Shown: piece after piece, positions 1 through 64,000 of the stretch | How the letters are laid out: the number at the start of each line of letters is the position of its first letter | Position numbering within the stretch: position 1 is the stretch's first letter | NCBI GenBank assembly: GCA_033807695.1 | Contig: CM066303.1 | Location: 3,844,001-3,908,000, forward strand | Length of the DNA stretch: 64,000 nt | Direction: 5' to 3' | Source: Daedaleopsis sinensis | Lineage: Eukaryota > Basidiomycota > Agaricomycetes > Polyporales > Polyporaceae | Program-made: the position numbers and the translations under genes | Notes under the pieces: model-generated | What the model was told of the DNA's origin: nothing | Seen by the model: the letters and a program-made list of their open reading frames with translations, nothing else | Database searches by the model: none

Positions 1-602
1 GGTTGGATCAGTGTCCCTCTCATGTGTCACGGCTCAAACGATCTCAAACACAAGTTCTGGTGGTACGAGTTGGTGAGTTACGCTTGTCGTGTTCCAACTC
101 ATCCCCCCGAGCCGCTCGTCAAACGTCGTACTCCGCTGCTATCTAGTGCATCAACAACGTGCAGCCTGCTGTGAACGCCTGCAAGTACATCCGATGGCGC
201 AAAGACATCAAGATGGGCCGCGAGGGTAGAGATCAAGCTCGCGTGCAGAGTTGCAACGGTCCGGGGTGTCGTGGTAGCGGTGCTGGGGGTCGCAAGGTCA
301 ACGCCGACTGCTTTTTCGGGTTCTGCAAGGCTTGCTGTGTGTCCACGCACGCAAAGTACCCCACTCTGCGGCAATGTCGTGTCTCGGACCACAAGAAGGG
401 CGCCAAGGTCAAGAGCACGAAGCGTAAATGCCTGTTTCTCCGTACACCCGCAGCCGTTGACATGTATTATACACTCTCAGGTCGACGCTTATCCCCCAAT
501 CCGGACGAAGATGATGCGGATATAGCAGAAGAACCGGTCCTCGGGGACGCGAGCGATGACGAGGTGGAGATCGCTCTCAACGGCGGGCCTTTGCCAAGTC
601 AT
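1..602 (+). pseudogene. 5' part of a Cys-cluster protein gene (family G1), cut by element E1
   Basis: The gene enters from outside the window. Exon 1-72 is joined in phase 0 to exon 147-602 by a GT-AG intron. The encoded part has a dense cysteine cluster, CNGPGC ... ADCFFGFCKACC ... C ... DHKK, probably binding zinc, then an acidic stretch. The last host codon is CAT (600-602). The TAA that appears to end it (606-608) belongs to the transposon end. The gene resumes in the same frame at 7321. Similar proteins with a CK-x-CC cluster are expanded in agaricomycetes; this is recall of the family, not a search. Function unknown. It is called broken because of the insertion; no other damage is seen. 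Confidence 0.85.
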
Positions 603-620
603 CAGTAATTTCCCACATTT
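601..620 (+). repeat. E1 left target duplication and terminal inverted repeat
   Basis: AT (601-602) is the presumed 2-base target duplication. The inverted repeat starts with C at 603 and shares CRGTAATTYCCCA with the right end. The repeat also supplies the TAA at 606-608 that truncates the host reading frame. Confidence 0.85.
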
Positions 621-775
621 CTGAAAGTATCTGATACAGACGTTTCAGATGTTTTCAGACACACTTCAGACATTTTCAGATCATTCAGACAACTTACCTT
701 CAGACATCGGTCTGAAGAGCTTCAGATATCGTTTATAGCACGCGGTCAGACCTTTCAGACCTATCAGAGGGTTCA
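615..775 (+). repeat. E1 left subterminal repeats, TCAGA type
   Basis: About ten copies of TCAGA/TCAGAC in roughly 160 bases, mostly preceded by T or CT. The same motif in both orientations recurs at the other end of the element (7228-7305). In En/Spm-type elements such arrays bind an element-encoded protein; that role here is inferred. Confidence 0.85.
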
Positions 776-866
776 TCCCACCGCGACTGTGTAGTAGAAT
801 GGCGGTCGGCGTGTATTGCGGTCGTGCTACCAGTGGGATATGTATCAATCGAGCATGTATATATGT

Positions 867-3795
867 CTACTCAATAGCATACAGCTCGTCAGCATCCGAA
901 GGCACCATGGGAGGAGAACTACTTCGTTCCCGGATGTGGAAGCGGTTGGGCCCCGGGTGTGGCATACTCGGGTGTTCCTCTTCGTCGACACCAATGAGCT
1001 TGCTGGCGCTCTCGAAGACGCGATCGAGACGGTGCGGCTTCTCGACCAGCAGTTGCTCGATGGTCGTTTCACGCCAGAGCCCTGTAAGTGCTCCAGCCTG
1101 CTTGCGCGAGAACATCTTCTGGGCGATGCCCTTGCGATGATCGCCTGTATACCACGCAAATGCGCGCTGGACCTGTGTGCTGATCGTGAGTGAGCGTTCA
1201 CGGGTATGCGTTAAATGTACGTACTGCGGCTGCAGCGAGCGCGAGAGCTCCTACAGGGCGCCACTGTGGACCTGTGTCCGGGACAAGCATATCGTCGTTG
1301 TGGTCCAGAACGGAGTCAGAGATCGCGCTGAGGTGATATGCCACGGTTTTGAGAATAAACTCGGAATGGAACTGGTTCCGGGCTTCGGTAGGCTGTCGTT
1401 GTGTGAGTAAGTTTGTACGGAAACACGCATAGGTGATTGAGGAGGCTGGCATACATCTGTAACGTTGGGGCTGCCAAAGAAAGCTGCGCCGCCCAGTTTC
1501 ATGGCGTCACAGAGCCACCTCTGAATGGCAGCGTTGGAACGGTCTGACTCGGGCATCTTCTCGTCTTCAGCGCGGACGTTCATCCACGTGCGTACGGAGC
1601 GGTTCGCGGATTTCTGGAAGCCACTCCGCCACTCATAGGCCTCTTGACGGCACTACAAACGAGGGATAGGGGGTGGGACACTGTATGATCTACTACGCGA
1701 CTGAATATATAGACGTACCCATCTATAGATGACGTCCTTCTTCTTCAGGATGTGGTGCCGCTCCGGGAACACGATGTCGAGGAAGTATTGAACGATCTTG
1801 ATATAGTCGTCAAACGTGTCGTTGCTGAGGGACCAGGGATTGTCTTGAACACCGAGGTACTCGCGTATTGCAGGCATCACCTGAGTTTTCACTCGAGGCT
1901 TTGCCCACGTCGGAAGGAGTTCGAAGCGAATCGACTTGCTGCTATCTTCGGGGTCTGAATCTCCCTCACTGTTGGTCTCCTTCGGAAGCGGCTGCGGCTG
2001 AGCCTTCGTAGACTTGTTCTTCTTCTTCGGCTTGCGCTTGTCGACCTCTTTGGACGAAAGGTCCCACATATCAATGCTCTGCTCAACAGACGACTGTAAA
2101 TCGTCAAATCTATAGAACAAAAGGGGACAGTACTTACTAGATTGGGCGGAGCCCCATTTTTGGTACGCGTGGGAGTGTTCGCGACTACGTATGCACGATC
2201 AGCATGGACATCCTGCTCTGAGAGCCCGGCGGGGGCCTCGAAATCCAGATCTTGATCCTCATGCTGCGTGTGACGTTGGAAGTCTAAGTGGGTATTAGAC
2301 ATCTACGTCAAATGGACCATGAGGACCTGAGACTCGATCCTCACCTTTGGTCTGGGGTGTCGCGGGGGTCATGGAGGCCGCAGTAGTCCTCCTGCCCGCC
2401 ACAGTCGGAGTAGTAGAAGGGGACCGGGGCAGTGATTTTGTAGGAGACTGGGATGAGCGACGACCGGCAGCAGTTGTGGCATGTGCGGCAGCCAAGAGGC
2501 TGCGGCGCCATGTTGGGGTAAATGCATCGTTTTTGACGCGGGAGCTGGTACTAGAGGTAGCCGGAGCTGAGCTCTTCATGCTAGGAATCCACATATGTGA
2601 GCTTGCTAATCAATCGGGAACATGGTGGACATACGGCGTGACTGCAGGACGCTCGGGGGCACGGGGTTCGCGGTTGAGCAGTTGTGACGCAGAGCGCTGG
2701 GCTGTCAGCTCATTTCGGGCTGCATCCTGTCTGTTCGCACGCTTTTGAGCGGTCGTGAGCTACACTCAGAGTTCGTAAGTGAGGTAAACTAGAAGCATAC
2801 AACTAGTACTACTTGCCTTGGGTGCAAGGCGTTGCGATGCGACTGCGTCTGCAGTAGCTTCGTCCGAGTCTTGGATATCACGGGTGTTTGCAGGATCACA
2901 GGAACGATCACGGGCAGACGCTCTCGCGTGACGAGATGTGTGTCCGATTCGCACCTGTGGCAGGGCAGTTGAGGTCCAGAGGAAGGCGATAGTAGAGATG
3001 CAAGAGTAGATGAGGACTTACTGGTGGTGGTATAGAATGTGACGGGACCGGTGCGTGTGTGTTGTTCTCCGAATCCGATGGTGCGGGTGTGTCATGATCG
3101 CCCACCTCGTCTCCGGGGTTCGAGTCTGCCATATGAGGCAGAAGAACCATGCCATCATCATTCTCGCCAGTGAGAACAAAGACGTAATCTGGTACATTCA
3201 CACACTCACCAAAATAATCAGCCTCCTCGCGCTCCTCTTGTGCACGCATATCCATCATACGTGCGAGCTCAGAGACTACCTCAGCGTGCTCCGCATCTCG
3301 TGCTGCTTGTTCCGTGGCCTTAGCAGCGGCCTCAGCTAGCAACTTAGCCTTTTTCGCGTCCGCAGCGGCTTGAATCTCGTTTTTGCTACGTTTCCCTAGT
3401 CCCGCTTCAACAGCAGGACGGCGTCCGCGGTTGCCTGGCCTGGTGTCATGCCCATGGTCCGTTGAATCGGGCTGCTTGACAGATTGCGACTCTGCACCAG
3501 TGCCAGCGGTCTATCAAATGATTGCCAAGGTGAGTCGCAAGTTCTTACTTTATCGCCACCAACTCGCACGACTCGCCTGTATACTATCAGCCATGTTGTC
3601 AGACTGCGCATGGTTGGTGGCATCTAGGAGAAGTCAGTGCTGAATACATGTCATGACGTGTCATGCCATGGACGGACCTTTGTTGCCCGCCTTGCGAGCC
3701 TTTTTGGCCGCAGCAGGTTGTGAAGGAGTGGTGTCCTCGTTTGAGGCTACAGGCTCCTTGCGTTTGACGCGAGACCTAGCTCCAGCAGAGTGCAT
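867..3795 (-). CDS. F1-family protein of E1 (uncharacterised, spliced)
   Basis: Start ATG is at 3795 (MHSAGARSRVKRKE), with the stop at 867. Exons recognised in order: basic Lys/Arg N-terminus; a Lys/Ala/Glu-rich coiled-coil-like stretch (3342-3400 region, AEAAAKATEQAARDAEHA); an acidic and Ser/Pro linker; then a folded domain with LPTWAKPRVK, NPWSLSNDTFDDYI and YRWRSGFQ-like blocks; then GALALAAAAV-QRAF near the C-terminus (about 1215 to 1140) followed by LTGLWRETTIEQLL. It is a clear relative of the gene at 51975-54819: same order of Lys-rich, acidic and DNPWS-type blocks and the AxAAAAV block near the end. All junctions I traced have GT-AG signals and stay open. Divergent from the transposase, with start codons 174 bases apart. 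Function unknown; a DNA-binding helper for transposition is a hypothesis based on both elements carrying it. Confidence 0.75.
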
Positions 3796-3969
3796 CTGCT
3801 GTGTAGACAGATATCTGCTGTGTAGACAGATGGATGATGAATAGAGGGTGCGTGGAGGTAGAAAAAAAGAGGCGACGGAATTTAGCGCCCACAGAGACGA
3901 GTCTCAAGGCCGTCCCACTTCGCTCTGTTCACACACTGTGAGCCCTACCTCTCTGACCTACACTTCGAC
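3796..3969. promoter_or_regulatory. Divergent promoter region between F1 and transposase of E1
   Basis: These 174 bases separate the two outward-facing start codons, so they must hold signals for both genes. A short direct repeat of AGACAGAT with CTGCTGTGTAGACAGATATCTGCTG-like symmetry occurs near 3797-3832. No convincing TATA box was seen. Confidence 0.5.
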
Positions 3970-6900
3970 ATGGCTCGCTATTGTGCACTATGCAGCCTCT
4001 CATTCCCAAGCAGCCGGAGTTTCTTTGCTCACCGCCGTCGCCGCCACGCTCATCCTAAGCCTCCACCTCCTCGGTCCACATTCCGTCGTCACCCACGTCT
4101 AAATGGTGAGTACTGCTTTATGTATCTTGCTCCTACCGGACAGCGAGACAGATGTTACCATAGCGAAACCATGTGATCAAGAAGGCAATTTCCTCCCTCC
4201 TAACACTCCCCCTCCACCTCGAACAGACGACATCAACTGGAATCCATTTCCTGACCGCCCAAGTTTTGAGTTCTGCGAGCTGGCATTTGAGGAAGGTCAT
4301 CTGTCCAAGTCCACAGTCACACGACTCCTGAAAATACTCGCTGCAAAATATATCCTCGACGGATTAGAAGAACACGATCCGATTTATAGGGAGTATCAAG
4401 AGATCCTGGACGCGATCGATGCGATCGAGCACGGCGAGGTTACGTGGCGGGCATTCGCCGTCCGTTACCGCGGTATAGTCACACCCAATTCGCCAGCATG
4501 GAAAAGACAAGTCTTCATCGTGCATGCGCGTGATACCCTTCGTGCGGCGGAGATGCTCGCAGCCAGTCCTGACTTCAAGGGGAAGTTCGACTATGTTCCC
4601 TATGAAGAATTTACGGCCCCCAACTGTCGTCGTGTCTCGAATCTGATGTCCGGGCGTTGGGCATATAAGCAATCAGTACGTCGTTGGGTTTTTTGCTCGT
4701 GAACACCATGGGATTCATATCCTGCAAAAGGATCAGATTGCCGCGGATCCTGCAACCCACGGTAGCATGCTTGTTCCTATCGTTCTCGGTGCCGATAAGA
4801 CCACAGTATCAGTTGGGACAGGGAATCAGGAGTTTCATCCCCTGTACATGTCACTCGGGAACTTGCACAACGAAGTACGCCGCTCACATCGTGACAGTGT
4901 TATTCCTGTCGCATTTCTTGCTATACCAAGTGGTCAGCCTTCATTTTCAGACACTTCAATCACGCCGCACTGACTGATGTCTTACCAGCTGCACACGAAT
5001 GGGAGAACGACGAGGAATTTCGAAGATTCAAGAAGCAGATTTACCACGCGTCTCTCGTGAAGATCCTGGAACCACTACGCTCTGGGATGACAACTCCCCA
5101 TGTCCTTCGCTGCCCGGACGGGCATTTCCGCCGTGCAATCTTCGAGCTTGGTCCCTTCATTGCGGATTATCCTGAGCAAGTGTACTTGTCAGGGATCGTC
5201 GCTGGGTGGTGCCCAAAGCAAGTCATATCGACTTACTATGTGCGCACTGATACTGATAGACCTCATACGCACTTGTCCAGATGCTACTCCATCCCGAAGG
5301 GCAAGTTTACGGCTGGAGACCCACGATCTCGTGAGAACACCGCCCACGCGAAGCAGTCGTACAGTGCACAAGACCAGTGGGATGTGTTTGGAATCAACCC
5401 AGACGTCGAGGTAGGTATTCCGTAAGGAGTCAGGCCCATACACCTTATCTGAACTCTCGATCAGCCGTTCACAGCGTACTTTCCTCGCGCCGACATTCAC
5501 GAGCTGCTATCTCCCGACCTGCTCCATCAACTCATCAAAGGTACTTTCAAGGACCATCTTGTCACATGGGTGCTTGAGTACATCAAAGCGACAGCCGAGA
5601 GTGAGCGTGAAGCGGCCAAAATCATCGACGACATTGATCGCAGGTGAGCGAAGATCATGCGTTCATATAGATGTGTCTCGCATACTCACCCCAAATGAGT
5701 ACAGACTCGCAGCCGTTCCTGCTTTCCCCGGTCTACGCCGCTTCCCGCAGGGGCGTAACTTTAAGCAATGGACCGGTAACGATTCCAAGGCGCTTATGAA
5801 GGTTCGCCGCACATGTTTTGTGACACATGTGTGATGATTAACCTGCACCTTCAGATCTTCATTCCTGCCATTGTTGGCCACGTACCAGACAAGATGGTCA
5901 AATGTCTAACCTCCTTGCTTGATTTCTGCTACATTGCACGACGAAACTCGCATGACAGCAACACTCTCATGGCAATGCAGGACCTACTCGAATCGTTTGA
6001 GGACTTACGCACAATCTTTGAGGACGTAGGAGTTCGCGTAGATGAAGGGTTCGCACTCCCGCGCCAACACGCCCTCTTCCACTACGTCCGGAGTATCCAG
6101 TTGTTCGGCTCTCCGAACGGCTTGTGTTCCTCAATCACCGAGTCTAAGCACATCTCTGCTGTCAAGCAGCCGTGGCGCGAATCGAATCGTCGCAACCCAA
6201 TCGGGCAGATCATCCGCAAGATCACACGTCGAAACAAGCTTGCTGCTGCTCGTGTAGAGTTTGGGCGCCGCAACATGCTCCATGGTGATATTCTCAGCTA
6301 TGTGCAACGTCTGGTTCGCCGTCATCGTTCGCCCGCCGGAGACACCTCTTCCTCCGACAATTCCTCGGGTACCGACTCGTCTGACTCGGAAGGGGAAGCT
6401 GACGAGCGGTACCGCCTACTCGCTGAGGCAGCGGCAGCCGAAGATGCTCCCGCACAGTCCTATGTCACACTCAGCGACACCGCCGGTTGGTTCAAAGTTC
6501 ACCAGACCGCCATTTGTGCGCACGCTGACTCCTCACATGTACCACAGCCTATATCAAACCTATCCGGACCGTCTCGCAGATCCTCGATCAGCCTGACCTC
6601 GTCGATCATCTGCGACGTTACCTTCAAGTACAGCTCGACCCCGGCGGACCTGATCCTGACGACATCCCTATTCACGACTGCCCGTATGTCTGGCAGTGGG
6701 AGTCGCTCGCTGTCTTTCATTGCGCATCCTCCGTATTCTACGCACCAAGCGAGCTTTGCAGTTCTGACGGCATGCACCGCGAAATGATTCGCGCGACTCC
6801 ACTTTGGTGGGGCGAGTCACCACGATATGACACGGTTCTCGTCAACATGGACCCGGATGCGATTGGACTTGATGGTATGTTGGTTGCGCGCGTCCGCGCA

Positions 6901-7206
6901 TTCTTCTCCTTCAACCACGAAGACGATGTGCAGCGCTGTGCATTGGTGGAATGGTTCGAGCACGAGGGAGATGTCCCAGATCGTACTACAGGGATGTGGG
7001 TGGTCAAGCCAGAACTGTACGACAATGGTGAGCGTGTAGTGGATATCATTCCACTGTCTTCAATTGTCCGTGGATGCCACCTTGTAGGAATGTATGGTAC
7101 TACTCGTATTCCGCCCGACTTTCACTATTCGGACTCTTTAGATGCCTTTCGTACATACTATATTAACTGGTACGTAGATTATCATGCACATGAGACACTT
7201 GGTTGA
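3970..7206 (+). CDS. Plavaka transposase of E1
   Basis: Start ATG 3970, N-terminal C2H2 zinc finger (CALC ... FFAHRRRRH). Exon 2 starts with KPCDQEGNFLPP, the usual Plavaka opening. The catalytic region holds IVLGADKTTVS and HPLYMSLGNLHNEVRRSH, then GPFIADYPEQ, a CPKC knuckle formed across an intron, FKQWTGNDSKALMK, FALPRQHALFHY and SSITESKHISAVKQPWR. The C-terminal part includes DGMHREMIRATP and TGMWVVKPEL. I traced the intron joins (including 4675-4735, a GC-AG intron at about 5219-5280, and 6491-6547) and the frame stays open to TGA at 7204-7206. It cuts and joins E1 DNA in the nucleus. Distantly related to the E2 transposase with the same block order. Probably functional. Confidence 0.88.
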
Positions 7207-7227
7207 ATACAGTATTACCGTCACAAC

Positions 7228-7320
7228 ATCTGGCTATCTGACATGTCTCACACATCTGACAAGTCTGACCGGTGCCTGCTCAGACTTTCCAGACCATCAG
7301 ACTTCTGGGGAATTACCGAT
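7228..7320. repeat. E1 right subterminal repeats, inverted end and target duplication
   Basis: CTGAC, TCTGAC, CAGAC and TCAGAC motifs in both orientations fill 7228-7305. The element ends GGGGAATTACCG at 7318, complementary to the left end, and AT at 7319-7320 duplicates the target. The run provides an ATG at 7243 that is in frame with the host exon, but it lies in transposon sequence. Confidence 0.8.
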
Positions 7321-8627
7321 GGTGCGCGCGCGTCTACACGCGCCACAACGTCTGGCCCGCCCCGACGAACGTACGCCGTGTCAATTTCCCCTCGCTATCA
7401 AGAGGATCTGGTCGCGTTGAGCGTGAGCCGTCGCGAGCGTATAGAGCGGGAGGCGCTACGGAGACAGCGGTCCTCCGCAGCTGCGAAGGACATCATGGTG
7501 AATTGGTGGGCGGAGGTGGGTGTTCTCTAACCTGTCTTCACGTCGTCGTCCTGACACTGCGTCGAAGAACGATAGCCCTCGCCAGATCATTCCGGTTCGC
7601 GTCATGGACACACGGTGGCCCGAATTCCACCCTGTCGACTCCGCCGACCTCGTCAAAATGTTCAAAGTCGACTCCGAGAACTACCAGTATTACGACTGGC
7701 AGCTCGCCTATTGGGTGCACGGCTCGTCAACGTCTCCACCGCGCAACATCCTCAAGGCCGGCGAGCTACACTATCGGACTATCGGGGTCGTCCGTGCTCC
7801 CGATATGCCCGGCTCAGTCAACCCGCGGAAACGCGCTGCCGACGTCGCGTTCGACGATGTGCGCTCGAGCGATGTTGATTCTCATGACGCCAGGTCAGTG
7901 CTGGGGGGTGCTATCGTACCTTCGCAATGATTCTGACACTCTGGTGTCTTGTAGCTCGGTTCCTTCGACTCCGCAGACCATTCCTTCGACTCCGCAGACC
8001 GCGAGCCGGTATGATACACCGAACGACTTAGACGGTTCGCTACCTGGTACCCCTTCCCTCTGGTCTATCGCTGGCAGCATCTTCTCCGACTCCGATTTCT
8101 CGGCGGCTTCGTCCGACGCCCTGTCGGAGGTGTCGGAGGTCATTAGGTCTGGGTCATCCCCTCCCCCACCAACCCCTCCGCTTCCCCCGTCCACGTCATC
8201 GTCATCAAGTTATGCGTTTTACGCTACGCGGGCCGAGCCACGTCTCGGCGCGCTATTCCCGGGTCTCCCTTCCGGTTCCACCGGCACCAACAGCAACCCC
8301 TTTGCTTCGGCAACTGCCTTTGATCCCAACGTCCCTCGCCGGGCCGGTGGGTACCCCTTGCTCTACGTCGTCGACATGGCAATTGGCTTCGGGCTAGTGC
8401 AGAAGAAAATTCAGCAGCAAGTGCCTCGTGCCAAGGCGTTTGAGGAGGTATTCTCTCATAAATACTCATCTTCTAGCTGGAGCGACCACACGCGCGCCTG
8501 GGAGGCTGCGCAGAAGCTCGAAGGCGAGGTAGAAGACTGGATCGCACAAGGGCGCACAGCCCGCGGTGAGTGGGCACTGTTCTGGAGCCGTTGGAAACAG
8601 CCGCGCCGCACGCGGACCCGGGGCTAG
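7319..8627 (+). pseudogene. 3' part of the G1 Cys-cluster gene, cut by E1
   Basis: The reading frame resumes at GGT 7321. Exons 7321-7515, 7568-7893 and 7955-8627 are joined by GT-AG introns with matching phases, ending in TAG. The protein part has a charged helix (RRERIEREALRRQR), a domain around DTRWPEFHPVDSADLVKMF, a Thr-Pro repeat (SVPSTPQT twice), a Ser/Pro-rich linker, and a C-terminal block (GGYPLLYVVDMAIGFG ... SSWSDHTRAWEAAQK ... ARGEWALFWSRW). This C-terminal block recurs in Cys-cluster proteins of agaricomycetes as I remember them. Together with 1-602 it forms one gene. All three exons are undamaged, so the insertion is probably young. Role unknown. Confidence 0.85.
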
Positions 8628-10317
8628 GTAGTGGCGATAATCGGTACCATTACCATGTTGTCGGACGGGTGGCAGTGCCTGCTAATGAAATCTGATCAAA
8701 ACACACACATGTTCCGTACTCCCGAAGGTCTCAGCAACTCGGGAACGTCGCGAGTCGTTGCGTATGGGCGCTCTATACACCATATCGAGCACTCGTGTAC
8801 CAAACACCTCCCTATTTCTGGCCATTAAGCAATCCCTTAAGTGCTCTATCGGAGTCCGTCCTCCTGCGTCGATGTCCTCACTCAACGGACCCGCCCCTTT
8901 TGTTATCTACTCTATCAGAACATGATGTGTGGGTTGACCCATATGATCTTCAGCCACAGTGGACCGTGTCCAATCCTACGCCCTCGCCCTGGCACACCAC
9001 TTTCGCTCCATCACCTTCGGGTAAGTAAGGTCACTAGCGCCATTTATTTTCCTCCCGAGCTGAAACACATCAGAAGATCGGAAGAAAATAGACTGCTCCG
9101 CACGTTGCATGGCGGGCTTTCTAGACATGAGTCTGTCGAGCAGGTGTTCACCCCAGAATATTGTACGCGTCATCATCTTGGCCGCACCGCTCCCACGAGT
9201 CCTTCCAAAGCTATCATTGGGAGCCAGCGCCCGCAGGCACAGGGTCCGTTCAGGCAGGTCTGTGTGCGAGAAGTCATTTACGAAGATTCGGCCATGGGCC
9301 GCGAATCAATGGAGTATGCGCGCATGATCTAGGTGAATGCTTACGCTGCGATATAAATATAACATGAACATTTATGATGGGTGAAGTTCTGGAAGATCTA
9401 GGTTCCAGTTCGTCCCCCAGGGGGCCGTCGTAGAAGTTTCATCTGTTCTGTGCCAATGGGATTCAGATTAATTGGTTCTCGAAAATGGCCCGGAAAACAC
9501 GTACGAGACTAGATATACATTTAGCGTGACATGATTAGGTTGCAAAGAAATGCTATGGAGCTGGTGCTTAAAGGAAAAAAAGGCAGACGTCAGGTGTCGC
9601 ATACCAACAAGGGTTCCATATATGGCAGGCGCACCTTAAGCGCTTAAGGTATTTTCACTGGCGCCTCGATACTTGACCGGTTGACCTCCCACCATGTTGA
9701 AGTACCCCAGTGATGACCACACTCACGCCTCAGCCCTCTCAAATCCATCAGAATGTATTGCTGCCCGGGTTCCACTGCTTAACATGGTCACTATTCGTAC
9801 TCCGCCGATCAGAACAGTGTCGTTCCGTACTTAAGGCCCTGCGTCGCCGTGCACGATCTGTGTCCCTCTACCTGTTGAACCTGTCCTTCGACTCTCTCAT
9901 TGCTCCTCGTGACACTTCGCAATTCGACATGGAAGCTCAAGATTACCCCCGCGTGCCCCTCGTACGCGCCGCTATGTAGGTGTATGTCACAGGCTGGTGT
10001 ACGCTCGATGTTTACTTGTTGCACATATAGCGCCCATCTTTCGCTGGATCAACTTCGAGTACGACATTCTCGTCTCATATGGGTCTATCAACCGCAGCTG
10101 ATGTGTTCACTAGACTCTGCTCCGCGCCTGGTTGCCCAAGAAGGAGGTCCCAACCGTGAACTTCTTGGGCGATGTCAACACCGCTCTGGCCCGGATCGAG
10201 GAGAAGCATGTGACGGTCTCTTGGCCCCGCGTTCGCGAGCTTCTCGATCCCAGTCTCGAAGGGATCCGTCGAGCCTACGAGGGGCGAATCACATGAGAGA
10301 AGGCTGTGGATGTGTAC
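8628..10317. other. Intergenic, with a possible decayed exon series
   Basis: No complete gene seen. CTTAAG occurs at 8836, 9635, 9643 and 9830. From about 9929 to 10302 there are protein-like exons (MEAQDYPRVPLV, then FRWINFEYDILVSYG, then VNFLGDVNTALARIEEKH and LLDPSLEGIRRAYEGR). They lead in the same frame into the next gene but meet a TGA at 10294-10296. They may be the true 5' exons of that gene, interrupted by a nonsense change. Confidence 0.4.
9633..9650. repeat. 18-base perfect palindrome containing two CTTAAG
   Basis: ACCTTAAGCGCTTAAGGT equals its own reverse complement. It is one of the CTTAAG clusters that mark the 8.8-21.5 kb domain; possibly a binding site or part of a small element. 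Confidence 0.7.
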
Positions 10318-13300
10318 ATGGGATTGCTTGTGAAGAAGAAACGCATGCTGGTAAGTTCGAACTTGCAAGTTGTGCATTGTGCACCGATCTCTCACATTTC
10401 GGTTGGTGCACACCAGGTTCCTGAGGAAGTCAACGTCGCCACAGGCTCGTCCTCTCAAGACACCGGTCTCGCGGTGATCAGGCGCCCTCGCGCCGGGCCT
10501 ATGGTACTCGCGCGCGCTGGGGCGGGAACGGATAACAAGATCATCGTCCGACGCCCCGCCCCCGTCCCCATCAGCGAATCGACTCGCCTGATCGCGCCGG
10601 CCCCATCCGGCAACACCTCCTCTTACAATAGTGCGGTTGTCCTCTTCAATCGTCGCAGTCCTCCCACCGTCATCCCGCCCCGTCCCATCGGCCCGCCCGA
10701 CGAGGGCGTGGGAGCCTCGTCGTCCTCGCGCGCTCACGACAGTCACACTGCGGTCGGCGTTGGAGGTCAGGCGCACGCCAACCCGCACACGCGTTCAATC
10801 GCGTCATCATCCGACTCGTCAGACTCTCCCGAACCTGAGGAGCATCCGCCCGCTTGGCACGCACGTCAACGGTTCTATGATGTGTGCGAGAATATTGTAT
10901 TCGTGAGTACGCGAATACCTCGGACTCGATTGGATTCTAACTCGTTGTGCTGCCCTCCAGAGTGGATACGACAGTGATGAAAACTATGTCGTAAGTCTCA
11001 TGTCTCATCTGATTAAGTAACCAATCTGGATTGCGCTGACATTACGGGGAGGGCTTGGGGGGTTTCGCCAAGGTGGATGTCGTCGCTTTCGGGAAGGATC
11101 ACCAGGTCATCGGGCCTCAGAGCGAGGGTCTACCCCTTGTTTCGCGCCTGAAGGCTATCCAGGTCCAATTGCACTTCGAACAGGAGCTCTTCACCGCTGG
11201 CGCCGAGTCGCTCATGGCGTCTCTGCTGCAAGGTGATTTATGCCTTGAAAGTGAGTCATTACCAGTTACCCGTGCGCTGTTGCCCTTGCTCATCTTGTGT
11301 CATAGAAAACATCCATATTAGTGTCCCGGTCAGCCTGGCCGATGGCATCCATAATCGACGAGTCGCTGGAGTTGATGCGAAAGGAGTCGCCGTGTGCTTC
11401 TGCCCTGAACAGGAGGTCATCTTGGAGCCGATCGAGCCCAATGATCTCCCCCCGTTCCATCATGGCTTATGTCTCGCGCTGACGTACCGCATTGACAAGG
11501 TAAGCGACGCTCGCTTGAGCACAAGTTTGCTTAAGTTCAATGCTTAAGTGTTTGACTTCACGCAGGGTTCAGACATCGACCATGACACTTATAACACCCT
11601 CAAACGCCCTTGTGACGGGTCCCCGGGCGAACCCAGCAATGCTACCAAAAAGCGCGGCGTGCACGACACGTCTGCCGCGTCCCCTCCTTGGCGGGCGGGT
11701 GAGGCGAGCGACGCAGCCCCCATGGGCGGTGAGATTCCGCGTGCTGGCCCGGTCCCTGGTCACGCGCCTTCCCTTCAAGATCTCGCCGCCTTCATATTCT
11801 CCGCCGCCGCACTGGGTGGATCGGGACCTTCTCCTGCTGACGCCGGGCTCCATCAGCAACCGCCGCACTCGTTCCATCCACAGAGCGGGGTGCCCCCGGT
11901 GTTTCATCCCGCGCCGCACATGATGCCGCCGCCCCCGTTCTATGCTCCTCCCTTTGCCCCTCACTTTCCCCCGCCAGCGTGGCCTCCTCACGCGCATCCG
12001 AACCCTTACCTCGCGGGCGGCGCGCCACCGGCAGCTCCCTCGAACCAGGCCGCAGCCATTCAACACCCGCTCCCGCACGCGCCACCTCCTCCAATTCCGC
12101 ACGCTTTCGCTCCCGCCCCTCCCGACATGAACGCGCCCGCGCCTGCTCCTGCCTTTCAGAACATGGACGCGCCCGCGCCCGTGCCCGCCCCTCCTAACAT
12201 GAACGCCGCTCCGCCCCCTCCTCCGCCTGTCCCGCCCGTTGTCGTACCTCCCGCCCCAGTACTCCCGGCAGCTGCGCCGATCGGAGTAGCGGGCGCGGGC
12301 GGCGCGCAACCCGCTCCGGCGCCAGTCTCCACGCGCGAGGAGAAAGACGCGGCAGTCGTCCAGTGGCTGTACAGCGCGCAGCAAGGGCGCTTCGAGGCCG
12401 ACGAGCGCGTGGGCCAAATCCGGGAATCGGGCAAGACAGCGCAGTTCGTACGCCGCATGCTTCATTGGATCAGGCTTGTCGAGGCCCTCCTGGCCCTCCA
12501 TCACGTCCCTCCCAATGGTCCTCCTCCCGCTGTCGGTCGTCGCATCACCCAAGTCCTCGTCGGCCGGTATCTTGAACGCGGGCACGACTGGGTTCGCGAG
12601 GCTGTCAGGGCTCGCAAACTCATCGCGGACAACTGGAATCACCCGGGACTGCGGGCTACTCTTCGCACTCTTCACCGTCGCGGCACGCTAGTAGGCATGA
12701 AGCGCCTCCTTAACATCATCAACGGAGTGTTAGGCAACAGCAGCGTATCCGCGGAGGTCATCAATGTCGACTCATCCTCTGGCGAAGGTGAAGAGTCTCC
12801 CGACGACGAGGAAGACGGTGCGAGCGTGGGCGCGCCGAGCGACGATGGGCAGGAGTACAACAGCGAGGAGCAGTCGCTGTTCGGGGACTCTGACGACGAG
12901 TCCGACGACTCATACGTCCCCCCCGAACACACCCCGCCGACTACGCCAGTGCCCTACACTGACGATCATTCCGCAGACGACGCCAGCTCCACGGACGACT
13001 CGTACGTTCCCCCACACCAGACGCCGCCGACTACGCCTGGCCCTTCCAGCGACGACGAATCGCCGGATGAGGACGCCACCGACGGCGCGGCCTCTCCAGT
13101 TCACGAGGACGGCGAGGACGCTTCGGGCGCAGAGGGAGAGTCCGACGATGATCTGTTCGCGGAGGGTGCCGAGGACGATGCGCGCTCGGAAGTCGACTCA
13201 ATCTTCGACGAGGTGGACGCTGACGGCACTGCTGATGAAGACGAGGACTCCGGGAGATCCGACGACGATGACGGCAACGAGGATGGCAACGAGGACGAGG

Positions 13301-13617
13301 ACGGGGACGGGGAGGACGGGGACGGGGAGGATGAGGATGAGGACGGGGAGGACGAGGACGCCGAGGGCGAAGACGACGAGGATGCCGAAGGCGAAGAGGA
13401 CGTTCAGGAGACCTCGGCCTCTGAGCCCGGCCCCGATGCAGACGCGGACGAGGACAAGGACACCGACGAGGACACCGACGAGGACGCCAACGAGGACGCC
13501 GACGCGGACGGGAACGAGGACGGGGACGGGGATGAGGACGCCGACGAGGACGCCGACACCAACACCGGTGTCCCCTCCGAGTCTGACAGCACGGGTACCT
13601 GGTCTGACTCTGACTAA
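10318..13617 (+). CDS. Large Pro-rich, hyperacidic-tailed protein (family G4, unknown)
   Basis: Exons 10318-10350, 10417-10902, 10961-10990, 11052-11251, 11306-11499 and 11566-13617, all GT-AG with matching phases. I chose ATG 10318 because the frame is closed by TGA 10294-10296 just upstream; the ancestral start may lie further 5'. N-terminal exons encode a Ser-rich linker and a beta-rich looking segment (FAKVDVVAFGKDHQVIGPQ). The last exon encodes Pro-rich repeats (PPDMNAPAPAPAFQNMDAPA, 12120-12210), then a helical domain (FVRRMLHWIRLVEALLALHH, about 12450-12740), then over 270 residues dominated by Asp, Glu and Ser. The reverse strand also shows long open frames because of this repetitive make-up; they are shadows. 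No known domain recognised. The acidic tail suggests a nuclear protein binding basic partners such as histones, which is inference. Confidence 0.7.
13240..13570 (+). repeat. Imperfect GAGGAC/GGGGAC coding repeat
   Basis: Units of GAGGAC, GGGGAC and GACGCC repeat throughout and encode Glu-Asp, Gly-Asp and Asp-Ala runs in the G4 tail. Such arrays change length easily. Confidence 0.8.
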
Positions 13618-15706
13618 TCTGGGTCATGAGGTGTTGGATCAATGCCCCTTGGCGAATGTTGACTTGTCGTGTGCGCGCGCGCAGATTAGTGGTAGATAGA
13701 ATTGTCGTGCCTGTGAGAAGATGAGGAATAAAGCGCTGTGGTCATCATTTGTATAGTCAAGAAATGATCGCTGCTGTCACGAGCAATCAAAACCGGGTTT
13801 CAATTAGGTGATCTAGGTGAGCTTGTGGTTATCACACCATTCCATCAGGCTTAATTAGGGAATGCAGACGCCCAGGGACAGCCCACCGAGGTCCTCCTCG
13901 TCACATTGACACGACCCGGTACGTCTCATCAGCTCCAACCGCTGTGCGATACCAAGATGTCATCACGCGATGTAGTTCCTTTTCGACCCATCAGAACACC
14001 ACTGCATCACACCACCATCCCGGGAGCATGTGAGACGATTCTGAACTTAGCACTGTGGCGTCCAGATTGCTGCCAATTGAGTTTCCGAGGATCTCGCACA
14101 GGACCCAGTCGGGCCGATGCTATGATACTCTGCACATGAGGCCTGTCGGCGGTCGCTCTCCCTGGTCTCGGTAGCACAATCGTTTCAAAGACAAGGGTAG
14201 TAGCTGGTAGTAGTCTGACATATCGAGCTGCCCTCGGGCGGTGATGGGAGGGCACCGGCGATCTACTAGGAAAACCCAGCAGATACAACACCGGGCAGAC
14301 TCTCCGAAGGGTGCGAGGTGGACCTCTGGTTCCCGAGCAGCTGGAACGAACAACGATGTCGAGACGCGCACGTCAAGCATAGGAGGAAGACAGAACTCGA
14401 ACACCGGGCACACAGCGAGCAGAGCACGAAGGAGATCGTACCAACATCCAGCCTAACAATGGGATTGTCTTGTCCGTCTCGTAGAAGGCCTGCCTCCGTA
14501 TGGATATGGGGGATGGGGGATCGCCTGCATCGTCGGCTTGCCGTAGTGGGGACACGTCACTACCGTATGTCGTCGTCGAAGGGAGTCAGAAGGCTACGGG
14601 GTCGCAGGGAAGAAGGGGGAAAGATCGCTCGATTGCAGAGAAGGAGGAAGAAGGGTGCTGGGTCACAGAGCCAGAGAAGGGAGGGTCCGAGCCGCTCCAC
14701 ACGAAGAGGAAGGGTCGCCAGATGGCAGGGAAGGTGATGGTACTACGGTAAGCTAAGGAAGAGGAATGGCGCTCGAGCGAGCGGTAAGTATGGGAGCTAT
14801 CTAACTAAATATCCTAAATACATGGAAAATATACACTAAGTAAGCGCTGTGCCTACAACACGGTACGTACGTAGACATCGTGCACGTAAAGAGAAAGAGA
14901 CAACAGCATGACACGCACGTAGATGTAGCAGCACTGAGCCTGGCTATATGTCCCTTGTACATCCACGTAGTCATCCTCGTAGGAGCGCCTAGCCTCGCTG
15001 TACCGTAATCCATCGCACATCGGTGTAGGCTGATCACTCATCCAGCATGTGTCGATGTAGTCGTCCAGGCCGAAGCATCCAGCCTCTAGGCTACTGGTGG
15101 GAGATGTCGAAGGAAATGGGGCTCGGAGAAGCTACTGCATGCATCTGCAGAAGGGGCGGTCTCCAATGAAAGGTGCACTTGTCTACTACCGCCTCTGCGC
15201 GTTGGAGGAAGGGAATGGCTGGTGTGTTGTCCTCATGCATGGCACGAACCTGTAATGGAGGGGCAGCTAGGGTCCTCTATGGCTGAGGCGGGAAGAGGAC
15301 ATCCAGGCTCCATCACGGGCGGGTCGAAGGAGTCGGAAGGGTGCTTGCTCGCCTGCTACGGTCTCTGCATGTCGAAGGGTGTACGCTCGCGCGGACCAGG
15401 TAGTATGGCAAAGGCTGAAGCTCTGTAGTGGGTATGTTGTAGACATTGTCGGTATCGACAATGGTGCGAAAATCGGAGCTGGCACCGCTAGGGGGCACAT
15501 CAGCGGCCGCTTACCTATCTGATCCGATAGCAAGTCCAGAACGATAGAGATCGCGCGAAAAGAAAATTTGCACTCGGTACGTCTTGATAATCTATTCCTT
15601 TCGCGCCTTTGATCCTAGACCAACCTCCATCCTTTACTTTGCTCCCGCTCCCCTACCAGTCGCCACCACCCCCGCTCTCTTTGTTCTCTTCCTCCTCCCT
15701 TCAACA
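13618..15706. other. Intergenic, no gene seen
   Basis: About 2.1 kb with only short, overlapping open frames of low protein character. A purine-rich stretch (14500-14760) contains GGGGGATGGGGGAT and many GAAG/GGAAG units. Pyrimidine-rich sequence with CTCTTTGTTCTCTTCCTCC lies just before the start of the next gene (15670-15700) and could be its core promoter. Confidence 0.5.
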
Positions 15707-16544
15707 ATGGATGAATCACCCGCGGAGTGGACTTGGGGCGCCCCTACTGGGGTGGAAGACTGGACGAGTTCTCCCCGACCGCCCGACTCACCCACCCAAC
15801 CCGCCGTCCGCCTCGTTTTCGACGGCGCTGCCTCGCAGCGCCATATAGGCCTGCCAGACATTCGTATCCGGCTCGTCACCTCCGACATCATCCGGCGCGA
15901 CGATGACTTCGAGGGTGAGATCGACGATCCCTTCGAGGGTGAGATCACGGTACATAATCAGGACATTACTTCGTGAGTGTGTGCCCTTCTGAGCCGTTTT
16001 CCCCCCAGTTCCCCTTTCCACCCACGCTTGCAGCCACCTCGGCATGGCGAGATGGCGCGCCCGTCGGCATCCGTCGACACAACATGTCGGAGGGTGTCCG
16101 CAGGACATTCGAACACCTCGAGTGCATCCTCCGCTACTTCGGAACCCCGGGCGAGCCGCGTGTGGGCAGGACCATCGAGGACGACTGGCGTGACTTTTCC
16201 GCGGTCGTCCTGGATGTATGTCGCGACGAGGAGGTATGGGAGATCGACCGGACTGACATGGTGCTCAGATTCGTCAACCCGTTCTTGCCTGTAAGTCGTC
16301 ATTGCGCTCGTACTGTGAGAGAGCACGATGACTCATCGCGATTTGGAGCAGAGCATTGCCTACACGTTCCCATTCGCCGACGACGACTCCGAGGGGGGTA
16401 GCAGGTCTGGCGAGGACAACGGGGACTCATGTATGTCGTACTAGCTGCTGTGCCTCCAAGCTGTACATCCTGTGTATCAATACAGACCGTTCCGGGGCCT
16501 CCATTGGTTCAGAGTCGACCACTTCAGTGGGCCCTGACAGCTGA
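15707..16544 (+). CDS. Small acidic protein (family G3, unknown)
   Basis: Start ATG 15707 (MDESPAEWTWG). Four exons: 15707 to about 15974, from about 16031 to 16290, from about 16351 to 16431, and from about 16486 to the TGA at 16542-16544. Every join is GT-AG and in frame. The protein is roughly 220 residues: Pro/Ser-rich start, a repeated DDFEGEIDDPFEGEI segment, a folded centre (RRTFEHLECILRYFGTPGEP ... VWEIDRTDMVLRFVNPFLP), and a Ser-rich acidic end. No domain recognised. It lies directly left of the CTTAAG cluster beside the KDZ gene and may be cargo of that element, which is unproven. Confidence 0.7.
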
Positions 16545-16548
16545 AGCG

Positions 16549-16805
16549 CTTAAGGTACCACTGAAGAGACTACTTAAGTGCCTTAAGCGTACCCTCCCCA
16601 CATAACTGAAGTCAGCCGTGCTACTAACACTGTTCGGCCTGGGATCGAAAACGAGGGCCGCGTGTGTGGTCCACACATCCCTCCTCAAATTTAATGCTAG
16701 CTTTTCCGGAGCCATCCACTTGCGACACCCTCTAAGGCGTCCAGCATGCTTAAGGGAGTACTTAAGCCATGCGCGGTGTTTCTAATGCTTAAGCGTGGAC
16801 TTAAG
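16549..16805. repeat. CTTAAG cluster left of the KDZ gene
   Basis: Seven CTTAAG in 257 bases (16549, 16573, 16582, 16749, 16761, 16788, 16800), often as GCTTAAGYG. A matching cluster lies beyond the other end of the KDZ-G2 pair. They resemble subterminal repeats of a DNA transposon. Confidence 0.75.
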
Positions 16806-16902
16806 CAATGTCTTAGAACGTCACGCGGTGAATTGCCGTACTGGAGGGAGACACTGTTCGTAATGATGATACACTTGTATGCTACTTACTACGGGTACAC
16901 AT

Positions 16903-19279
16903 CTAACTAGAGCCACGCAACTCATCTAAAGGTACAAGACGAGGGAACTTGCCGCGCTTCTCGAGAACCGCTTCCTTGTAGCTGTTATGAATAGCGATCA
17001 TTTCATCCAGAAAGAAATTGAAGTGGATCTCGGACATCTCACGCACGACTGGTAGAAAGCGTCCGAACCACGAGTTGACCTGTTCGCACACCGACGAGTT
17101 GAAGATCCATTCGTTCTTGTCGTCGTACAACTCAGGAAACCCAGCCGGATTACAGTGACGTTGGCAAAACTCGTCGCGGTCGGAATGTTTGCTCGTCGCA
17201 TGGAAGACGTCCACAGGCATTCCAACGTCGTCGAGGCCGTGTTCTCCCGACGCTTGTATGTGTGCCAGCAGCTTGCAGTTATTATCGTAGAATATAAAGG
17301 ACGGCCTCGCGTTTGGGTATTCGTCGGGTGGGAAAGTGCAGAGAACGAAACGCTACAAAGCCTAGAGTCAAATGTCTCGCTCCGGGAGCACGAAATGACC
17401 GTGCCAGTGACGTACCAGAGCATTCGAAGGGGATTCGGCTTCGAAGAACGACGCGCGCGACACGATGATACCACATGGGCGAACTAGGAGCTGCTCATTG
17501 TGGGTCCACTTGCGGGTGAGGCAAGTCTTAGTCTTCTTCGCCTTCTTTCGACGGTTGGGAGTCGAGTGATGGAGGCGAGGATCGGATCCCAACACGTCAG
17601 CCACGTCTGCGCGATCGAGCATATCCATCTGCGAAGGGGTGCGGCGCAATGGGGTAGCCGAGGGAGCCTGCCGCTCTCCAATCTCCTCGTCCGGGTTGCC
17701 CCCACCCGCGTCGCCGTCCAAGTCCAGGTGATCCTGCAAGGCCTCGAGGACCTCGGAGTCGTCAAGGGGATCGCCGTCGTCGCCCGGTTGCGCCCGCGCC
17801 AGAGCGGCTGCTTCGCGTGCCTGCAATCGTCGCTTGAGCTGGAATATCGCGCGGCCTCGCTCTCGCAGACTGGTCTCGAGGTGACGATGATTGGGGATGC
17901 CACAAGTTCGAAAGCCACGGGAGACCCGATTGGTGCAGCCGTCTATCGCGCACTCGTCATTGAGCCCCTCGTGATCAGGACAGAAGCGGTGGCGAGGTGA
18001 GGCGAGGGGCACCACACATCGCGGAACGTTACAGCGCGGATGACCGAGGGTTACTCCGTCCATAACGACGGCGTTCAGACGAGCTGTGCGGCGCCGAAGG
18101 CCTGTCAGCCCAACTCTCGAAATGCTGATAACAGAAAGATAGGCTCACACCAAGGCCCATCTGGAGTCTCGTGGACACGCTCACATTCGTCACAAGCGTG
18201 CGCCCAAAGTGGTTGACCGACACCCGCCATAAGATTGTTGCGCCGGTGAGCGCGCGAAGGAAACGGTCATCCTGGCTGCAATTGTGCGGGACTTGCAGAC
18301 GTTCACCATGGCGAGCCTTGTCCTCCAAGAGGGCGTGTACATAGAAAGCATTCCAGACATTCTCAGCTGTAATCGGGCGAGCGCTGACGTCCGCACTTAA
18401 ACCCAGGTTGTATATCCTTGCAACGGTCTCTGCGGAAGCACTGGGAGGATGATAGCGTGGATTAGCGCGAAATTCGGAGTGAGGAATAACAGCAGCGTGT
18501 ACACACTGTGCGAGAGCCATCTGGGCACGAAACAAGACCATGAGATCCTTCTCGACGTAAGTATGCTCAGCGACCTCCAACGCATCGGGTACACCCTCGT
18601 AATACTCACGAACTGCGTCGGCGTTCGACGCGTTGCGCACAGACCAGTTCGGGCGATACGAAGTGTTGCACCCTGCAACACACAATTTAGTATGCGCATA
18701 CCGGATAGTCTTTATTGGACCTTGATCGTACCTCGACAATATACCGTCATGATCTGAATGGGAAGCACGCCTCTTCGCCGTGTGTAGAGAAACCCGGGAT
18801 ACATCTTGTGATCGCGTTGTCCGAGCCTGTGCCCGTGGTGAGAACAGCCTGGGGTGAGACATTGATTGGTGGTCGTGAGCATCATCTCGGCTCCTAAAGC
18901 TCCCTTAAGTAAATGCTTAAGCAACGTAGAGATATGACGAACCGAGGCGGCTCTGCTGCCCTAGGGTTGATAGTGTTTCATCAGCTTGCTCCATAGTACT
19001 GACAAGCTCGCCAGGCTCGGCGGACATAATTATCGAGCCTAACGCTGTCCAGATGTCGAAGATGTCGTCGAGAGAAAGTGTCGTATGGACGCTGAGGATA
19101 AGAGCTACATTGTCCGGGAGTGGTGGCAACGATTCATGTGGCCGGTGTCCTCGTAGAGAGATCAAAGGGACAAATCGTGAAACGATGTCGAAGTAACCAA
19201 TGAGCTGTTGGTGGGTGATACGAGCATAAAGATCATGATAGGACGCGAGTCTAGCAGATATATCGGCAACCAGAACCAT
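16903..19279 (-). pseudogene. KDZ transposase with CxC5 and CxC6 cysteine clusters, frameshifted
   Basis: Read from 19279: N-terminal helical region (LPPLPDNVALILSVHTTLS), CxC5-like cluster (CLTPGCS ... GFLYTRRRGVLPIQIMTVYC, then GCNTSYRPNWSVRNA), ACDEC pair, CxC6-like cluster (DGVTLGHPRCNVPRC ... FCPDH ... CAIDGC ... TCGIPNHRHLE), a charged coiled coil, and the KDZ catalytic part (RPCGIIVSRASFFEAESPS, FIFYDNNCKLL, MPVDVFHATSKHSDRDEFC, FNSSVCEQVNSWFGRF, FFLDEMI). Candidate acidic residues are D in FYDNN, D in VDVFH and E in CEQVN. Introns trace well except near 18241-18246. There ALT and RNNLMAGVGQPLWAHACDEC are in different frames, fitting a one-base loss. The join of the first two coding segments near 18905-18950 is also uncertain and contains two CTTAAG. 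Probably inactive. Confidence 0.85.
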
Positions 19280-19568
19280 GACCAGATGTGAGCGAGAGAG
19301 AAGGGGCAGACAAGGTTAGAGGCAAGCAAGGTGGGGCCTCAGGCTGACGCCACACACAGCGCTTGCCTTGGGCGTCTGGATTCCCTAATCCGGACATTGT
19401 GCGCAACGTCGGGGCTAATCTGCCGGAAAAACGGGAAAAACGTGTCATTGACACAGTTTTCGAGAGGAGAGTACTAAGTCGGGACTAGTGCCACATGATA
19501 GACAAGCATTCAAAGTCTATTCGAGCATAGGCAGCCGTACATGAGCTATTACATATCTACGACAAGCA

Positions 19569-20531
19569 CTAGTTATCGCCAATCACGGTAGGTGACTCGG
19601 CGAGAACATGAACACATTCGATGTCAAAGAAGATATCCTCAACAACACCCTGATTCTTTACTACCGTAGCCTCGACGTACACGAGGTCTCCGCGTCGCAG
19701 CGTCGTGAACTGCCGCTGTTTCGTGGCGCCCCGGGGATCGTTCTCTGGATCATGGACGTCGTCGAAGGCCGCGTAAACGGGCAGGACCCACTAAAGGTGT
19801 CCAGTGTCAGTATACACACAGCCAAAGAAGATAACGATGCGAACCGGATATCTACGGCAGGTCACGAGGCCGGTCTCGAAGAGGTCGTGGTCAGGCACCT
19901 CCTCTATGTGGAAATGGGGGCGGTCAAGACTAATCGTTGCACAGGAGGAGGGAGATTACATACGGCGTGGCGAGTTATATCGGATTACTCGATCGCGAGC
20001 CTCACGATCGTCTTGCGACAGGAGTTCGATGTCCAAATTGTATGTGGAGAACTCCGGATCATTGCCGTCGAACTCAACGCGTCTGATATGCCCGACGACA
20101 ACGACAATGGCAGGGCGACCGTGGATGTGCATGGTGGTCGGACTCCATTCCACGTGCATGAGCGGGACATTGCGCAAGGAGTACAGGGACTTGGCGGCGA
20201 TCGCGAGACGAGTGTAACGCACCAACCGCCTGATAGGCATGTAGTAAGGGCAGAGCAGAACATAAGAGAAAGACAAATACCTCATTAGACGGACACTACC
20301 CTTCACCCACTCTTCCGGGTTGAGACCAAGAGTGAATGCGTCGACGATAGCTCCAATGATGGGAGCATCCACTATAGTGGCGTCGTCGTCGTCCGAGTCG
20401 TCCACTGCCTCGATGTCGTGGGCGGATACGATAGCAGGAGCTGAGGCAACGATGTCCACTGGCTCAGCGGACGCAGTACGCTGCTGAACCAGCGCGCGGG
20501 CAGAACGACGGGGGCGCAAGCGGGGGGGCAT
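19569..20531 (-). pseudogene. Uncharacterised protein (family G2) with one in-frame stop
   Basis: Start ATG 20531 (MPPRLRPRRSARALVQQ). A basic start is followed by an acidic stretch, then exon blocks after introns at about 20288-20235 and 19975-19905. The later part reads NVPLMHVEWSPTTMHIHGRP, VEFDGNDPEFSTYNLDIELL, EVPDHDLFETGLVTCRRYPV, TTLRRGDLVYVEATVVKNQG and ends HVLAESPTVIGDN. The pattern of short strands with GDxVYVEATV suggests a beta-barrel fold. A TAG at 19791-19793 interrupts the frame between FFGCVYTDTGHL and WVLPVYAAFDD; a 27-base intron could remove it but would be unusually short. Otherwise open. Same strand as the KDZ gene and about 300 bases upstream of it. Function unknown. 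Confidence 0.6.
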
Positions 20532-20705
20532 GGTGCGGGGAAGGGAGAGACAAAGTCGGTAAGACAAGGTCGGTGACGGCGCATTTATATGAGTCGCACG
20601 GGAGAACGGAGCCGAACTTTCGAGTAATCGTGATCTGCGTATCTGGAGATCAGTAGATATATGCAAATAGTATGCCACACACGATGAGCGAAAGCGAACG
20701 AAATG

Positions 20706-20871
20706 CTTAAGAGGGGCATGTAGATGTGCGTTTGACGAGAGGAAGTCAGCCGGTGGACAGTACGGTGGAGAACTGAGACACGAACGGGTGAGCTGGAGTT
20801 TGTGAAACTTAAGCACCTCCGGAAAACACTGGTGGCCTTAAGCAATTCCCGAGCGCACTTAAGCACTTAAG
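20706..20871. repeat. CTTAAG cluster right of G2
   Basis: Five CTTAAG (20706, 20808, 20837, 20858, 20866), including CACTTAAGCACTTAAGCACTTA. Single further copies lie at 21202 and 21460. Mirrors the cluster at 16549-16805. Confidence 0.75.
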
Positions 20872-20899
20872 CACTTAGCGCGAACCCAGTGGCTAACAG

Positions 20900-23800
20900 G
20901 ATACCGGGGAAGTTCTAAGCGCCTGACAACAATGACTTACAGTCATTATGGCGTGCGTCAGAGTCTGACGGTCGCCACAAATATTCCTAAAAGCCCATGG
21001 GTTATCTGTATAGAATGCATTAGCATGACTGCAACTACGGGTGTCACACTTTGAAACACACTACGTTGCTTGCGACTTGTGAGTAGCCCTATTATAAGGC
21101 TTGATGTTGACGCTATGCCAGGTGTCGTGGTGTAACGTAGTCATAATAAAGAAACGGTAGTGTATGATGCCTGAGGCCTGAGGGCCAACAAGGGTTAAGT
21201 GCTTAAGGAATCCGGGCGCAAGGTCAGTGGCGGCACGACACCAACCGAACACAACTTCAACTCCAACGCACCCCAGACTGGCGCCTGATTTAGTGCTTCG
21301 CTATTTCCCACGCCACTCGTTTCCTCCATCACCGCCCACCCACATGGCTACTCCACTGTACCTGACGTCCGCCATCATCCGCCGGATCCGGCGGAAAGTG
21401 CCCCATGGTTCTGGTGTCCTCTATGCATCAGTACGGACTCTAAGGCCAAACTTGAAGTACTTAAGTATACTAGCATTTAGTCGCTCGCGGGAAGCGCCGT
21501 GGAGCGCCTACCAAAGATTATATAAGCGGACATCCCGGGCCATCTATGCGACATTTATGCACCTTACTGCTACGTTCAGGTCTATTATACAATGAGATAG
21601 GTCCTAAGAGAGGTACTAGAGATTGTAGGTACAGTTTCTGGCCGGTTTAGCACTCGATATCCACCCAGAGAAACATGTATGTGTGTGCGTTCGTCGAAAC
21701 AAGTGCGCCGTTAACAAGTGTGTATGTGGCGGTGTAACATAAGTATGGGAACTAATAAATCAGCAAACGGCGCCTCATAGAGTAGTTCATCGCGTGATCA
21801 CATGACTCAGCCTGTCACACTGCCAACACAGCCGAGAGATCACTCTGACGTGCTGGCATTCCCTTGTCAGTCTACCCACAGGGACAGGCAGTGTACTTCA
21901 ACGGCATCCAGTGTACCACAGCAACGGTTGGTGAATCTTGCTGACCGACGGTGTAGGTCACCGTCATCCGCTGGAAGACAACGAACACATACCTGAAGTA
22001 CACCGGCTGCCAGTGACGTGCCATACAGTCCATTGACATTCACTGCATGTTATTGAGCCCCGGTGACATCTCTCGAGGTACAGTACACTGCAGTTACTTT
22101 AGGTGAATTCCGCCGGCAGTCACTGACCTTGGTACCTCCCAGCATACTACTGCCACACGCAGGGGCTCTGCGCTCGAACGCGGCCTTGGAGGCGATTCCT
22201 GCATTTACGTCTCCTCCGCGAAAGGTTGGATACGACACCCTGCCTTCCCGTACACAGGGCCCGAATCGGATACACAAGCACGTCGCCCGGCAGCTCGCTC
22301 CATGCAGCGTGCGCGCTGTCAATTGACACACACACGGCACGTCTGCATCTCCCGCGACTCAATCCGGAGGTGCATAATGCGCCCAGTGCAGCGCAACGGA
22401 CGCCCTGCACATCGCCTGCCACCAGGATCAACCGTTTGGACACTGCCATGGGATGCGCCCTCAAGATGATACCGACGGACGTCGTAAACCACACGCCGAC
22501 GCGGTTCTGTCGAGCACCGCAGTGCACGTACCGCCCGCTCGACGCTCGACGGCGCACAGCGCGAAGGGAGACGTGTGAGCGGCGCATGGGTGCATATGGA
22601 ACGCAGTGGACGGCGGAGGTCGTCGCGACGACTCGCATCGACGACCACCGCAGCGCGACGGCGATGTTCGGGAACATGCGCTTACACCCCTCATCTCGAT
22701 AGGCACGGGGCTGCTCATCGACATGAAGCGACACACAGGCCCTGCGCTCCCGAACGGCGAGCGGTACATCCGCGTCTGCCAGCCCTGGGGTGCGCTCGCG
22801 CAAGATCGCGGTGAGCAGCCTAGCCGTGAAGTTCGACTCGCCCGAGATCCCTCGCGCAGCGCGTTCCGGCTGAAGATCTAGCATACACAATGCCGGCTTG
22901 TGCTCTACGGTAATACAGGTCACTGACCCCGATGCTTGCGAGGCCCCGCAACCACTCCAACTCGACGCTGCCACTTCCGTCACATGGCCATGCGATGTGC
23001 CTCTCGCTGCTCTTCCGAGTCCTCGTCGCTGGGCTCGGATACCGATACTGTGTCGTCTGACAGCTCCCTGCACCACACTCATCGACCTCGGCTTTCATCG
23101 CCCCCGTAACCGTCGGCGCCGGAGACTCGGGCTTCTTCCGCCCCTTCTCACGGCGCGGGTCCGTCATCGGGCGTGCTCGATGTCCGCCAGCGTTCGGCCG
23201 TCGGATGGGTTTCTGCGGGTAGACGTCGTGGATCGGTCTCTGCACTGCCTGCGAGGAGCGGATTCCCCCTGCTTGTCCGCCACGGACGCGAGGTGCGTCT
23301 CCCCGCGCTCACATAGCGCTCACAAGTGGCTGACCCGGATGCGCGCGAGGCCGGTGTGCTCACCCAGGTGCGTGAACCTGTACGTCGGGGGGACTTGGCG
23401 AGCGCGCAACCGACCCCCGGCCCCGCATACACCTCCCTAACATAGTCCGCCAGGGTACAGCGCTCCTGGTCTTTCATCGACGTCGATGGCCTGCGCTGAG
23501 ACTGTCGGCGGTCGCTCACCACCGCGCGCTTGTATGTGGGGGATGTGTACTTTCGAGCACACGGGTTGACTGTGACGGAGATGCGATGGAGCAGCCAGAG
23601 CCGCCGCGAACGAGTCGCGACAGCGAACCTTTCAGCAGCGAGTCCCGTCATTCGTGTCGGTCGCTGTGGTCGCTGCGCTGTTTGCGCTTTCATAGTACCG
23701 TCGGCCTAGGCGCAACCCATCCCCTTGCGACGTATCTTCTATACTGGACGTCTCCTGCTCGTTCTGCCGTAGTCTGTGCTGCCAGGATCGCTCTGGACAC

Positions 23801-24246
23801 TGTCAAACTGAGCTCGTCCCTATTTTGAACTCGGTCCTACGACGACTGCAAATATACGGGTCGCCGCTGAGGTTGGTGTAGCTCGTTGCAAGAGCCATGT
23901 CTAGACGAGACGTTCATGTTGTATGTGGCGTTGAGCAGTATCTCATCTCACTGCCCTTGGATACGGATCATTCTAGAAGGTTTCGTTCGGCTGCGTTCTA
24001 AAGTGATGATAACTCTCTCCCAGGTTGATAGCATTGTACGCTCAGGCCGCCGGTCGAAACAGCCGCAGCAGCTACACATCCGGCCTGTTTCCGTACGAGC
24101 GGTCGCGTAAGGTGTGTATTACAAGTTGGAATGTAGACTACTTACCTGGTCATGTGTCAGCCAGACAACGGAAGAGAGCGCCTGATATCCAGCAATACTC
24201 GAGTACTCGACAGTCCATAGCACACAAACAATCACGGTTGAAGCAT
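20900..24246. other. Gene-poor stretch with a GC-rich block of overlapping open frames
   Basis: 20.9-22.0 kb holds nothing recognisable. From about 22147 to 23700 the sequence is GC-rich and several frames on both strands are open (up to 311 codons on the minus strand, 22147-23082). The translations are Arg- and Cys-rich without a recognisable fold. Short protein-like bits (minus strand MKDQERCTLADYVREVYAG near 23480) lead into other frames. A decayed gene on the minus strand is the best guess, but no family was recognised. Confidence 0.35.
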
Positions 24247-26033
24247 CTACACAGCGTCATCATTTGCCTTGGTAATCTCGATATCTGGCGGAAGCTTCTC
24301 TGACACATCGTCGCAATCAGCAGCTGACTCATGCTCCTCGGTGCATCCGGAACCACCGCCGTCAGCGGTATGGCTGGCATCCGGACGCCCGGCGATCTCC
24401 AAAGGGGCGGAGGCACCGGACTCCACGGCCGAGAGAACGACGGTGTCGCAGTACGACTTATCAAGCGCGACGAGGAGGATGATAACGGTCGGGTATATTG
24501 CCTAGTACGCATGCAACGTCGCTGCAGGTCAGTAGGAGAACTGAATGATCGAAGGACTAAGTGCTTACAGTCATAGGAATCAGACCTCCTTCGACGATAG
24601 GCCTGAATGTGGACACGAACGCAAGAATTGACCCATTGATGTCTGTTCTGCCTATGACGAGCTGTTCGAAGGCAATAATTTCGAAGATGACGACGAGAAT
24701 CTGCGCAGTTATGAGTCAATTGTTCCATGTTCATCTCGTAATGCTCACCCATATGGGTGTATAGACCACCCCTGACTCAACGAGCCAGTAGAGAGTCCTC
24801 TCCACTTGCGAGACGCGGCGCTGAGACTTGAAATGCTCCCGAATAAGCCGTCTGTGCTGCCTGTGCGCACACAAGTGTAAGCGAGGATATTGCGCTTTCG
24901 CCGCTCAGAGTCGTACCATGTCTTGTACGCGAACAGAGACGTGGCCATGACGTTCGTGATCAGGGAAAGCACCGACAGCGCGATTCCGTACTTGTCGCGC
25001 TCGATCCACCCAGGGGTGACTAGCAAGTGGTAGATCAAATCATTCTGGTTGGCAAACGCGTCGGAGCTCAATCCGCACTCATCCATGCTGTCTAGCAAGC
25101 CCAAAGCTGCGCAGAGAAATGCAGGTGAGCAGCTGCCCAACATCCACTCGGATCACTCACCCAGCGTTGCGGCCACGGAGACGACCCCGAGCCAGCTCAG
25201 CGTCTTGTTGCCCTGCCATACGGCCCATGCGCGCCACAACACGATCCCGTTTCCGACGGCAACCTGCGGGTGCGTACCAGGTGAGTTGCACGTCCTCAGG
25301 ACGACACTGATACTGCCCCTGTACTACCCTAAGGCACGCAGCGAGCCACGTACATTGAACACAAGCGCGACGGTGCTCGCACACGGCTGCGCGAACGCGA
25401 ATCGGTTCACGGTCGGCTCTGCGAAGGACTGCGTAGCACAGCTATACGGGTCGTCCGTCTGGAACCACACGACGACTTCCTGCAGGCATCCGGACGCTTC
25501 CGCGAAGCGTTGGTCCAAGATGGCTTTCGCCTGCGCCATGCTGTAGTGCGAGAAGGTGTAGAGGCTGGTGGCGAGGAAGAGCGTGGTCACGGCGTACATA
25601 GCCGCGATCAGCGTGATGAGGATCGTTTTGGAGCGGGTCGTGGAACGTTTCGCGCTAAAAAGATGGAACGATGAGTCCCGGGCCGTCGACCATGGGGCTG
25701 GAGGAATGGGGAGAGGTGAGATGCTCGTGCTCACAGGAGGGCAATCACAGCCGCTCCTGCACATACAGACAGCACCCCTGTCCGAGTCGTGAATGGCAGA
25801 GACACAGACAGGAATGTGAGGTGAGACATGCATAGTGACTGTGGTGAATTGAACGGCTCACCGAAGAACGTGGTGAAGATCACCTCGGTGCTCCTGTAGT
25901 TGGCGATACCCGCCGTCAGGTGGGAGCTGTCGAGGCTGTAGTTCGCAAACGGAAGGTCTGTAAAGTTCAGACCGGACGCCACGAAGGCGGGGTCGTTCCC
26001 GTCGGGCGGAGTGGAGTCGGAGTCGGAAGACAT
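24247..26033 (-). CDS. Seven-membrane-segment protein, copy 1
   Basis: Start ATG 26033 (MSSDSDSTPPDGNDPAF), an extracellular-looking N-terminus with NFT and NYS sites, then TTFFG and hydrophobic segments: VLSVCAGAAVIALL, ILITLIAAMYAVTTLFLATSL, STVALVFNV joined across an intron to NGIVLWRAWAVW, LSWLGVVSVAATLG, IALSVLSLITNVMATSLFAYK, VSQVERTLYWLVESGVVYTPIW, and ILVVIFEIIAFEQLV with IYPTVIILLVALDKSYCDT. The tail is cytosolic and acidic, ending at TAG 24247-24249. This layout (about seven helices, TLYWLVESGVVY and YPTxIILLVALDKS blocks) matches a hypothetical membrane protein family of polypores that I recall. A very short intron of roughly 35 bases with a GC donor is needed near 24900-24866. Ligand and role unknown. 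Confidence 0.75.
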
Positions 26034-26208
26034 CGCAGCAGAGGGTGTAGGCGTAGTTGGGTAGGAGGCCTGGTGAGGGATGCACTGCGGTTTTCTCTCG
26101 CTAACATGCACACTTTATATACTCATATGGGAAGTGTGTGCTGGGGGCGCGTGGGTTCTGCTGATAATCGATCATTCTCATAGAGCTACAGCCTGAGTGT
26201 ATTGCGGT

Positions 26209-26345
26209 CAGGCTAGTCATGGAAAAGTGTCTCGCCAGCACGACATCTGAAGGGTACCTCAGCATAACTGTCGCATGCGCCATGACATAGCTGTGTCAGA
26301 GAATGCGGATGCGGGTGGGACGCATCGCCTTCCCTTCAGACATCT
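26209..26345. promoter_or_regulatory. Conserved upstream block of the membrane-protein array, copy 1
   Basis: TGTCTCGCCAGCACGACATC followed by TGAAGGGTA recurs upstream of all three array genes (here, near 57786 and near 61949). A second block, GATGCGGGTGGGACGCATCG plus CCTTCCCTTCAGACATCT, is shared at about 26308, 57874 and, more loosely, 62030. It lies 180-310 bases before each start codon. Either a promoter element or a remnant of the duplicated unit. Confidence 0.6.
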
Positions 26346-27140
26346 TCGATAGGTTCGGATCAAACCCTCTGCTGGCAGAGGCATCTTCGGGTGAAATGGG
26401 TCGCGATTGACACTTCAGCGGCAAAGTCCAGTATGCACACTGCGGCGATTTACCATCACGATTGGCAACTGCATCACACTGGGAAGCCTCGTGGTTCACG
26501 TTCAGTGATGCCAGATGATAGCGGTGCGAGATTATCACGGCCATCGAGCTCGACGGGGTTCAAATATCGTGACAGAGGCTAAATGCAAGAGATTTGATGC
26601 TGGAGCCTTTAACGGTGTTGTACATGCAGAGGGTAGTACAGCACTGCACTGAACTTACAGCTGTTCCCGAAAAGCTTGAAAAACGTAACTTTCTTATTGC
26701 AAGTCCGAACGTCAGGGCAAAATTCCGACGCACCTTCCGACGCATCTTCAATACACGTAAAAAGGGGCATTCCCGGGCCATGTTAGCTGCCAGTGCTCTC
26801 GCGCATCCCTTCCCGTAACCTCCCGGCGTCACCGGCGTCCAGCCGAATGTAGAGCCTGACATCCTTTCCTCCTTCGTGTCCACTACCACGACCGTTATAT
26901 AAGTAGAAGTAGTAGGGCACTTGGAGACGCCGAAATTGAAATCTCCTCCTCCTCCTCCTTTGACAATGTCCGGAGATCGAGGCCTTTCGGAACAGGACAC
27001 CAGTCTGAGGCTCAGCCTAAGTATACATGCACACAATCGTCATAGCAGCATTCTTCACAGTGTGATCATTGGCTTTAGCAATTCAAACGAAATCTGGATG
27101 AAGCTTCTCAATGTCCCAATCAGCAAGGGCATCATGTTTT
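26346..27140. other. Spacer of the membrane-protein array
   Basis: No complete gene. About 26778-26995 resembles 58267-58385 (shared AGTGCTCTCGCGCATCC and AGATCGAGGCCTT), so this spacer holds a short remnant of the same unit that carries the oxidase pseudogene downstream of copy 2. Confidence 0.5.
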
Positions 27141-27546
27141 CTACCGAGATGAGCAGCTGGCTGAGGGCTCATGCTCCTCGGTGCCTCCAAACCCATCGCT
27201 GTCGGTGGCGCGGCTGGCATCTGTACCCCCGAACTCCAAGGCGGCAGGAGAACCGGACTCCACGGCCGAAAGGACAACAGTGTTGCAGTACGACCTGTCG
27301 AGTGCAACGAGGAGGATGATAATGGTCGGGTATATTGCCTGGTACGTCGCTGCAGGTCAGTAGGAGAGCTGCCAAGTGATCAAATGACTGCGCGCTCACG
27401 ATCATAGGAACCAGGCCTCCTTCAACGATAGGACTGAATGTGGACACAAACGCCGCAAGGTTCGTCTTATTGGAATCTGTTTCGCCCGTTCCATCAGACT
27501 CGAATGAAATGAGCTCTAAGATGATAGTGACGATCTGCGGTGTTAC
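27141..27546 (-). pseudogene. 3' part of membrane-protein copy 2, cut by E2
   Basis: Minus-strand exon starts at 27534 after an AG acceptor (CACCGCAG) and encodes the penultimate and last blocks of the family (TIILELISFESDGTGETDSN, TFSPIVEGGLVPM, then IYPTIIILLVALDRSYCNTV and an acidic tail), ending near TAG 27141-27143. The tail is shorter than in copy 1 owing to a small indel. All upstream exons are missing here and are found at 56208-57540, on the far side of E2. The break lies in the intron, 12-14 bases before this exon. Confidence 0.9.
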
Positions 27547-27680
27547 ATCAGCAAAACCCACAACGGACTTGATTTGCATTTGGGTCTTATTTTTGTCTTA
27601 ATTCTCGCGTCTAAGTCGACTCAGGTACATAAGTAGATCTAAGTTGATCAATGCACCCTTCTCAAGACGGTATAAGCCGG
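27547..27680 (+). repeat. E2 left target AT, terminal repeat and subterminal motifs
   Basis: Target AT at 27547-27548, end sequence from 27549, then GTCTTATTTTTGTCTTAAT at 27584-27602 and AAGACGGTATAAG near 27664. Nearly the same pair, GTCTTATTTGTCTTAAT, occurs at 56026-56042 near the right end. Confidence 0.8.
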
Positions 27681-28138
27681 TAAGAACGGGTGCTAGCAAG
27701 AGGTTCTGGCATAACAAGTAGATAATTATTTGTAAGTAATTCAGTATAACTTTCACGTTCGGCGCAAGTCAAATCAAGGCTATGTGGACCATAAGGACCA
27801 AAAGCCGCCAGGCGGTCAAGAAAATCTCAGGCGATTCCATCGATCCAAGTAGCTGGCCCCACCAAGTAGCCATTGCTTCAAGCTGGTCAGGAGAAATCCA
27901 GACGCCAAGTCAAGGAGTCTACAACGAATGACACTTACAATGCAACATAAGATCGTTCAAAGCAGGGCTTCAAACTTCAAGCTTTCAAGTGCGGCCGCAG
28001 TGGGCAAAGGCAACTCGAGGCTAGAAATCAATGTGCTCTTCAACCTACCAAATTCTAGTCCCGGCAAGTTGACGGTCGATTCGGATGCAGTCAAGGAGAC
28101 AATAACGATGAGTAATCTGAGTCTAGCTTCACGGATAG

Positions 28139-28351
28139 GGATTGTGCGTTAGGCGCAATCTTCATCGCAGAGATGAAACAAGGAGATAGCTGATGTACCA
28201 TGAAGAGGCAGCTTCTGGTGATAAGACGACGAGGACGATAGCAGCGGGGTGTATGTCAGTCGTTGCAGAGCTTTCTATAGCAGCATGCATCTGGTTAATG
28301 AGACGGTGTCAACATGTAGACGGGAATTGTGTGTGAGGCGCAATATTCATC
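28139..28351 (+). repeat. Imperfect direct repeat inside E2
   Basis: A roughly 30-base unit (GGGATTGTG-GT-AGGCGCAAT-TTCATCGC) occurs at 28139-28168 and again at 28322-28351. The rest of 27.7-29.5 kb has no gene I can recognise, apart from short protein-like stretches such as minus-strand RLTVNIGDADRYVIVQELW near 28730. Confidence 0.55.
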
Positions 28352-29523
28352 GCGGGGACAAGAGGGGGGCAACTAGCGGGTGTGTGGTCGTCAGAGAGGT
28401 CTTCTTTGAGGATGCGTCTACGAGCGCCTGAAATTTCCAGCCCCCTCCTCTAGCAGACTCGGAGCGGGCCCTTGGTGATGACGACGCGCATGGGGATTGT
28501 TGTGACTCAGTCAACGGCTAGGACATGGTTGTCGGAGAAGCTTGAAGAGTACCGCATACCTAGTCAAGAAGATGTTGGTTAGACGATGTCAAGTTGTTGT
28601 AGTACCGGGTGGTCAGTATGGCAATCCACAGCATTGCATCGCAGAACGGTGTAGAGGTATATGCAGTTCCATAATTCTTGTACAATCACATATCTATCGG
28701 CGTCACCGATGTTGACCGTCAGCCTGAAACTTGTCAGCAAGGCACAGGGGGAAATATTGAGCACGTAAAGCTCACAGACTTGGACCGAGAGGAAGGCTGC
28801 GTTCGAGCGAATTCAAACGGGACTTACAGCTGGCACTTGGTATGCGTCGCCATCAATGTTGCGCCCCATGTAGGGGAATGAATGAGCGAACGAGAGCGAT
28901 TCACTGCTTGATGTAGTAGAGCTCTGAAGCGTTCACCCTGCTCCAGAAATGCGCCTATCACAAAGCAGGTCGAGCGTATCCTCTAACTGTACCTGAGACT
29001 AGAGACGCCGATGAGCTGGCAACGAATGGTCGAAGCCTTATTGTGTACGCACCTTAAACTCAGTTCTTTTGAGCTCCCCAGCTTTCCATCTACTGCCTCC
29101 AAGTCTGTGGAACCTACACCAGCTCCGAGCTCTGCTTGCCCACTGGCAGGGGCGCCGGTACTAGTACCAGCTACTGGTGCCATTAGTCGGGCACGTCTGA
29201 GTCTGAGAGGCTGCAGACGCTGCTCACCACTTCTAGTTCACGTTTCCGGGACCAGATAGACGAGCAAAGATGTTTGTGCCTCAGCGCAGAGTCTCCACGC
29301 GCCAGGTCTCACTGGTGGTGGTCGAGGGTGGAAGAGAAACGACATCGGCGTCAACATGATCTTCCCCGGAATTTCGTGTTCTTAAGACGCCGGCCTACTA
29401 CCTCCAGCGACTCGGAGTCGGGCTCGACATCATGATACCCAATCGTCGTATACAACATTCTGATGTGGTGAAGAATACAAGTGTATATAACTGGTGTCCA
29501 TTGTCCAATGTACAAAATTATAT

Positions 29524-32500
29524 CTAACGCTGTCCATCGGGTTGAGATGCGGGTACGGTGTGGAGAAGGTCGAACGCATGATGATCTATATACTTGTTGA
29601 CGAAGAAGCTCTTGAAGTGATCAAGGCTTCGAGAGCTCTGTAGGGTATGGGGAACAGGTCGGCCTACACTGACGCCGATGAGATGAGCAGCACGAACAAT
29701 GGTGTTGAGATGGATAACGGAAATGAGAGGAGTACGTCGCCGCGAACGGCCCAAAGCGACGAATGCCGGCTCCACGACCCACATGCCCGTGTCTTCATCT
29801 GGCTGATCATCGGTTCTCCAAAACCAATGCACCGCGGCGCAAGGATATACTACCCCCTGGTACTGGAAGGAAAAGAGTAGTTTCACCCGGGCAACGTCTA
29901 AACCAAGCAGACTGGGCGCGTGGTTCCACTTGTTGACAAGTACGCAATCGTACCTCGCGGCACCATTTCTCCACTTGGGAGTCGCCCGGATGAATTCGCG
30001 GTGCATTCCTCCAATACCGGAGGGATCACTGGGTGCATAGTAAGTCGCAGCTGCAGAATAACGTACGGAGATTGGTTCGTCTTGAAAGGGAGGACAATCG
30101 TTGAGAGAGAGGTCCGCTCCGGAGATGCCGCTGTTAGGATGTTGTTGATGGAAGAGGAAGCGTCGGATGTGGTTGCGTAGGTCAGGAACCGAGAGCTCCT
30201 GGTCCAGGCCGTCTGCCGTCTTTGAATGCTGGCGCTCTATAAATTGTATGAGTAGAATCATAATTGTAGCACAAATACGCGTACGTACGGGGAGTGACGG
30301 CCAGCGTGACATACGCAAGCACCGTTGGTCCTTCGACTTCACCATCACCTCCAATGCGGCCTCCCATGTGTGCATGTACGCGTGCCGAGCTTCCAGTAGC
30401 AGCTAGGACCGGCGCAACATCGCCGTCATCGTCTAAGAAAGGAGATGCCCAGGGCCAGTCAGATGCGGTTTGCAGAGAACGGCGTTGCGAACCATCGTAC
30501 CAACTCCAGTCTGCGCTGATGATAAGCATGTTCCTTCTAACATTCCTCGCTCAGCAAAGTCAACGCGCGCTGCTGCAAGCTTGTCCAGCCGCTGATTTGT
30601 AAGTAGCATTTGATCCAAGGCGTTATAGCGGTTGGAACGTCGCCAAGGCTCCTTCACAGCTTGGATATGCTTTGACTCCGTGATAGAAGAGCAGAGAGCG
30701 TTTGGAGCAGCAAAATCCCAGATGCGGTCCTCATAGTGTTCAAGCGAGTGTTGCCTAGGCAAAGAGAATCCTTCTGCACGAACGCCGCCGGTACGAAATA
30801 TTTCCCGGTAACGTCTGAACATGCGCAGCGATTCCCCCACTTGGTCGATGGTCTTCGCGTTGTGCGTGTCGCGCCTCACAAGATAGCAAAACTCAAGAAA
30901 GTAGCGGAAGGTTTTGACCACATCGGTCGGCAGCAGCCCATCAATCGCAGGCAGGTAAACCTATCGCCACAGATCAGATTCTGGAAGATACTCAAATGAG
31001 ATTATGCCGCACACCTTCATCAACGCCTTGGAGTCGTCCCCAGTCCATTGCTTGAAGCCTCGCCCCTCGTGGAAGTTTCTCAGCCTGGAAAAGGGGGGGG
31101 CGACGGCGATGCTAGATGATCATAAGCTATTGGTCGAATGATTTGCACCGCGCGGACAATCACACTTACCGACGATCTATCTCTGCCATCACCTCCACGG
31201 CTCGTGCGTCGGCGTATTCCCGCCGCAAGTATTGTTCGACCCAGAGAACAAGATGATCCTTGAACGTTCCTTTGACTAACTGATGCAAGATATCAGGAGA
31301 GAGCAGCTCATGGATGTCGGCGCGAGGGAAGTCGTTGGTGAAGGGCTATGCACCATACGATTGACAGTTGAGCGAACGATCCTGTGGAGATCAAATAGAA
31401 ATCTTGCCTACCACTACATCTCCTACGATGCCGTACTCATTCCATAAGGGACCTAACTCGAACAGCGCCGTCATACGATCCACCGCTTCTCTGGTTCGTC
31501 GCACAGCGGACTCATCCTCGTCGAGACGCTTGTTTGCTGCCGTACATCTAACAATGGGGTTTAGCCAAATACTCAGCCAACAAATTCATCCAGCGATACG
31601 CACATTGGACACCAGCCCTGAACGATGCTGGCGACCAACGCCTGCTCAGGATAATCTGCGATGTAGGGACCAATCCCGTAGAGGACTCGACGAAAGTAGC
31701 GGTCGCCGCAAAGCATTATTTCTGGCCTCGTCATCCCCGGGCGCAAACTGCTCAACACCCGAGAGAGAGAGGAGTGAAAGAGCTGGCGGCGAAACTTTCG
31801 GAACTCCGCGTTGTTTGCATGTTGTCTAGTAGCTATGTCGGAGGCGCATATCAATTAGCAACCCTGTCAACGTAAATGTTAAAGTTGGCCTGAACATACT
31901 CTTTGGGATGGCCAAGAATGCTATCACCGCGACGGCGTTTCGATGAGCCCGCCTGACGTTGTTGTGGACGTTGCCGATTGACATGTACAAGGGGTAATAA
32001 TCGTTCTGTCCTGTCGCCACGGAGACGGTGGTCTTATCGCTGCCCAAGATGATCGGTACAAAGGACGAATCCTTCGTGTCAGGAAGCTTCTGTATCTCGT
32101 CCTGAATAGCTGAGGTTAGTACGTCAAATGCTAGCACCAATCGGAAGACAATGACTCACAGCCTGTCTCCACGCCCAATCTCCGCCCATGAAATTTCGCA
32201 GTCGCCGATTGCGATTCTCAAAGTTGTCGAACTCCCGCAGAGGCGCAAAGTCGATCTCATCCTTGAAGTCAGGATTGGCCAGCATATTCTTGATGATCTC
32301 CCTGGGATCGCGGAAGTGAACGATGTGCCGGTCGGTCATCCAAGTGGGTACCTCGCCGTCGGGCTTCGGGCCGCCATAGGACAGATGGAAGCTCTGCCAT
32401 CGTACATCGCCCAGAGGTGTTCGGTCGATGGTTTCGTATAGATCGCTGTGGTCTTTGAAAGGAGGAGGAGCACCGTGAGGGACTAGAGATGCGGCCCACA

Positions 32501-33782
32501 TATCCAGGAGCAAGTCGATATTCCCGCCTGACATCTGCTCCTTCCGGTATAGTAGGTCTGCTAGTTCGAAAGAAACGCGATCCGCGTAAGGATGCCATTT
32601 CTCGGAGGCCGGAGGGGAAGGGTCCGGGAGAGCGCCGTCGGGCAGGGGGGCTCCGGTCTCATCACACGGTTTTCCTGATGTTGGACATTCAATATATGGA
32701 TAGCAAGCGCCAGTGAACGACTTGATTTGCGCTCACCTGTAAGCCACGGATGATATTCATAGATAACACCTGCGGTAGTCGGTGGAGTGTTGCTTCGACT
32801 GGGATTCGGAGAGGAAGGGGCCTCGCCGCTATGCTCGGATACCGGCGGCGAGTCGGAAGGCATAGACGCAACAGCAGGCGAAGCAGCCTGAGGGGTGTAA
32901 GGACCGACGTCAGGATACTCGTACATTGGTTCATAGTCATCGTCTTCATCCTCGTCTTCCCAGTAGTCCGATAGTTGCATCGGAGGGGGATACTCAGAGT
33001 CGGAGTCTGAGTCTGAATCCGAGCGGTTGGAAGGGTCGGCAGATTTGTTGCTGGGAGAAGAACTGGGGGGTGTTGGCCCGGGGGTCGATTCGCGTGAGAG
33101 GAAGTCCGGAGCCCTAGTACAATCCATGCTCTGAATTATGACGTAGCATCAAAATAGCTAACACATACCTCACGGGCTCGCCGGCAGCAATGCGCTCAGC
33201 TGCTGCAAGTCGTTGACGTGGTAGAGGCGTTCTGTGCGTGATTTCCAAGTCAGAGCCCTCGTGCAGATCTTCATCGTCTTCTCCCTCATCACCCTCGTCA
33301 CGGTGATCCTCGATGTCCCAACTTGCATGCTCCTCGTCCCCGTTGTACACATGGCCCTGGTCATCACCGTTGTTCTTGAAGCTGTCGGTGTCATCGTCTT
33401 CATCATCAGAGTCGCTGCCGTCGTCGTCAACTTCCTGGTCATCAGAGCCGCTGCCGTTGTCGTCGTCTTTCTGGTCATCAGAGCCGCTGCCGTCGTCATC
33501 GTCTTTCTGGTCAAAGTCGCTGCCGTCGTCTTCATCATCGGAGTCGGAGTCGGAGTCGGAGTCGTACGTAACGGGAAGCAGAGGAGGCATGTCGTCCTCA
33601 AGCCAGTCGGAATGACATTTGCGCATGTGCTGAGTGTAGCCCGTCCGATTCCGTAGGATGCGGAGGCATGAAGGCACAGGGCAGGGATAGTCGATTGGCA
33701 TCGGGCGTCGATAGTAGATGAGAGCGGGTTCTGGGATGTTGGGAGTTGGCGAGTTGTCGAGTATGCTACCAGTGTCTAGCAT
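29524..33782 (-). CDS. Plavaka transposase of E2
   Basis: Start ATG 33782. N-terminal C2H2 finger (CPVPSCLRIL ... HMRKCH), long Asp/Ser acidic repeat (SDSDSDD, DQKDDD), a second acidic exon, then KPCDETGAPLPDGALP, FELADLLYRKEQMSGGNID and WQSFHLSYGG. The catalytic part has PIILGSDKTTVSVATG, YYPLYMSIGNVHNNVRRAH, GPYIADYPEQALVASIVQGW, a CPxC knuckle across an intron, FKQWTGDDSKALMK, FSLPRQHSLEHYEDRIWDF and SSITESKHIQAVKEPW. The C-terminus has GGMHREFIRATPKW and TGMWVVEPAF. The introns checked are GT-AG in matching phase, including GAGCCC|GTGAGG near 33174, and no stop was found inside. It should move E2. It points to the left end, and its start faces the cargo. Confidence 0.87.
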
Positions 33783-36162
33783 TTAAGCGTCGAGTTAACC
33801 CTAAGCCCTGCAGCAAATCATGCCCTTGACCTTAGCGAATTTCTGGATAAGCTCAAGGTTATCAACGCACCATCGACGTAGCGATACCCTTCAGCCACAA
33901 CACTCCTGTTTTCTCCTCGATCTCGACTCCAAGGGTGCAGGGCTGAGGGCAAGTCTTGCAAAAGGGGTAAAGCCGCACATAGATAGAGCATCTGAACGTC
34001 AAATGTATACGGTCGCTACACAGAAATATTCGATAGCAGAGGGATCTACTACAAGTCTAGTAGACATCGATAAGTGCACGAGTGCACGGAGGAAAATATG
34101 CGTTACACACCTACGAGTATGGCCGAGCTTGTCACGCTGAAGACCCCGAGCCATAAGAAATTGCACCCTAAGGCCTACCGCCATATAGTCGGAGCGATAA
34201 CGAGACCCTGAACCCTGGTAAAGGGTAAGTGGCCAAACGTTCGAGCCAAGAAATCGACATGAATCGCTCACCTTGCTCGTCTAGGCTGGGTGTGAGGTTT
34301 CCTGAAAGGAAACGCAAGCGATATGGTGAGACCTTGCTCTCGGATTGCACGGTGTTTAATATTGCAACTCGACCGTCTACTACTCACGCGTTGTGGTGCA
34401 CCCAAAACTCGAAGACCTACTGACCGTGTTAGCAGCATGAGAGGAATACATCGGATGCGGGGAGATATGAGAGAAAGAGTTGCGGCGACCTTGCAGTCGA
34501 TGCTAGCAGATTTGGATTTGAGATAAATGCGTCACGAATCGCGCACAAAGCTTTTCAGTGGCTTCGTGATTGTAGTAATGGTCCTAGATAAGCTTCAGGG
34601 ATCAGAAAGCGTCGAGATGGCGCCTTGTACTTGCGGTAAGAGGTAGTCGGACGTGCAGAGATCTTGGACCATCTCTCGGATAGGGAAGGATATCAACAAG
34701 CTGTAGAGAAAAATAAGCACACAAGTACGTATAGAGCACGATAGTCTTGTAGTTCAGCCCTTCTAGCTCGTCAGGTACGCGAGATCAAGCAAAAATTGTG
34801 TTGAGTAATGCATGTAACGCTGCAACGTCAGCGTTCATCAGCATCCACTGCTTCTGCAAGGCGCACACCATTCACCTTGAGCACCGTCGAAGTTCAGGAT
34901 GTCAGGTGGATGTGAGCTTGAAGTTGTTGTACTGGTCGCGTCCGCCTGGCAATTGTGGAAAGAATTGCTGCGGTGTCGGCAATGGAGCTCGTCTTGGGCC
35001 GGATGTCGTCTTAGTCAAATCGATTAGGCTAGTTGCCAGTACTGGTCGCAGTCGTCCCCTTACAAACATTTGCGTCAGCGTATGTTGAACCTGGGCAGGA
35101 AATGCACAAACCTCACCCTCGACATTAGCTTAGCCGTCAGCTGGCTCTTGTTGAGGGATTTGTTGTTCAGAAAGATAGTCGCCCCGTCGATCTCCATGCC
35201 CAGCAAGTCGGCCGTCCGTCCAACGACTATCATAGTCCCACTACTCAGGCTCGAGCCGGAGGGTTGGTAAGGGCACATGCGGGCTTGTCCCTTCGCAGAA
35301 CATGGTGCACATCGCACGAGACTGAGCAAATGAACGGGCTAACAGTCATGTTCATGCCTGCGAAGCATTTGGCCTGGCGTTTGGATGGGGATCGATGCAT
35401 GCTGGGGCTTACCTTCGCCTCCCTGCCATCACGTCGTCTTCGACCGCAACTTGACCACCCTGAGGATGCTAAGACTGCTCTAAACCGCTGTGCACAAAGC
35501 AGGTCTCTCTGGATTATGTTTGCGCACCTCGATGAGATCAACACTTGCAAAGCATCCGTTTATTAGCGCATTACGCCGCGGTTGCGCCTGGCATGAGCGT
35601 CGTACCACCAACGGAGCCGCGTTAAATCTTCCCCTGAGGAGCTCCATCCGTCCTGTGGTTGGGCGAGCCGGGCCCCAAGTACCTAACCTTGAAGACTCAA
35701 GGGATCACAGATGCATGCATGTTGATACAGTGCTCGAGTATTGCCCTCGAGGCAGGCCGGCTCGGTTCTTCTGCCAGCCAGCTTGCCGGTGTTCGGTAGT
35801 AGAGCGATGACGCCGATTGGATGCATAGGTATCCTGCATAGGTATCCGTAGGCGTAGTGGTACTATCATGCAGAGTGGACGGGAGCAAGCATAGTGTGTC
35901 GACCGTCTAGAGACTTGGTAGAACGAGGTTAAATCCAAACCGTGACTCGGACGTGAAGCGGCCCCAAGAGTGCGGCAAAGGCGCCTCTAGTAGCGCCCTG
36001 GCCTTCAAGGTAGTCTCCGAGCCCTCGAGACTCAAACGGCTTTTGCTATCGGTTGACGTTAATAACAGCGGTCCCACATGTGAGATCAGCCGCCGGGGGT
36101 CCCTGAGGCGAGCGAGGGATCAATGAAGGTCGGTTGTAGTACGTATGTAATATACAAAAGGA
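33783..36162. other. Non-coding or unrecognised stretch of E2
   Basis: No complete gene. The minus frame around 35100-35290 (PSGSSLSSGTMIVVGRTADL, then LGMEIDGATIFLNNKSLNKS) reads like protein and could be a captured exon of a gene I cannot name. Confidence 0.4.
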
Positions 36163-38784
36163 TTATCGCCGGGCTTTGAAAGTACGTTGATACTTACATA
36201 GCAAGTGCTCTACCATGATAGGATCGTACAGTATGAAGTTACGGTCCTCTTCGCCTAGAGTCTGCAGAAGATAATAGTAAACACGTTTGAAAGCCTGGGT
36301 CACCTCTGCCTCTGAAGCATCCTCCGAAGCGACCTGATTTGAGCGTACCAGTCCTTTCAAGGAGCCCAGTCCGTTGAAATGAACCAACCGTCCCATCTCC
36401 TCTAAAGATGGGCATGCGACCTTGCCAGTGTATACCACATCGGCGGTGAGAAGATATCCGGTTAGCCCGCCAACCATCCTCAGCTTGGTCCCGATATGCG
36501 AAAATCGGCGTTTGCCCTTCGCATCGCGCTGAACTTCCACCTTGCCTTGAGTCCAGAGAAAGAACTCCTCGAATGGCACAGGCTTGCCCGCGTGCTTCTT
36601 GAGGAGTTGAATCCAGTCCGACTCGGCCTCAAAGTACTGCAAGGCGATGTTGTGTCCGTTGTTGCGCTCGTCCTGTGGAGATCCGTAGCAAGAGATATTG
36701 AAGAAGTGCTTGAGAGACTCCGGGGATGTAGAGTCGAAGCGCTCCGACTCCAGGAAGGATTTCCACGCGGCGACATCGCGGAAGTAGCAACGGGTACGCC
36801 GATGAAGGACGGGTGAGTTGTATAGGAGGGCTCGGAAGATGACCCAACTTGGGAAGGCCCCTGGGTGATCACAAAGGTCGCGGTGGAATGGTCCCCCCGA
36901 TGCCGTGACGCGCAGTCGGGAAGGGGCAAGCTCGCGGAACGGGAGGTAGAAATCGACGTCCTTGAGCACAAGCTTTTGAAGCGTTGTGGGAGAGGGAATA
37001 GAATGTCCACGCGCGATTGGTAGAAGATGATGCACGAACTCGCTGAGATCGCACAATCCAGCATCCTCCAGCGATGTTAAAGGGGGTGCAAGTACGACCA
37101 GCGGCGGTACATGAGCGGCGGGTTCGGAAGGGGAACACCCGACGTTGGTGGATTCGGAAGGGGAACGCGTTCCCTCTGCACTACGGATGCGCTGAACTGA
37201 TGCATCGGTCCACGCGCGAAGTCCTGGGAAGCATCGATCTACGACAGACGAATACTCGTGCATAATCTTCTCCTCCGAAGAGTTAGAAGAAGCCAGAGGC
37301 AAGCGAGCCAGGGCTAGAGCGAAGGGCTGCAGCATTGACACACGCGCATCCTTTGGTCGCTGTTTCTTGCCAAAAACCGACTTCGAAATTGAACGATATG
37401 CGTCCCAGATGCCGTCCAGCAAGAGCACATCCGAGTTTTTGAACGTTCCTACGAGGCATATGATGAAGTATGCAGACGCCATTGCGGTGTTATTTGGGAA
37501 GTTAAGCCACTGACGGACGATGGACAGGACATTGCGCGTGGTGACGTCAGGAATCTCGGAATCGAGGATACGGGGAAGGGGAAGGCAAGCGGTAGAAGAG
37601 CTGTCAAGTCCAGATAGATAGTCATCTGAGCGGTAGCTCCCTTCACGTCGATTGCGAACGTCGTCATAGACCGAGACGCATAGGCGTTCAAACCATCCAG
37701 CCTGCCTAGTAGCCGTTTGAGGAGCGGAACTTGATGAAACCTCGCCACCAAGCTCCTCGATCAACGTCCGGCATTTGTCAGCGCACACGTCACAAAGCCA
37801 ATACCACGCCGCCGCGCTGGAAAGCATGAGGCGACGTCGCTCGATAGCACGTCGAAGGGACCCAATGCCATCTGAGGTGTGCGATGTGCGATGAGCTGGC
37901 CACATCCGTAAGATGCACTGGGCGATGTCTGTGGAGATGTCGTCGGCCTGGAAAGCGCGGATAAAGTTGTCGACCGCCTCCCGCGCATTTCGCACTTCAG
38001 ACGGTTCGACGGGAAGTGTCCGTGCAATATTGCGCATAACGCTGAGTTGGGTCTGCAGGCGGTCGAGCGAGAACAGTTCCAGCACTTTCTGAAAGGCTAT
38101 AATTCGCGTGAGATCGACTGTGCTGGGAGTAATGAGTACAACGTACGTGGAGGGTCTGACAGAGTATCGTCCGGACTATCGCTGGTCCTAGCCTGCACAG
38201 ACGGTGACGATGCGCTGGGCTCCCGGAGAGGACTGAAGTCTGACGATGAGCTGGGCGGATGGACATCCCCTTCCGCTGCACTTGAGAATGGAGGTACCAT
38301 GGACAGGCCGTCCGAACGAGTGGGTGTGATTGCTGGCATCTGCCCAGCAACATCTGGGTCTAGAAGCTCTAGAAAGCCTGAGCGAGCTTGGTTCTCCTCT
38401 CCTAAGTGCGCATCAAGATCAGACCGTTGTCAGGAAGGTATTTCGGTTGACTGACCAGGATCCGTCGGACCTATTGATATCGCTGCACGCTCAACAGACG
38501 GAACCGAGGAGCATGAAGCTACGCCGTTCACATGGCCCTCCTCAACTCTGGAGTCATGGTCTTCCAGATCTTCATCGGCTTCGTATCCATCCTCCAATCC
38601 AGAGTCTTCGGAGTCTTCTGAAATTAGATTTAGATGTTCGTTCATTTGTTAAGCTGCAGCAGCACTCACCGCAATAGTCGGAACATAACGCATCCAGCAC
38701 GGACGTATAGACCGTCAAGTCAGCGTCTCCAAACCGGTCAGGTAGATCAAAGCCGCTATCTGCTAACGAGAAGTCCAAGTTCAT
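36163..38784 (-). CDS. Uncharacterised large protein of E2 cargo (family G5)
   Basis: Start ATG 38784 (MNLDFSLADSGFDLPDRFGD). Four exons with GT-AG joins: a short acidic exon, an EDSEDSGLEDGYEADEDL exon, a Ser/Pro exon (MPAITPTRSDGLSMVPPF region), then one long exon of more than 600 codons from about 38090 to 36163. The long exon is helical in character, with blocks FPSWVIFRALLYNS, LKHFFNISCYGSPQDERNNG, PFEEFFLWTQGKVEVQ, RMVGGLTGYLLTADVVYTGK, PSLEEMGRLVHFNGLGSLKG and MVEHLLCKYQRTF. I recall the GGLTGYLLxADxxYAG and MxEHxLCKY blocks in repeated hypothetical proteins of agaricomycetes, but no function. Its stop lies towards the transposase; the TET/JBP gene lies head-to-tail upstream. No damage seen. 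Confidence 0.75.
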
Positions 38785-38857
38785 CGGTGCTTCTTCAAGT
38801 TCATCTACTTAGATACCGGTATGTCAATCATGATGGGCGCAATTCGAAATAGTTATA

Positions 38858-41501
38858 CTAACGAGGATGCAGCCGAGACGCATATACACATTCTACTGAC
38901 ACAGATCTAGCCCTCAGGCTGCGCGTAGCCCGCATGTTGTTTATTGTATGTGCCGGTCCAGGGCGGTCTGAGAGTGCTGCGTGGTCTTGAGAGTGCTGGG
39001 GCATTGAGCGTTGCGAAGCATTGGTGATAGAACCGCCTACTAGCAAGGGAGGCCCATCAACACATAAGTTGTATACTATGCAGATGTAACACCTACGACG
39101 TAGACGTATAGATGCCCTTGTAGCATGTGGTGAAGGACGATCTGTCGCAGACGAATCACGTTCCTCCTGGTCGTTACCAGTTCGACGTCTCTTGGAGGGC
39201 TCTGACCCGGGAACCGGCATCAGCCCAAGTAGACGCAGCTCTCGTCGTAATCATCGAGTACTTACCTGCATCAGGGACACTGGCATCTGAACGTTTCCGC
39301 TTGCGTGATACTTCCATGGGCTCAGACGGCGCCGATGTTTCTGCGCGCGAGGTGCTCCGAGTTGCAGGAACGGCAGCTCCGCGCGTGGCCTTCTTTGCGC
39401 TCGCAGCGGCCTTCGGACGACGCGAAGCGCCAGCTGGCCTCGCCGCCTTGTTCGTGGCCGCCTTAGACCCACCTGCTAAACCATCATCAGAGCGACAGGT
39501 ATGAGCTTCGTGAACACCAGACTCGCCTTTTTTCTTCTTCAGCTTGTGCACCACGTAGGGGATGCATTCTGACTGTTTAGCGATATAACTGTCCCACGCT
39601 TCGACGGCCTGCTCGCGCGTGCATCCAAACTCCTGCGACACTAGTTTGGACCCCGGGTGGAGCTCCCAGAACTGAGCCTGGTGGCGAGTACCTTCCTTGT
39701 CGACAACTGAGAAGCACTCGGCGAGCTTCTCGTAGTCTACCTCCATGCGCGCTTGCTGAGGTACTTGCCGCCCAAAATGATGCGCGATCTGACACAGTCC
39801 TTGATAATAAAACTGGAGGAAGGACTTCGGCGACGTCAGATAGTAGCCTGAATTGATCCAGTTGGCAACATTCGTCTGAATGGGGGTGTCGTCGTGGCTG
39901 CCAACCAGAAATATATATAAGTTTCACGCTGCATCGAATTTGGCGCAACACTTACCGCGGATCGATAAACTCTGGTGGCATCCAAAAGAACTTCTTTCCT
40001 GGCAGAGCTGCGAAGCTTAATACGGCGCTGCCATTAAGCATGGAGCGCGGCGGATAGCAGACGATTGTAAAGCGATAGGCCCAGCGTTTCGGCTTCTTGC
40101 CAGGCGCCGCAGTTGGTGGGTATCCACCGTGCCAGCGCAGCCCGCAGAAGTTGACGACGATTAGATCTTCAAGCACTGAGAAAAAGAGTGAGAAGTCATG
40201 GCCCATGTACATCATGAGTGCCTACCGGTACTTACAGACCGCAACGCCGAGGTCCAAAACGATGAAGTAACCCGGGTCATCGTCCTCCGCGAGATCGCTG
40301 AAGGTTATCATCGAGGTGTAGCCCCCTTCGCTGTCGTGGCGATCAAGGTGTTTCCCACCAAAACTGCCAAGGTCTTCCTTCATGTGAGTCACTACAAAGA
40401 TCTAATCAGAGCGAAGCGAGACATCGAGTAGGAGTGAAGCTTACATGCGTTTGCATCTGCTCGCTGGACCGGCACCAGGTTAAGTTGCATAGTGGGATAG
40501 GCATAATTGTTGTCGGAGCCGATGCGAGGCAGGTTTGTCACGTCGGCCTGTAGCTTCAGCGCATCGCTGATCTCGGGAGGAGCTGCTTCCAGGGAAGTAA
40601 TTGCGAGAGGAGCTGCGGCCTGATAACAAAATGCAAGCCGAAGTTCAGCTAGGCTAGTGGCGCGGGGCTCATGATCTGCTCACCTGAATGATCTGCTCGC
40701 GCAAGCGGAGGTGTGCGCTGGGCTCCTGCCCCATGCCGACCTTCACCGCGGCTGTAGGTCCAACAGTATTGCGCTGCACCTGATAAGATTGAGCGAGAGT
40801 ATAACACCGCTGCGAGTTGGCCACCGGCTCGAGGTGGTCATGAGATTCGAACGCAGTTCCTCCCTCGTATGTGCCGTCCAGCCTCTTCTGCGGTTTCGTC
40901 GCCGTGCGTGTCTTCTGAGGCCCAAGCGCAGCCTCTCGGGCCTCGAGGACGCCGGTTCGAAGCTCTCGAGTGATTTTGCCCCTGACCCGGGCGTTAGAAT
41001 TAACAACGGAGGAACGACCATGTACACTTACTTAGGTGTAACCCATAATTGTAAACGATCATCCTCCTCTTTCTTCGACCCAGCAACATTCCTACAAAAC
41101 ACATAATCTCCTGGTCGTAGAATGTAGAAACCTTGATCGAGTGCTGTGAGATGAAGGGGGCGATGCGGGGAGAACGCTACGTACCTGCCGCGGCAAGGCC
41201 TAGTTTGGTACCCACGGGGAACAACATGGATTTGAGGTAATGATAATAAGAATCCATCGAAGATGTCGAGCAGTCTTGCAAATATACAAAAACCCTTTTG
41301 GCCCCCCATCGCGGGTCTACCTTCTTATGGGATCGTACGCGATAGAATGTCGGCAGGCGAGGGTCGCGGTTACGAACGGTCCAGATCTCGTTGCTCGGAC
41401 AGGGTACATCTTGACAATGATAGAGCGCGTTCACAGCGGCGTCGGATTTGAAGAATGGTAATGTACGGACCTTTGAAGACGGCGTCGTATCGCCTTGGCA
41501 T
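38858..41501 (-). CDS. TET/JBP-family 2-oxoglutarate/Fe(II) dioxygenase carried by E2
   Basis: Start ATG 41501 (MPRRYDAVFK). Exon blocks: VPCPSNEIWTVRNRDPRLPT, DQGFYILRPGDYVFCRNVAG, a linker, LPRIGSDNNYAYPTMQLNLV, then the catalytic core GSFGGKHLDRHDSEGGYT, DDDPGYFIVLDLGVAV, IVVNFCGLRWHGGYPPTA and WAYRFTIVCYPPRSMLNG. Metal ligands by family pattern are H and D of HLD (40342-40350) and H of RWHGG (40130-40132); R of AYRFTIV would bind 2-oxoglutarate. The C-terminal part has YLTSPKSFLQFYYQGLCQIA and a Lys/Arg/Ala-rich, DNA-binding-like tail with KRKRS and KRRRT. I traced six GT-AG joins in phase with no stop. TET/JBP enzymes oxidise 5-methylcytosine or thymine in DNA, and fungal members are known to be linked to KDZ transposons. 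Here the gene lies in a Plavaka element. The exact 3' end is uncertain. Confidence 0.85.
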
Positions 41502-42590
41502 CGTGACGGATGGGAACAAACGAGGCTGAAGAGGCCAATGACGACGTGTCGGAAGCTTCTTGCAGCTGAGTGAGGCTGCGGGAGTGGTGATGGTGAGGGG
41601 GAGGAAGTTGGATGGAAGTTTGGTGCGAGCAGGGGGTCAAGCAGTACGATATCGAGACCTAGCGGACGACCACCCAAAAGATGCCCTTTGCCCAGAGAAA
41701 TACCGATTAAGGCCGAACAAGACTGCACCGCGCTCACGCAGTGCAGTTCATCTCGGGCCAAGATCCGACGATGGGTGGAGGGCAATGCCGGATCACACAT
41801 CTGTAATCGATGGCCTTGCGATGACCACCCATGGAGATGAGACGTGAGCGGAAAGCACATGGAGACTGATGGAGTATCCGCTCACTTGTCTAATTCATCT
41901 CGATGAGCATATGACAATATGGATCAGCCCACCAAGCCGGAACCATTTTATCGACCGTTGCACTCGATACCCACCGCCCATACGGCGTGGCTCATGCACT
42001 CCTTCAGCGACCGACAAGATAAAGGGGCCCGTGGATGGTGCGCACAGCGTGACCAGGCGGTGAGTGCTGAGAAGTCATATGGTCAGCCCAGAATTGACGC
42101 GTATTCGTCCAGAGACCACATACCTGACCATGCAGCACATGCATGATCTCGTCCGCCTGATCATTAACCTCTTCAAGTCCTGGCTGGCGGTCTGACGTGG
42201 AGCTGGGACGGATTAGCAGGTACGTTTTGGATGGTCGATCCCTCGCTCTGACATGCCCAAACATAATGCTCTCACGCGCCCTCTAACTACGCTTACCGGA
42301 GGCCCTCCTCCTCCCTCGGGACCTGCGGACGAGGTCCAAAGCCGCGATGGAACAACATGCATTGATGACTTCTTACATCGACGGATTCAATCTACAATAT
42401 GAAGTGAGTACATACATTTACCTCTATCGTAGACGATCACTAGTCCTGTCATCGCTAGCAGTAGCGTATGCTCTAAACGTCCGATGGACGGTGAAGTAGG
42501 TGAGGGAGTACTCCATTAACGCCTCGCCTCGCTGAAACGAAGATAAGAGTCGTGGTGCGAGGAAGACAAATGCCGGGACGTACCACCCTT
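41502..42590. other. Unrecognised stretch of E2
   Basis: Only short overlapping frames; no family recognised. It could hold further decayed pieces of the VPS41-like segment to its right. Confidence 0.4.
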
Positions 42591-42904
42591 CACCCCTATG
42601 GTAGCAGCGAGTGTGCGGTCTTGGATGAAAACAGGGTGCACTCCGACTGACGCGCTTCGAAAGCTACTACTACAATTCAAGGGTCGAACACGTATGGACA
42701 GCGCGGGCGGATGGCAGCGCTTTGCTCGATCGTCGATTGAGTGTCACTGTATCAAGAAAGACATTAGCGAACAATGCAGGAACACTTCGAATGATAGCAC
42801 ATAGACAGACAGTTCTGCAAGACGCTCCATGAGGATGCTTGCGTCCTGGCCGGTGGACTTCATCGACGAAGAAGACGGAGCACAGTCCATTTGCGACTAG
42901 AGCG

Positions 42905-44851
42905 TAATAAATGATAGCGGGAATGCCGTATATACTCTTAGCCTACGTCTTGATAGTCTGTAGCAATGTCTGCAAGAAAAAACATTTCGTGCGTGAGTAC
43001 GCGGTAGGAAGCAAACTAGACTTTGCGCACCTGCCGATCGTTATCCAGAAAATACCCCAGAATCATGTCATAACACCAGCTACCCTAGTGTCGGAATCTT
43101 CGTCGGGATGTTCAGAACGATCGCCTGCAGCTGGTGCTTCTGCGTGAAGATGAAGATCCGGTCCTCTCATCGTGTCCTGCCCGCAAGCCCGCGTCGAGCT
43201 CGTCCTTGTCCTCAGTTCGCGTGTCTCCTTCGCTGCTTATACGCTCGATCACGTCTAGGGCCTCCTCGTACCGCAGCCGCTCGACGAGCCAAGCGACGTG
43301 ATCGTTCCAATCGCGCGGCTTCACTACGACCAGGTCCCCGGGACTGAGCACAACGTAGTATCGCTTGCTTCTCAGAGCCATCCCGAGCGAAAGCGTGGAG
43401 CCCTTGGTGATGAGCACCTCGACGTCGACTGGCAAGCACGTAGTCATTGCAGCGAAATCCTGAGCGAGTCTGCAGACAGCTCCTCGCCGTCGCGAGAGAT
43501 GGTGCGCAGCTCAAGCGCGAGTTTGCGGGACTGTTCTGCGCGGACGTCGCCTCGTTGCCGGTCAGACGCGACATGTCGGGGGGAGAGTACGCAACGATGA
43601 GGAATGACGTCAGCGTTTGCGACTTGGTCGAGCGTATCGAGCCGTTCATCTTCACAGACACACTGGACGACTAGGGTGCCGATGGCGACGGGGGTATAGG
43701 GTGCGGAACAATACCTGCGACCATGCATCCGAGCTGGAAGACTGCGGTTATCTCCACGAGGAGCGGGGGCAGGTTCGAGGCGGATGATTTGCAAAGGGCG
43801 CGCGCGCGCATCCGGGCGACTTTGACGTGCTCTGCCCAGCCGATGAGCAACATCGACTCATCTGGCAAGTAGATAGTGCACTTGAATAGGTTTGCGCGGG
43901 GGCTGTCTCGTGGGCGGTCGATGGACGCGATGCGGGCTTGGGAGTGCGTGTCGTAGATATTCACATCCTGCGAGCACACGGCTGGTTAGATGGGGACAGC
44001 GCTGGGAGAAAGACGCATTTACAAGTTGGTTTGCCCACCGTGACGCAACAAGGCTCTCGCACCATCGAACCTGCCAGACGGGGCTTTCGCCTGAGTGCAG
44101 GACCGTCTCCTTGTAGCCGAGCCACCCTTTCTCGAACAACACGAGGTTGCTGGCCATGCCACCAGAGGCGAGAGACCGCGTGCTGCTCTTCGCGTAGTTG
44201 GGGTCGAGAGCGACGGTGCGCATGGGTCGCTTCATGTTGAAGACGTGATTCTCGGGGCTACTCACGGAGTACACGGCGACCTGGCCTAAGAGCAACATTC
44301 AAGGTGGCTTGCGATGAGTTGCACGCGAACTGTGGACTAGGTTCGTTCTCACCGTCTATAGATGGCGTTGCTATCCACTCCCCGGTGATGTCGAGGGAGA
44401 TACCAATGACGGAAGCTGCGTGAGCGGCGAATGGCTAGGCCACGGACGGGCAGCTTTCCACGATGAGTAGAAAGAGCCTTTCAAGCTTAACAGTGAGTAC
44501 AAAGCAGGCAGCGATGAGAGTAAAAATGAGTACTAACAAGCCGTCCGTTCAAATATGCAAGCACAGAAGTAGAGTCCTTGGCCAGGAGCTGGTGCGCAAT
44601 CCCGCCGAGGCATTCGTACTTGAGTGCAGGCTTGTCGTCCTCATCATCGTCGACCTCTTTATCTTCCTCGTCCGTTTCATCATCACTGTTGCATTCATCG
44701 TCATCGATGTTGTGACGCGCCTCCCCGCTCCCCGCTGCGGCGGCATCCTTCGCATCATCGCCCGCCTCGGTCGTGTTATCTGGACTCGCAGTGATTTCGC
44801 TTTCATTGTTGTCAACTGCATCTTCGTCGTGAGGCTCTGCATGTATCCCAC
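42905..44851 (-). pseudogene. VPS41: Decayed VPS41-like gene piece
   Basis: VPS41 is the HOPS subunit for vacuolar fusion. On the minus strand from 44851: an acidic N-terminus (other frame of the 44549-44851 span) ending in ALKYECLGG, then VAVYSVSSPENHVFNMKRPM, GGMASNLVLFEKGWLGYKE, TVLHSGESPVWQVRWC, VNIYDTHSQARIASIDRP, SPRANLFKCTIYLPDESMLL, IGWAEHVKVARMRARALC, LLVEITAVFQLGCMVAGIVP, LDTLDQVANADV, YYVVLSPGDLVVVKPRDW, NDHVAWLVERLRYEEALDVI, and a last eroded piece, FIFTQKHQLQAIVLNIPTKI, near 43150. Frames change several times between blocks (for example around 43450) and stops occur after 43090, so it cannot encode a working protein. Remaining 3' parts were not found. Assigned from remembered family blocks. 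Confidence 0.75.
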
Positions 44852-45051
44852 TCCAGTTCAGACTCTAGACATGTGCAGCGAGCGGGGAAAGCGTAGGGGA
44901 GACGTGAGGAAGGATGACGGGCGAAGCCAAGGACCGAAGCAGACGAGCGCCTAGATTCTTCCACTTGACCACTTCCTCGTTGTATACGCTCTCTACCAGA
45001 TCTCTCCCCACCGACCTCTGCATCGAGCTCGGACGGCATGCCAACATCCTC

Positions 45052-45360
45052 TAGGAACCGTCAACGAGGCTGCGTACAGCAAGCTGGTCCGGAAGTATCC
45101 TGCGCTGTTTGGCGTGCCGTTCGTGCTGCCGCTAATTGTCTGCGTATCGTATGGCAGTTCACGCGGACTCGGTACGACTTGCACGCGCAGGTCACTGCGG
45201 TACGCACGGTCATCTACCTCATGGCGCTTGGGACTGACTGACCACCCAGGTTGTGTGGGTCTCGGTGGTCGGGGTGGTAGTTGAACGTTGAACAAGGAGC
45301 AAGAGCTTAGCTTCGCACAGAACAGAAAGAAGTTCGACATTCGAGAGGAGTATTTCGTGA
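45052..45360 (+). pseudogene. COX16: COX16-like gene piece
   Basis: COX16 is a small mitochondrial inner-membrane assembly factor of cytochrome oxidase. The plus strand gives NEAAYSKLVRKYPALFGVPF, then FTRTRYDLHAQ, a GT-AG intron, and KEQELSFAQNRKKFDIREEY, the characteristic COX16 series. The segment between the first two blocks is out of frame and no clear downstream exon (PRPxGxPEW block) was found. It lies between the VPS41-like and SEC10-like pieces and on the opposite strand to both, as expected for independently captured fragments. Confidence 0.7.
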
Positions 45361-45959
45361 GTCCTGATTTGTCCTCATAATACCATGCCATCCCGTTTTG
45401 AACCATGCTGCTAGTACGCATGGTGCGCCATGGCAGAACCTCCGCTCCGCCGTGGAAAGACGCCGACCCCCGTAACGTTGAATGTTGAACGCGGGACTGC
45501 GCAGGCTACACCGTCAAGAAGTTCGGGCTGCCGAGACCAGGCTGGGGATTATCCTCGGCGTGGGCGGGTCGCAGCGGGTGATGCAGCTTCTGGGCATCGT
45601 GAAGGTGAAGGACCTGATTTTCATCGCGCTCGGAATGCGATTGAGTTCTGTGCGTGTTTAGGTCCTCGCCGCCATGTGCTGCTCGTGTGGGCCGCTGAAG
45701 CAGCACACACCGCGCTGCGTTGCAGGTGTCGTCGACTACGTCTTAAGCCCGGAGAGCTCCGCGTATGATGGCAGGGTGCTGCTGCTGGTGCAGGAGATAT
45801 GTATGTTCGAACGATGAGCTCGAGGGGGAGTAAAGTTGTCGGTAGCAACCAGTCTATTCACACATATACACGCGAGCAAGTACACATGCAACGGAAGCAC
45901 ACAATGCATAACTTGTGCTGAACGCGCATTCACAAACGACGAGGGGAGTTTGCCCACAA

Positions 45960-46330
45960 TGTTGCTCATGCGAGGCATCGGGTATACAGGGCATACTGAT
46001 CTGCTCCCGGAAGGGCTCCAGGTCCTTCATGATCATGCTCACCCTGCCCATGCCGAAGCAGTCACAGGGGCCCTGACCGTCCACGACGGCACCATCGGTA
46101 GGATCGTTGAAGTGGCCTAGCCACAATTGGAGCGCTGCTCGAAGTACGGCCAGAGGAGGTTCGCGTCTATGCGGCCAAGGTAGCCCTCGGCGATGTACGA
46201 CTTGACGATGTCGGGGTTGACGAGAAAGACACTGCCGAGTTTGCGGATGAACTCGAACGTCGGATTGAGAACGTGTCGATGACGTCCTGATACGATTTGA
46301 GGTCCTTCGCGAGCATGATGCATGAGGCCC
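45960..46330 (-). pseudogene. SEC10: SEC10 (exocyst) C-terminal gene piece
   Basis: The minus strand carries IMLAKDLKSYQDVIDTFS, then in another frame FEFIRKLGSVFLVNPDIVKS, YIAEGYLGRIDANLLWPYFE and QRSNCG, followed by FNDPTDGAV and FGMGRVSMIMKDLEPF. This is the C-terminal end of the exocyst subunit Sec10 (EXOC5) as I remember it. At least one frameshift separates the first two blocks. The rest of the gene is absent. The family match rests on motif recall. Confidence 0.7.
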
Positions 46331-46939
46331 CACCGCGGCGCTGACTGGGGGCTGCTCGTGATCTCAGTAGTCGATTTGTTCATACCCTTCGGATTGCTCC
46401 CGCGGCAGATTGAACTTGTCCTGCTTGTAGCTATTATCACAGGACTGGTCCATGTCACTCTAGGAAGCACATGTACTCACAAGATACCCGTACACGTCCT
46501 AATCTCTTTCCTCTCAAACACAGCCTTGTCAGTCGCTAATCCAACATTAGCGACCAAACCCAAGTCGAGTGTCTCGCAACAAACGTCAGCATCAAGGACT
46601 GCAGTACCCTATGCATATGCATGATTTCAATAGCTACGGTTGGGATACGCTGGTAACTGATACGCACCAGTAGGCTTCGTACAATAGCCGCCATAGATCC
46701 TTTGTCCGACTCCGCGTTCTCTTTAGCCTTGACTGCCTGAGCTACGGCGGCTGTGTCAACACGCCATGGTCAGTTACATTGCCCGCGTTCTTCGCGTCTG
46801 CCAGTATGTCCTCGAGTTCGCAGTCGACAGCGTTCGGACTCTTCTCCGGGTGTTCGAGCAGTAGACTTGGGGCCGCGATGCTGTCAGTGCGCATGCGAGA
46901 TATGTGAGGAACGACGAGTGGACTCGCGGGACCGCACAG

Positions 46940-48500
46940 AATTAGTAGTCGCTTTGCTCAACTTCTGCGCGGCGTTCAAGAGAACATCGCCCAGCCGGAT
47001 ATTGTTATTGAGCGACGGTCGGTTTGCCTCTACAACCCGATGCACCTTGTCGATCGTACAGTGCAACCGTCCAGAACCGATGCTCACGAGACTGGTGCTC
47101 CCGACGACCCCGGCCCCGCGCCCGACCCCGACCCCGACCGCCCCCCAGCTCCCGGACGGCGACGGGCTGCCCACGACCCTGCTCCCACTTGCGCTTGCGC
47201 TGCTCTTTCCATCTGTGCCCGCGGGCGACCCGCCCTGGAGCACGATCGGCTTCGCGCCCGCCCCGTGCGGCGACGCCGAGCGCGACCCCCACTTGTCCGC
47301 GGCGGGGCTTCCGCTGCCCACAGGGGGCGAGCGTGTCGCGAGTTGGGGCAAGCCAAGCCCCCCAGCGAGCCCTGCGGGGCGCGGGTGTGGGGGGAGCATC
47401 GTCGGCAGCTGCGGGCTCTGCGGCGGGCACGACGCGCGGTCCTCTGCGGGCTGGTGCATGTCTGGGGAGTGCGACGTCGGCTGCTGGCAGAATGGGATTG
47501 GGCTCAGGCGCGCGGGCTGCGGGGTCGGGCGGCCGTTCGAGGGCGGGGACACGCGCTGCTGTAGCTGGGACTGGGGCTGGTTCATGCTGCCCGCGCGTGT
47601 GCGCTTCGCGTCCGAGTGCTGCTGCTCGTCGGGGCCCAGGCTCAGCGGCCGCTTGTTGCTGGGGGGCGACGGGCGCAAGGAGACAGACGGGTTTGCGCGC
47701 CGGTAGGTCGCGCTGGTCGCGAGGCCGATGAGCGCGTCCGCGACGCCCTGCTCAAGGGCAGCTATACTGTTTGTAACTTGAATAAAGCGACGGTCGCATA
47801 TAGAAGGTGGAAACGTACCGAGGGCAACGAATAACTTATCGCGTTAAACGCGAGGTTCTTCATGAGGTCGGCCAGAGTAGGTAGGTCGGGCAAGACCTGG
47901 ATGATTTCTGGCACGCTGTTCTGCTACCGAACCAGTATCAGCTTTGCGGGATGCGGTAGAATCTTGGACGAATTCCATACCTTCTTCTCCAAGTCTGGTC
48001 TATTGAGTGTGAGGACATAGGCAACGATTGTTGCGGCGAAGAAGTCGTTGTACGAGATGAGTGCGGGGTTGGTCGCGGTGGATGTTCAAAGGACATCCAG
48101 GAGCTCGCCGGCGCGCTTGCATCGTCGAATGAAGACTACTAGAAGGGCGGGTTCTCCGATCCTAGTCTCCGCAGCCTGCACGCATATGGTTAAACACTCA
48201 CAGAGAACACCGCTTCAAGTCAACGTACTCTTCCGCCTGCTGCAGATACTGCGTGATCATCTCATGGTTGCCGAAGAAGAGCTCTATCCTGATGAGTATG
48301 AGGACGGCGTCGATCCTGGAGCTGTCTTCACCAGTGCAAGCTTCAGAATGTTCTAAACCTCCGATGCTGTCGTCCTTGGTACCCTCGAGAAGAATCCTGG
48401 GCGCATTCCAATTGTGAATGTGCCAGCGTGGAATAGAGGGCGAGGAGTGGATGAAGTAGTCCTGCGCGACACCTATTAGGTTTAGGATTGGGAGTCTCAC
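46940..48500 (-). pseudogene. RPN7: RPN7-like proteasome gene pieces with a foreign insert
   Basis: RPN7 (PSMD6) is a lid subunit of the 26S proteasome. From 48500 on the minus strand: LNLIGVAQDYF, SSRIDAVLILIRIELFFGNH, EMITQYLQQAEEYVD, then CKRAGELLDVL, NPALISYNDFFAATIVAYVL and LNRPDLEKK, then SVPEIIQVLPDLPTLADLMK (about 47900). After a gap the family resumes at 47090-46950 with SGRLHCTIDKVHRVVEANRP and GDVLLNAAQKLSK. Between the two parts, about 47095-47730, lies a GC-rich open segment encoding a Ser/Pro/Gly-rich sequence (RPSPPSNKRPLSLGPDEQQH) that is no part of RPN7. So this is a truncated, rearranged and probably chimeric copy. Confidence 0.75.
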
Positions 48501-49764
48501 GTCTTCGTCTATGGCGATGTAGGGTGCTTTCTTGTGGCTAGTTTTCTTGTTGCTAGTGGCACGAGCTAGACGTCAGGGATAGTGAGTAGAGTAGGAAAAC
48601 AAGGACGATGAGAGGCCTGTGGAGCGTTCAATGCCACCAGGCGCCTACAAGCGACACGAAGGCTTCCCACGCTCCTCGGACAGTCACCGATGCCTCAGGC
48701 TCCGAGTCTTGTCCTCCTCCATTTACCATCTTACATTACCCCGTCTGCACCAACTGTGACTCCCTCTCACTCTCGCCGATCTCACCAACGCTGCACCGAC
48801 GATTGACGCGCAATCCGATTCGGACCCCAAGAGCGCAGAGGCTCTTCACAAGGCGATCCTAGTCGGTGAACTCGAAGTCCAGTTGGGTGTATAGCTCATC
48901 GCGCGAATGCTGCGTCGCTGATCAGTTAGCATGCAGCCTTCGAGGAGAAGGAGAAGCTGTGATTTCACGAAAGTGCACTGGTGAAAGCTTAGGGAGCGGT
49001 ACCGGGACTGCAAGTTCGTCCTTACATCTTGCGCGCACTCCGTCTTGGTACGTTGTCGCCCCTTGCCTTGGAATGACCGAGTAAGTCCGAATGTGCTTGC
49101 ACCGTGCGGGCGCGGTGCAGGCGTGTTCGGACTTTGGTCCGATGACACGGTAGCTTATTAGCTCCGGTTACTTATCGAGGATAGAGCGAATAGTTGACGA
49201 CCTGCTTATCGCAAAGTATCACTGCCGCAATCGATCGCTTACAACCGCTTTCTACAGGCTCCTCCCGGTATACGGGATCTTGTTCCCCCTTTACCCGCCC
49301 GAGACCTTCATCTTCCTCCTCCTCCTCCAGGTTAGATGGGGGCTGATGGGGGGCCCGAAGTCTCAACTATCTGCCGGCGAGCCCACATTTGTGCATGTCT
49401 TCAAACGATGCCTGCCGTACTCATTCTCATCTTTATCTTAGCATATACTATAGCTACGTAATGTAAGGCCGTACCGTTCCCCAAATAAATGGTGTGGGCG
49501 TGTGTCGTTTGCGCGTTCTCACCCCTGCGTAAGATTCATGAAATCTGTGACTGCGGAAGGTGTTCTCAATGCAGGCTGGAGGGCCAGCCGTATACGACGA
49601 TTTCCTGACACGCGGAGTCGCGGGATAACATTCAAGAAATTGATCTCATATGGCGCAAGGTAGAGGATGATACAACGATGCGGTAGTCTACCCCACGACT
49701 AGGCGCGTTTTTGGTATTACTCGAGTATGTGGAAAAATTGAGCACTTTCAAGACGTCCTTTCTC
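48501..49764. other. Unrecognised stretch of E2
   Basis: No gene recognised. A short minus frame near 48850-48900 (RDELYTQLDFEFTD) reads like protein but is isolated. A GGAGGAGGAGGAAGA purine run lies at 49309-49330 on the minus strand. Confidence 0.4.
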
Positions 49765-51444
49765 CTATAGATTGACTCCGAGTTGCAAGTGCATCGGCGC
49801 CCAGTCGCGGATGGAAATATGAGTGATGCGAGACCCTATTTAGTGAACGTCAGCGAGTCGAACCCTCGGGATAACCAACCTCAAACGCACGCATAATAAA
49901 CGGCTGGTACACATATGTCATTGCGGTATCTTCGCTAGATTGATGCGGATTTGTACTTGTTAGTGAGAAGGCGTGTTTGGATACATGGATAATACTCACG
50001 TTAGGAGGTCTATAACGTCGACGTAGTGCGTCAACGAAGGAAATGCCGCCTTCAAGACCCGCGCAACCGTGATGGTGGCGTCGCCCTCCGCGGTCCAGTT
50101 GATCAAGTGGGTGCGAATTTCCTGCAGCGGGTGAGGAGAAGTTGGTGCTTCGATGCGAAGGCGGTTGATGGGTCCGGAGATGTGCCAGGAGGGGATGGTG
50201 ATGGAAAGTAGCTTCGGACAAGCTTTCGCAATGTATTCAAGGGTTGCGAGCTGCGGTGGGACAAAGTCTGGGCCGGCGCCTCCATGTACGGTCTCAAAAC
50301 CGATCCCCAACACTCGGACGTTGGGCCAAGCTTTAGCCATCCGACGTAGTTGTTGATCGGAAAGTCGGAATGGATGATGATGAAAATTGACCATGATATG
50401 TTCAAGCAGATGCAATTCGAGTAGAGGTTGGACGACGTGTATGAATTGGTGATTAAACTGGGGGAGACTCGTTTGGGCCAAGGATTGGAAGTCGACCTTG
50501 CGGAGTGCGGCGGTCACGAAGGACGGACAGATCAACATCATGCAGTCCAACAACGCTATGGAACCTCTCCAGGAGGCAAGCTGCAGTTTCTCTAGCCCAG
50601 GTAACAGTACTGTGATTTCATCTTAGGCAGTAGTAACCGCATTAGAATGGATTTAGACGAGCTCAGTTATAGACTTCACCTTCGTTCGGTAGCACATCAT
50701 CTACGTTTGGTATAATGCCAAGGTGAGGACGATTCCCGACGTCTGCAACCGCCTCGACGCCCAGATACTTGAGGTTCCGAGAATGCAGGGAGGCATACTT
50801 GCCGATGCGAATCACCCGCCTTACGAAATCTTGAGCAAGGACGTTGTCGGTACCAAAGTCATAGGCGATTACGTAGACGTAAATGGTCGCCGGAGACATG
50901 AGGTGGAGAAGGTCGCAGGTGGGGATATGATGTTCAGTCCATTGGATGTGTCGCATGCGAGGGAAGAGGTGATCGTGGGGCATCCTAGGGTAGGCCGTCC
51001 GGAAAAGAGAGTCGATGAACTCAAAGGTCCCAGGGACAACCAAAGTAGGCGACACCGAGATGGAGCGGACGTGACTGGCGTACCACAAGAATTTGCGAAG
51101 TTCGTGGCCATGCATGATCTGCTCGTGCTGCAATTTCATAGTCCTGAGAAGCACTGGTGAGTTGGGTATGGCTTTAGTGACTAGGCCATCACGTACGCCA
51201 GGTAGCCGCTCTCCAATTCCATCGGTTCCCTCCGCTCGTACCACTCCGGCATAAGCAAGCTCAACAACGCTGATACATCGTGCTCGCTAAGTTGTCGCCA
51301 CACGAGGGGAGCTAGATGCTCGAACAAGTCCTTGCAGATTCGGAGATGCTTGGTGATCTGTTGTCGAGCCAAGGTCGAAGGATACACCCCAAAGACCATC
51401 TCCCATATCTCTGTTGCAAGTCCTTCAATTTGAAAGATCTTCAT
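49765..51444 (-). CDS. F-box-like protein with leucine-rich C-terminal part, E2 cargo
   Basis: Start ATG 51444 is preferred because the F-box-like block follows at once: IEGLATEIWEMVFGVYPSTL, RICKDLFEHLAPLVWRQLSE. Later blocks have the Leu/Ile spacing of agaricomycete F-box/LRR-type proteins: MRHIQWTEHHIPTCDLLHLM, NLKYLGVEAVADVG, LLPGLEKLQLASWRGSIALL, LSDQQLRRMAKAWPNVRVLG and ACPKLLSITIPSW. Introns near 51187-51127, 50697-50621 and 50003-49940 are GT-AG and in phase; the last exon and stop (49765-49767) are uncertain. F-box proteins bring substrates to SCF ubiquitin ligases. These proteins are very common in such genomes, so capture by E2 is plausible. No damage noticed. Confidence 0.6.
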
Positions 51445-51974
51445 GAAAGGGCTCAAGGCCCTCGGCGAATGTTCGGCAGACCGGGTCGGTGGCAGTGGCG
51501 TAGTTCGGTGGCCGTAATATGTCAAGAAGGTATAAGCATAGCTGCGGGGACGCATAGGACCGGCACATTCCATCTAGAAGGAATATTAGCACTCCGTGAA
51601 TCCAAGCCAAGGGCTAGAGCTGGATCAATACCTTGTTTTCGATCGGAAGGGATAAAGAGCTCAAAAGCAGGTGAGATACTGGGCAGAACGCTAGGTAACT
51701 ACGATTGAGGGAGTGTTGAAAATTGCAAGGTGGGAATATCGACCAACTTGGTCAGGCCTACGTCAGCTCTTGGGTAGCCAGGGTGATGAAGGAAGTTGCC
51801 ATTGGACCGTTGATAGCGCCCATATATAACTTAACCACGGGCGGTTCGGTCTTGAACCTTTCGAACCACTTCGTGCCAGCTCACCTCAAAAATCGACGCT
51901 TCCCGCTCCGTTCACTTCTCCACCCATCGCGATCTCTTTATTCACTTCTTCACGCATCGCGACATACCACGACC

Positions 51975-54819
51975 ATGCATACCCGTCCTGAGAATGCCGA
52001 CAAACGTTTGGGCGCACCCGACAAACCGGCCCCTCGACGTACTTCCTCTCAGGTCAGACGCGACGCGGCCGCAAAACGTGCTGAGCAGCGTGCTCAGATT
52101 GCCGAGGACGAGCAAAACACCATCGACATAGCCACCATGGAGGAACAGATTCAAGACGAGACCAACACCCGACGCGTCACTCGACAAACTCGCGCTTCAA
52201 GTTCGACTTCTTCCAACCGAGACCCATCGTCCGGGAACACTGCTGCTAAACGCCGTACGGCGTCTAACAACGGTCGCCCCTCCAAAGCCGCACTCACTCC
52301 GACCCCCACCGCTCCCACCTCCAAGGCCGTCGCTCCACGCCCAGTTAAGCACACCCGTAGCGGTACCTCTAAGACCACCAAGGACGCCGTCGACGAAGAG
52401 CTCTCCGACGCCCCCTCCTCTCCCACCAATTTCGAACCACCTACCTCTCAGCCCGGCAACCGCCTGGATTCGCCGGAGTCCCTCTCTGACCTGAGTGAGA
52501 TCGAAGAGACGCCCCGGCCTTCCAAAAAGAAGGCCAAGCTGACTGCGACCGGCAGCATTCGTAGTGCCGTCAACAACGCCCGCCAATCCTTGAACTCAAC
52601 CAAAGAGAATTCGACTTAGTAAGCAGTGGCTTCTTTACATGTGAGCTGTATCAGTACTCACACATCTGCTACGTACTCTTCCAGCCAAGTTTCTTCTCTC
52701 ACATCCCTTGCCGAGATGGCTCCGCGCACGCACGATGTTCCGGTAACGCCCTTCGCTGCCCCGAAGCATCCGCTTGCTAGGAAGAAGATGCGGAAACCGG
52801 AGGACGACACTACCGATGACGCCCAGACTCAGGCTGCGGCCATGCTGCTTGGTAACGTGCCTCAGATCAAGATCGAACGTGTTCAAGATGGTGATGGCAA
52901 GCCGGGTAAGAGGGACGACAAGAAGGACGACTCCAGCAAGAACGCAGCTGACAAGAAAGCCGCCAAGAAGGCCGCCGCCGCCGAGAAGGCTGCTGCCGCC
53001 GCCGCCGCCGCCGAGAAGGCTGCCGCCCTCGCTGAGAAGGCTGCCGCCCTCGCTGAGAAGGCTGCCGCCAAGAAGGCTGCTGCCGCCAAGAAGGCCGACG
53101 ACAAGAAGGCCGCCGCCGACAAGAAGGCCGCCGCCGACAAGAAAGCCGCCGCCGACAAGAAAGCCGCCGCCGACAAGAAGGCCGCCGACAAGAAGAAGAA
53201 GGCCGCCGACAAGAAGGCTGCCGACGACAAGATCGACCAAAAGGGCAAAGGGAAGGCCCCAGCTGACGACAACGAGGACCACATGGACGTGGATGTCGAC
53301 GACGTCCATAACGATGTCGACGCCATACTTGCAGATGATGCTGACCGCGCGTCAGACTACTCTGGCCAAGGGTACGTGGACAGCGACGATGAAGAGGAGG
53401 AGGAACGGGCAGCCAACAACAGCCCCGTGAAGACGCACAAGGTGCGCCTCACGAGCGATGTAAGCATTTCTATTTCTTGTTACCATCGCTCGCCTACACT
53501 CTCCCTCTCCCCATAGGCCCTCATCAAGGTCGAAGATGACGAGAGCCGCTCCGTCCCAAAGAAGTCATCCAAGACCTCGAAGGGTAACCACCTTACTGCT
53601 GGATCCGCCGACAACGAGGTATGTACTCTATCAACTCTGCCAACAGTCGCACCCTCGCTTCTAGGTCATCGACGTCGACAGCGCAGATGATGCTGCCCCT
53701 ACCAACTCGAAGAGCACCAAGCCCTCCAGCCGGGTCACATACAAGAACGCCGACCTTCCTGAAGGTGCCCACTACAACAACACCTGGAAAGGTGTTCTTC
53801 TCCCGACGCTGTTCAAGTTCATGGGAACCAGAGACAACCCCTGGTCGATCTCCGACCGGGAGTTCTTGTCAGTCTTGCAAAGGATCTGGGACGCTGCGTA
53901 TCCTAAGAAGTTCCAGCGCAAGATCGAACTGGGCGACAGCGTTCACGGTTTGGTACGTTTACTCTCAGCGTCTCTATCCCTCGATTTCCCGTTGACTACT
54001 TACGGATTAATATACCTTACAGGCTTCTCAGCGCGTCTATGAGTGGCGAAACACGTTCGGGACTACCGCCCTTCGCGCATGTGAACATTTCTTCAAGACC
54101 TACAAGGCCGGGACCGCGTATCCCGACTTGAGTACGCGGAAGATCTTCGGCCAGGCATCTCTGATCAATGCGGAGATTTTGTACAAGTTCCCGGGAGTAA
54201 AGAAACACAAGGTAAGCCGTTCGTCTTCGAGTTAACGCCGCTGCAATGTCGCTTACCTTGACATAGGGTCTTTACCGCTCGGAGTTCGTCATCGCCTGTC
54301 TCAATGTCCACCTCGATACTATCGAACGCGCTATCAACATTCCCGACTTGTACCAGCAACCCCTGGATGCATATCCCTACGGCGCAGTAGGCCTTGCGGC
54401 CGCCGCTGTAGGTACTGATTTGATGATCACGTTCAAATGCTTATGATCTACATCTACAGACCCTCCGCGCTGCAATGTTGTATGGATCTGGCAAGATTGC
54501 GTACAACCAACCTGGCGACAAGATCGTCATCCTCAAACCCCAGAATCCGCACACCGGCAAGGAAAGCAAGGAGTCGGACTTCAGCATCGCTAACTCCGGT
54601 GAGACCACCGTAGGGGCCGCTAAGCGTTGTCGCGCTCTTTCATGGGATAAGCTGCAGACCATCTACAAGGAAGCGGCAGGCTACAGGACGTCGGCATGTC
54701 CTTTGGCTGGCGCTATACGCGACCGTATCGCCATTGATATCGACTTCGCCAGCCTCCCGGACGACGACGACGACGACGAGGAGGAAGAGGAGGAGGAGGA
54801 GGAGGAGGAGGAGGAGTGA
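51975..54819 (+). CDS. F1-family protein of E2 (uncharacterised, spliced)
   Basis: Start ATG 51975 (MHTRPENADKRLG). Exon 1 (51975-52618) encodes a charged helix and a Ser/Thr/Pro-rich basic region. It joins exon 2 (from 52685) in phase, showing that what could look like two genes is one. Exon 2 has Lys-Lys-Ala-Ala repeats (52960-53230) and an acidic stretch. Later exons encode YKNADLPEGAHYNNTWKGVL, FMGTRDNPWSISDREFLSVL, YEWRNTFGTTALRACEHFFK, YRSEFVIACLNVHLDTIERA, YPYGAVGLAAAA and a poly-acidic tail of GAC/GAG codons ending at TGA 54819. All joins checked are GT-AG and open. Homologue of the E1 gene at 867-3795 and likewise next to an element end. Unknown function; proposed to assist transposition. 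Confidence 0.8.
52960..53230 (+). repeat. AAGAAGGCCGCC-type coding repeat
   Basis: Repeated units of GCCGCCGAGAAGGCT and GCCGCCGACAAGAAG encode Ala/Lys/Asp/Glu repeats, predicted to form a long charged helix. The E1 F1 gene has a similar but less regular stretch. Confidence 0.8.
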
Positions 54820-55660
54820 TTGTTGGTAAGTAGTATCGCTTGACCGTTCCATTAGCGTGTTGATGTACTTAAATGCTGCTACTAGTACTACCCAGCTTCA
54901 GCACGTCTAGAGGAGCGCAGAGCTATGCATGTCCCGCTTCTGACCGCGTTGTCGCCCGGTCCCGCATCTACTCTTGGACTAGATGTCGTCCGTGTTTGCT
55001 CTCTTGTTACCATATGTTCGACCGCCCCGAGTCTTGCACCTGCTCTTGATCTAGTGGACGCTGTCCCTATTTGCTTAATGGACTACTTTGAAGCACATAT
55101 TCCTTCGAGTCATTACGCGCATTACATTGAATTACATCGTACTTACTTTACTTGCTCACCTGACGTCCGCGACATCTTGGCTTCAAGTTGCATTGCCGGG
55201 CCTTATACCCCATCATGTCTCGATAGCCTGATCGACTTACAGATTCTTGTACTACCCTTCTACCTGCTCAGCTGAAATTCCTTGCATTGCTGGATTCTCC
55301 TTTAATGGCCTAATCGTCTTACAGGCCGATCATGTACTACTATTGTTTTTCTTGAACTTACTTGAACATCTGATTCCGATTGACTTCTTGAGCGTCTGGA
55401 TGTCCATTGGAATGAACATTATGATGCGTTCAAGATGCCTGCTCATGCATGAACTACTTTGTGTGATTGAACGGTCTGACTTGTCTGGATGTACTTAGAG
55501 CTCTTGAAGCTTGAATTCGACTGCTGACTTTAAAGTGGCAGTCGTAATTGACCGCTCCAACGCTCTGAGCCAACTGAAATTCTTACAGGCCTTGAAAGCT
55601 TGACGTCTTATGTTCTCTTCTCCAAAACATCTTATATCTACTTCTATATCTTAACTGTAC
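54820..55660. other. AT-richer 3' region of F1
   Basis: No gene recognised. Repeated short phrases such as CTTGAA, GATTGACTTCTTG and CGACTTACAG-like strings occur. This is the inner part of the E2 right end. Confidence 0.4.
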
Positions 55661-55674
55661 TTGTTTGCGGCTTC

Positions 55675-56207
55675 ACTTGTACACCAAGTTGCCTTAATCT
55701 GTACACCAAGTTGGCTCCATTATCTGCTTGTACTCCTTGGCTCTACTTTTGCGCCTTTGCATGTACACCTTAGCTCTACTTGTCTGCCTTAATTGGTACA
55801 CCAAGTCGGCTCCATTATCAGTTCACTTCAGCTTGTATGCCTTGTCTCTACTTTTTTGCCTTAACTAGATGCATCATGTACGCCTCAAGGACCAAATTTG
55901 ATACCATGATGTGCAAAATGAACCAGTAGTGCCAGGCACGCAATACTACTTATAAGTGTATGGCGACCGGTCACAACTTGGTATGTCCCTTGAGACGTCA
56001 CAAACCTCTTAGAATTGTCTTAGATGTCTTATTTGTCTTAATGCATGTAAACACTCTGAACGATAGCGCCTCAAGTATAAGACGGTTAAGTGTATAAGTG
56101 GACATTAAGGTAGATTAAGAAGGAGGACTGCATTGAACGCATGATTCCGACTTAATCGTCTTATACAAGATGATAAGGAGATATAAGTACGCAGTGAAAT
56201 TGCTGAT
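55675..56207. repeat. E2 right subterminal repeats, inverted end and target AT
   Basis: TGTACACCAAG-type units recur at about 55679, 55701, 55762 and 55796, two of them followed by TTGGCTCCATTATC or TCGGCTCCATTATC. GTCTTA/TAAGAC motifs follow (56018-56042, 56082, 56158). The element ends ...GTGAAATTGCTG at 56205, complementary to the left-end pattern, and AT at 56206-56207 is the target duplication. Confidence 0.75.
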
Positions 56208-57540
56208 GTATGAGTCTATCGTTCCATGTTCATCTCGTGATAGCTCACCCATATGAGTATGAAGACCACTCCTGACTCAACAATCCAGTAGAGTGTCTTC
56301 TCGACTTGTGAGATGCGGCGCTGAGACTTGAAATGCTCCCGAATGAGCCGTCTGTGCTGCCTGTGTATAGAAATGTAAGCGAGGATACTACGCTTGCACC
56401 GCTCGGAGTCGTACCAAGTCTTATGCGCAATCAGAGACGTGGCCATGACATTCGCGATCAGGGACAGCACTGACACAGCGATCCCGTGTTCGTCTTTGTC
56501 GAAGAGAGAATCAGGGGATGTCACCAATACGCTATACGAACCACCCGGGTCGTCTAGTGTGAGGCTGAACAGAGTGCTGCACTCGTCGATGCTCATTCTC
56601 AAGCCCGCAGCTGCAAAGCAGTGAACCGCAGGTGAGCAGTCACCGATCGTATGCAGACATCTGCTCGGATCACTCACCCAGCGTTGCGGCCCCGAAGACG
56701 ACCCCGAGCCAGCTCACCGTCATGTTGCCCTGCCATACCGCCCACGCGCGCCACCACACAATCGCGTCTCCGACAGAAACCTGCGGGCGCGTGCGAGGTG
56801 AGTTACACGTCCTCGGAACGACACTGATACTCTATGTGACGCAGCGAGTCACGTACATTGAACACAAGCGCGACGGCACTCGCACATGATGTCTGTGCGT
56901 TTGCTAATTTCAACTTCGGGCCCAGCTCAGGCTCCACTGGTAAAGTCAACTCCGGGAAGCCCTGTTTCGCACAGCTGTACGGTTCGTCCGTCCGGCGCCC
57001 CGCGACGACATCCTGCAGACATCCAAGCGCTTTCGCGAGGCTCTCGCCCGTAGTTTTCGCCTGCGACGCGTTGTGCGCGAACGTGTGGAGGCTGGTGGCG
57101 AGGAAGAGCGTGGTCATGACGTACATGGCCGTGATCAGCGTGAGGAGAACGGTTTTGGAGCGGGTCGTGGAGCGTTTCGTGCTAGAAAGGAGGTGTGGTC
57201 AGTTTGTCGGCCATCTGGGGCCTGGGGACAGGTGAGATGCTCTTGCTCACAGGAGGGAAATCACGGCTGCCCCTGCACAGACAGACAGTGCTCCTGTCGC
57301 GAACACAAGCACAAACAGGAATGAGAGGTGAGACATGTGATTCATGAACTGCTATCATGACATGAACGGCTCACCGAAGCACGTGGTGGTGACCACCCAG
57401 TAGTTGGCGATATCGTCCGTCCTCAGGTTGCGTATGTCGTGGTCGTAGTTTGCAATCAGATATTCGGTGAAATTCAGAACGGACGCTCCGAATGCGGCGT
57501 CTGTCTCGTGGGGCGGAGTGGGATCGGCGTCGGAAGACAT
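56208..57540 (-). pseudogene. 5' part of membrane-protein copy 2, cut by E2
   Basis: Start ATG 57540 (MSSDADPTPPHETDAAF). Exons match copies 1 and 3 through the TLYWIVESGVVFILIW segment, which ends at a GTGAGC donor (intron from 56248 down). The intron runs 41 bases, then meets AT and the E2 end. The remaining exons are at 27141-27534. Within this part the frame looks open, with a DDPYSC-type loop changed to TDEPYSCAKQGF and a longer insert before STVALVFNV-like residues. The gene was probably functional before insertion. A spliceable 28.7-kb intron would be exceptional, so it is treated as broken. Confidence 0.88.
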
Positions 57541-57763
57541 CGCAGCGCCGGGACCTGTAGTGGTGACTGGTCGCCCAGGGTGAGGTACTCACCGTCTCTC
57601 CCGCCGATGTGCACTCTATATACTCATGATGTGGCGCACTGCGGTTCTGCATCAGGCTTCGCGTGGCTCGCATCGCGCTTTCCTCCGAACAGAGCAGGGA
57701 AGTGTGTGCTGGAGCGCGTGGGCTCTGCTGATCATCGATCAACCCCGTAGAGCTATATAGCGG

Positions 57764-57912
57764 TCAGGCTAGTCAAAACACTGTCTCGCCAGCACGACAT
57801 CTGAAGGGTAGCGCATCATAACTTTGGCATGCATGCACCAGAACATACTTACTTAGCTGTGTCGGAGAATGAGGATGCGGGTGGGACGCATCGCCTTCCC
57901 TTCAGACATCTT
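57764..57912. promoter_or_regulatory. Conserved upstream block, copy 2
   Basis: Same two blocks as described at 26209-26345: the CTCGCCAGCACGACATCTGA core near 57788 and GGATGCGGGTGGGACGCATC near 57872. Confidence 0.6.
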
Positions 57913-58236
57913 CCGATGGAATGGGTCGCGATGATGACACTTCCGAGGCAAAGTCAAGAATGCACACGGCGATTTACCAGCATGATTGGCAAAGGCAGAA
58001 CAGGGAGCCTTGTGGTTGACGTTCGGTGATGCCAGATGATAGCCGTGCGAGATTGTCATGGCCATAGAGCTCGAGGACCGGGTTCAAATATCGTGACAGA
58101 AGCTAGATGCAAGAGAGTTAATCCTCGGCTGGAGTCAACGGTCTCGTACACGCCGACTCGGAGGGCAGTACAGCCCATTCAACTTGAAGATGTCGCAGAA
58201 GATGCGGCAGATTAACACTGCCAAGCAGTCAGTGAG

Positions 58237-59610
58237 TTGATTAGAAGGGAGGCACGCCTGCCAGCCACCATGTTGGCTACCAGTGCTCTCGCGCATCCAT
58301 TCCCGAAGCCTACCAGCGCCGGGGTCGAGCCGAACTTGGCCTGTCATCCTTTGTCAACGTCCAGAGATCGAGGCCTTGAGGATGCAGCCTCAGGTGCGAA
58401 TGATGGACGCCGAACCCTACGCACGGTGCTCGCCGCTCGTCGGTGTCCGCGGCGAGTGTCCCGCGCAGCCGGTCGCAAGCGTACCGTCGTGCTGAACGGC
58501 GGCTCTAGTCGCCCTGATGGCTTACGAATGTGCACTGGCCTGGCGCGACCAGGACGGTGGTGGATTAGATCCGGTGCCTTGGGGGGCCATGTTGGGAGCA
58601 CGGTACCTCGCGCGAAAGATGGCAAGCAAGAGTCCTCGGTTCCGGCCAGGGAGGAGCTCACCCGTCCGTCCTCATCGCCATCCTCCCTGCATATCGTTGA
58701 GACACTGGTACTGGCATCGTCGCGAGAATTACTTGTGCGCCCCGGGCATTACCGGGGAGGTGGTAGAAGGCACTCAGCGGGGTCTAACAGATGTCATGTG
58801 TGTCTGGATGATGACCTAAACGGGGAACGTCTGGCCGCAGTGCCAGTGAGCCATGCTCCACGAACGCTGCGACAGATGTCAATTCGAGCACGCAAGAGGG
58901 CGTACACAGCCTACCATTCCTATCCGAGGGGTGTGCAACACATAGGACCACCATATTATATCGCAAGCGTTCACGGAGCTCGTGCGCATCACTCCTCAGC
59001 TGACCGACGCTGGGTGGGGTGCATACACGCAGTTCGGACAACGCAATGGCACATACGTGTTTGCGTTCTTCGGTATCGTCCCAAACTCTCCTGGGCCGAA
59101 GCGAACTTCGCGACCGTCAATCCGTACCTGGAGTTCGTGCAGGAAGTTGCGGCTAACTCGAGCACAAGCAAAGATCCGGAAGCAACACGTGTATGAAGCT
59201 AGCACGGTCCCCGTGCCGTCGTAATCCCGCCTAACGCAAGGCTGCAGCGCACGCCATCACCAGCATCTCCTGGCCCGATGGCACGTCGGCCGATGTTATT
59301 GACGCACTGCGCGAGAAGCTCAAAGGGGACACTGCGGCGCTCCGTGCGCTCGCGCCTGACTCGGGAGCTTACTTCAACGAGGGATGCACCGCTCCATGTC
59401 CGCTCCATGCTCACAGACTGATGCGCTCGGATATGTACACGGTCAGGCGTCCCTCTACGAGCCAGACCCCGCCCACTCTTTCTTCGGCTCGCATTAGAGG
59501 CGCTGGATGCCATCAAGGACAAGTACGATCCAATCGACCTGTTCGTCGTGGCTGAGGGAGTTGGCTCCGATCGGTGGGACAAGGCGTTGGAGTGTCGTAC
59601 ATGAGAGCCG
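58237..59610 (+). pseudogene. Decayed FAD-linked oxidase (berberine-bridge type)
   Basis: Flavoenzymes of this group oxidise sugars or alkaloids and are secreted. The plus strand shows ITPQLTDAGWGAYTQFG and GTYVFAFFGIVPNSP, then in another frame WAEANFATVNPYLEFVQEVA, then AHAITSISWPDGTSADVIDA, KLKGDTAALRALAPDSGAYF, NE, then ASLYEPDPAHSFFG, then DAIKDKYDPIDLFVVAEGVG and SDRWDKALEC. This is the C-terminal series of the family, with the usual substrate-side YFNE and KYDP blocks. Frames shift between blocks and the FAD-binding N-terminal half is not recognisable (58237-58980). Lies between array copies 2 and 3. Confidence 0.75.
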
Positions 59611-59924
59611 CTAGCAATGTAGCTGCAGGTGAAGCGTAGTCCCGCTATCCGTCCGAAGTGCTACCTCGCTCCTCCTCGAGGTGCGAGGATGCTGGTATAC
59701 GAGGTATGCCACAGTAGTATTCGATACGACATTTTAACAAAGACACCATGTCTCGGTCTCAGCAGGATACGATGAGAAACATTGTTCGCACGGAGCGCCG
59801 CGGGTTATTTAACTGGCAAACAAGGTGACCCAACTTCTGGCAAGCTTCTATGACATCGGTCATCATGCATTCATGTCTGATGTCGAGCAATACTTGAACA
59901 CTGAACAGATCATAGCTGAAGCAT

Positions 59925-61709
59925 CTACACAGCGTCATCCTTCGCAATTGGCAGGAACTTCTCCGACGCATCATCACAATCAGCAAAAGAACGTTCCCCA
60001 ACCTGGTGAGCAGGTAGCTCGTGCTCGTAGCTATCCCCGGAAACACCGCTGTCGGTAGTATGACTGGCATCCGGACGCCCGAACACGATCGACTCGAAGG
60101 TGGCATGAGCACCGGACTCCCCAGCTGAGACGACGACGGTGTCACAGTACGACTTGTCAAGCGCGACGAGGAGGATGATAACGGTCGGGTATATTGCCTA
60201 GCACGCATGCAACGTCGCCGCTGGTGAGTAGGAGAACTGCCAAGTGATCAAGGGACTACGCGCTCACTATCATAGGAACCAGACCTCCTTCGACGACAGG
60301 TTTAAACGCGGACACGAAATCGAGGACCCTATTGCTGTTTAGGACTGGGTCTCCTGATAGGAAATGCTCAAATGGAAGGATTTCGAAAATGACGACGACA
60401 ATCTGACATGTGGTTGTGAGCGGATGGTTCCACGTTCATCTCGTGCTAGTAGCTCACCCATATGAGTGTATAGATCACCCCAGACTCAACAAGCCAGTAG
60501 AGCGTCTTCTCGACTTGTGACACGCGGCGCTGAGACTTGAGATGCTCCCGAACAAGCCGTCTGTGCTGCCTGTACCGTGATATATAAACAGGTGAGCGAG
60601 GATACTACGCTTTCGCCGCTGGAAGTCATACCAAGTCTTATACGCGATCAGAGACGTGGCCATAACGTTCGTGACCAGGGACAGCACCGACACCGCAATC
60701 CCGTACTTGTCGCCCTCGAAGAGCGACCCAGGGGTGACCAGCAAGTCGAGGATCAAGGAATTCGAGTCTTCAGCGAAGCTCGTGCCGCACGCATCGACGC
60801 TGTCTACCAAGCCCATAGCTGTGCAGTGAAACACAGGTTAGCTGCCGCCCTTAGTGTGCAGATATCCGCTCGGAGCACTCACCCAGCGTCGCGGCTACGA
60901 AGACGACACCCAGCCAGCACACCGTCATGTTGCCCTGCCATACAGCCCACACGCGCCACCACACAATTGCGTCTCCGACAGCAACCTGCGGGTGCGTAGG
61001 TGAGTGGCACGTCCAGCTGACTCGAATAATGACACTCCGCTGAGAGCACGTACATTGAACGCAAGCGCGACGGTGCTCGCGCACGGCTGCGCAAAAGCGA
61101 ATCGGCTCGCGGCCGGCTCCGAGAAGGACTGCGTAGCACAGCTGTACGGGTCATCCGTTCGGAGCCCCGCGACGACATCCCGCAGGCACCTGAGCGCGTC
61201 CGCGATGCTCTCGCCCATGGCTTTCGCCTGCGCCGCGCTGTGCGAGAAGGTGTAGAGGCCGGTGGCGAGGAAGAGCGTAGTCACGGCGTACATAGCCGCG
61301 ATGAGAGTGAGGAGGATCGATTTGGAGCGGGTCGTGGAGCGTTTCGTGCTGTGGAGGAGGAGCGGTGAGTTCGCTGGCCATGGGGCCCGAAGACCTGAGA
61401 GGAGGTGAGATGCTCGTGCTCACAGTAGGGCAATCACGGTCGCCCCTACGCATACAGACAAAACACCTGTTGCGAACACAGACATAATCAGGAGTGCGAG
61501 GTGAGATATGTATGTTGTCGTGACGTGAATGGCTCACCGAAGAACGTAGTGGAGATCACCTCGGTGCTCCAGTAGTTGGCGATGCCCGCCGTCAGGCCGG
61601 AGCTGTCGATGCTGTAATTTTCATACAGATAGTCGGTGAAGTTCAGCACGGACGCTACGAAGGCAGGGTCAGGCACGTCGGGAGGAGTGGAATCGGTTCC
61701 GAAAGACAT
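59925..61709 (-). CDS. Seven-membrane-segment protein, copy 3
   Basis: Start ATG 61709 (MSFGTDSTPPDVPDPAF), stop TAG 59925-59927. Same exon order and segments as copy 1: NYWSTEVISTTFFG, ILLTLIAAMYAVTTLFLATGL with the 61293 reading, PYSCATQSFSEPAASRFAFA, WRVWAVWQGNMTVCWLGVVF, IAVSVLSLVTNVMATSLIAY, VSQVEKTLYWLVESGVIYTL, and the IYPTVIILLVALDKSYCDTV block. The tail is acidic. The intron after IYTLIW is 55 bases and serves as the best model for the E2 target intron. Appears open. Role unknown. Confidence 0.75.
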
Positions 61710-61925
61710 CGCAGCAGAGCTTTTGTAGTCGGGCAAGCTAGGCAACTAGGCAGTGTTAAGTGAAATACGCATCGTCTCTCTCCCCTACGTTCAATCTATA
61801 TACTCATACGCAGGCCTCTACATCAGGTTTCGCGTGTCTCGCATCGCGCTTCCCTCCGAGCAGAGCAGGGAAGTGTGGGCTCTGGCTCGTAGATCTGCTG
61901 ATCGTTCCCGTAAAACTATATATCA

Positions 61926-62060
61926 TCCAGGCTGGTCATGGAGGACCGTCTCGCCAGCACGACACTTGAAGGGTAGCTCAACATGATTCTCGCTTGCGCC
62001 TGGAAATAGCTGTGTCGCAGAATACAGATGTGGGTCGGACACATTGTCTTCCCTTCTTCG
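61926..62060. promoter_or_regulatory. Conserved upstream block, copy 3
   Basis: CCGTCTCGCCAGCACGACAC and TTGAAGGGTAGCTCAACAT match the upstream blocks of copies 1 and 2; the second block is more diverged. Confidence 0.55.
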
Positions 62061-62375
62061 AACGAGATGTGTCGACATGCTATATCATGATATCATGATA
62101 CGACGGTCGGTGTTTCGGCATAAGGCTACGCCTTCTCAATCCCCCCGCGCAACAATGCAGCACGTCACTCAACTTGAACGAGGTTCAATCGGCGAAGTCT
62201 AGTATGCGCACGTAGGATCACCATCAGGAATGGAGCGTCTTAGTTGACGTTGAGTGCTTCTAGCTGATAGCGGTGCGAAATACCTCGGTTATCGAGTCTC
62301 GAGAGGATGTTCACATACGTACCGTGACGGAAGAGCGTCAATTCTGGGCCGGTGTCCGAGTCCTCCGACGGCTTC

Positions 62376-63230
62376 CTACACTCCCGGGGCAGGGGCAACC
62401 ATCACCTTGGGCCCGAGCGCGGCAACGCGGCCGTCGCGCGCGTCGTAGTACGCGCTCGCTGCAGCGAATTTCGCCTCCGCGACCGCCTTCTGGAGCTCCT
62501 CGTCCTTGAGCGAGCCCGCAGCCTTGAGCGCCGCGACCGCCGCCGTGTCCGCGGCCTTCACGTCCGCGGCTGTCGGGCCCTGCACGAGCAGCCCGACGAG
62601 GGACGCGTCCGAGTACGGGAGGATGACGGCGTTGACGGACGAGCCCGCCGCGAAGCCCGCCGCGAGCGGAGCGGAGACGTGCCTTTCGAACACTTCACGG
62701 ACGGGGTCGGGTCGAGGTGCGCGGCGAGCACTGCGAGCTCGGCTGTGGGGGCCCCAGCCGCCCCGAAGCCGATGAAGACCGCCTGCGGGCCGCTGTGCGC
62801 GTCCACACGCGTCTCCCCCCAAAGTACGTCGCCTGGGCCGCCGACGGGGCAGCAGGGGCAGAGGCAGAGGCAGGGGCGAACGAGCCGAGCGACTGCGCGA
62901 CGAGCTTCTCGAGCGCGGGGGGGGGGAGATGCCGGTGCCGAGGACGGCGACGTTGCCCGCGCCGAAGACGGCGGCGGCGTACGCCTGCACGTCCGCGGCG
63001 GTAACGTGGTGCCCGGGGGTCGCGAAGACGGAGTTGCCGAGCCCGGAGCGGAAGGCGAGCGCGTGCGCGAGCTCGAGGGCGTGGGTCGCCGGGTCGGCGA
63101 GCGCCGCGGCGGACTCGGCGGCGCATGTCGGGGCGAGCCACTCCGAGAGCTCGTAGCGGTTGAACTTGGCCGAGGTCAGGAAGGAGGAGAGGACGTCGAC
63201 GAAGAACGCTCTGTGGAAGGAGGGAGGGGG
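62376..63230 (-). pseudogene. QCR2: QCR2 (complex III core protein 2) pseudogene
   Basis: QCR2 is a mitochondrial bc1-complex core subunit of the processing-peptidase fold. From about 63215 the minus strand gives FVDVLSSFLTSAKFNRYELS, HALELAHALAFRSGLGNSVF, GHHVTAADVQAYAAAVFGAG, NVAVLGTGIS, then LEKLVAQSLGSFAP in a second frame, then DAHSGPQAVFIGFGAAGAPT and AELAVLAAHLDPTPSVK in a third, then SVNAVILPYSDASLVGLLVQ, TAADVKAADTAAVAALKAAG and KDEELQKAVAEAKFAAASAY in the first again. So at least three frame changes occur; one falls at the run of nine G at about 62917-62926. The N-terminal exons are missing and DUF6535 sequence abuts. Confidence 0.85.
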
Positions 63231-63239
63231 GCGGGCAAG

Positions 63240-64000
63240 TGGGTCGGCACGGGCGTAGGGTGCCACTGCCGAATCCGTGCATCATGAGGGGAGGATCCTG
63301 AGATGTCAGGATTGTACTCGGCCAGCCATTGCAAGTGGACCATGATGGCAACCGACGCGGCGGACAGGCTGAAGATGAGACTCGAAAACCAGAGCACGTT
63401 CAGGACCACGGCCCAGCGGTCAGGAGCGGGAGCGGGAGCAGCCGTCAAGGGGCTCGCAGGCTGCGTCGTGTTCACGAGGGGAGGATTGATTGCGAAGCTG
63501 TTGAGCTGCAGCGAGATCTGCTGGAGGGTAACAAGGACGGGATCTGGAGGCGGCGGAGAGTGTGTCCATCTCCTCCTTCCAACGCTGCACCATGTCATCG
63601 CTGTACTGCTTCACAATTCCCGCAATCTCTTGCCTTGATTTGGTCTTCTCCTCTTCAGTGAATAAGGAGCTCTGGCGCTCCTTCCATCGTTTCTGTGCTT
63701 GACTCAGTATATCACAAGCGACCGATGACGACATGGCAAATCATACCCTTACGCTCGGTATCTTGCAGTCACGTAGGATGCGCGGCAGTGGCTCTGATTC
63801 GGTAGGCTCTGCATCCTATGCACATCTCACTTAGACAATATTACCCTAGAGACGATAGAGCTGCGACGTACCAGTGTAGCCCCGCCGCCGTCACCATGCG
63901 CGTTCTCACGAATAGTAGGTCCCGATTCATGGTTCTGCTCTGGAGATCTAGCGGAGACTCCTTCTGCTGTTTCCGATTGTGGCGGTACAGGCTCTGCGTC
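63240..64000 (-). pseudogene. DUF6535 membrane protein, partial
   Basis: A 5' exon (64000 to about 63890) reads EPVPPQSETAEGVSARS. The next open piece starts at 63734: DILSQAQKRWKERQ, then SDDMVQRWKEEMDTL, DPVLVTLQQISLQLNSFAIN and WAVVLNVLWFSSLIFSLSAA, VAIMVHLQWLAEYN. This is the order of the agaricomycete DUF6535 family. The first membrane helix, normally right after MDxLL, is missing and the frame changes there (about 63540-63600). The protein breaks off at the QCR2 pseudogene. The gene starts outside the window. Confidence 0.7.

Follow-up and report, generated by a model that had tools for sequence, protein, structure and literature searches.

How two parts of a single membrane-protein gene came to lie 28.7 kb apart was the question raised by this locus of Daedaleopsis sinensis, which was analysed in a window of 64,000 bp (the whole stretch of DNA presented here, located on the contig designated C4). 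The window carries a tandem family of membrane-protein genes, one of which (copy 2) is cut within an intron, leaving its 5' part at 56211-58174 and its 3' part at 27168-27543, both on the minus strand. Self-BLAST confirmed that the two parts belong to one gene, as proposed in the initial annotation, since 24328-24622 paired with 27168-27453 and 24710-26039 paired with 56209-57546. Paralogues with an unbroken intron are present on the same strand at 24319-26642 (copy 1, intron of 48 bp) and at 60009-62056 (copy 3, intron of 55 bp).

Exact ends and transposase of the inserted element

Both parts of copy 2 were broken within the same intron, with inverted ends and a short duplication at the breaks, so that the insertion could indeed be delimited by the broken intron. 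The element spans 27546-56208 (28,663 bp), so that each end lies 3 bp further out than in the initially assigned 27549-56205. It begins with the 9-bp terminal inverted repeat CATCAGCAA (27546-27554, plus strand) and ends with its counterpart on the minus strand (56200-56208, reading TTGCTGATG on the plus strand). The copy ends and the alignment of the paralogue introns defined the target-site duplication as TA (27544-27545 and 56209-56210), in place of the previously assigned AT. When the element was removed in silico, the intron of copy 2 was restored to 49 bp, and its junction aligned without gaps with paralogues 1 and 4 (introns of 48 and 49 bp), rather than giving the 55-bp intron equal to that of copy 3 that had been reported earlier. 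The AT duplication with ends at 27549 and 56205 was rejected, as it would leave six surplus bases in comparison with paralogues 1 and 4, and as the empty sites on contig C13, described below, place the CAT/ATG bases within the element. The intron length of 55 bp in paralogue 3 coincides with the earlier estimate by chance.

The element encodes a transposase (gene A, 29524-33782, minus strand) of 1,220 amino acids in a model of 11 exons. The spliced protein covered PF18759 in full (positions 1-325 of 325, E 3.9e-131), and 1,887 relatives were detected at E<=0.001; among the best 120 of these 1,887, the top ones were 70-74% identical and came from Polyporales. The excerpts available from Kojima 2025 (PMC12730594) give PlavakaB termini of 5'-CATCA..TGATG-3' with a duplication of 2-3 bp, and describe families that share with the present element a PF18759-type transposase, these termini and a 2-bp duplication. 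Here, the PF18759 domain was accompanied by CATCA..TGATG termini in the form of CATCAGCAA..TTGCTGATG in all three full genomic copies, with duplications of TA, TA and TC. By domain, termini and duplication, the element fits the PlavakaB type, in agreement with the initial view of a Plavaka-type element of about 28.7 kb with cargo.

Three copies and two empty sites in one genome

The search of the genome for further copies with both ends, as suggested at the outset, was successful. Full copies with identical ends were present on three contigs, namely C4 (the window), C8 (28,583 bp) and C9 (41,784 bp including later insertions). The sequences beyond the termini differed among the three, except for a left GTTA found in both C4 and C9, and the duplication was TA in C9 and TC in C8. 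The divergence was 0.12% between the C4 and C8 copies, one patch excluded, and 0.22% between the C4 and C9 copies. The C9 copy held nested insertions of 503 bp and of a 12,697-bp LTR element; the former sits in an intron of the transposase gene and may disturb it. When these nested insertions were excluded, genes A, B, C and E had open frames and correct splice sites in all three copies.

An empty site, sought within this one genome, was also found: the exact site of the C8 insertion was present twice on contig C13. This contig consists of 9,782-bp host units repeated in tandem, and the C8 copy adjoins units of that array. Two other readings of C13 were rejected, as Rfam gave no match in its first 10 kb that would indicate rDNA, and as the part of the element that it holds, at the contig end, comprises no more than the initial 959 bp and is not an additional full copy. 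Chance was excluded as the cause of the structure because of the further copies with identical ends and the two exact empty sites.

A segmental duplication or an assembly error could in principle have placed 28.7 kb of foreign sequence into the gene, and the tandem array of C13, to whose units the C8 copy adjoins, does indicate difficult places in the assembly. However, three copies with different flanks had ends equal to the base and a 2-bp duplication each, and exact empty sites exist, making this explanation extremely improbable. Given the near-identical full copies, the shared ends, the empty sites of C8 and the full-length transposase, all observed directly as were the length and the duplication, and given the PlavakaB-like ends, we regard 27546-56208 as a complete, autonomous and recently active Plavaka-group DNA transposon (B type, CACTA/EnSpm-related) carrying cargo, with a probability of roughly nine in ten. 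The scope was one genome, in which polymorphism among strains is not visible, and transposition itself we infer.

By analogy with its family, the element would move by cut-and-paste through its own transposase. The DDE transposase would recognise the short CATCAGCAA/TTGCTGATG ends, cut out the entire 28.7 kb and integrate it elsewhere, creating a 2-bp duplication (TA or TC).

Comparison of the three copies gave 31 substitutions in 10,698 coding bases versus 40 in 17,965 other bases, a comparison that excludes 31 of the 102 substitutions, lying in the patch that differs in C8 or in the repeat of gene E. No excess of silent changes was seen among the copies' substitutions, and present-day selection on the genes is therefore not supported.

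The proposal that a cargo-carrying giant would form a new size class of Plavaka is doubtful, because Plavaka-flanked giant repeats of up to 50 kb are described in Amoebidium in the available part of a 2024 report (PMC11244446). As here, a Plavaka transposase is found at very large repeats; according to the same excerpts, however, the Amoebidium repeats consist of intron-poor genes in tandem clusters, including many tyrosine recombinases, whereas the present element has intron-rich genes, host pieces and precise ends.

Captured host gene segments

Between the transposase gene and the right end, the element carries three other open genes (B, C and E) and about 6 kb of captured host gene pieces, and all three captured genes tested (VPS41, SEC10 and RPN7, named by Pfam) were broken. 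The VPS41 segment retains introns (42682-45457, minus strand) and was 80-82% identical to C2:4567417-4570389 by BLASTN; only BLASTN alignments were used for the captured segments, as those of TBLASTX overlap in several frames. Comparison with the host genes also defined a SEC10 segment (45475-46321, with a further piece at 46841-46925) and an RPN7 segment (46952-49027, consisting of 46952-47082 and 47748-49027), both on the minus strand. Within the SEC10 segment lies a piece 87% identical to C6:1268577-1269053 (46350-46827), and within the RPN7 segment one 73% identical to C1:985602-986267 (47075-47681). The latter piece contains the 216-bp patch at which the C8 copy deviates; the host C1 gene was rejected as the direct source of the C8 patch, since two blocks were 91-92% identical to it, not identical. 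Further to the right are a gene model with an LRR/F-box-like appearance by eye and no Pfam support (49765-51573, minus strand), of which 49841-50954 was 82% identical to C1:1333049-1334134, and gene E (51786-54815, plus strand), modelled as a Lys/Ala-rich protein with an uncertain last exon and no family assigned.

A smaller Plavaka element enlarged by nested insertions would be a pile-up rather than a single gene-capturing unit. The C9 copy shows that nesting occurs, and the pieces from C6:1268k and C1:985k are themselves nested within other captured pieces. On the other hand, the whole cargo was common to the three copies, the interior pieces tested were host gene segments with introns, and CATCAGCAA did not recur inside the element. 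We therefore consider a pile-up unlikely and favour a single gene-capturing unit.

The exons of the captured segments contained frame-breaking gaps, 21 in VPS41, 8 in RPN7 and 5 in SEC10, counts that, like those of mismatches, depend on the host gene models made here. In VPS41 and RPN7, mismatches were only slightly fewer at codon positions 1-2, and introns were about as similar as exons. The differences in SEC10 were fewer at codon position 2 (11/138) than at position 3 (33/137), a pattern less readily reconciled with neutral decay; of the five frame-breaking gaps in SEC10, two were long deletions at intron edges. Identity between the captured VPS41 and its host counterpart was only 81% in exons and 85% in introns, as might be expected if the element had been acquired horizontally from a different fungus in which the cargo was captured. 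The Daedaleopsis nitida relatives of gene C (P0001) and gene A (P0024), each listed on a contig of 2,936,821 bp, are also compatible with such a transfer. But neutral decay inside the element accounts for the same divergence and no donor sequence was seen, so that an origin in another fungus appears improbable.

Within the single gene-capturing unit, the host pieces would have been taken up as DNA, including introns where tested, likely by faulty repair after excision, a route that has been proposed for plant gene-capturing transposons. Host gene fragments in DNA transposons are described for Pack-TYPE and CACTA elements (PMC8903248, PMC13317346) and for Helitrons (PMC6431247), in the parts of these reports available. 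Relative to the plant elements as described there, the present copy has its own full-length transposase, and the capture took place in a fungal Plavaka.

Starships are large fungal cargo-carrying elements that move by a tyrosine recombinase. The present element is likewise large and cargo-carrying, but no tyrosine recombinase was found in the frames and models scanned (a subset of the element's frames).

A dioxygenase-like gene and its neighbour

Gene C (38863-41257, minus strand; modelled with the support of relatives, outermost exons uncertain) encodes a protein with an HxD...H arrangement, and by this motif only it would be a dioxygenase resembling TET/JBP. H230 and D232 were invariant in six of six relatives; the distal His was placed by eye, in a segment absent from two of the six. 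No Pfam family matched gene C at E<=1, and Tet_JBP (PF12851) matched neither gene C nor the six relatives scanned. Two structure predictions on relatives had a mean pLDDT of 37 and 40, too poor for a fold search. Membership in TET/JBP is unproven because of the lack of a Pfam match and the poor predicted structures. In the excerpts from Kojima 2025 (PMC12730594), some PlavakaB families contain a dioxygenase gene, and HxE is the hallmark of the PE-type dioxygenases listed for Plavaka. Gene C and its six relatives differ from these in having HxD, with no Tet_JBP match; neither gene B nor captured VPS41, SEC10 and RPN7 are mentioned in those excerpts.

Gene B (36163-38645, minus strand) encodes a 792-aa protein whose family is related to the '5-hmdU DNA kinase helical' family (PF18723, HMUDK_hel), as judged from its relatives and from PF18723 placements; the first exons of the gene model were read through as far as the stop codon at 36163. 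For gene B of the window itself, Pfam gave no hit at E<=1. When 10 of 13 relatives were scanned with PF18723, P0014 scored 24.4 bits against a cut-off of 25, P0010 had an E of 0.053, and eight had no match. Phage 5-hmdU kinases carry a P-loop kinase domain; no kinase family was detected in the Pfam scans of gene B and the 10 relatives. With PHROGs, one of 12 relatives had a single weak match (E 0.024), and PDB sequence searches with relatives of genes C and B gave no relevant match.

The two genes appeared to recur as a pair elsewhere in the genome. Each of the five weak PF18723 places, two of which exceeded the curated cut-off, had a C-like locus 2.6-2.9 kb upstream of it in the same orientation. 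Two loci showed, by eye, gene C followed by the start of gene B, and three proteins of Earliella scabrosa fuse C-like and B-like parts, also by eye. At least 28 C-like loci were present among the matches listed, including three in the copies of this element. With loci grouped by eye and random placing based on estimated lengths of C1, C3 and C7, 3 of these 28 were within 20 kb of Plavaka, against a random mean of 1.29, and a general role of C-like genes as companions of Plavaka in this genome was thus not supported.

KDZ elements with TET/JBP genes combine a DNA transposon of basidiomycetes with a dioxygenase that modifies bases. In this genome, with loci again grouped by eye, 22 Tet_JBP loci exceeded the cut-off (three weaker PF12851 places excluded), and 21 of them had a KDZ transposase among the matches listed within 10 kb. 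KDZ belongs to another transposase family, and the C-like loci were near neither KDZ nor Tet_JBP (0/28 each within 10 kb, among the matches listed); conversely, none of the 22 PF12851 loci was within 10 kb of a C-like locus.

The favoured reading of the pair is that gene C might oxidise methylated DNA bases at the methyl group, with gene B acting on the product. That this activity lets the element escape methylation-based silencing is a tentative idea, more doubtful than probable. A still bolder version appears unlikely, in which C oxidises a methylpyrimidine and B builds on it as a two-enzyme base hypermodification module, shielding the transposon DNA from host silencing and spreading separately as a mobile cassette that is set apart from the TET genes carried by KDZ elements. 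There is a chance only slightly below even that the transposon is mobile and genes C and B are mere passengers with no role in transposition or silencing escape. This would agree with the positions of the other C-like loci, tied to neither Plavaka nor KDZ, and with the broken passengers that the element also holds. Against it, C and B were open in all three copies whereas the captured host genes tested were broken, and gene C was 86% identical to a protein of D. nitida, so that long-term constraint is likely.

The novelty lies in the demonstration of the unit and its empty site, in the capture of host genes by a Plavaka of a fungus, and in the gene pair. A mushroom-forming fungus harbours an exactly delimited giant cut-and-paste transposon, whose mobility is directly testable since empty sites exist in the same genome. 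Plavaka elements are apparently able to gather host gene pieces in the manner of plant gene-capturing transposons. The element further connects Plavaka with two paired genes whose products may modify DNA bases, a link of relevance to the evasion of methylation by transposons.

Insertion of the element into a membrane-protein gene

The genome searched comprised 51.6 Mb in 24 contigs, the window being C4:3844001-3908000. Self-comparison of the window detected three tandem copies of one membrane-protein gene. Copy 2 was split: positions 24328-24622, at one end of copy 1, were matched by 27168-27453, and the next stretch (24710-26039) by 56209-57546, confirming the initial annotation of one gene in two parts approximately 28.7 kb apart. 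A fourth relative was located at C4:4063769-4064571. Joining the flanks of the element (27546-56208) with one TA removed restored an intron of 49 bp (GTGAGC...CAG), which was gap-free at the junction against copies 1 and 4; the introns of copies 1, 3 and 4 were 48, 55 and 49 bp, respectively. The joined intron of 55 bases equal to that of copy 3, as proposed earlier, was thus not upheld, and the AT duplication proposed with it left six surplus bases relative to copies 1 and 4. A stretch of about 60 bases at 26900-26960 had eight further occurrences elsewhere in the genome.

Full copies, empty sites and transposase

The left end was found with approximately 100% identity at four places, on C4, C9 and C8 and at a contig end on C13, and the right end on C4, C9 and C8, the C8 match being 92% because of a 70-bp deletion. 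As the middle was present in full on C4, C8 and C9, the search for further copies with both ends yielded two more full copies. The three copies, of 28,663 bp (C4), 28,583 bp (C8) and 41,784 bp (C9), had the ends CATCAGCAA...TTGCTGATG in common and 2-bp duplications of TA, TA and TC, and GTTA on the left side was common to the C4 and C9 copies. In the C9 copy, a transposase intron was interrupted by an insertion of 503 bp. This copy also contained a 12,697-bp LTR element (12.7 kb at C9:416970-429661), whose two terminal repeats of 907 bp were identical and which was accompanied by a 5-bp duplication; lying inside the copy, the LTR element is therefore younger than it.

The spread was recent, the divergence being 0.22% between C4 and C9 and 0.12% between C4 and C8 with one patch left out. 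In this 216-bp patch (47423-47638; C8:3386350-3386650) C8 differed from C4 at about 10% of sites, while the copies were approximately 99.9% identical outside it. Two blocks of the C8 patch reached 91-92% identity, short of an exact match, with the host gene at C1:985602-985947, and gene conversion from an unseen source is possible.

An empty site, which the initial annotation had suggested seeking in other strains, was found twice within this one genome. The 98-bp pre-insertion sequence predicted for the C8 site matched exactly at C13:8212 and C13:17994, and therefore the 2-bp duplication and the element ends were fixed independently. Contig C13 (28,784 bp) was built from tandem repeats of a host unit 9,782 bp long, approximately 99.99% identical to one another, and a third unit continued into the first 959 bp of the element. 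The unit also occurred, nearly identical, at C8:3374001-3377905 and C8:3406489-3410000, and by eye it contained an apparent sedolisin-like peptidase gene. Its identification as rDNA was rejected, as a comparison of the initial 10 kb of C13 with Rfam gave no rDNA.

Gene A was modelled as one gene of 11 exons encoding 1,220 aa, with introns of 52-68 bp, and aligned with the entire Plavaka transposase domain PF18759 (E 3.9e-131). Its reading frame was uninterrupted and its splice sites were correct in each of the three copies, the nested C9 insertions being left out. The element fits the termini (5'-CATCA..TGATG-3') and the TSDs of 2 or 3 bp given for PlavakaB families in the available text of Kojima 2025 (PMC12730594). 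The nearest named relatives of its proteins were from Polyporales (Daedaleopsis, Earliella, Lentinus, Cerioporus and Trametes among them), which makes a polypore the probable host. At 4385-5572 (+) the window held another, distinct Plavaka transposase (PF18759 matches at C4:3848385-3849572), and part of this area was related, in the opposite direction, to element positions 31005-32039.

Captured host pieces and element size

The region 42682-50954 carried successive pieces that matched sites on C2, C6 and C1 at 70-87% identity, and about 6 kb (42682-49027) contained all but the last of them. Pfam identified three host genes, VPS41 (E 4e-96), RPN7 (1.4e-57) and SEC10 (4.4e-73). The VPS41 and RPN7 alignments extended through introns, indicating that these pieces were captured as DNA. 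The other pieces were those from C6:1268k (inside the SEC10 piece), C1:985k (inside the RPN7 piece) and C1:1333k. Decay was analyzed for the three named genes. Based on our own host gene models, frame-breaking exon gaps numbered 21 in VPS41, 8 in RPN7 and 5 in SEC10, two of the last being long deletions at intron edges. Mismatches at codon positions 1, 2 and 3 were 17, 17 and 23% in VPS41 (exons 81%, introns 85% identical), 19, 18 and 23% in RPN7 (80% and 79%), and 17, 8 and 24% in SEC10, whose decay pattern is less clear than those of the other two. The broken pieces were common to all three copies, and therefore the breaking predates the spread.

No fungal Plavaka with such captured host genes was found in a partial coverage of the literature. 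The proposal of a new size class is weakened by Amoebidium, for which the available text of PMC11244446 describes Plavaka-flanked repeats of up to 50 kb. For comparison, the Cryptococcus element CNEST measures about 7.2 kb and KDZ1 approximately 11 kb (PMC12810828), and red alga En/Spm elements of 16-20 kb are termed significantly enlarged (PMC6431247).

Genes B and C and a possible mechanism

The product of gene C (38863-41257) contains GGKHLDRHD and, further on, HGG; on visual inspection these resemble a 2-oxoglutarate dioxygenase metal site. Among its six relatives, the best being a Daedaleopsis nitida protein (86% identical), H230 and D232 were invariant in all six. Gene C matched no Pfam family at E<=1, its relatives gave just four weak unrelated matches (one relative each, best E 0.008), and two structure predictions on the relatives both failed; the likeness to TET/JBP is accordingly regarded as resemblance, not membership.

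Gene B (36163-38645) had 13 relatives. By eye, C-like and B-like parts were fused in three Earliella proteins, and at two other loci of the same genome C was followed directly by the start of B. Equal-score matches at C8:3854282, C10:232911 and C12:2571957 suggest recent copying. The name of the HMUDK_hel family (PF18723) stems from phage thymine hypermodification, and phage HMUDK proteins also carry a P-loop kinase part. When 10 of the 13 gene B relatives were scanned for this family (cut-off 25 bits), P0014 reached 24.4 bits and P0010 E 0.053, and the other eight gave no match. Genome-wide, one full-length separate locus was detected along with five weak places, of which two exceeded the cut-off. 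A gene C-like locus lay 2.6-2.9 kb upstream of each of the five weak places, in the same orientation. Gene B is accordingly placed in a diverged relative of the HMUDK_hel family. The full-length match (C5:2051834-2052760) was in two pieces of 231 and 113 bits, and no gene C-like locus was on C5 among the matches listed.

Matches grouped by eye gave 28 gene C-like loci, three of which were the element copies. Among the places listed, at least three of the 28 lay within 20 kb of Plavaka (random mean 1.29, with a count at least this high in 14% of random sets), and at least one of 25 without the element copies (random mean 1.06); gene C-like loci are not generally near Plavaka. None of the 28 lay within 10 kb of the KDZ places listed or of canonical Tet_JBP. 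Of the 22 Tet_JBP loci that exceeded the cut-off, at least 21 had a listed KDZ transposase within 10 kb (random mean 1.2). As these counts cover only places among the matches listed, nearness to Plavaka or KDZ may be undercounted.

The three copies differed by 102 substitutions, and the 31 located in the patch or the gene E repeat were excluded. This Lys/Ala-coding tandem repeat (52959-53232) varied in length between copies, C9 lacking 87 bp. The 71 kept substitutions, 31 in 10,698 coding bases and 40 in 17,965 others, gave no sign of selection over the short time since the copies split. The element would be moved by its own transposase through cut-and-paste, host pieces would have been taken up through faulty repair, and genes C and B may help it evade silencing.
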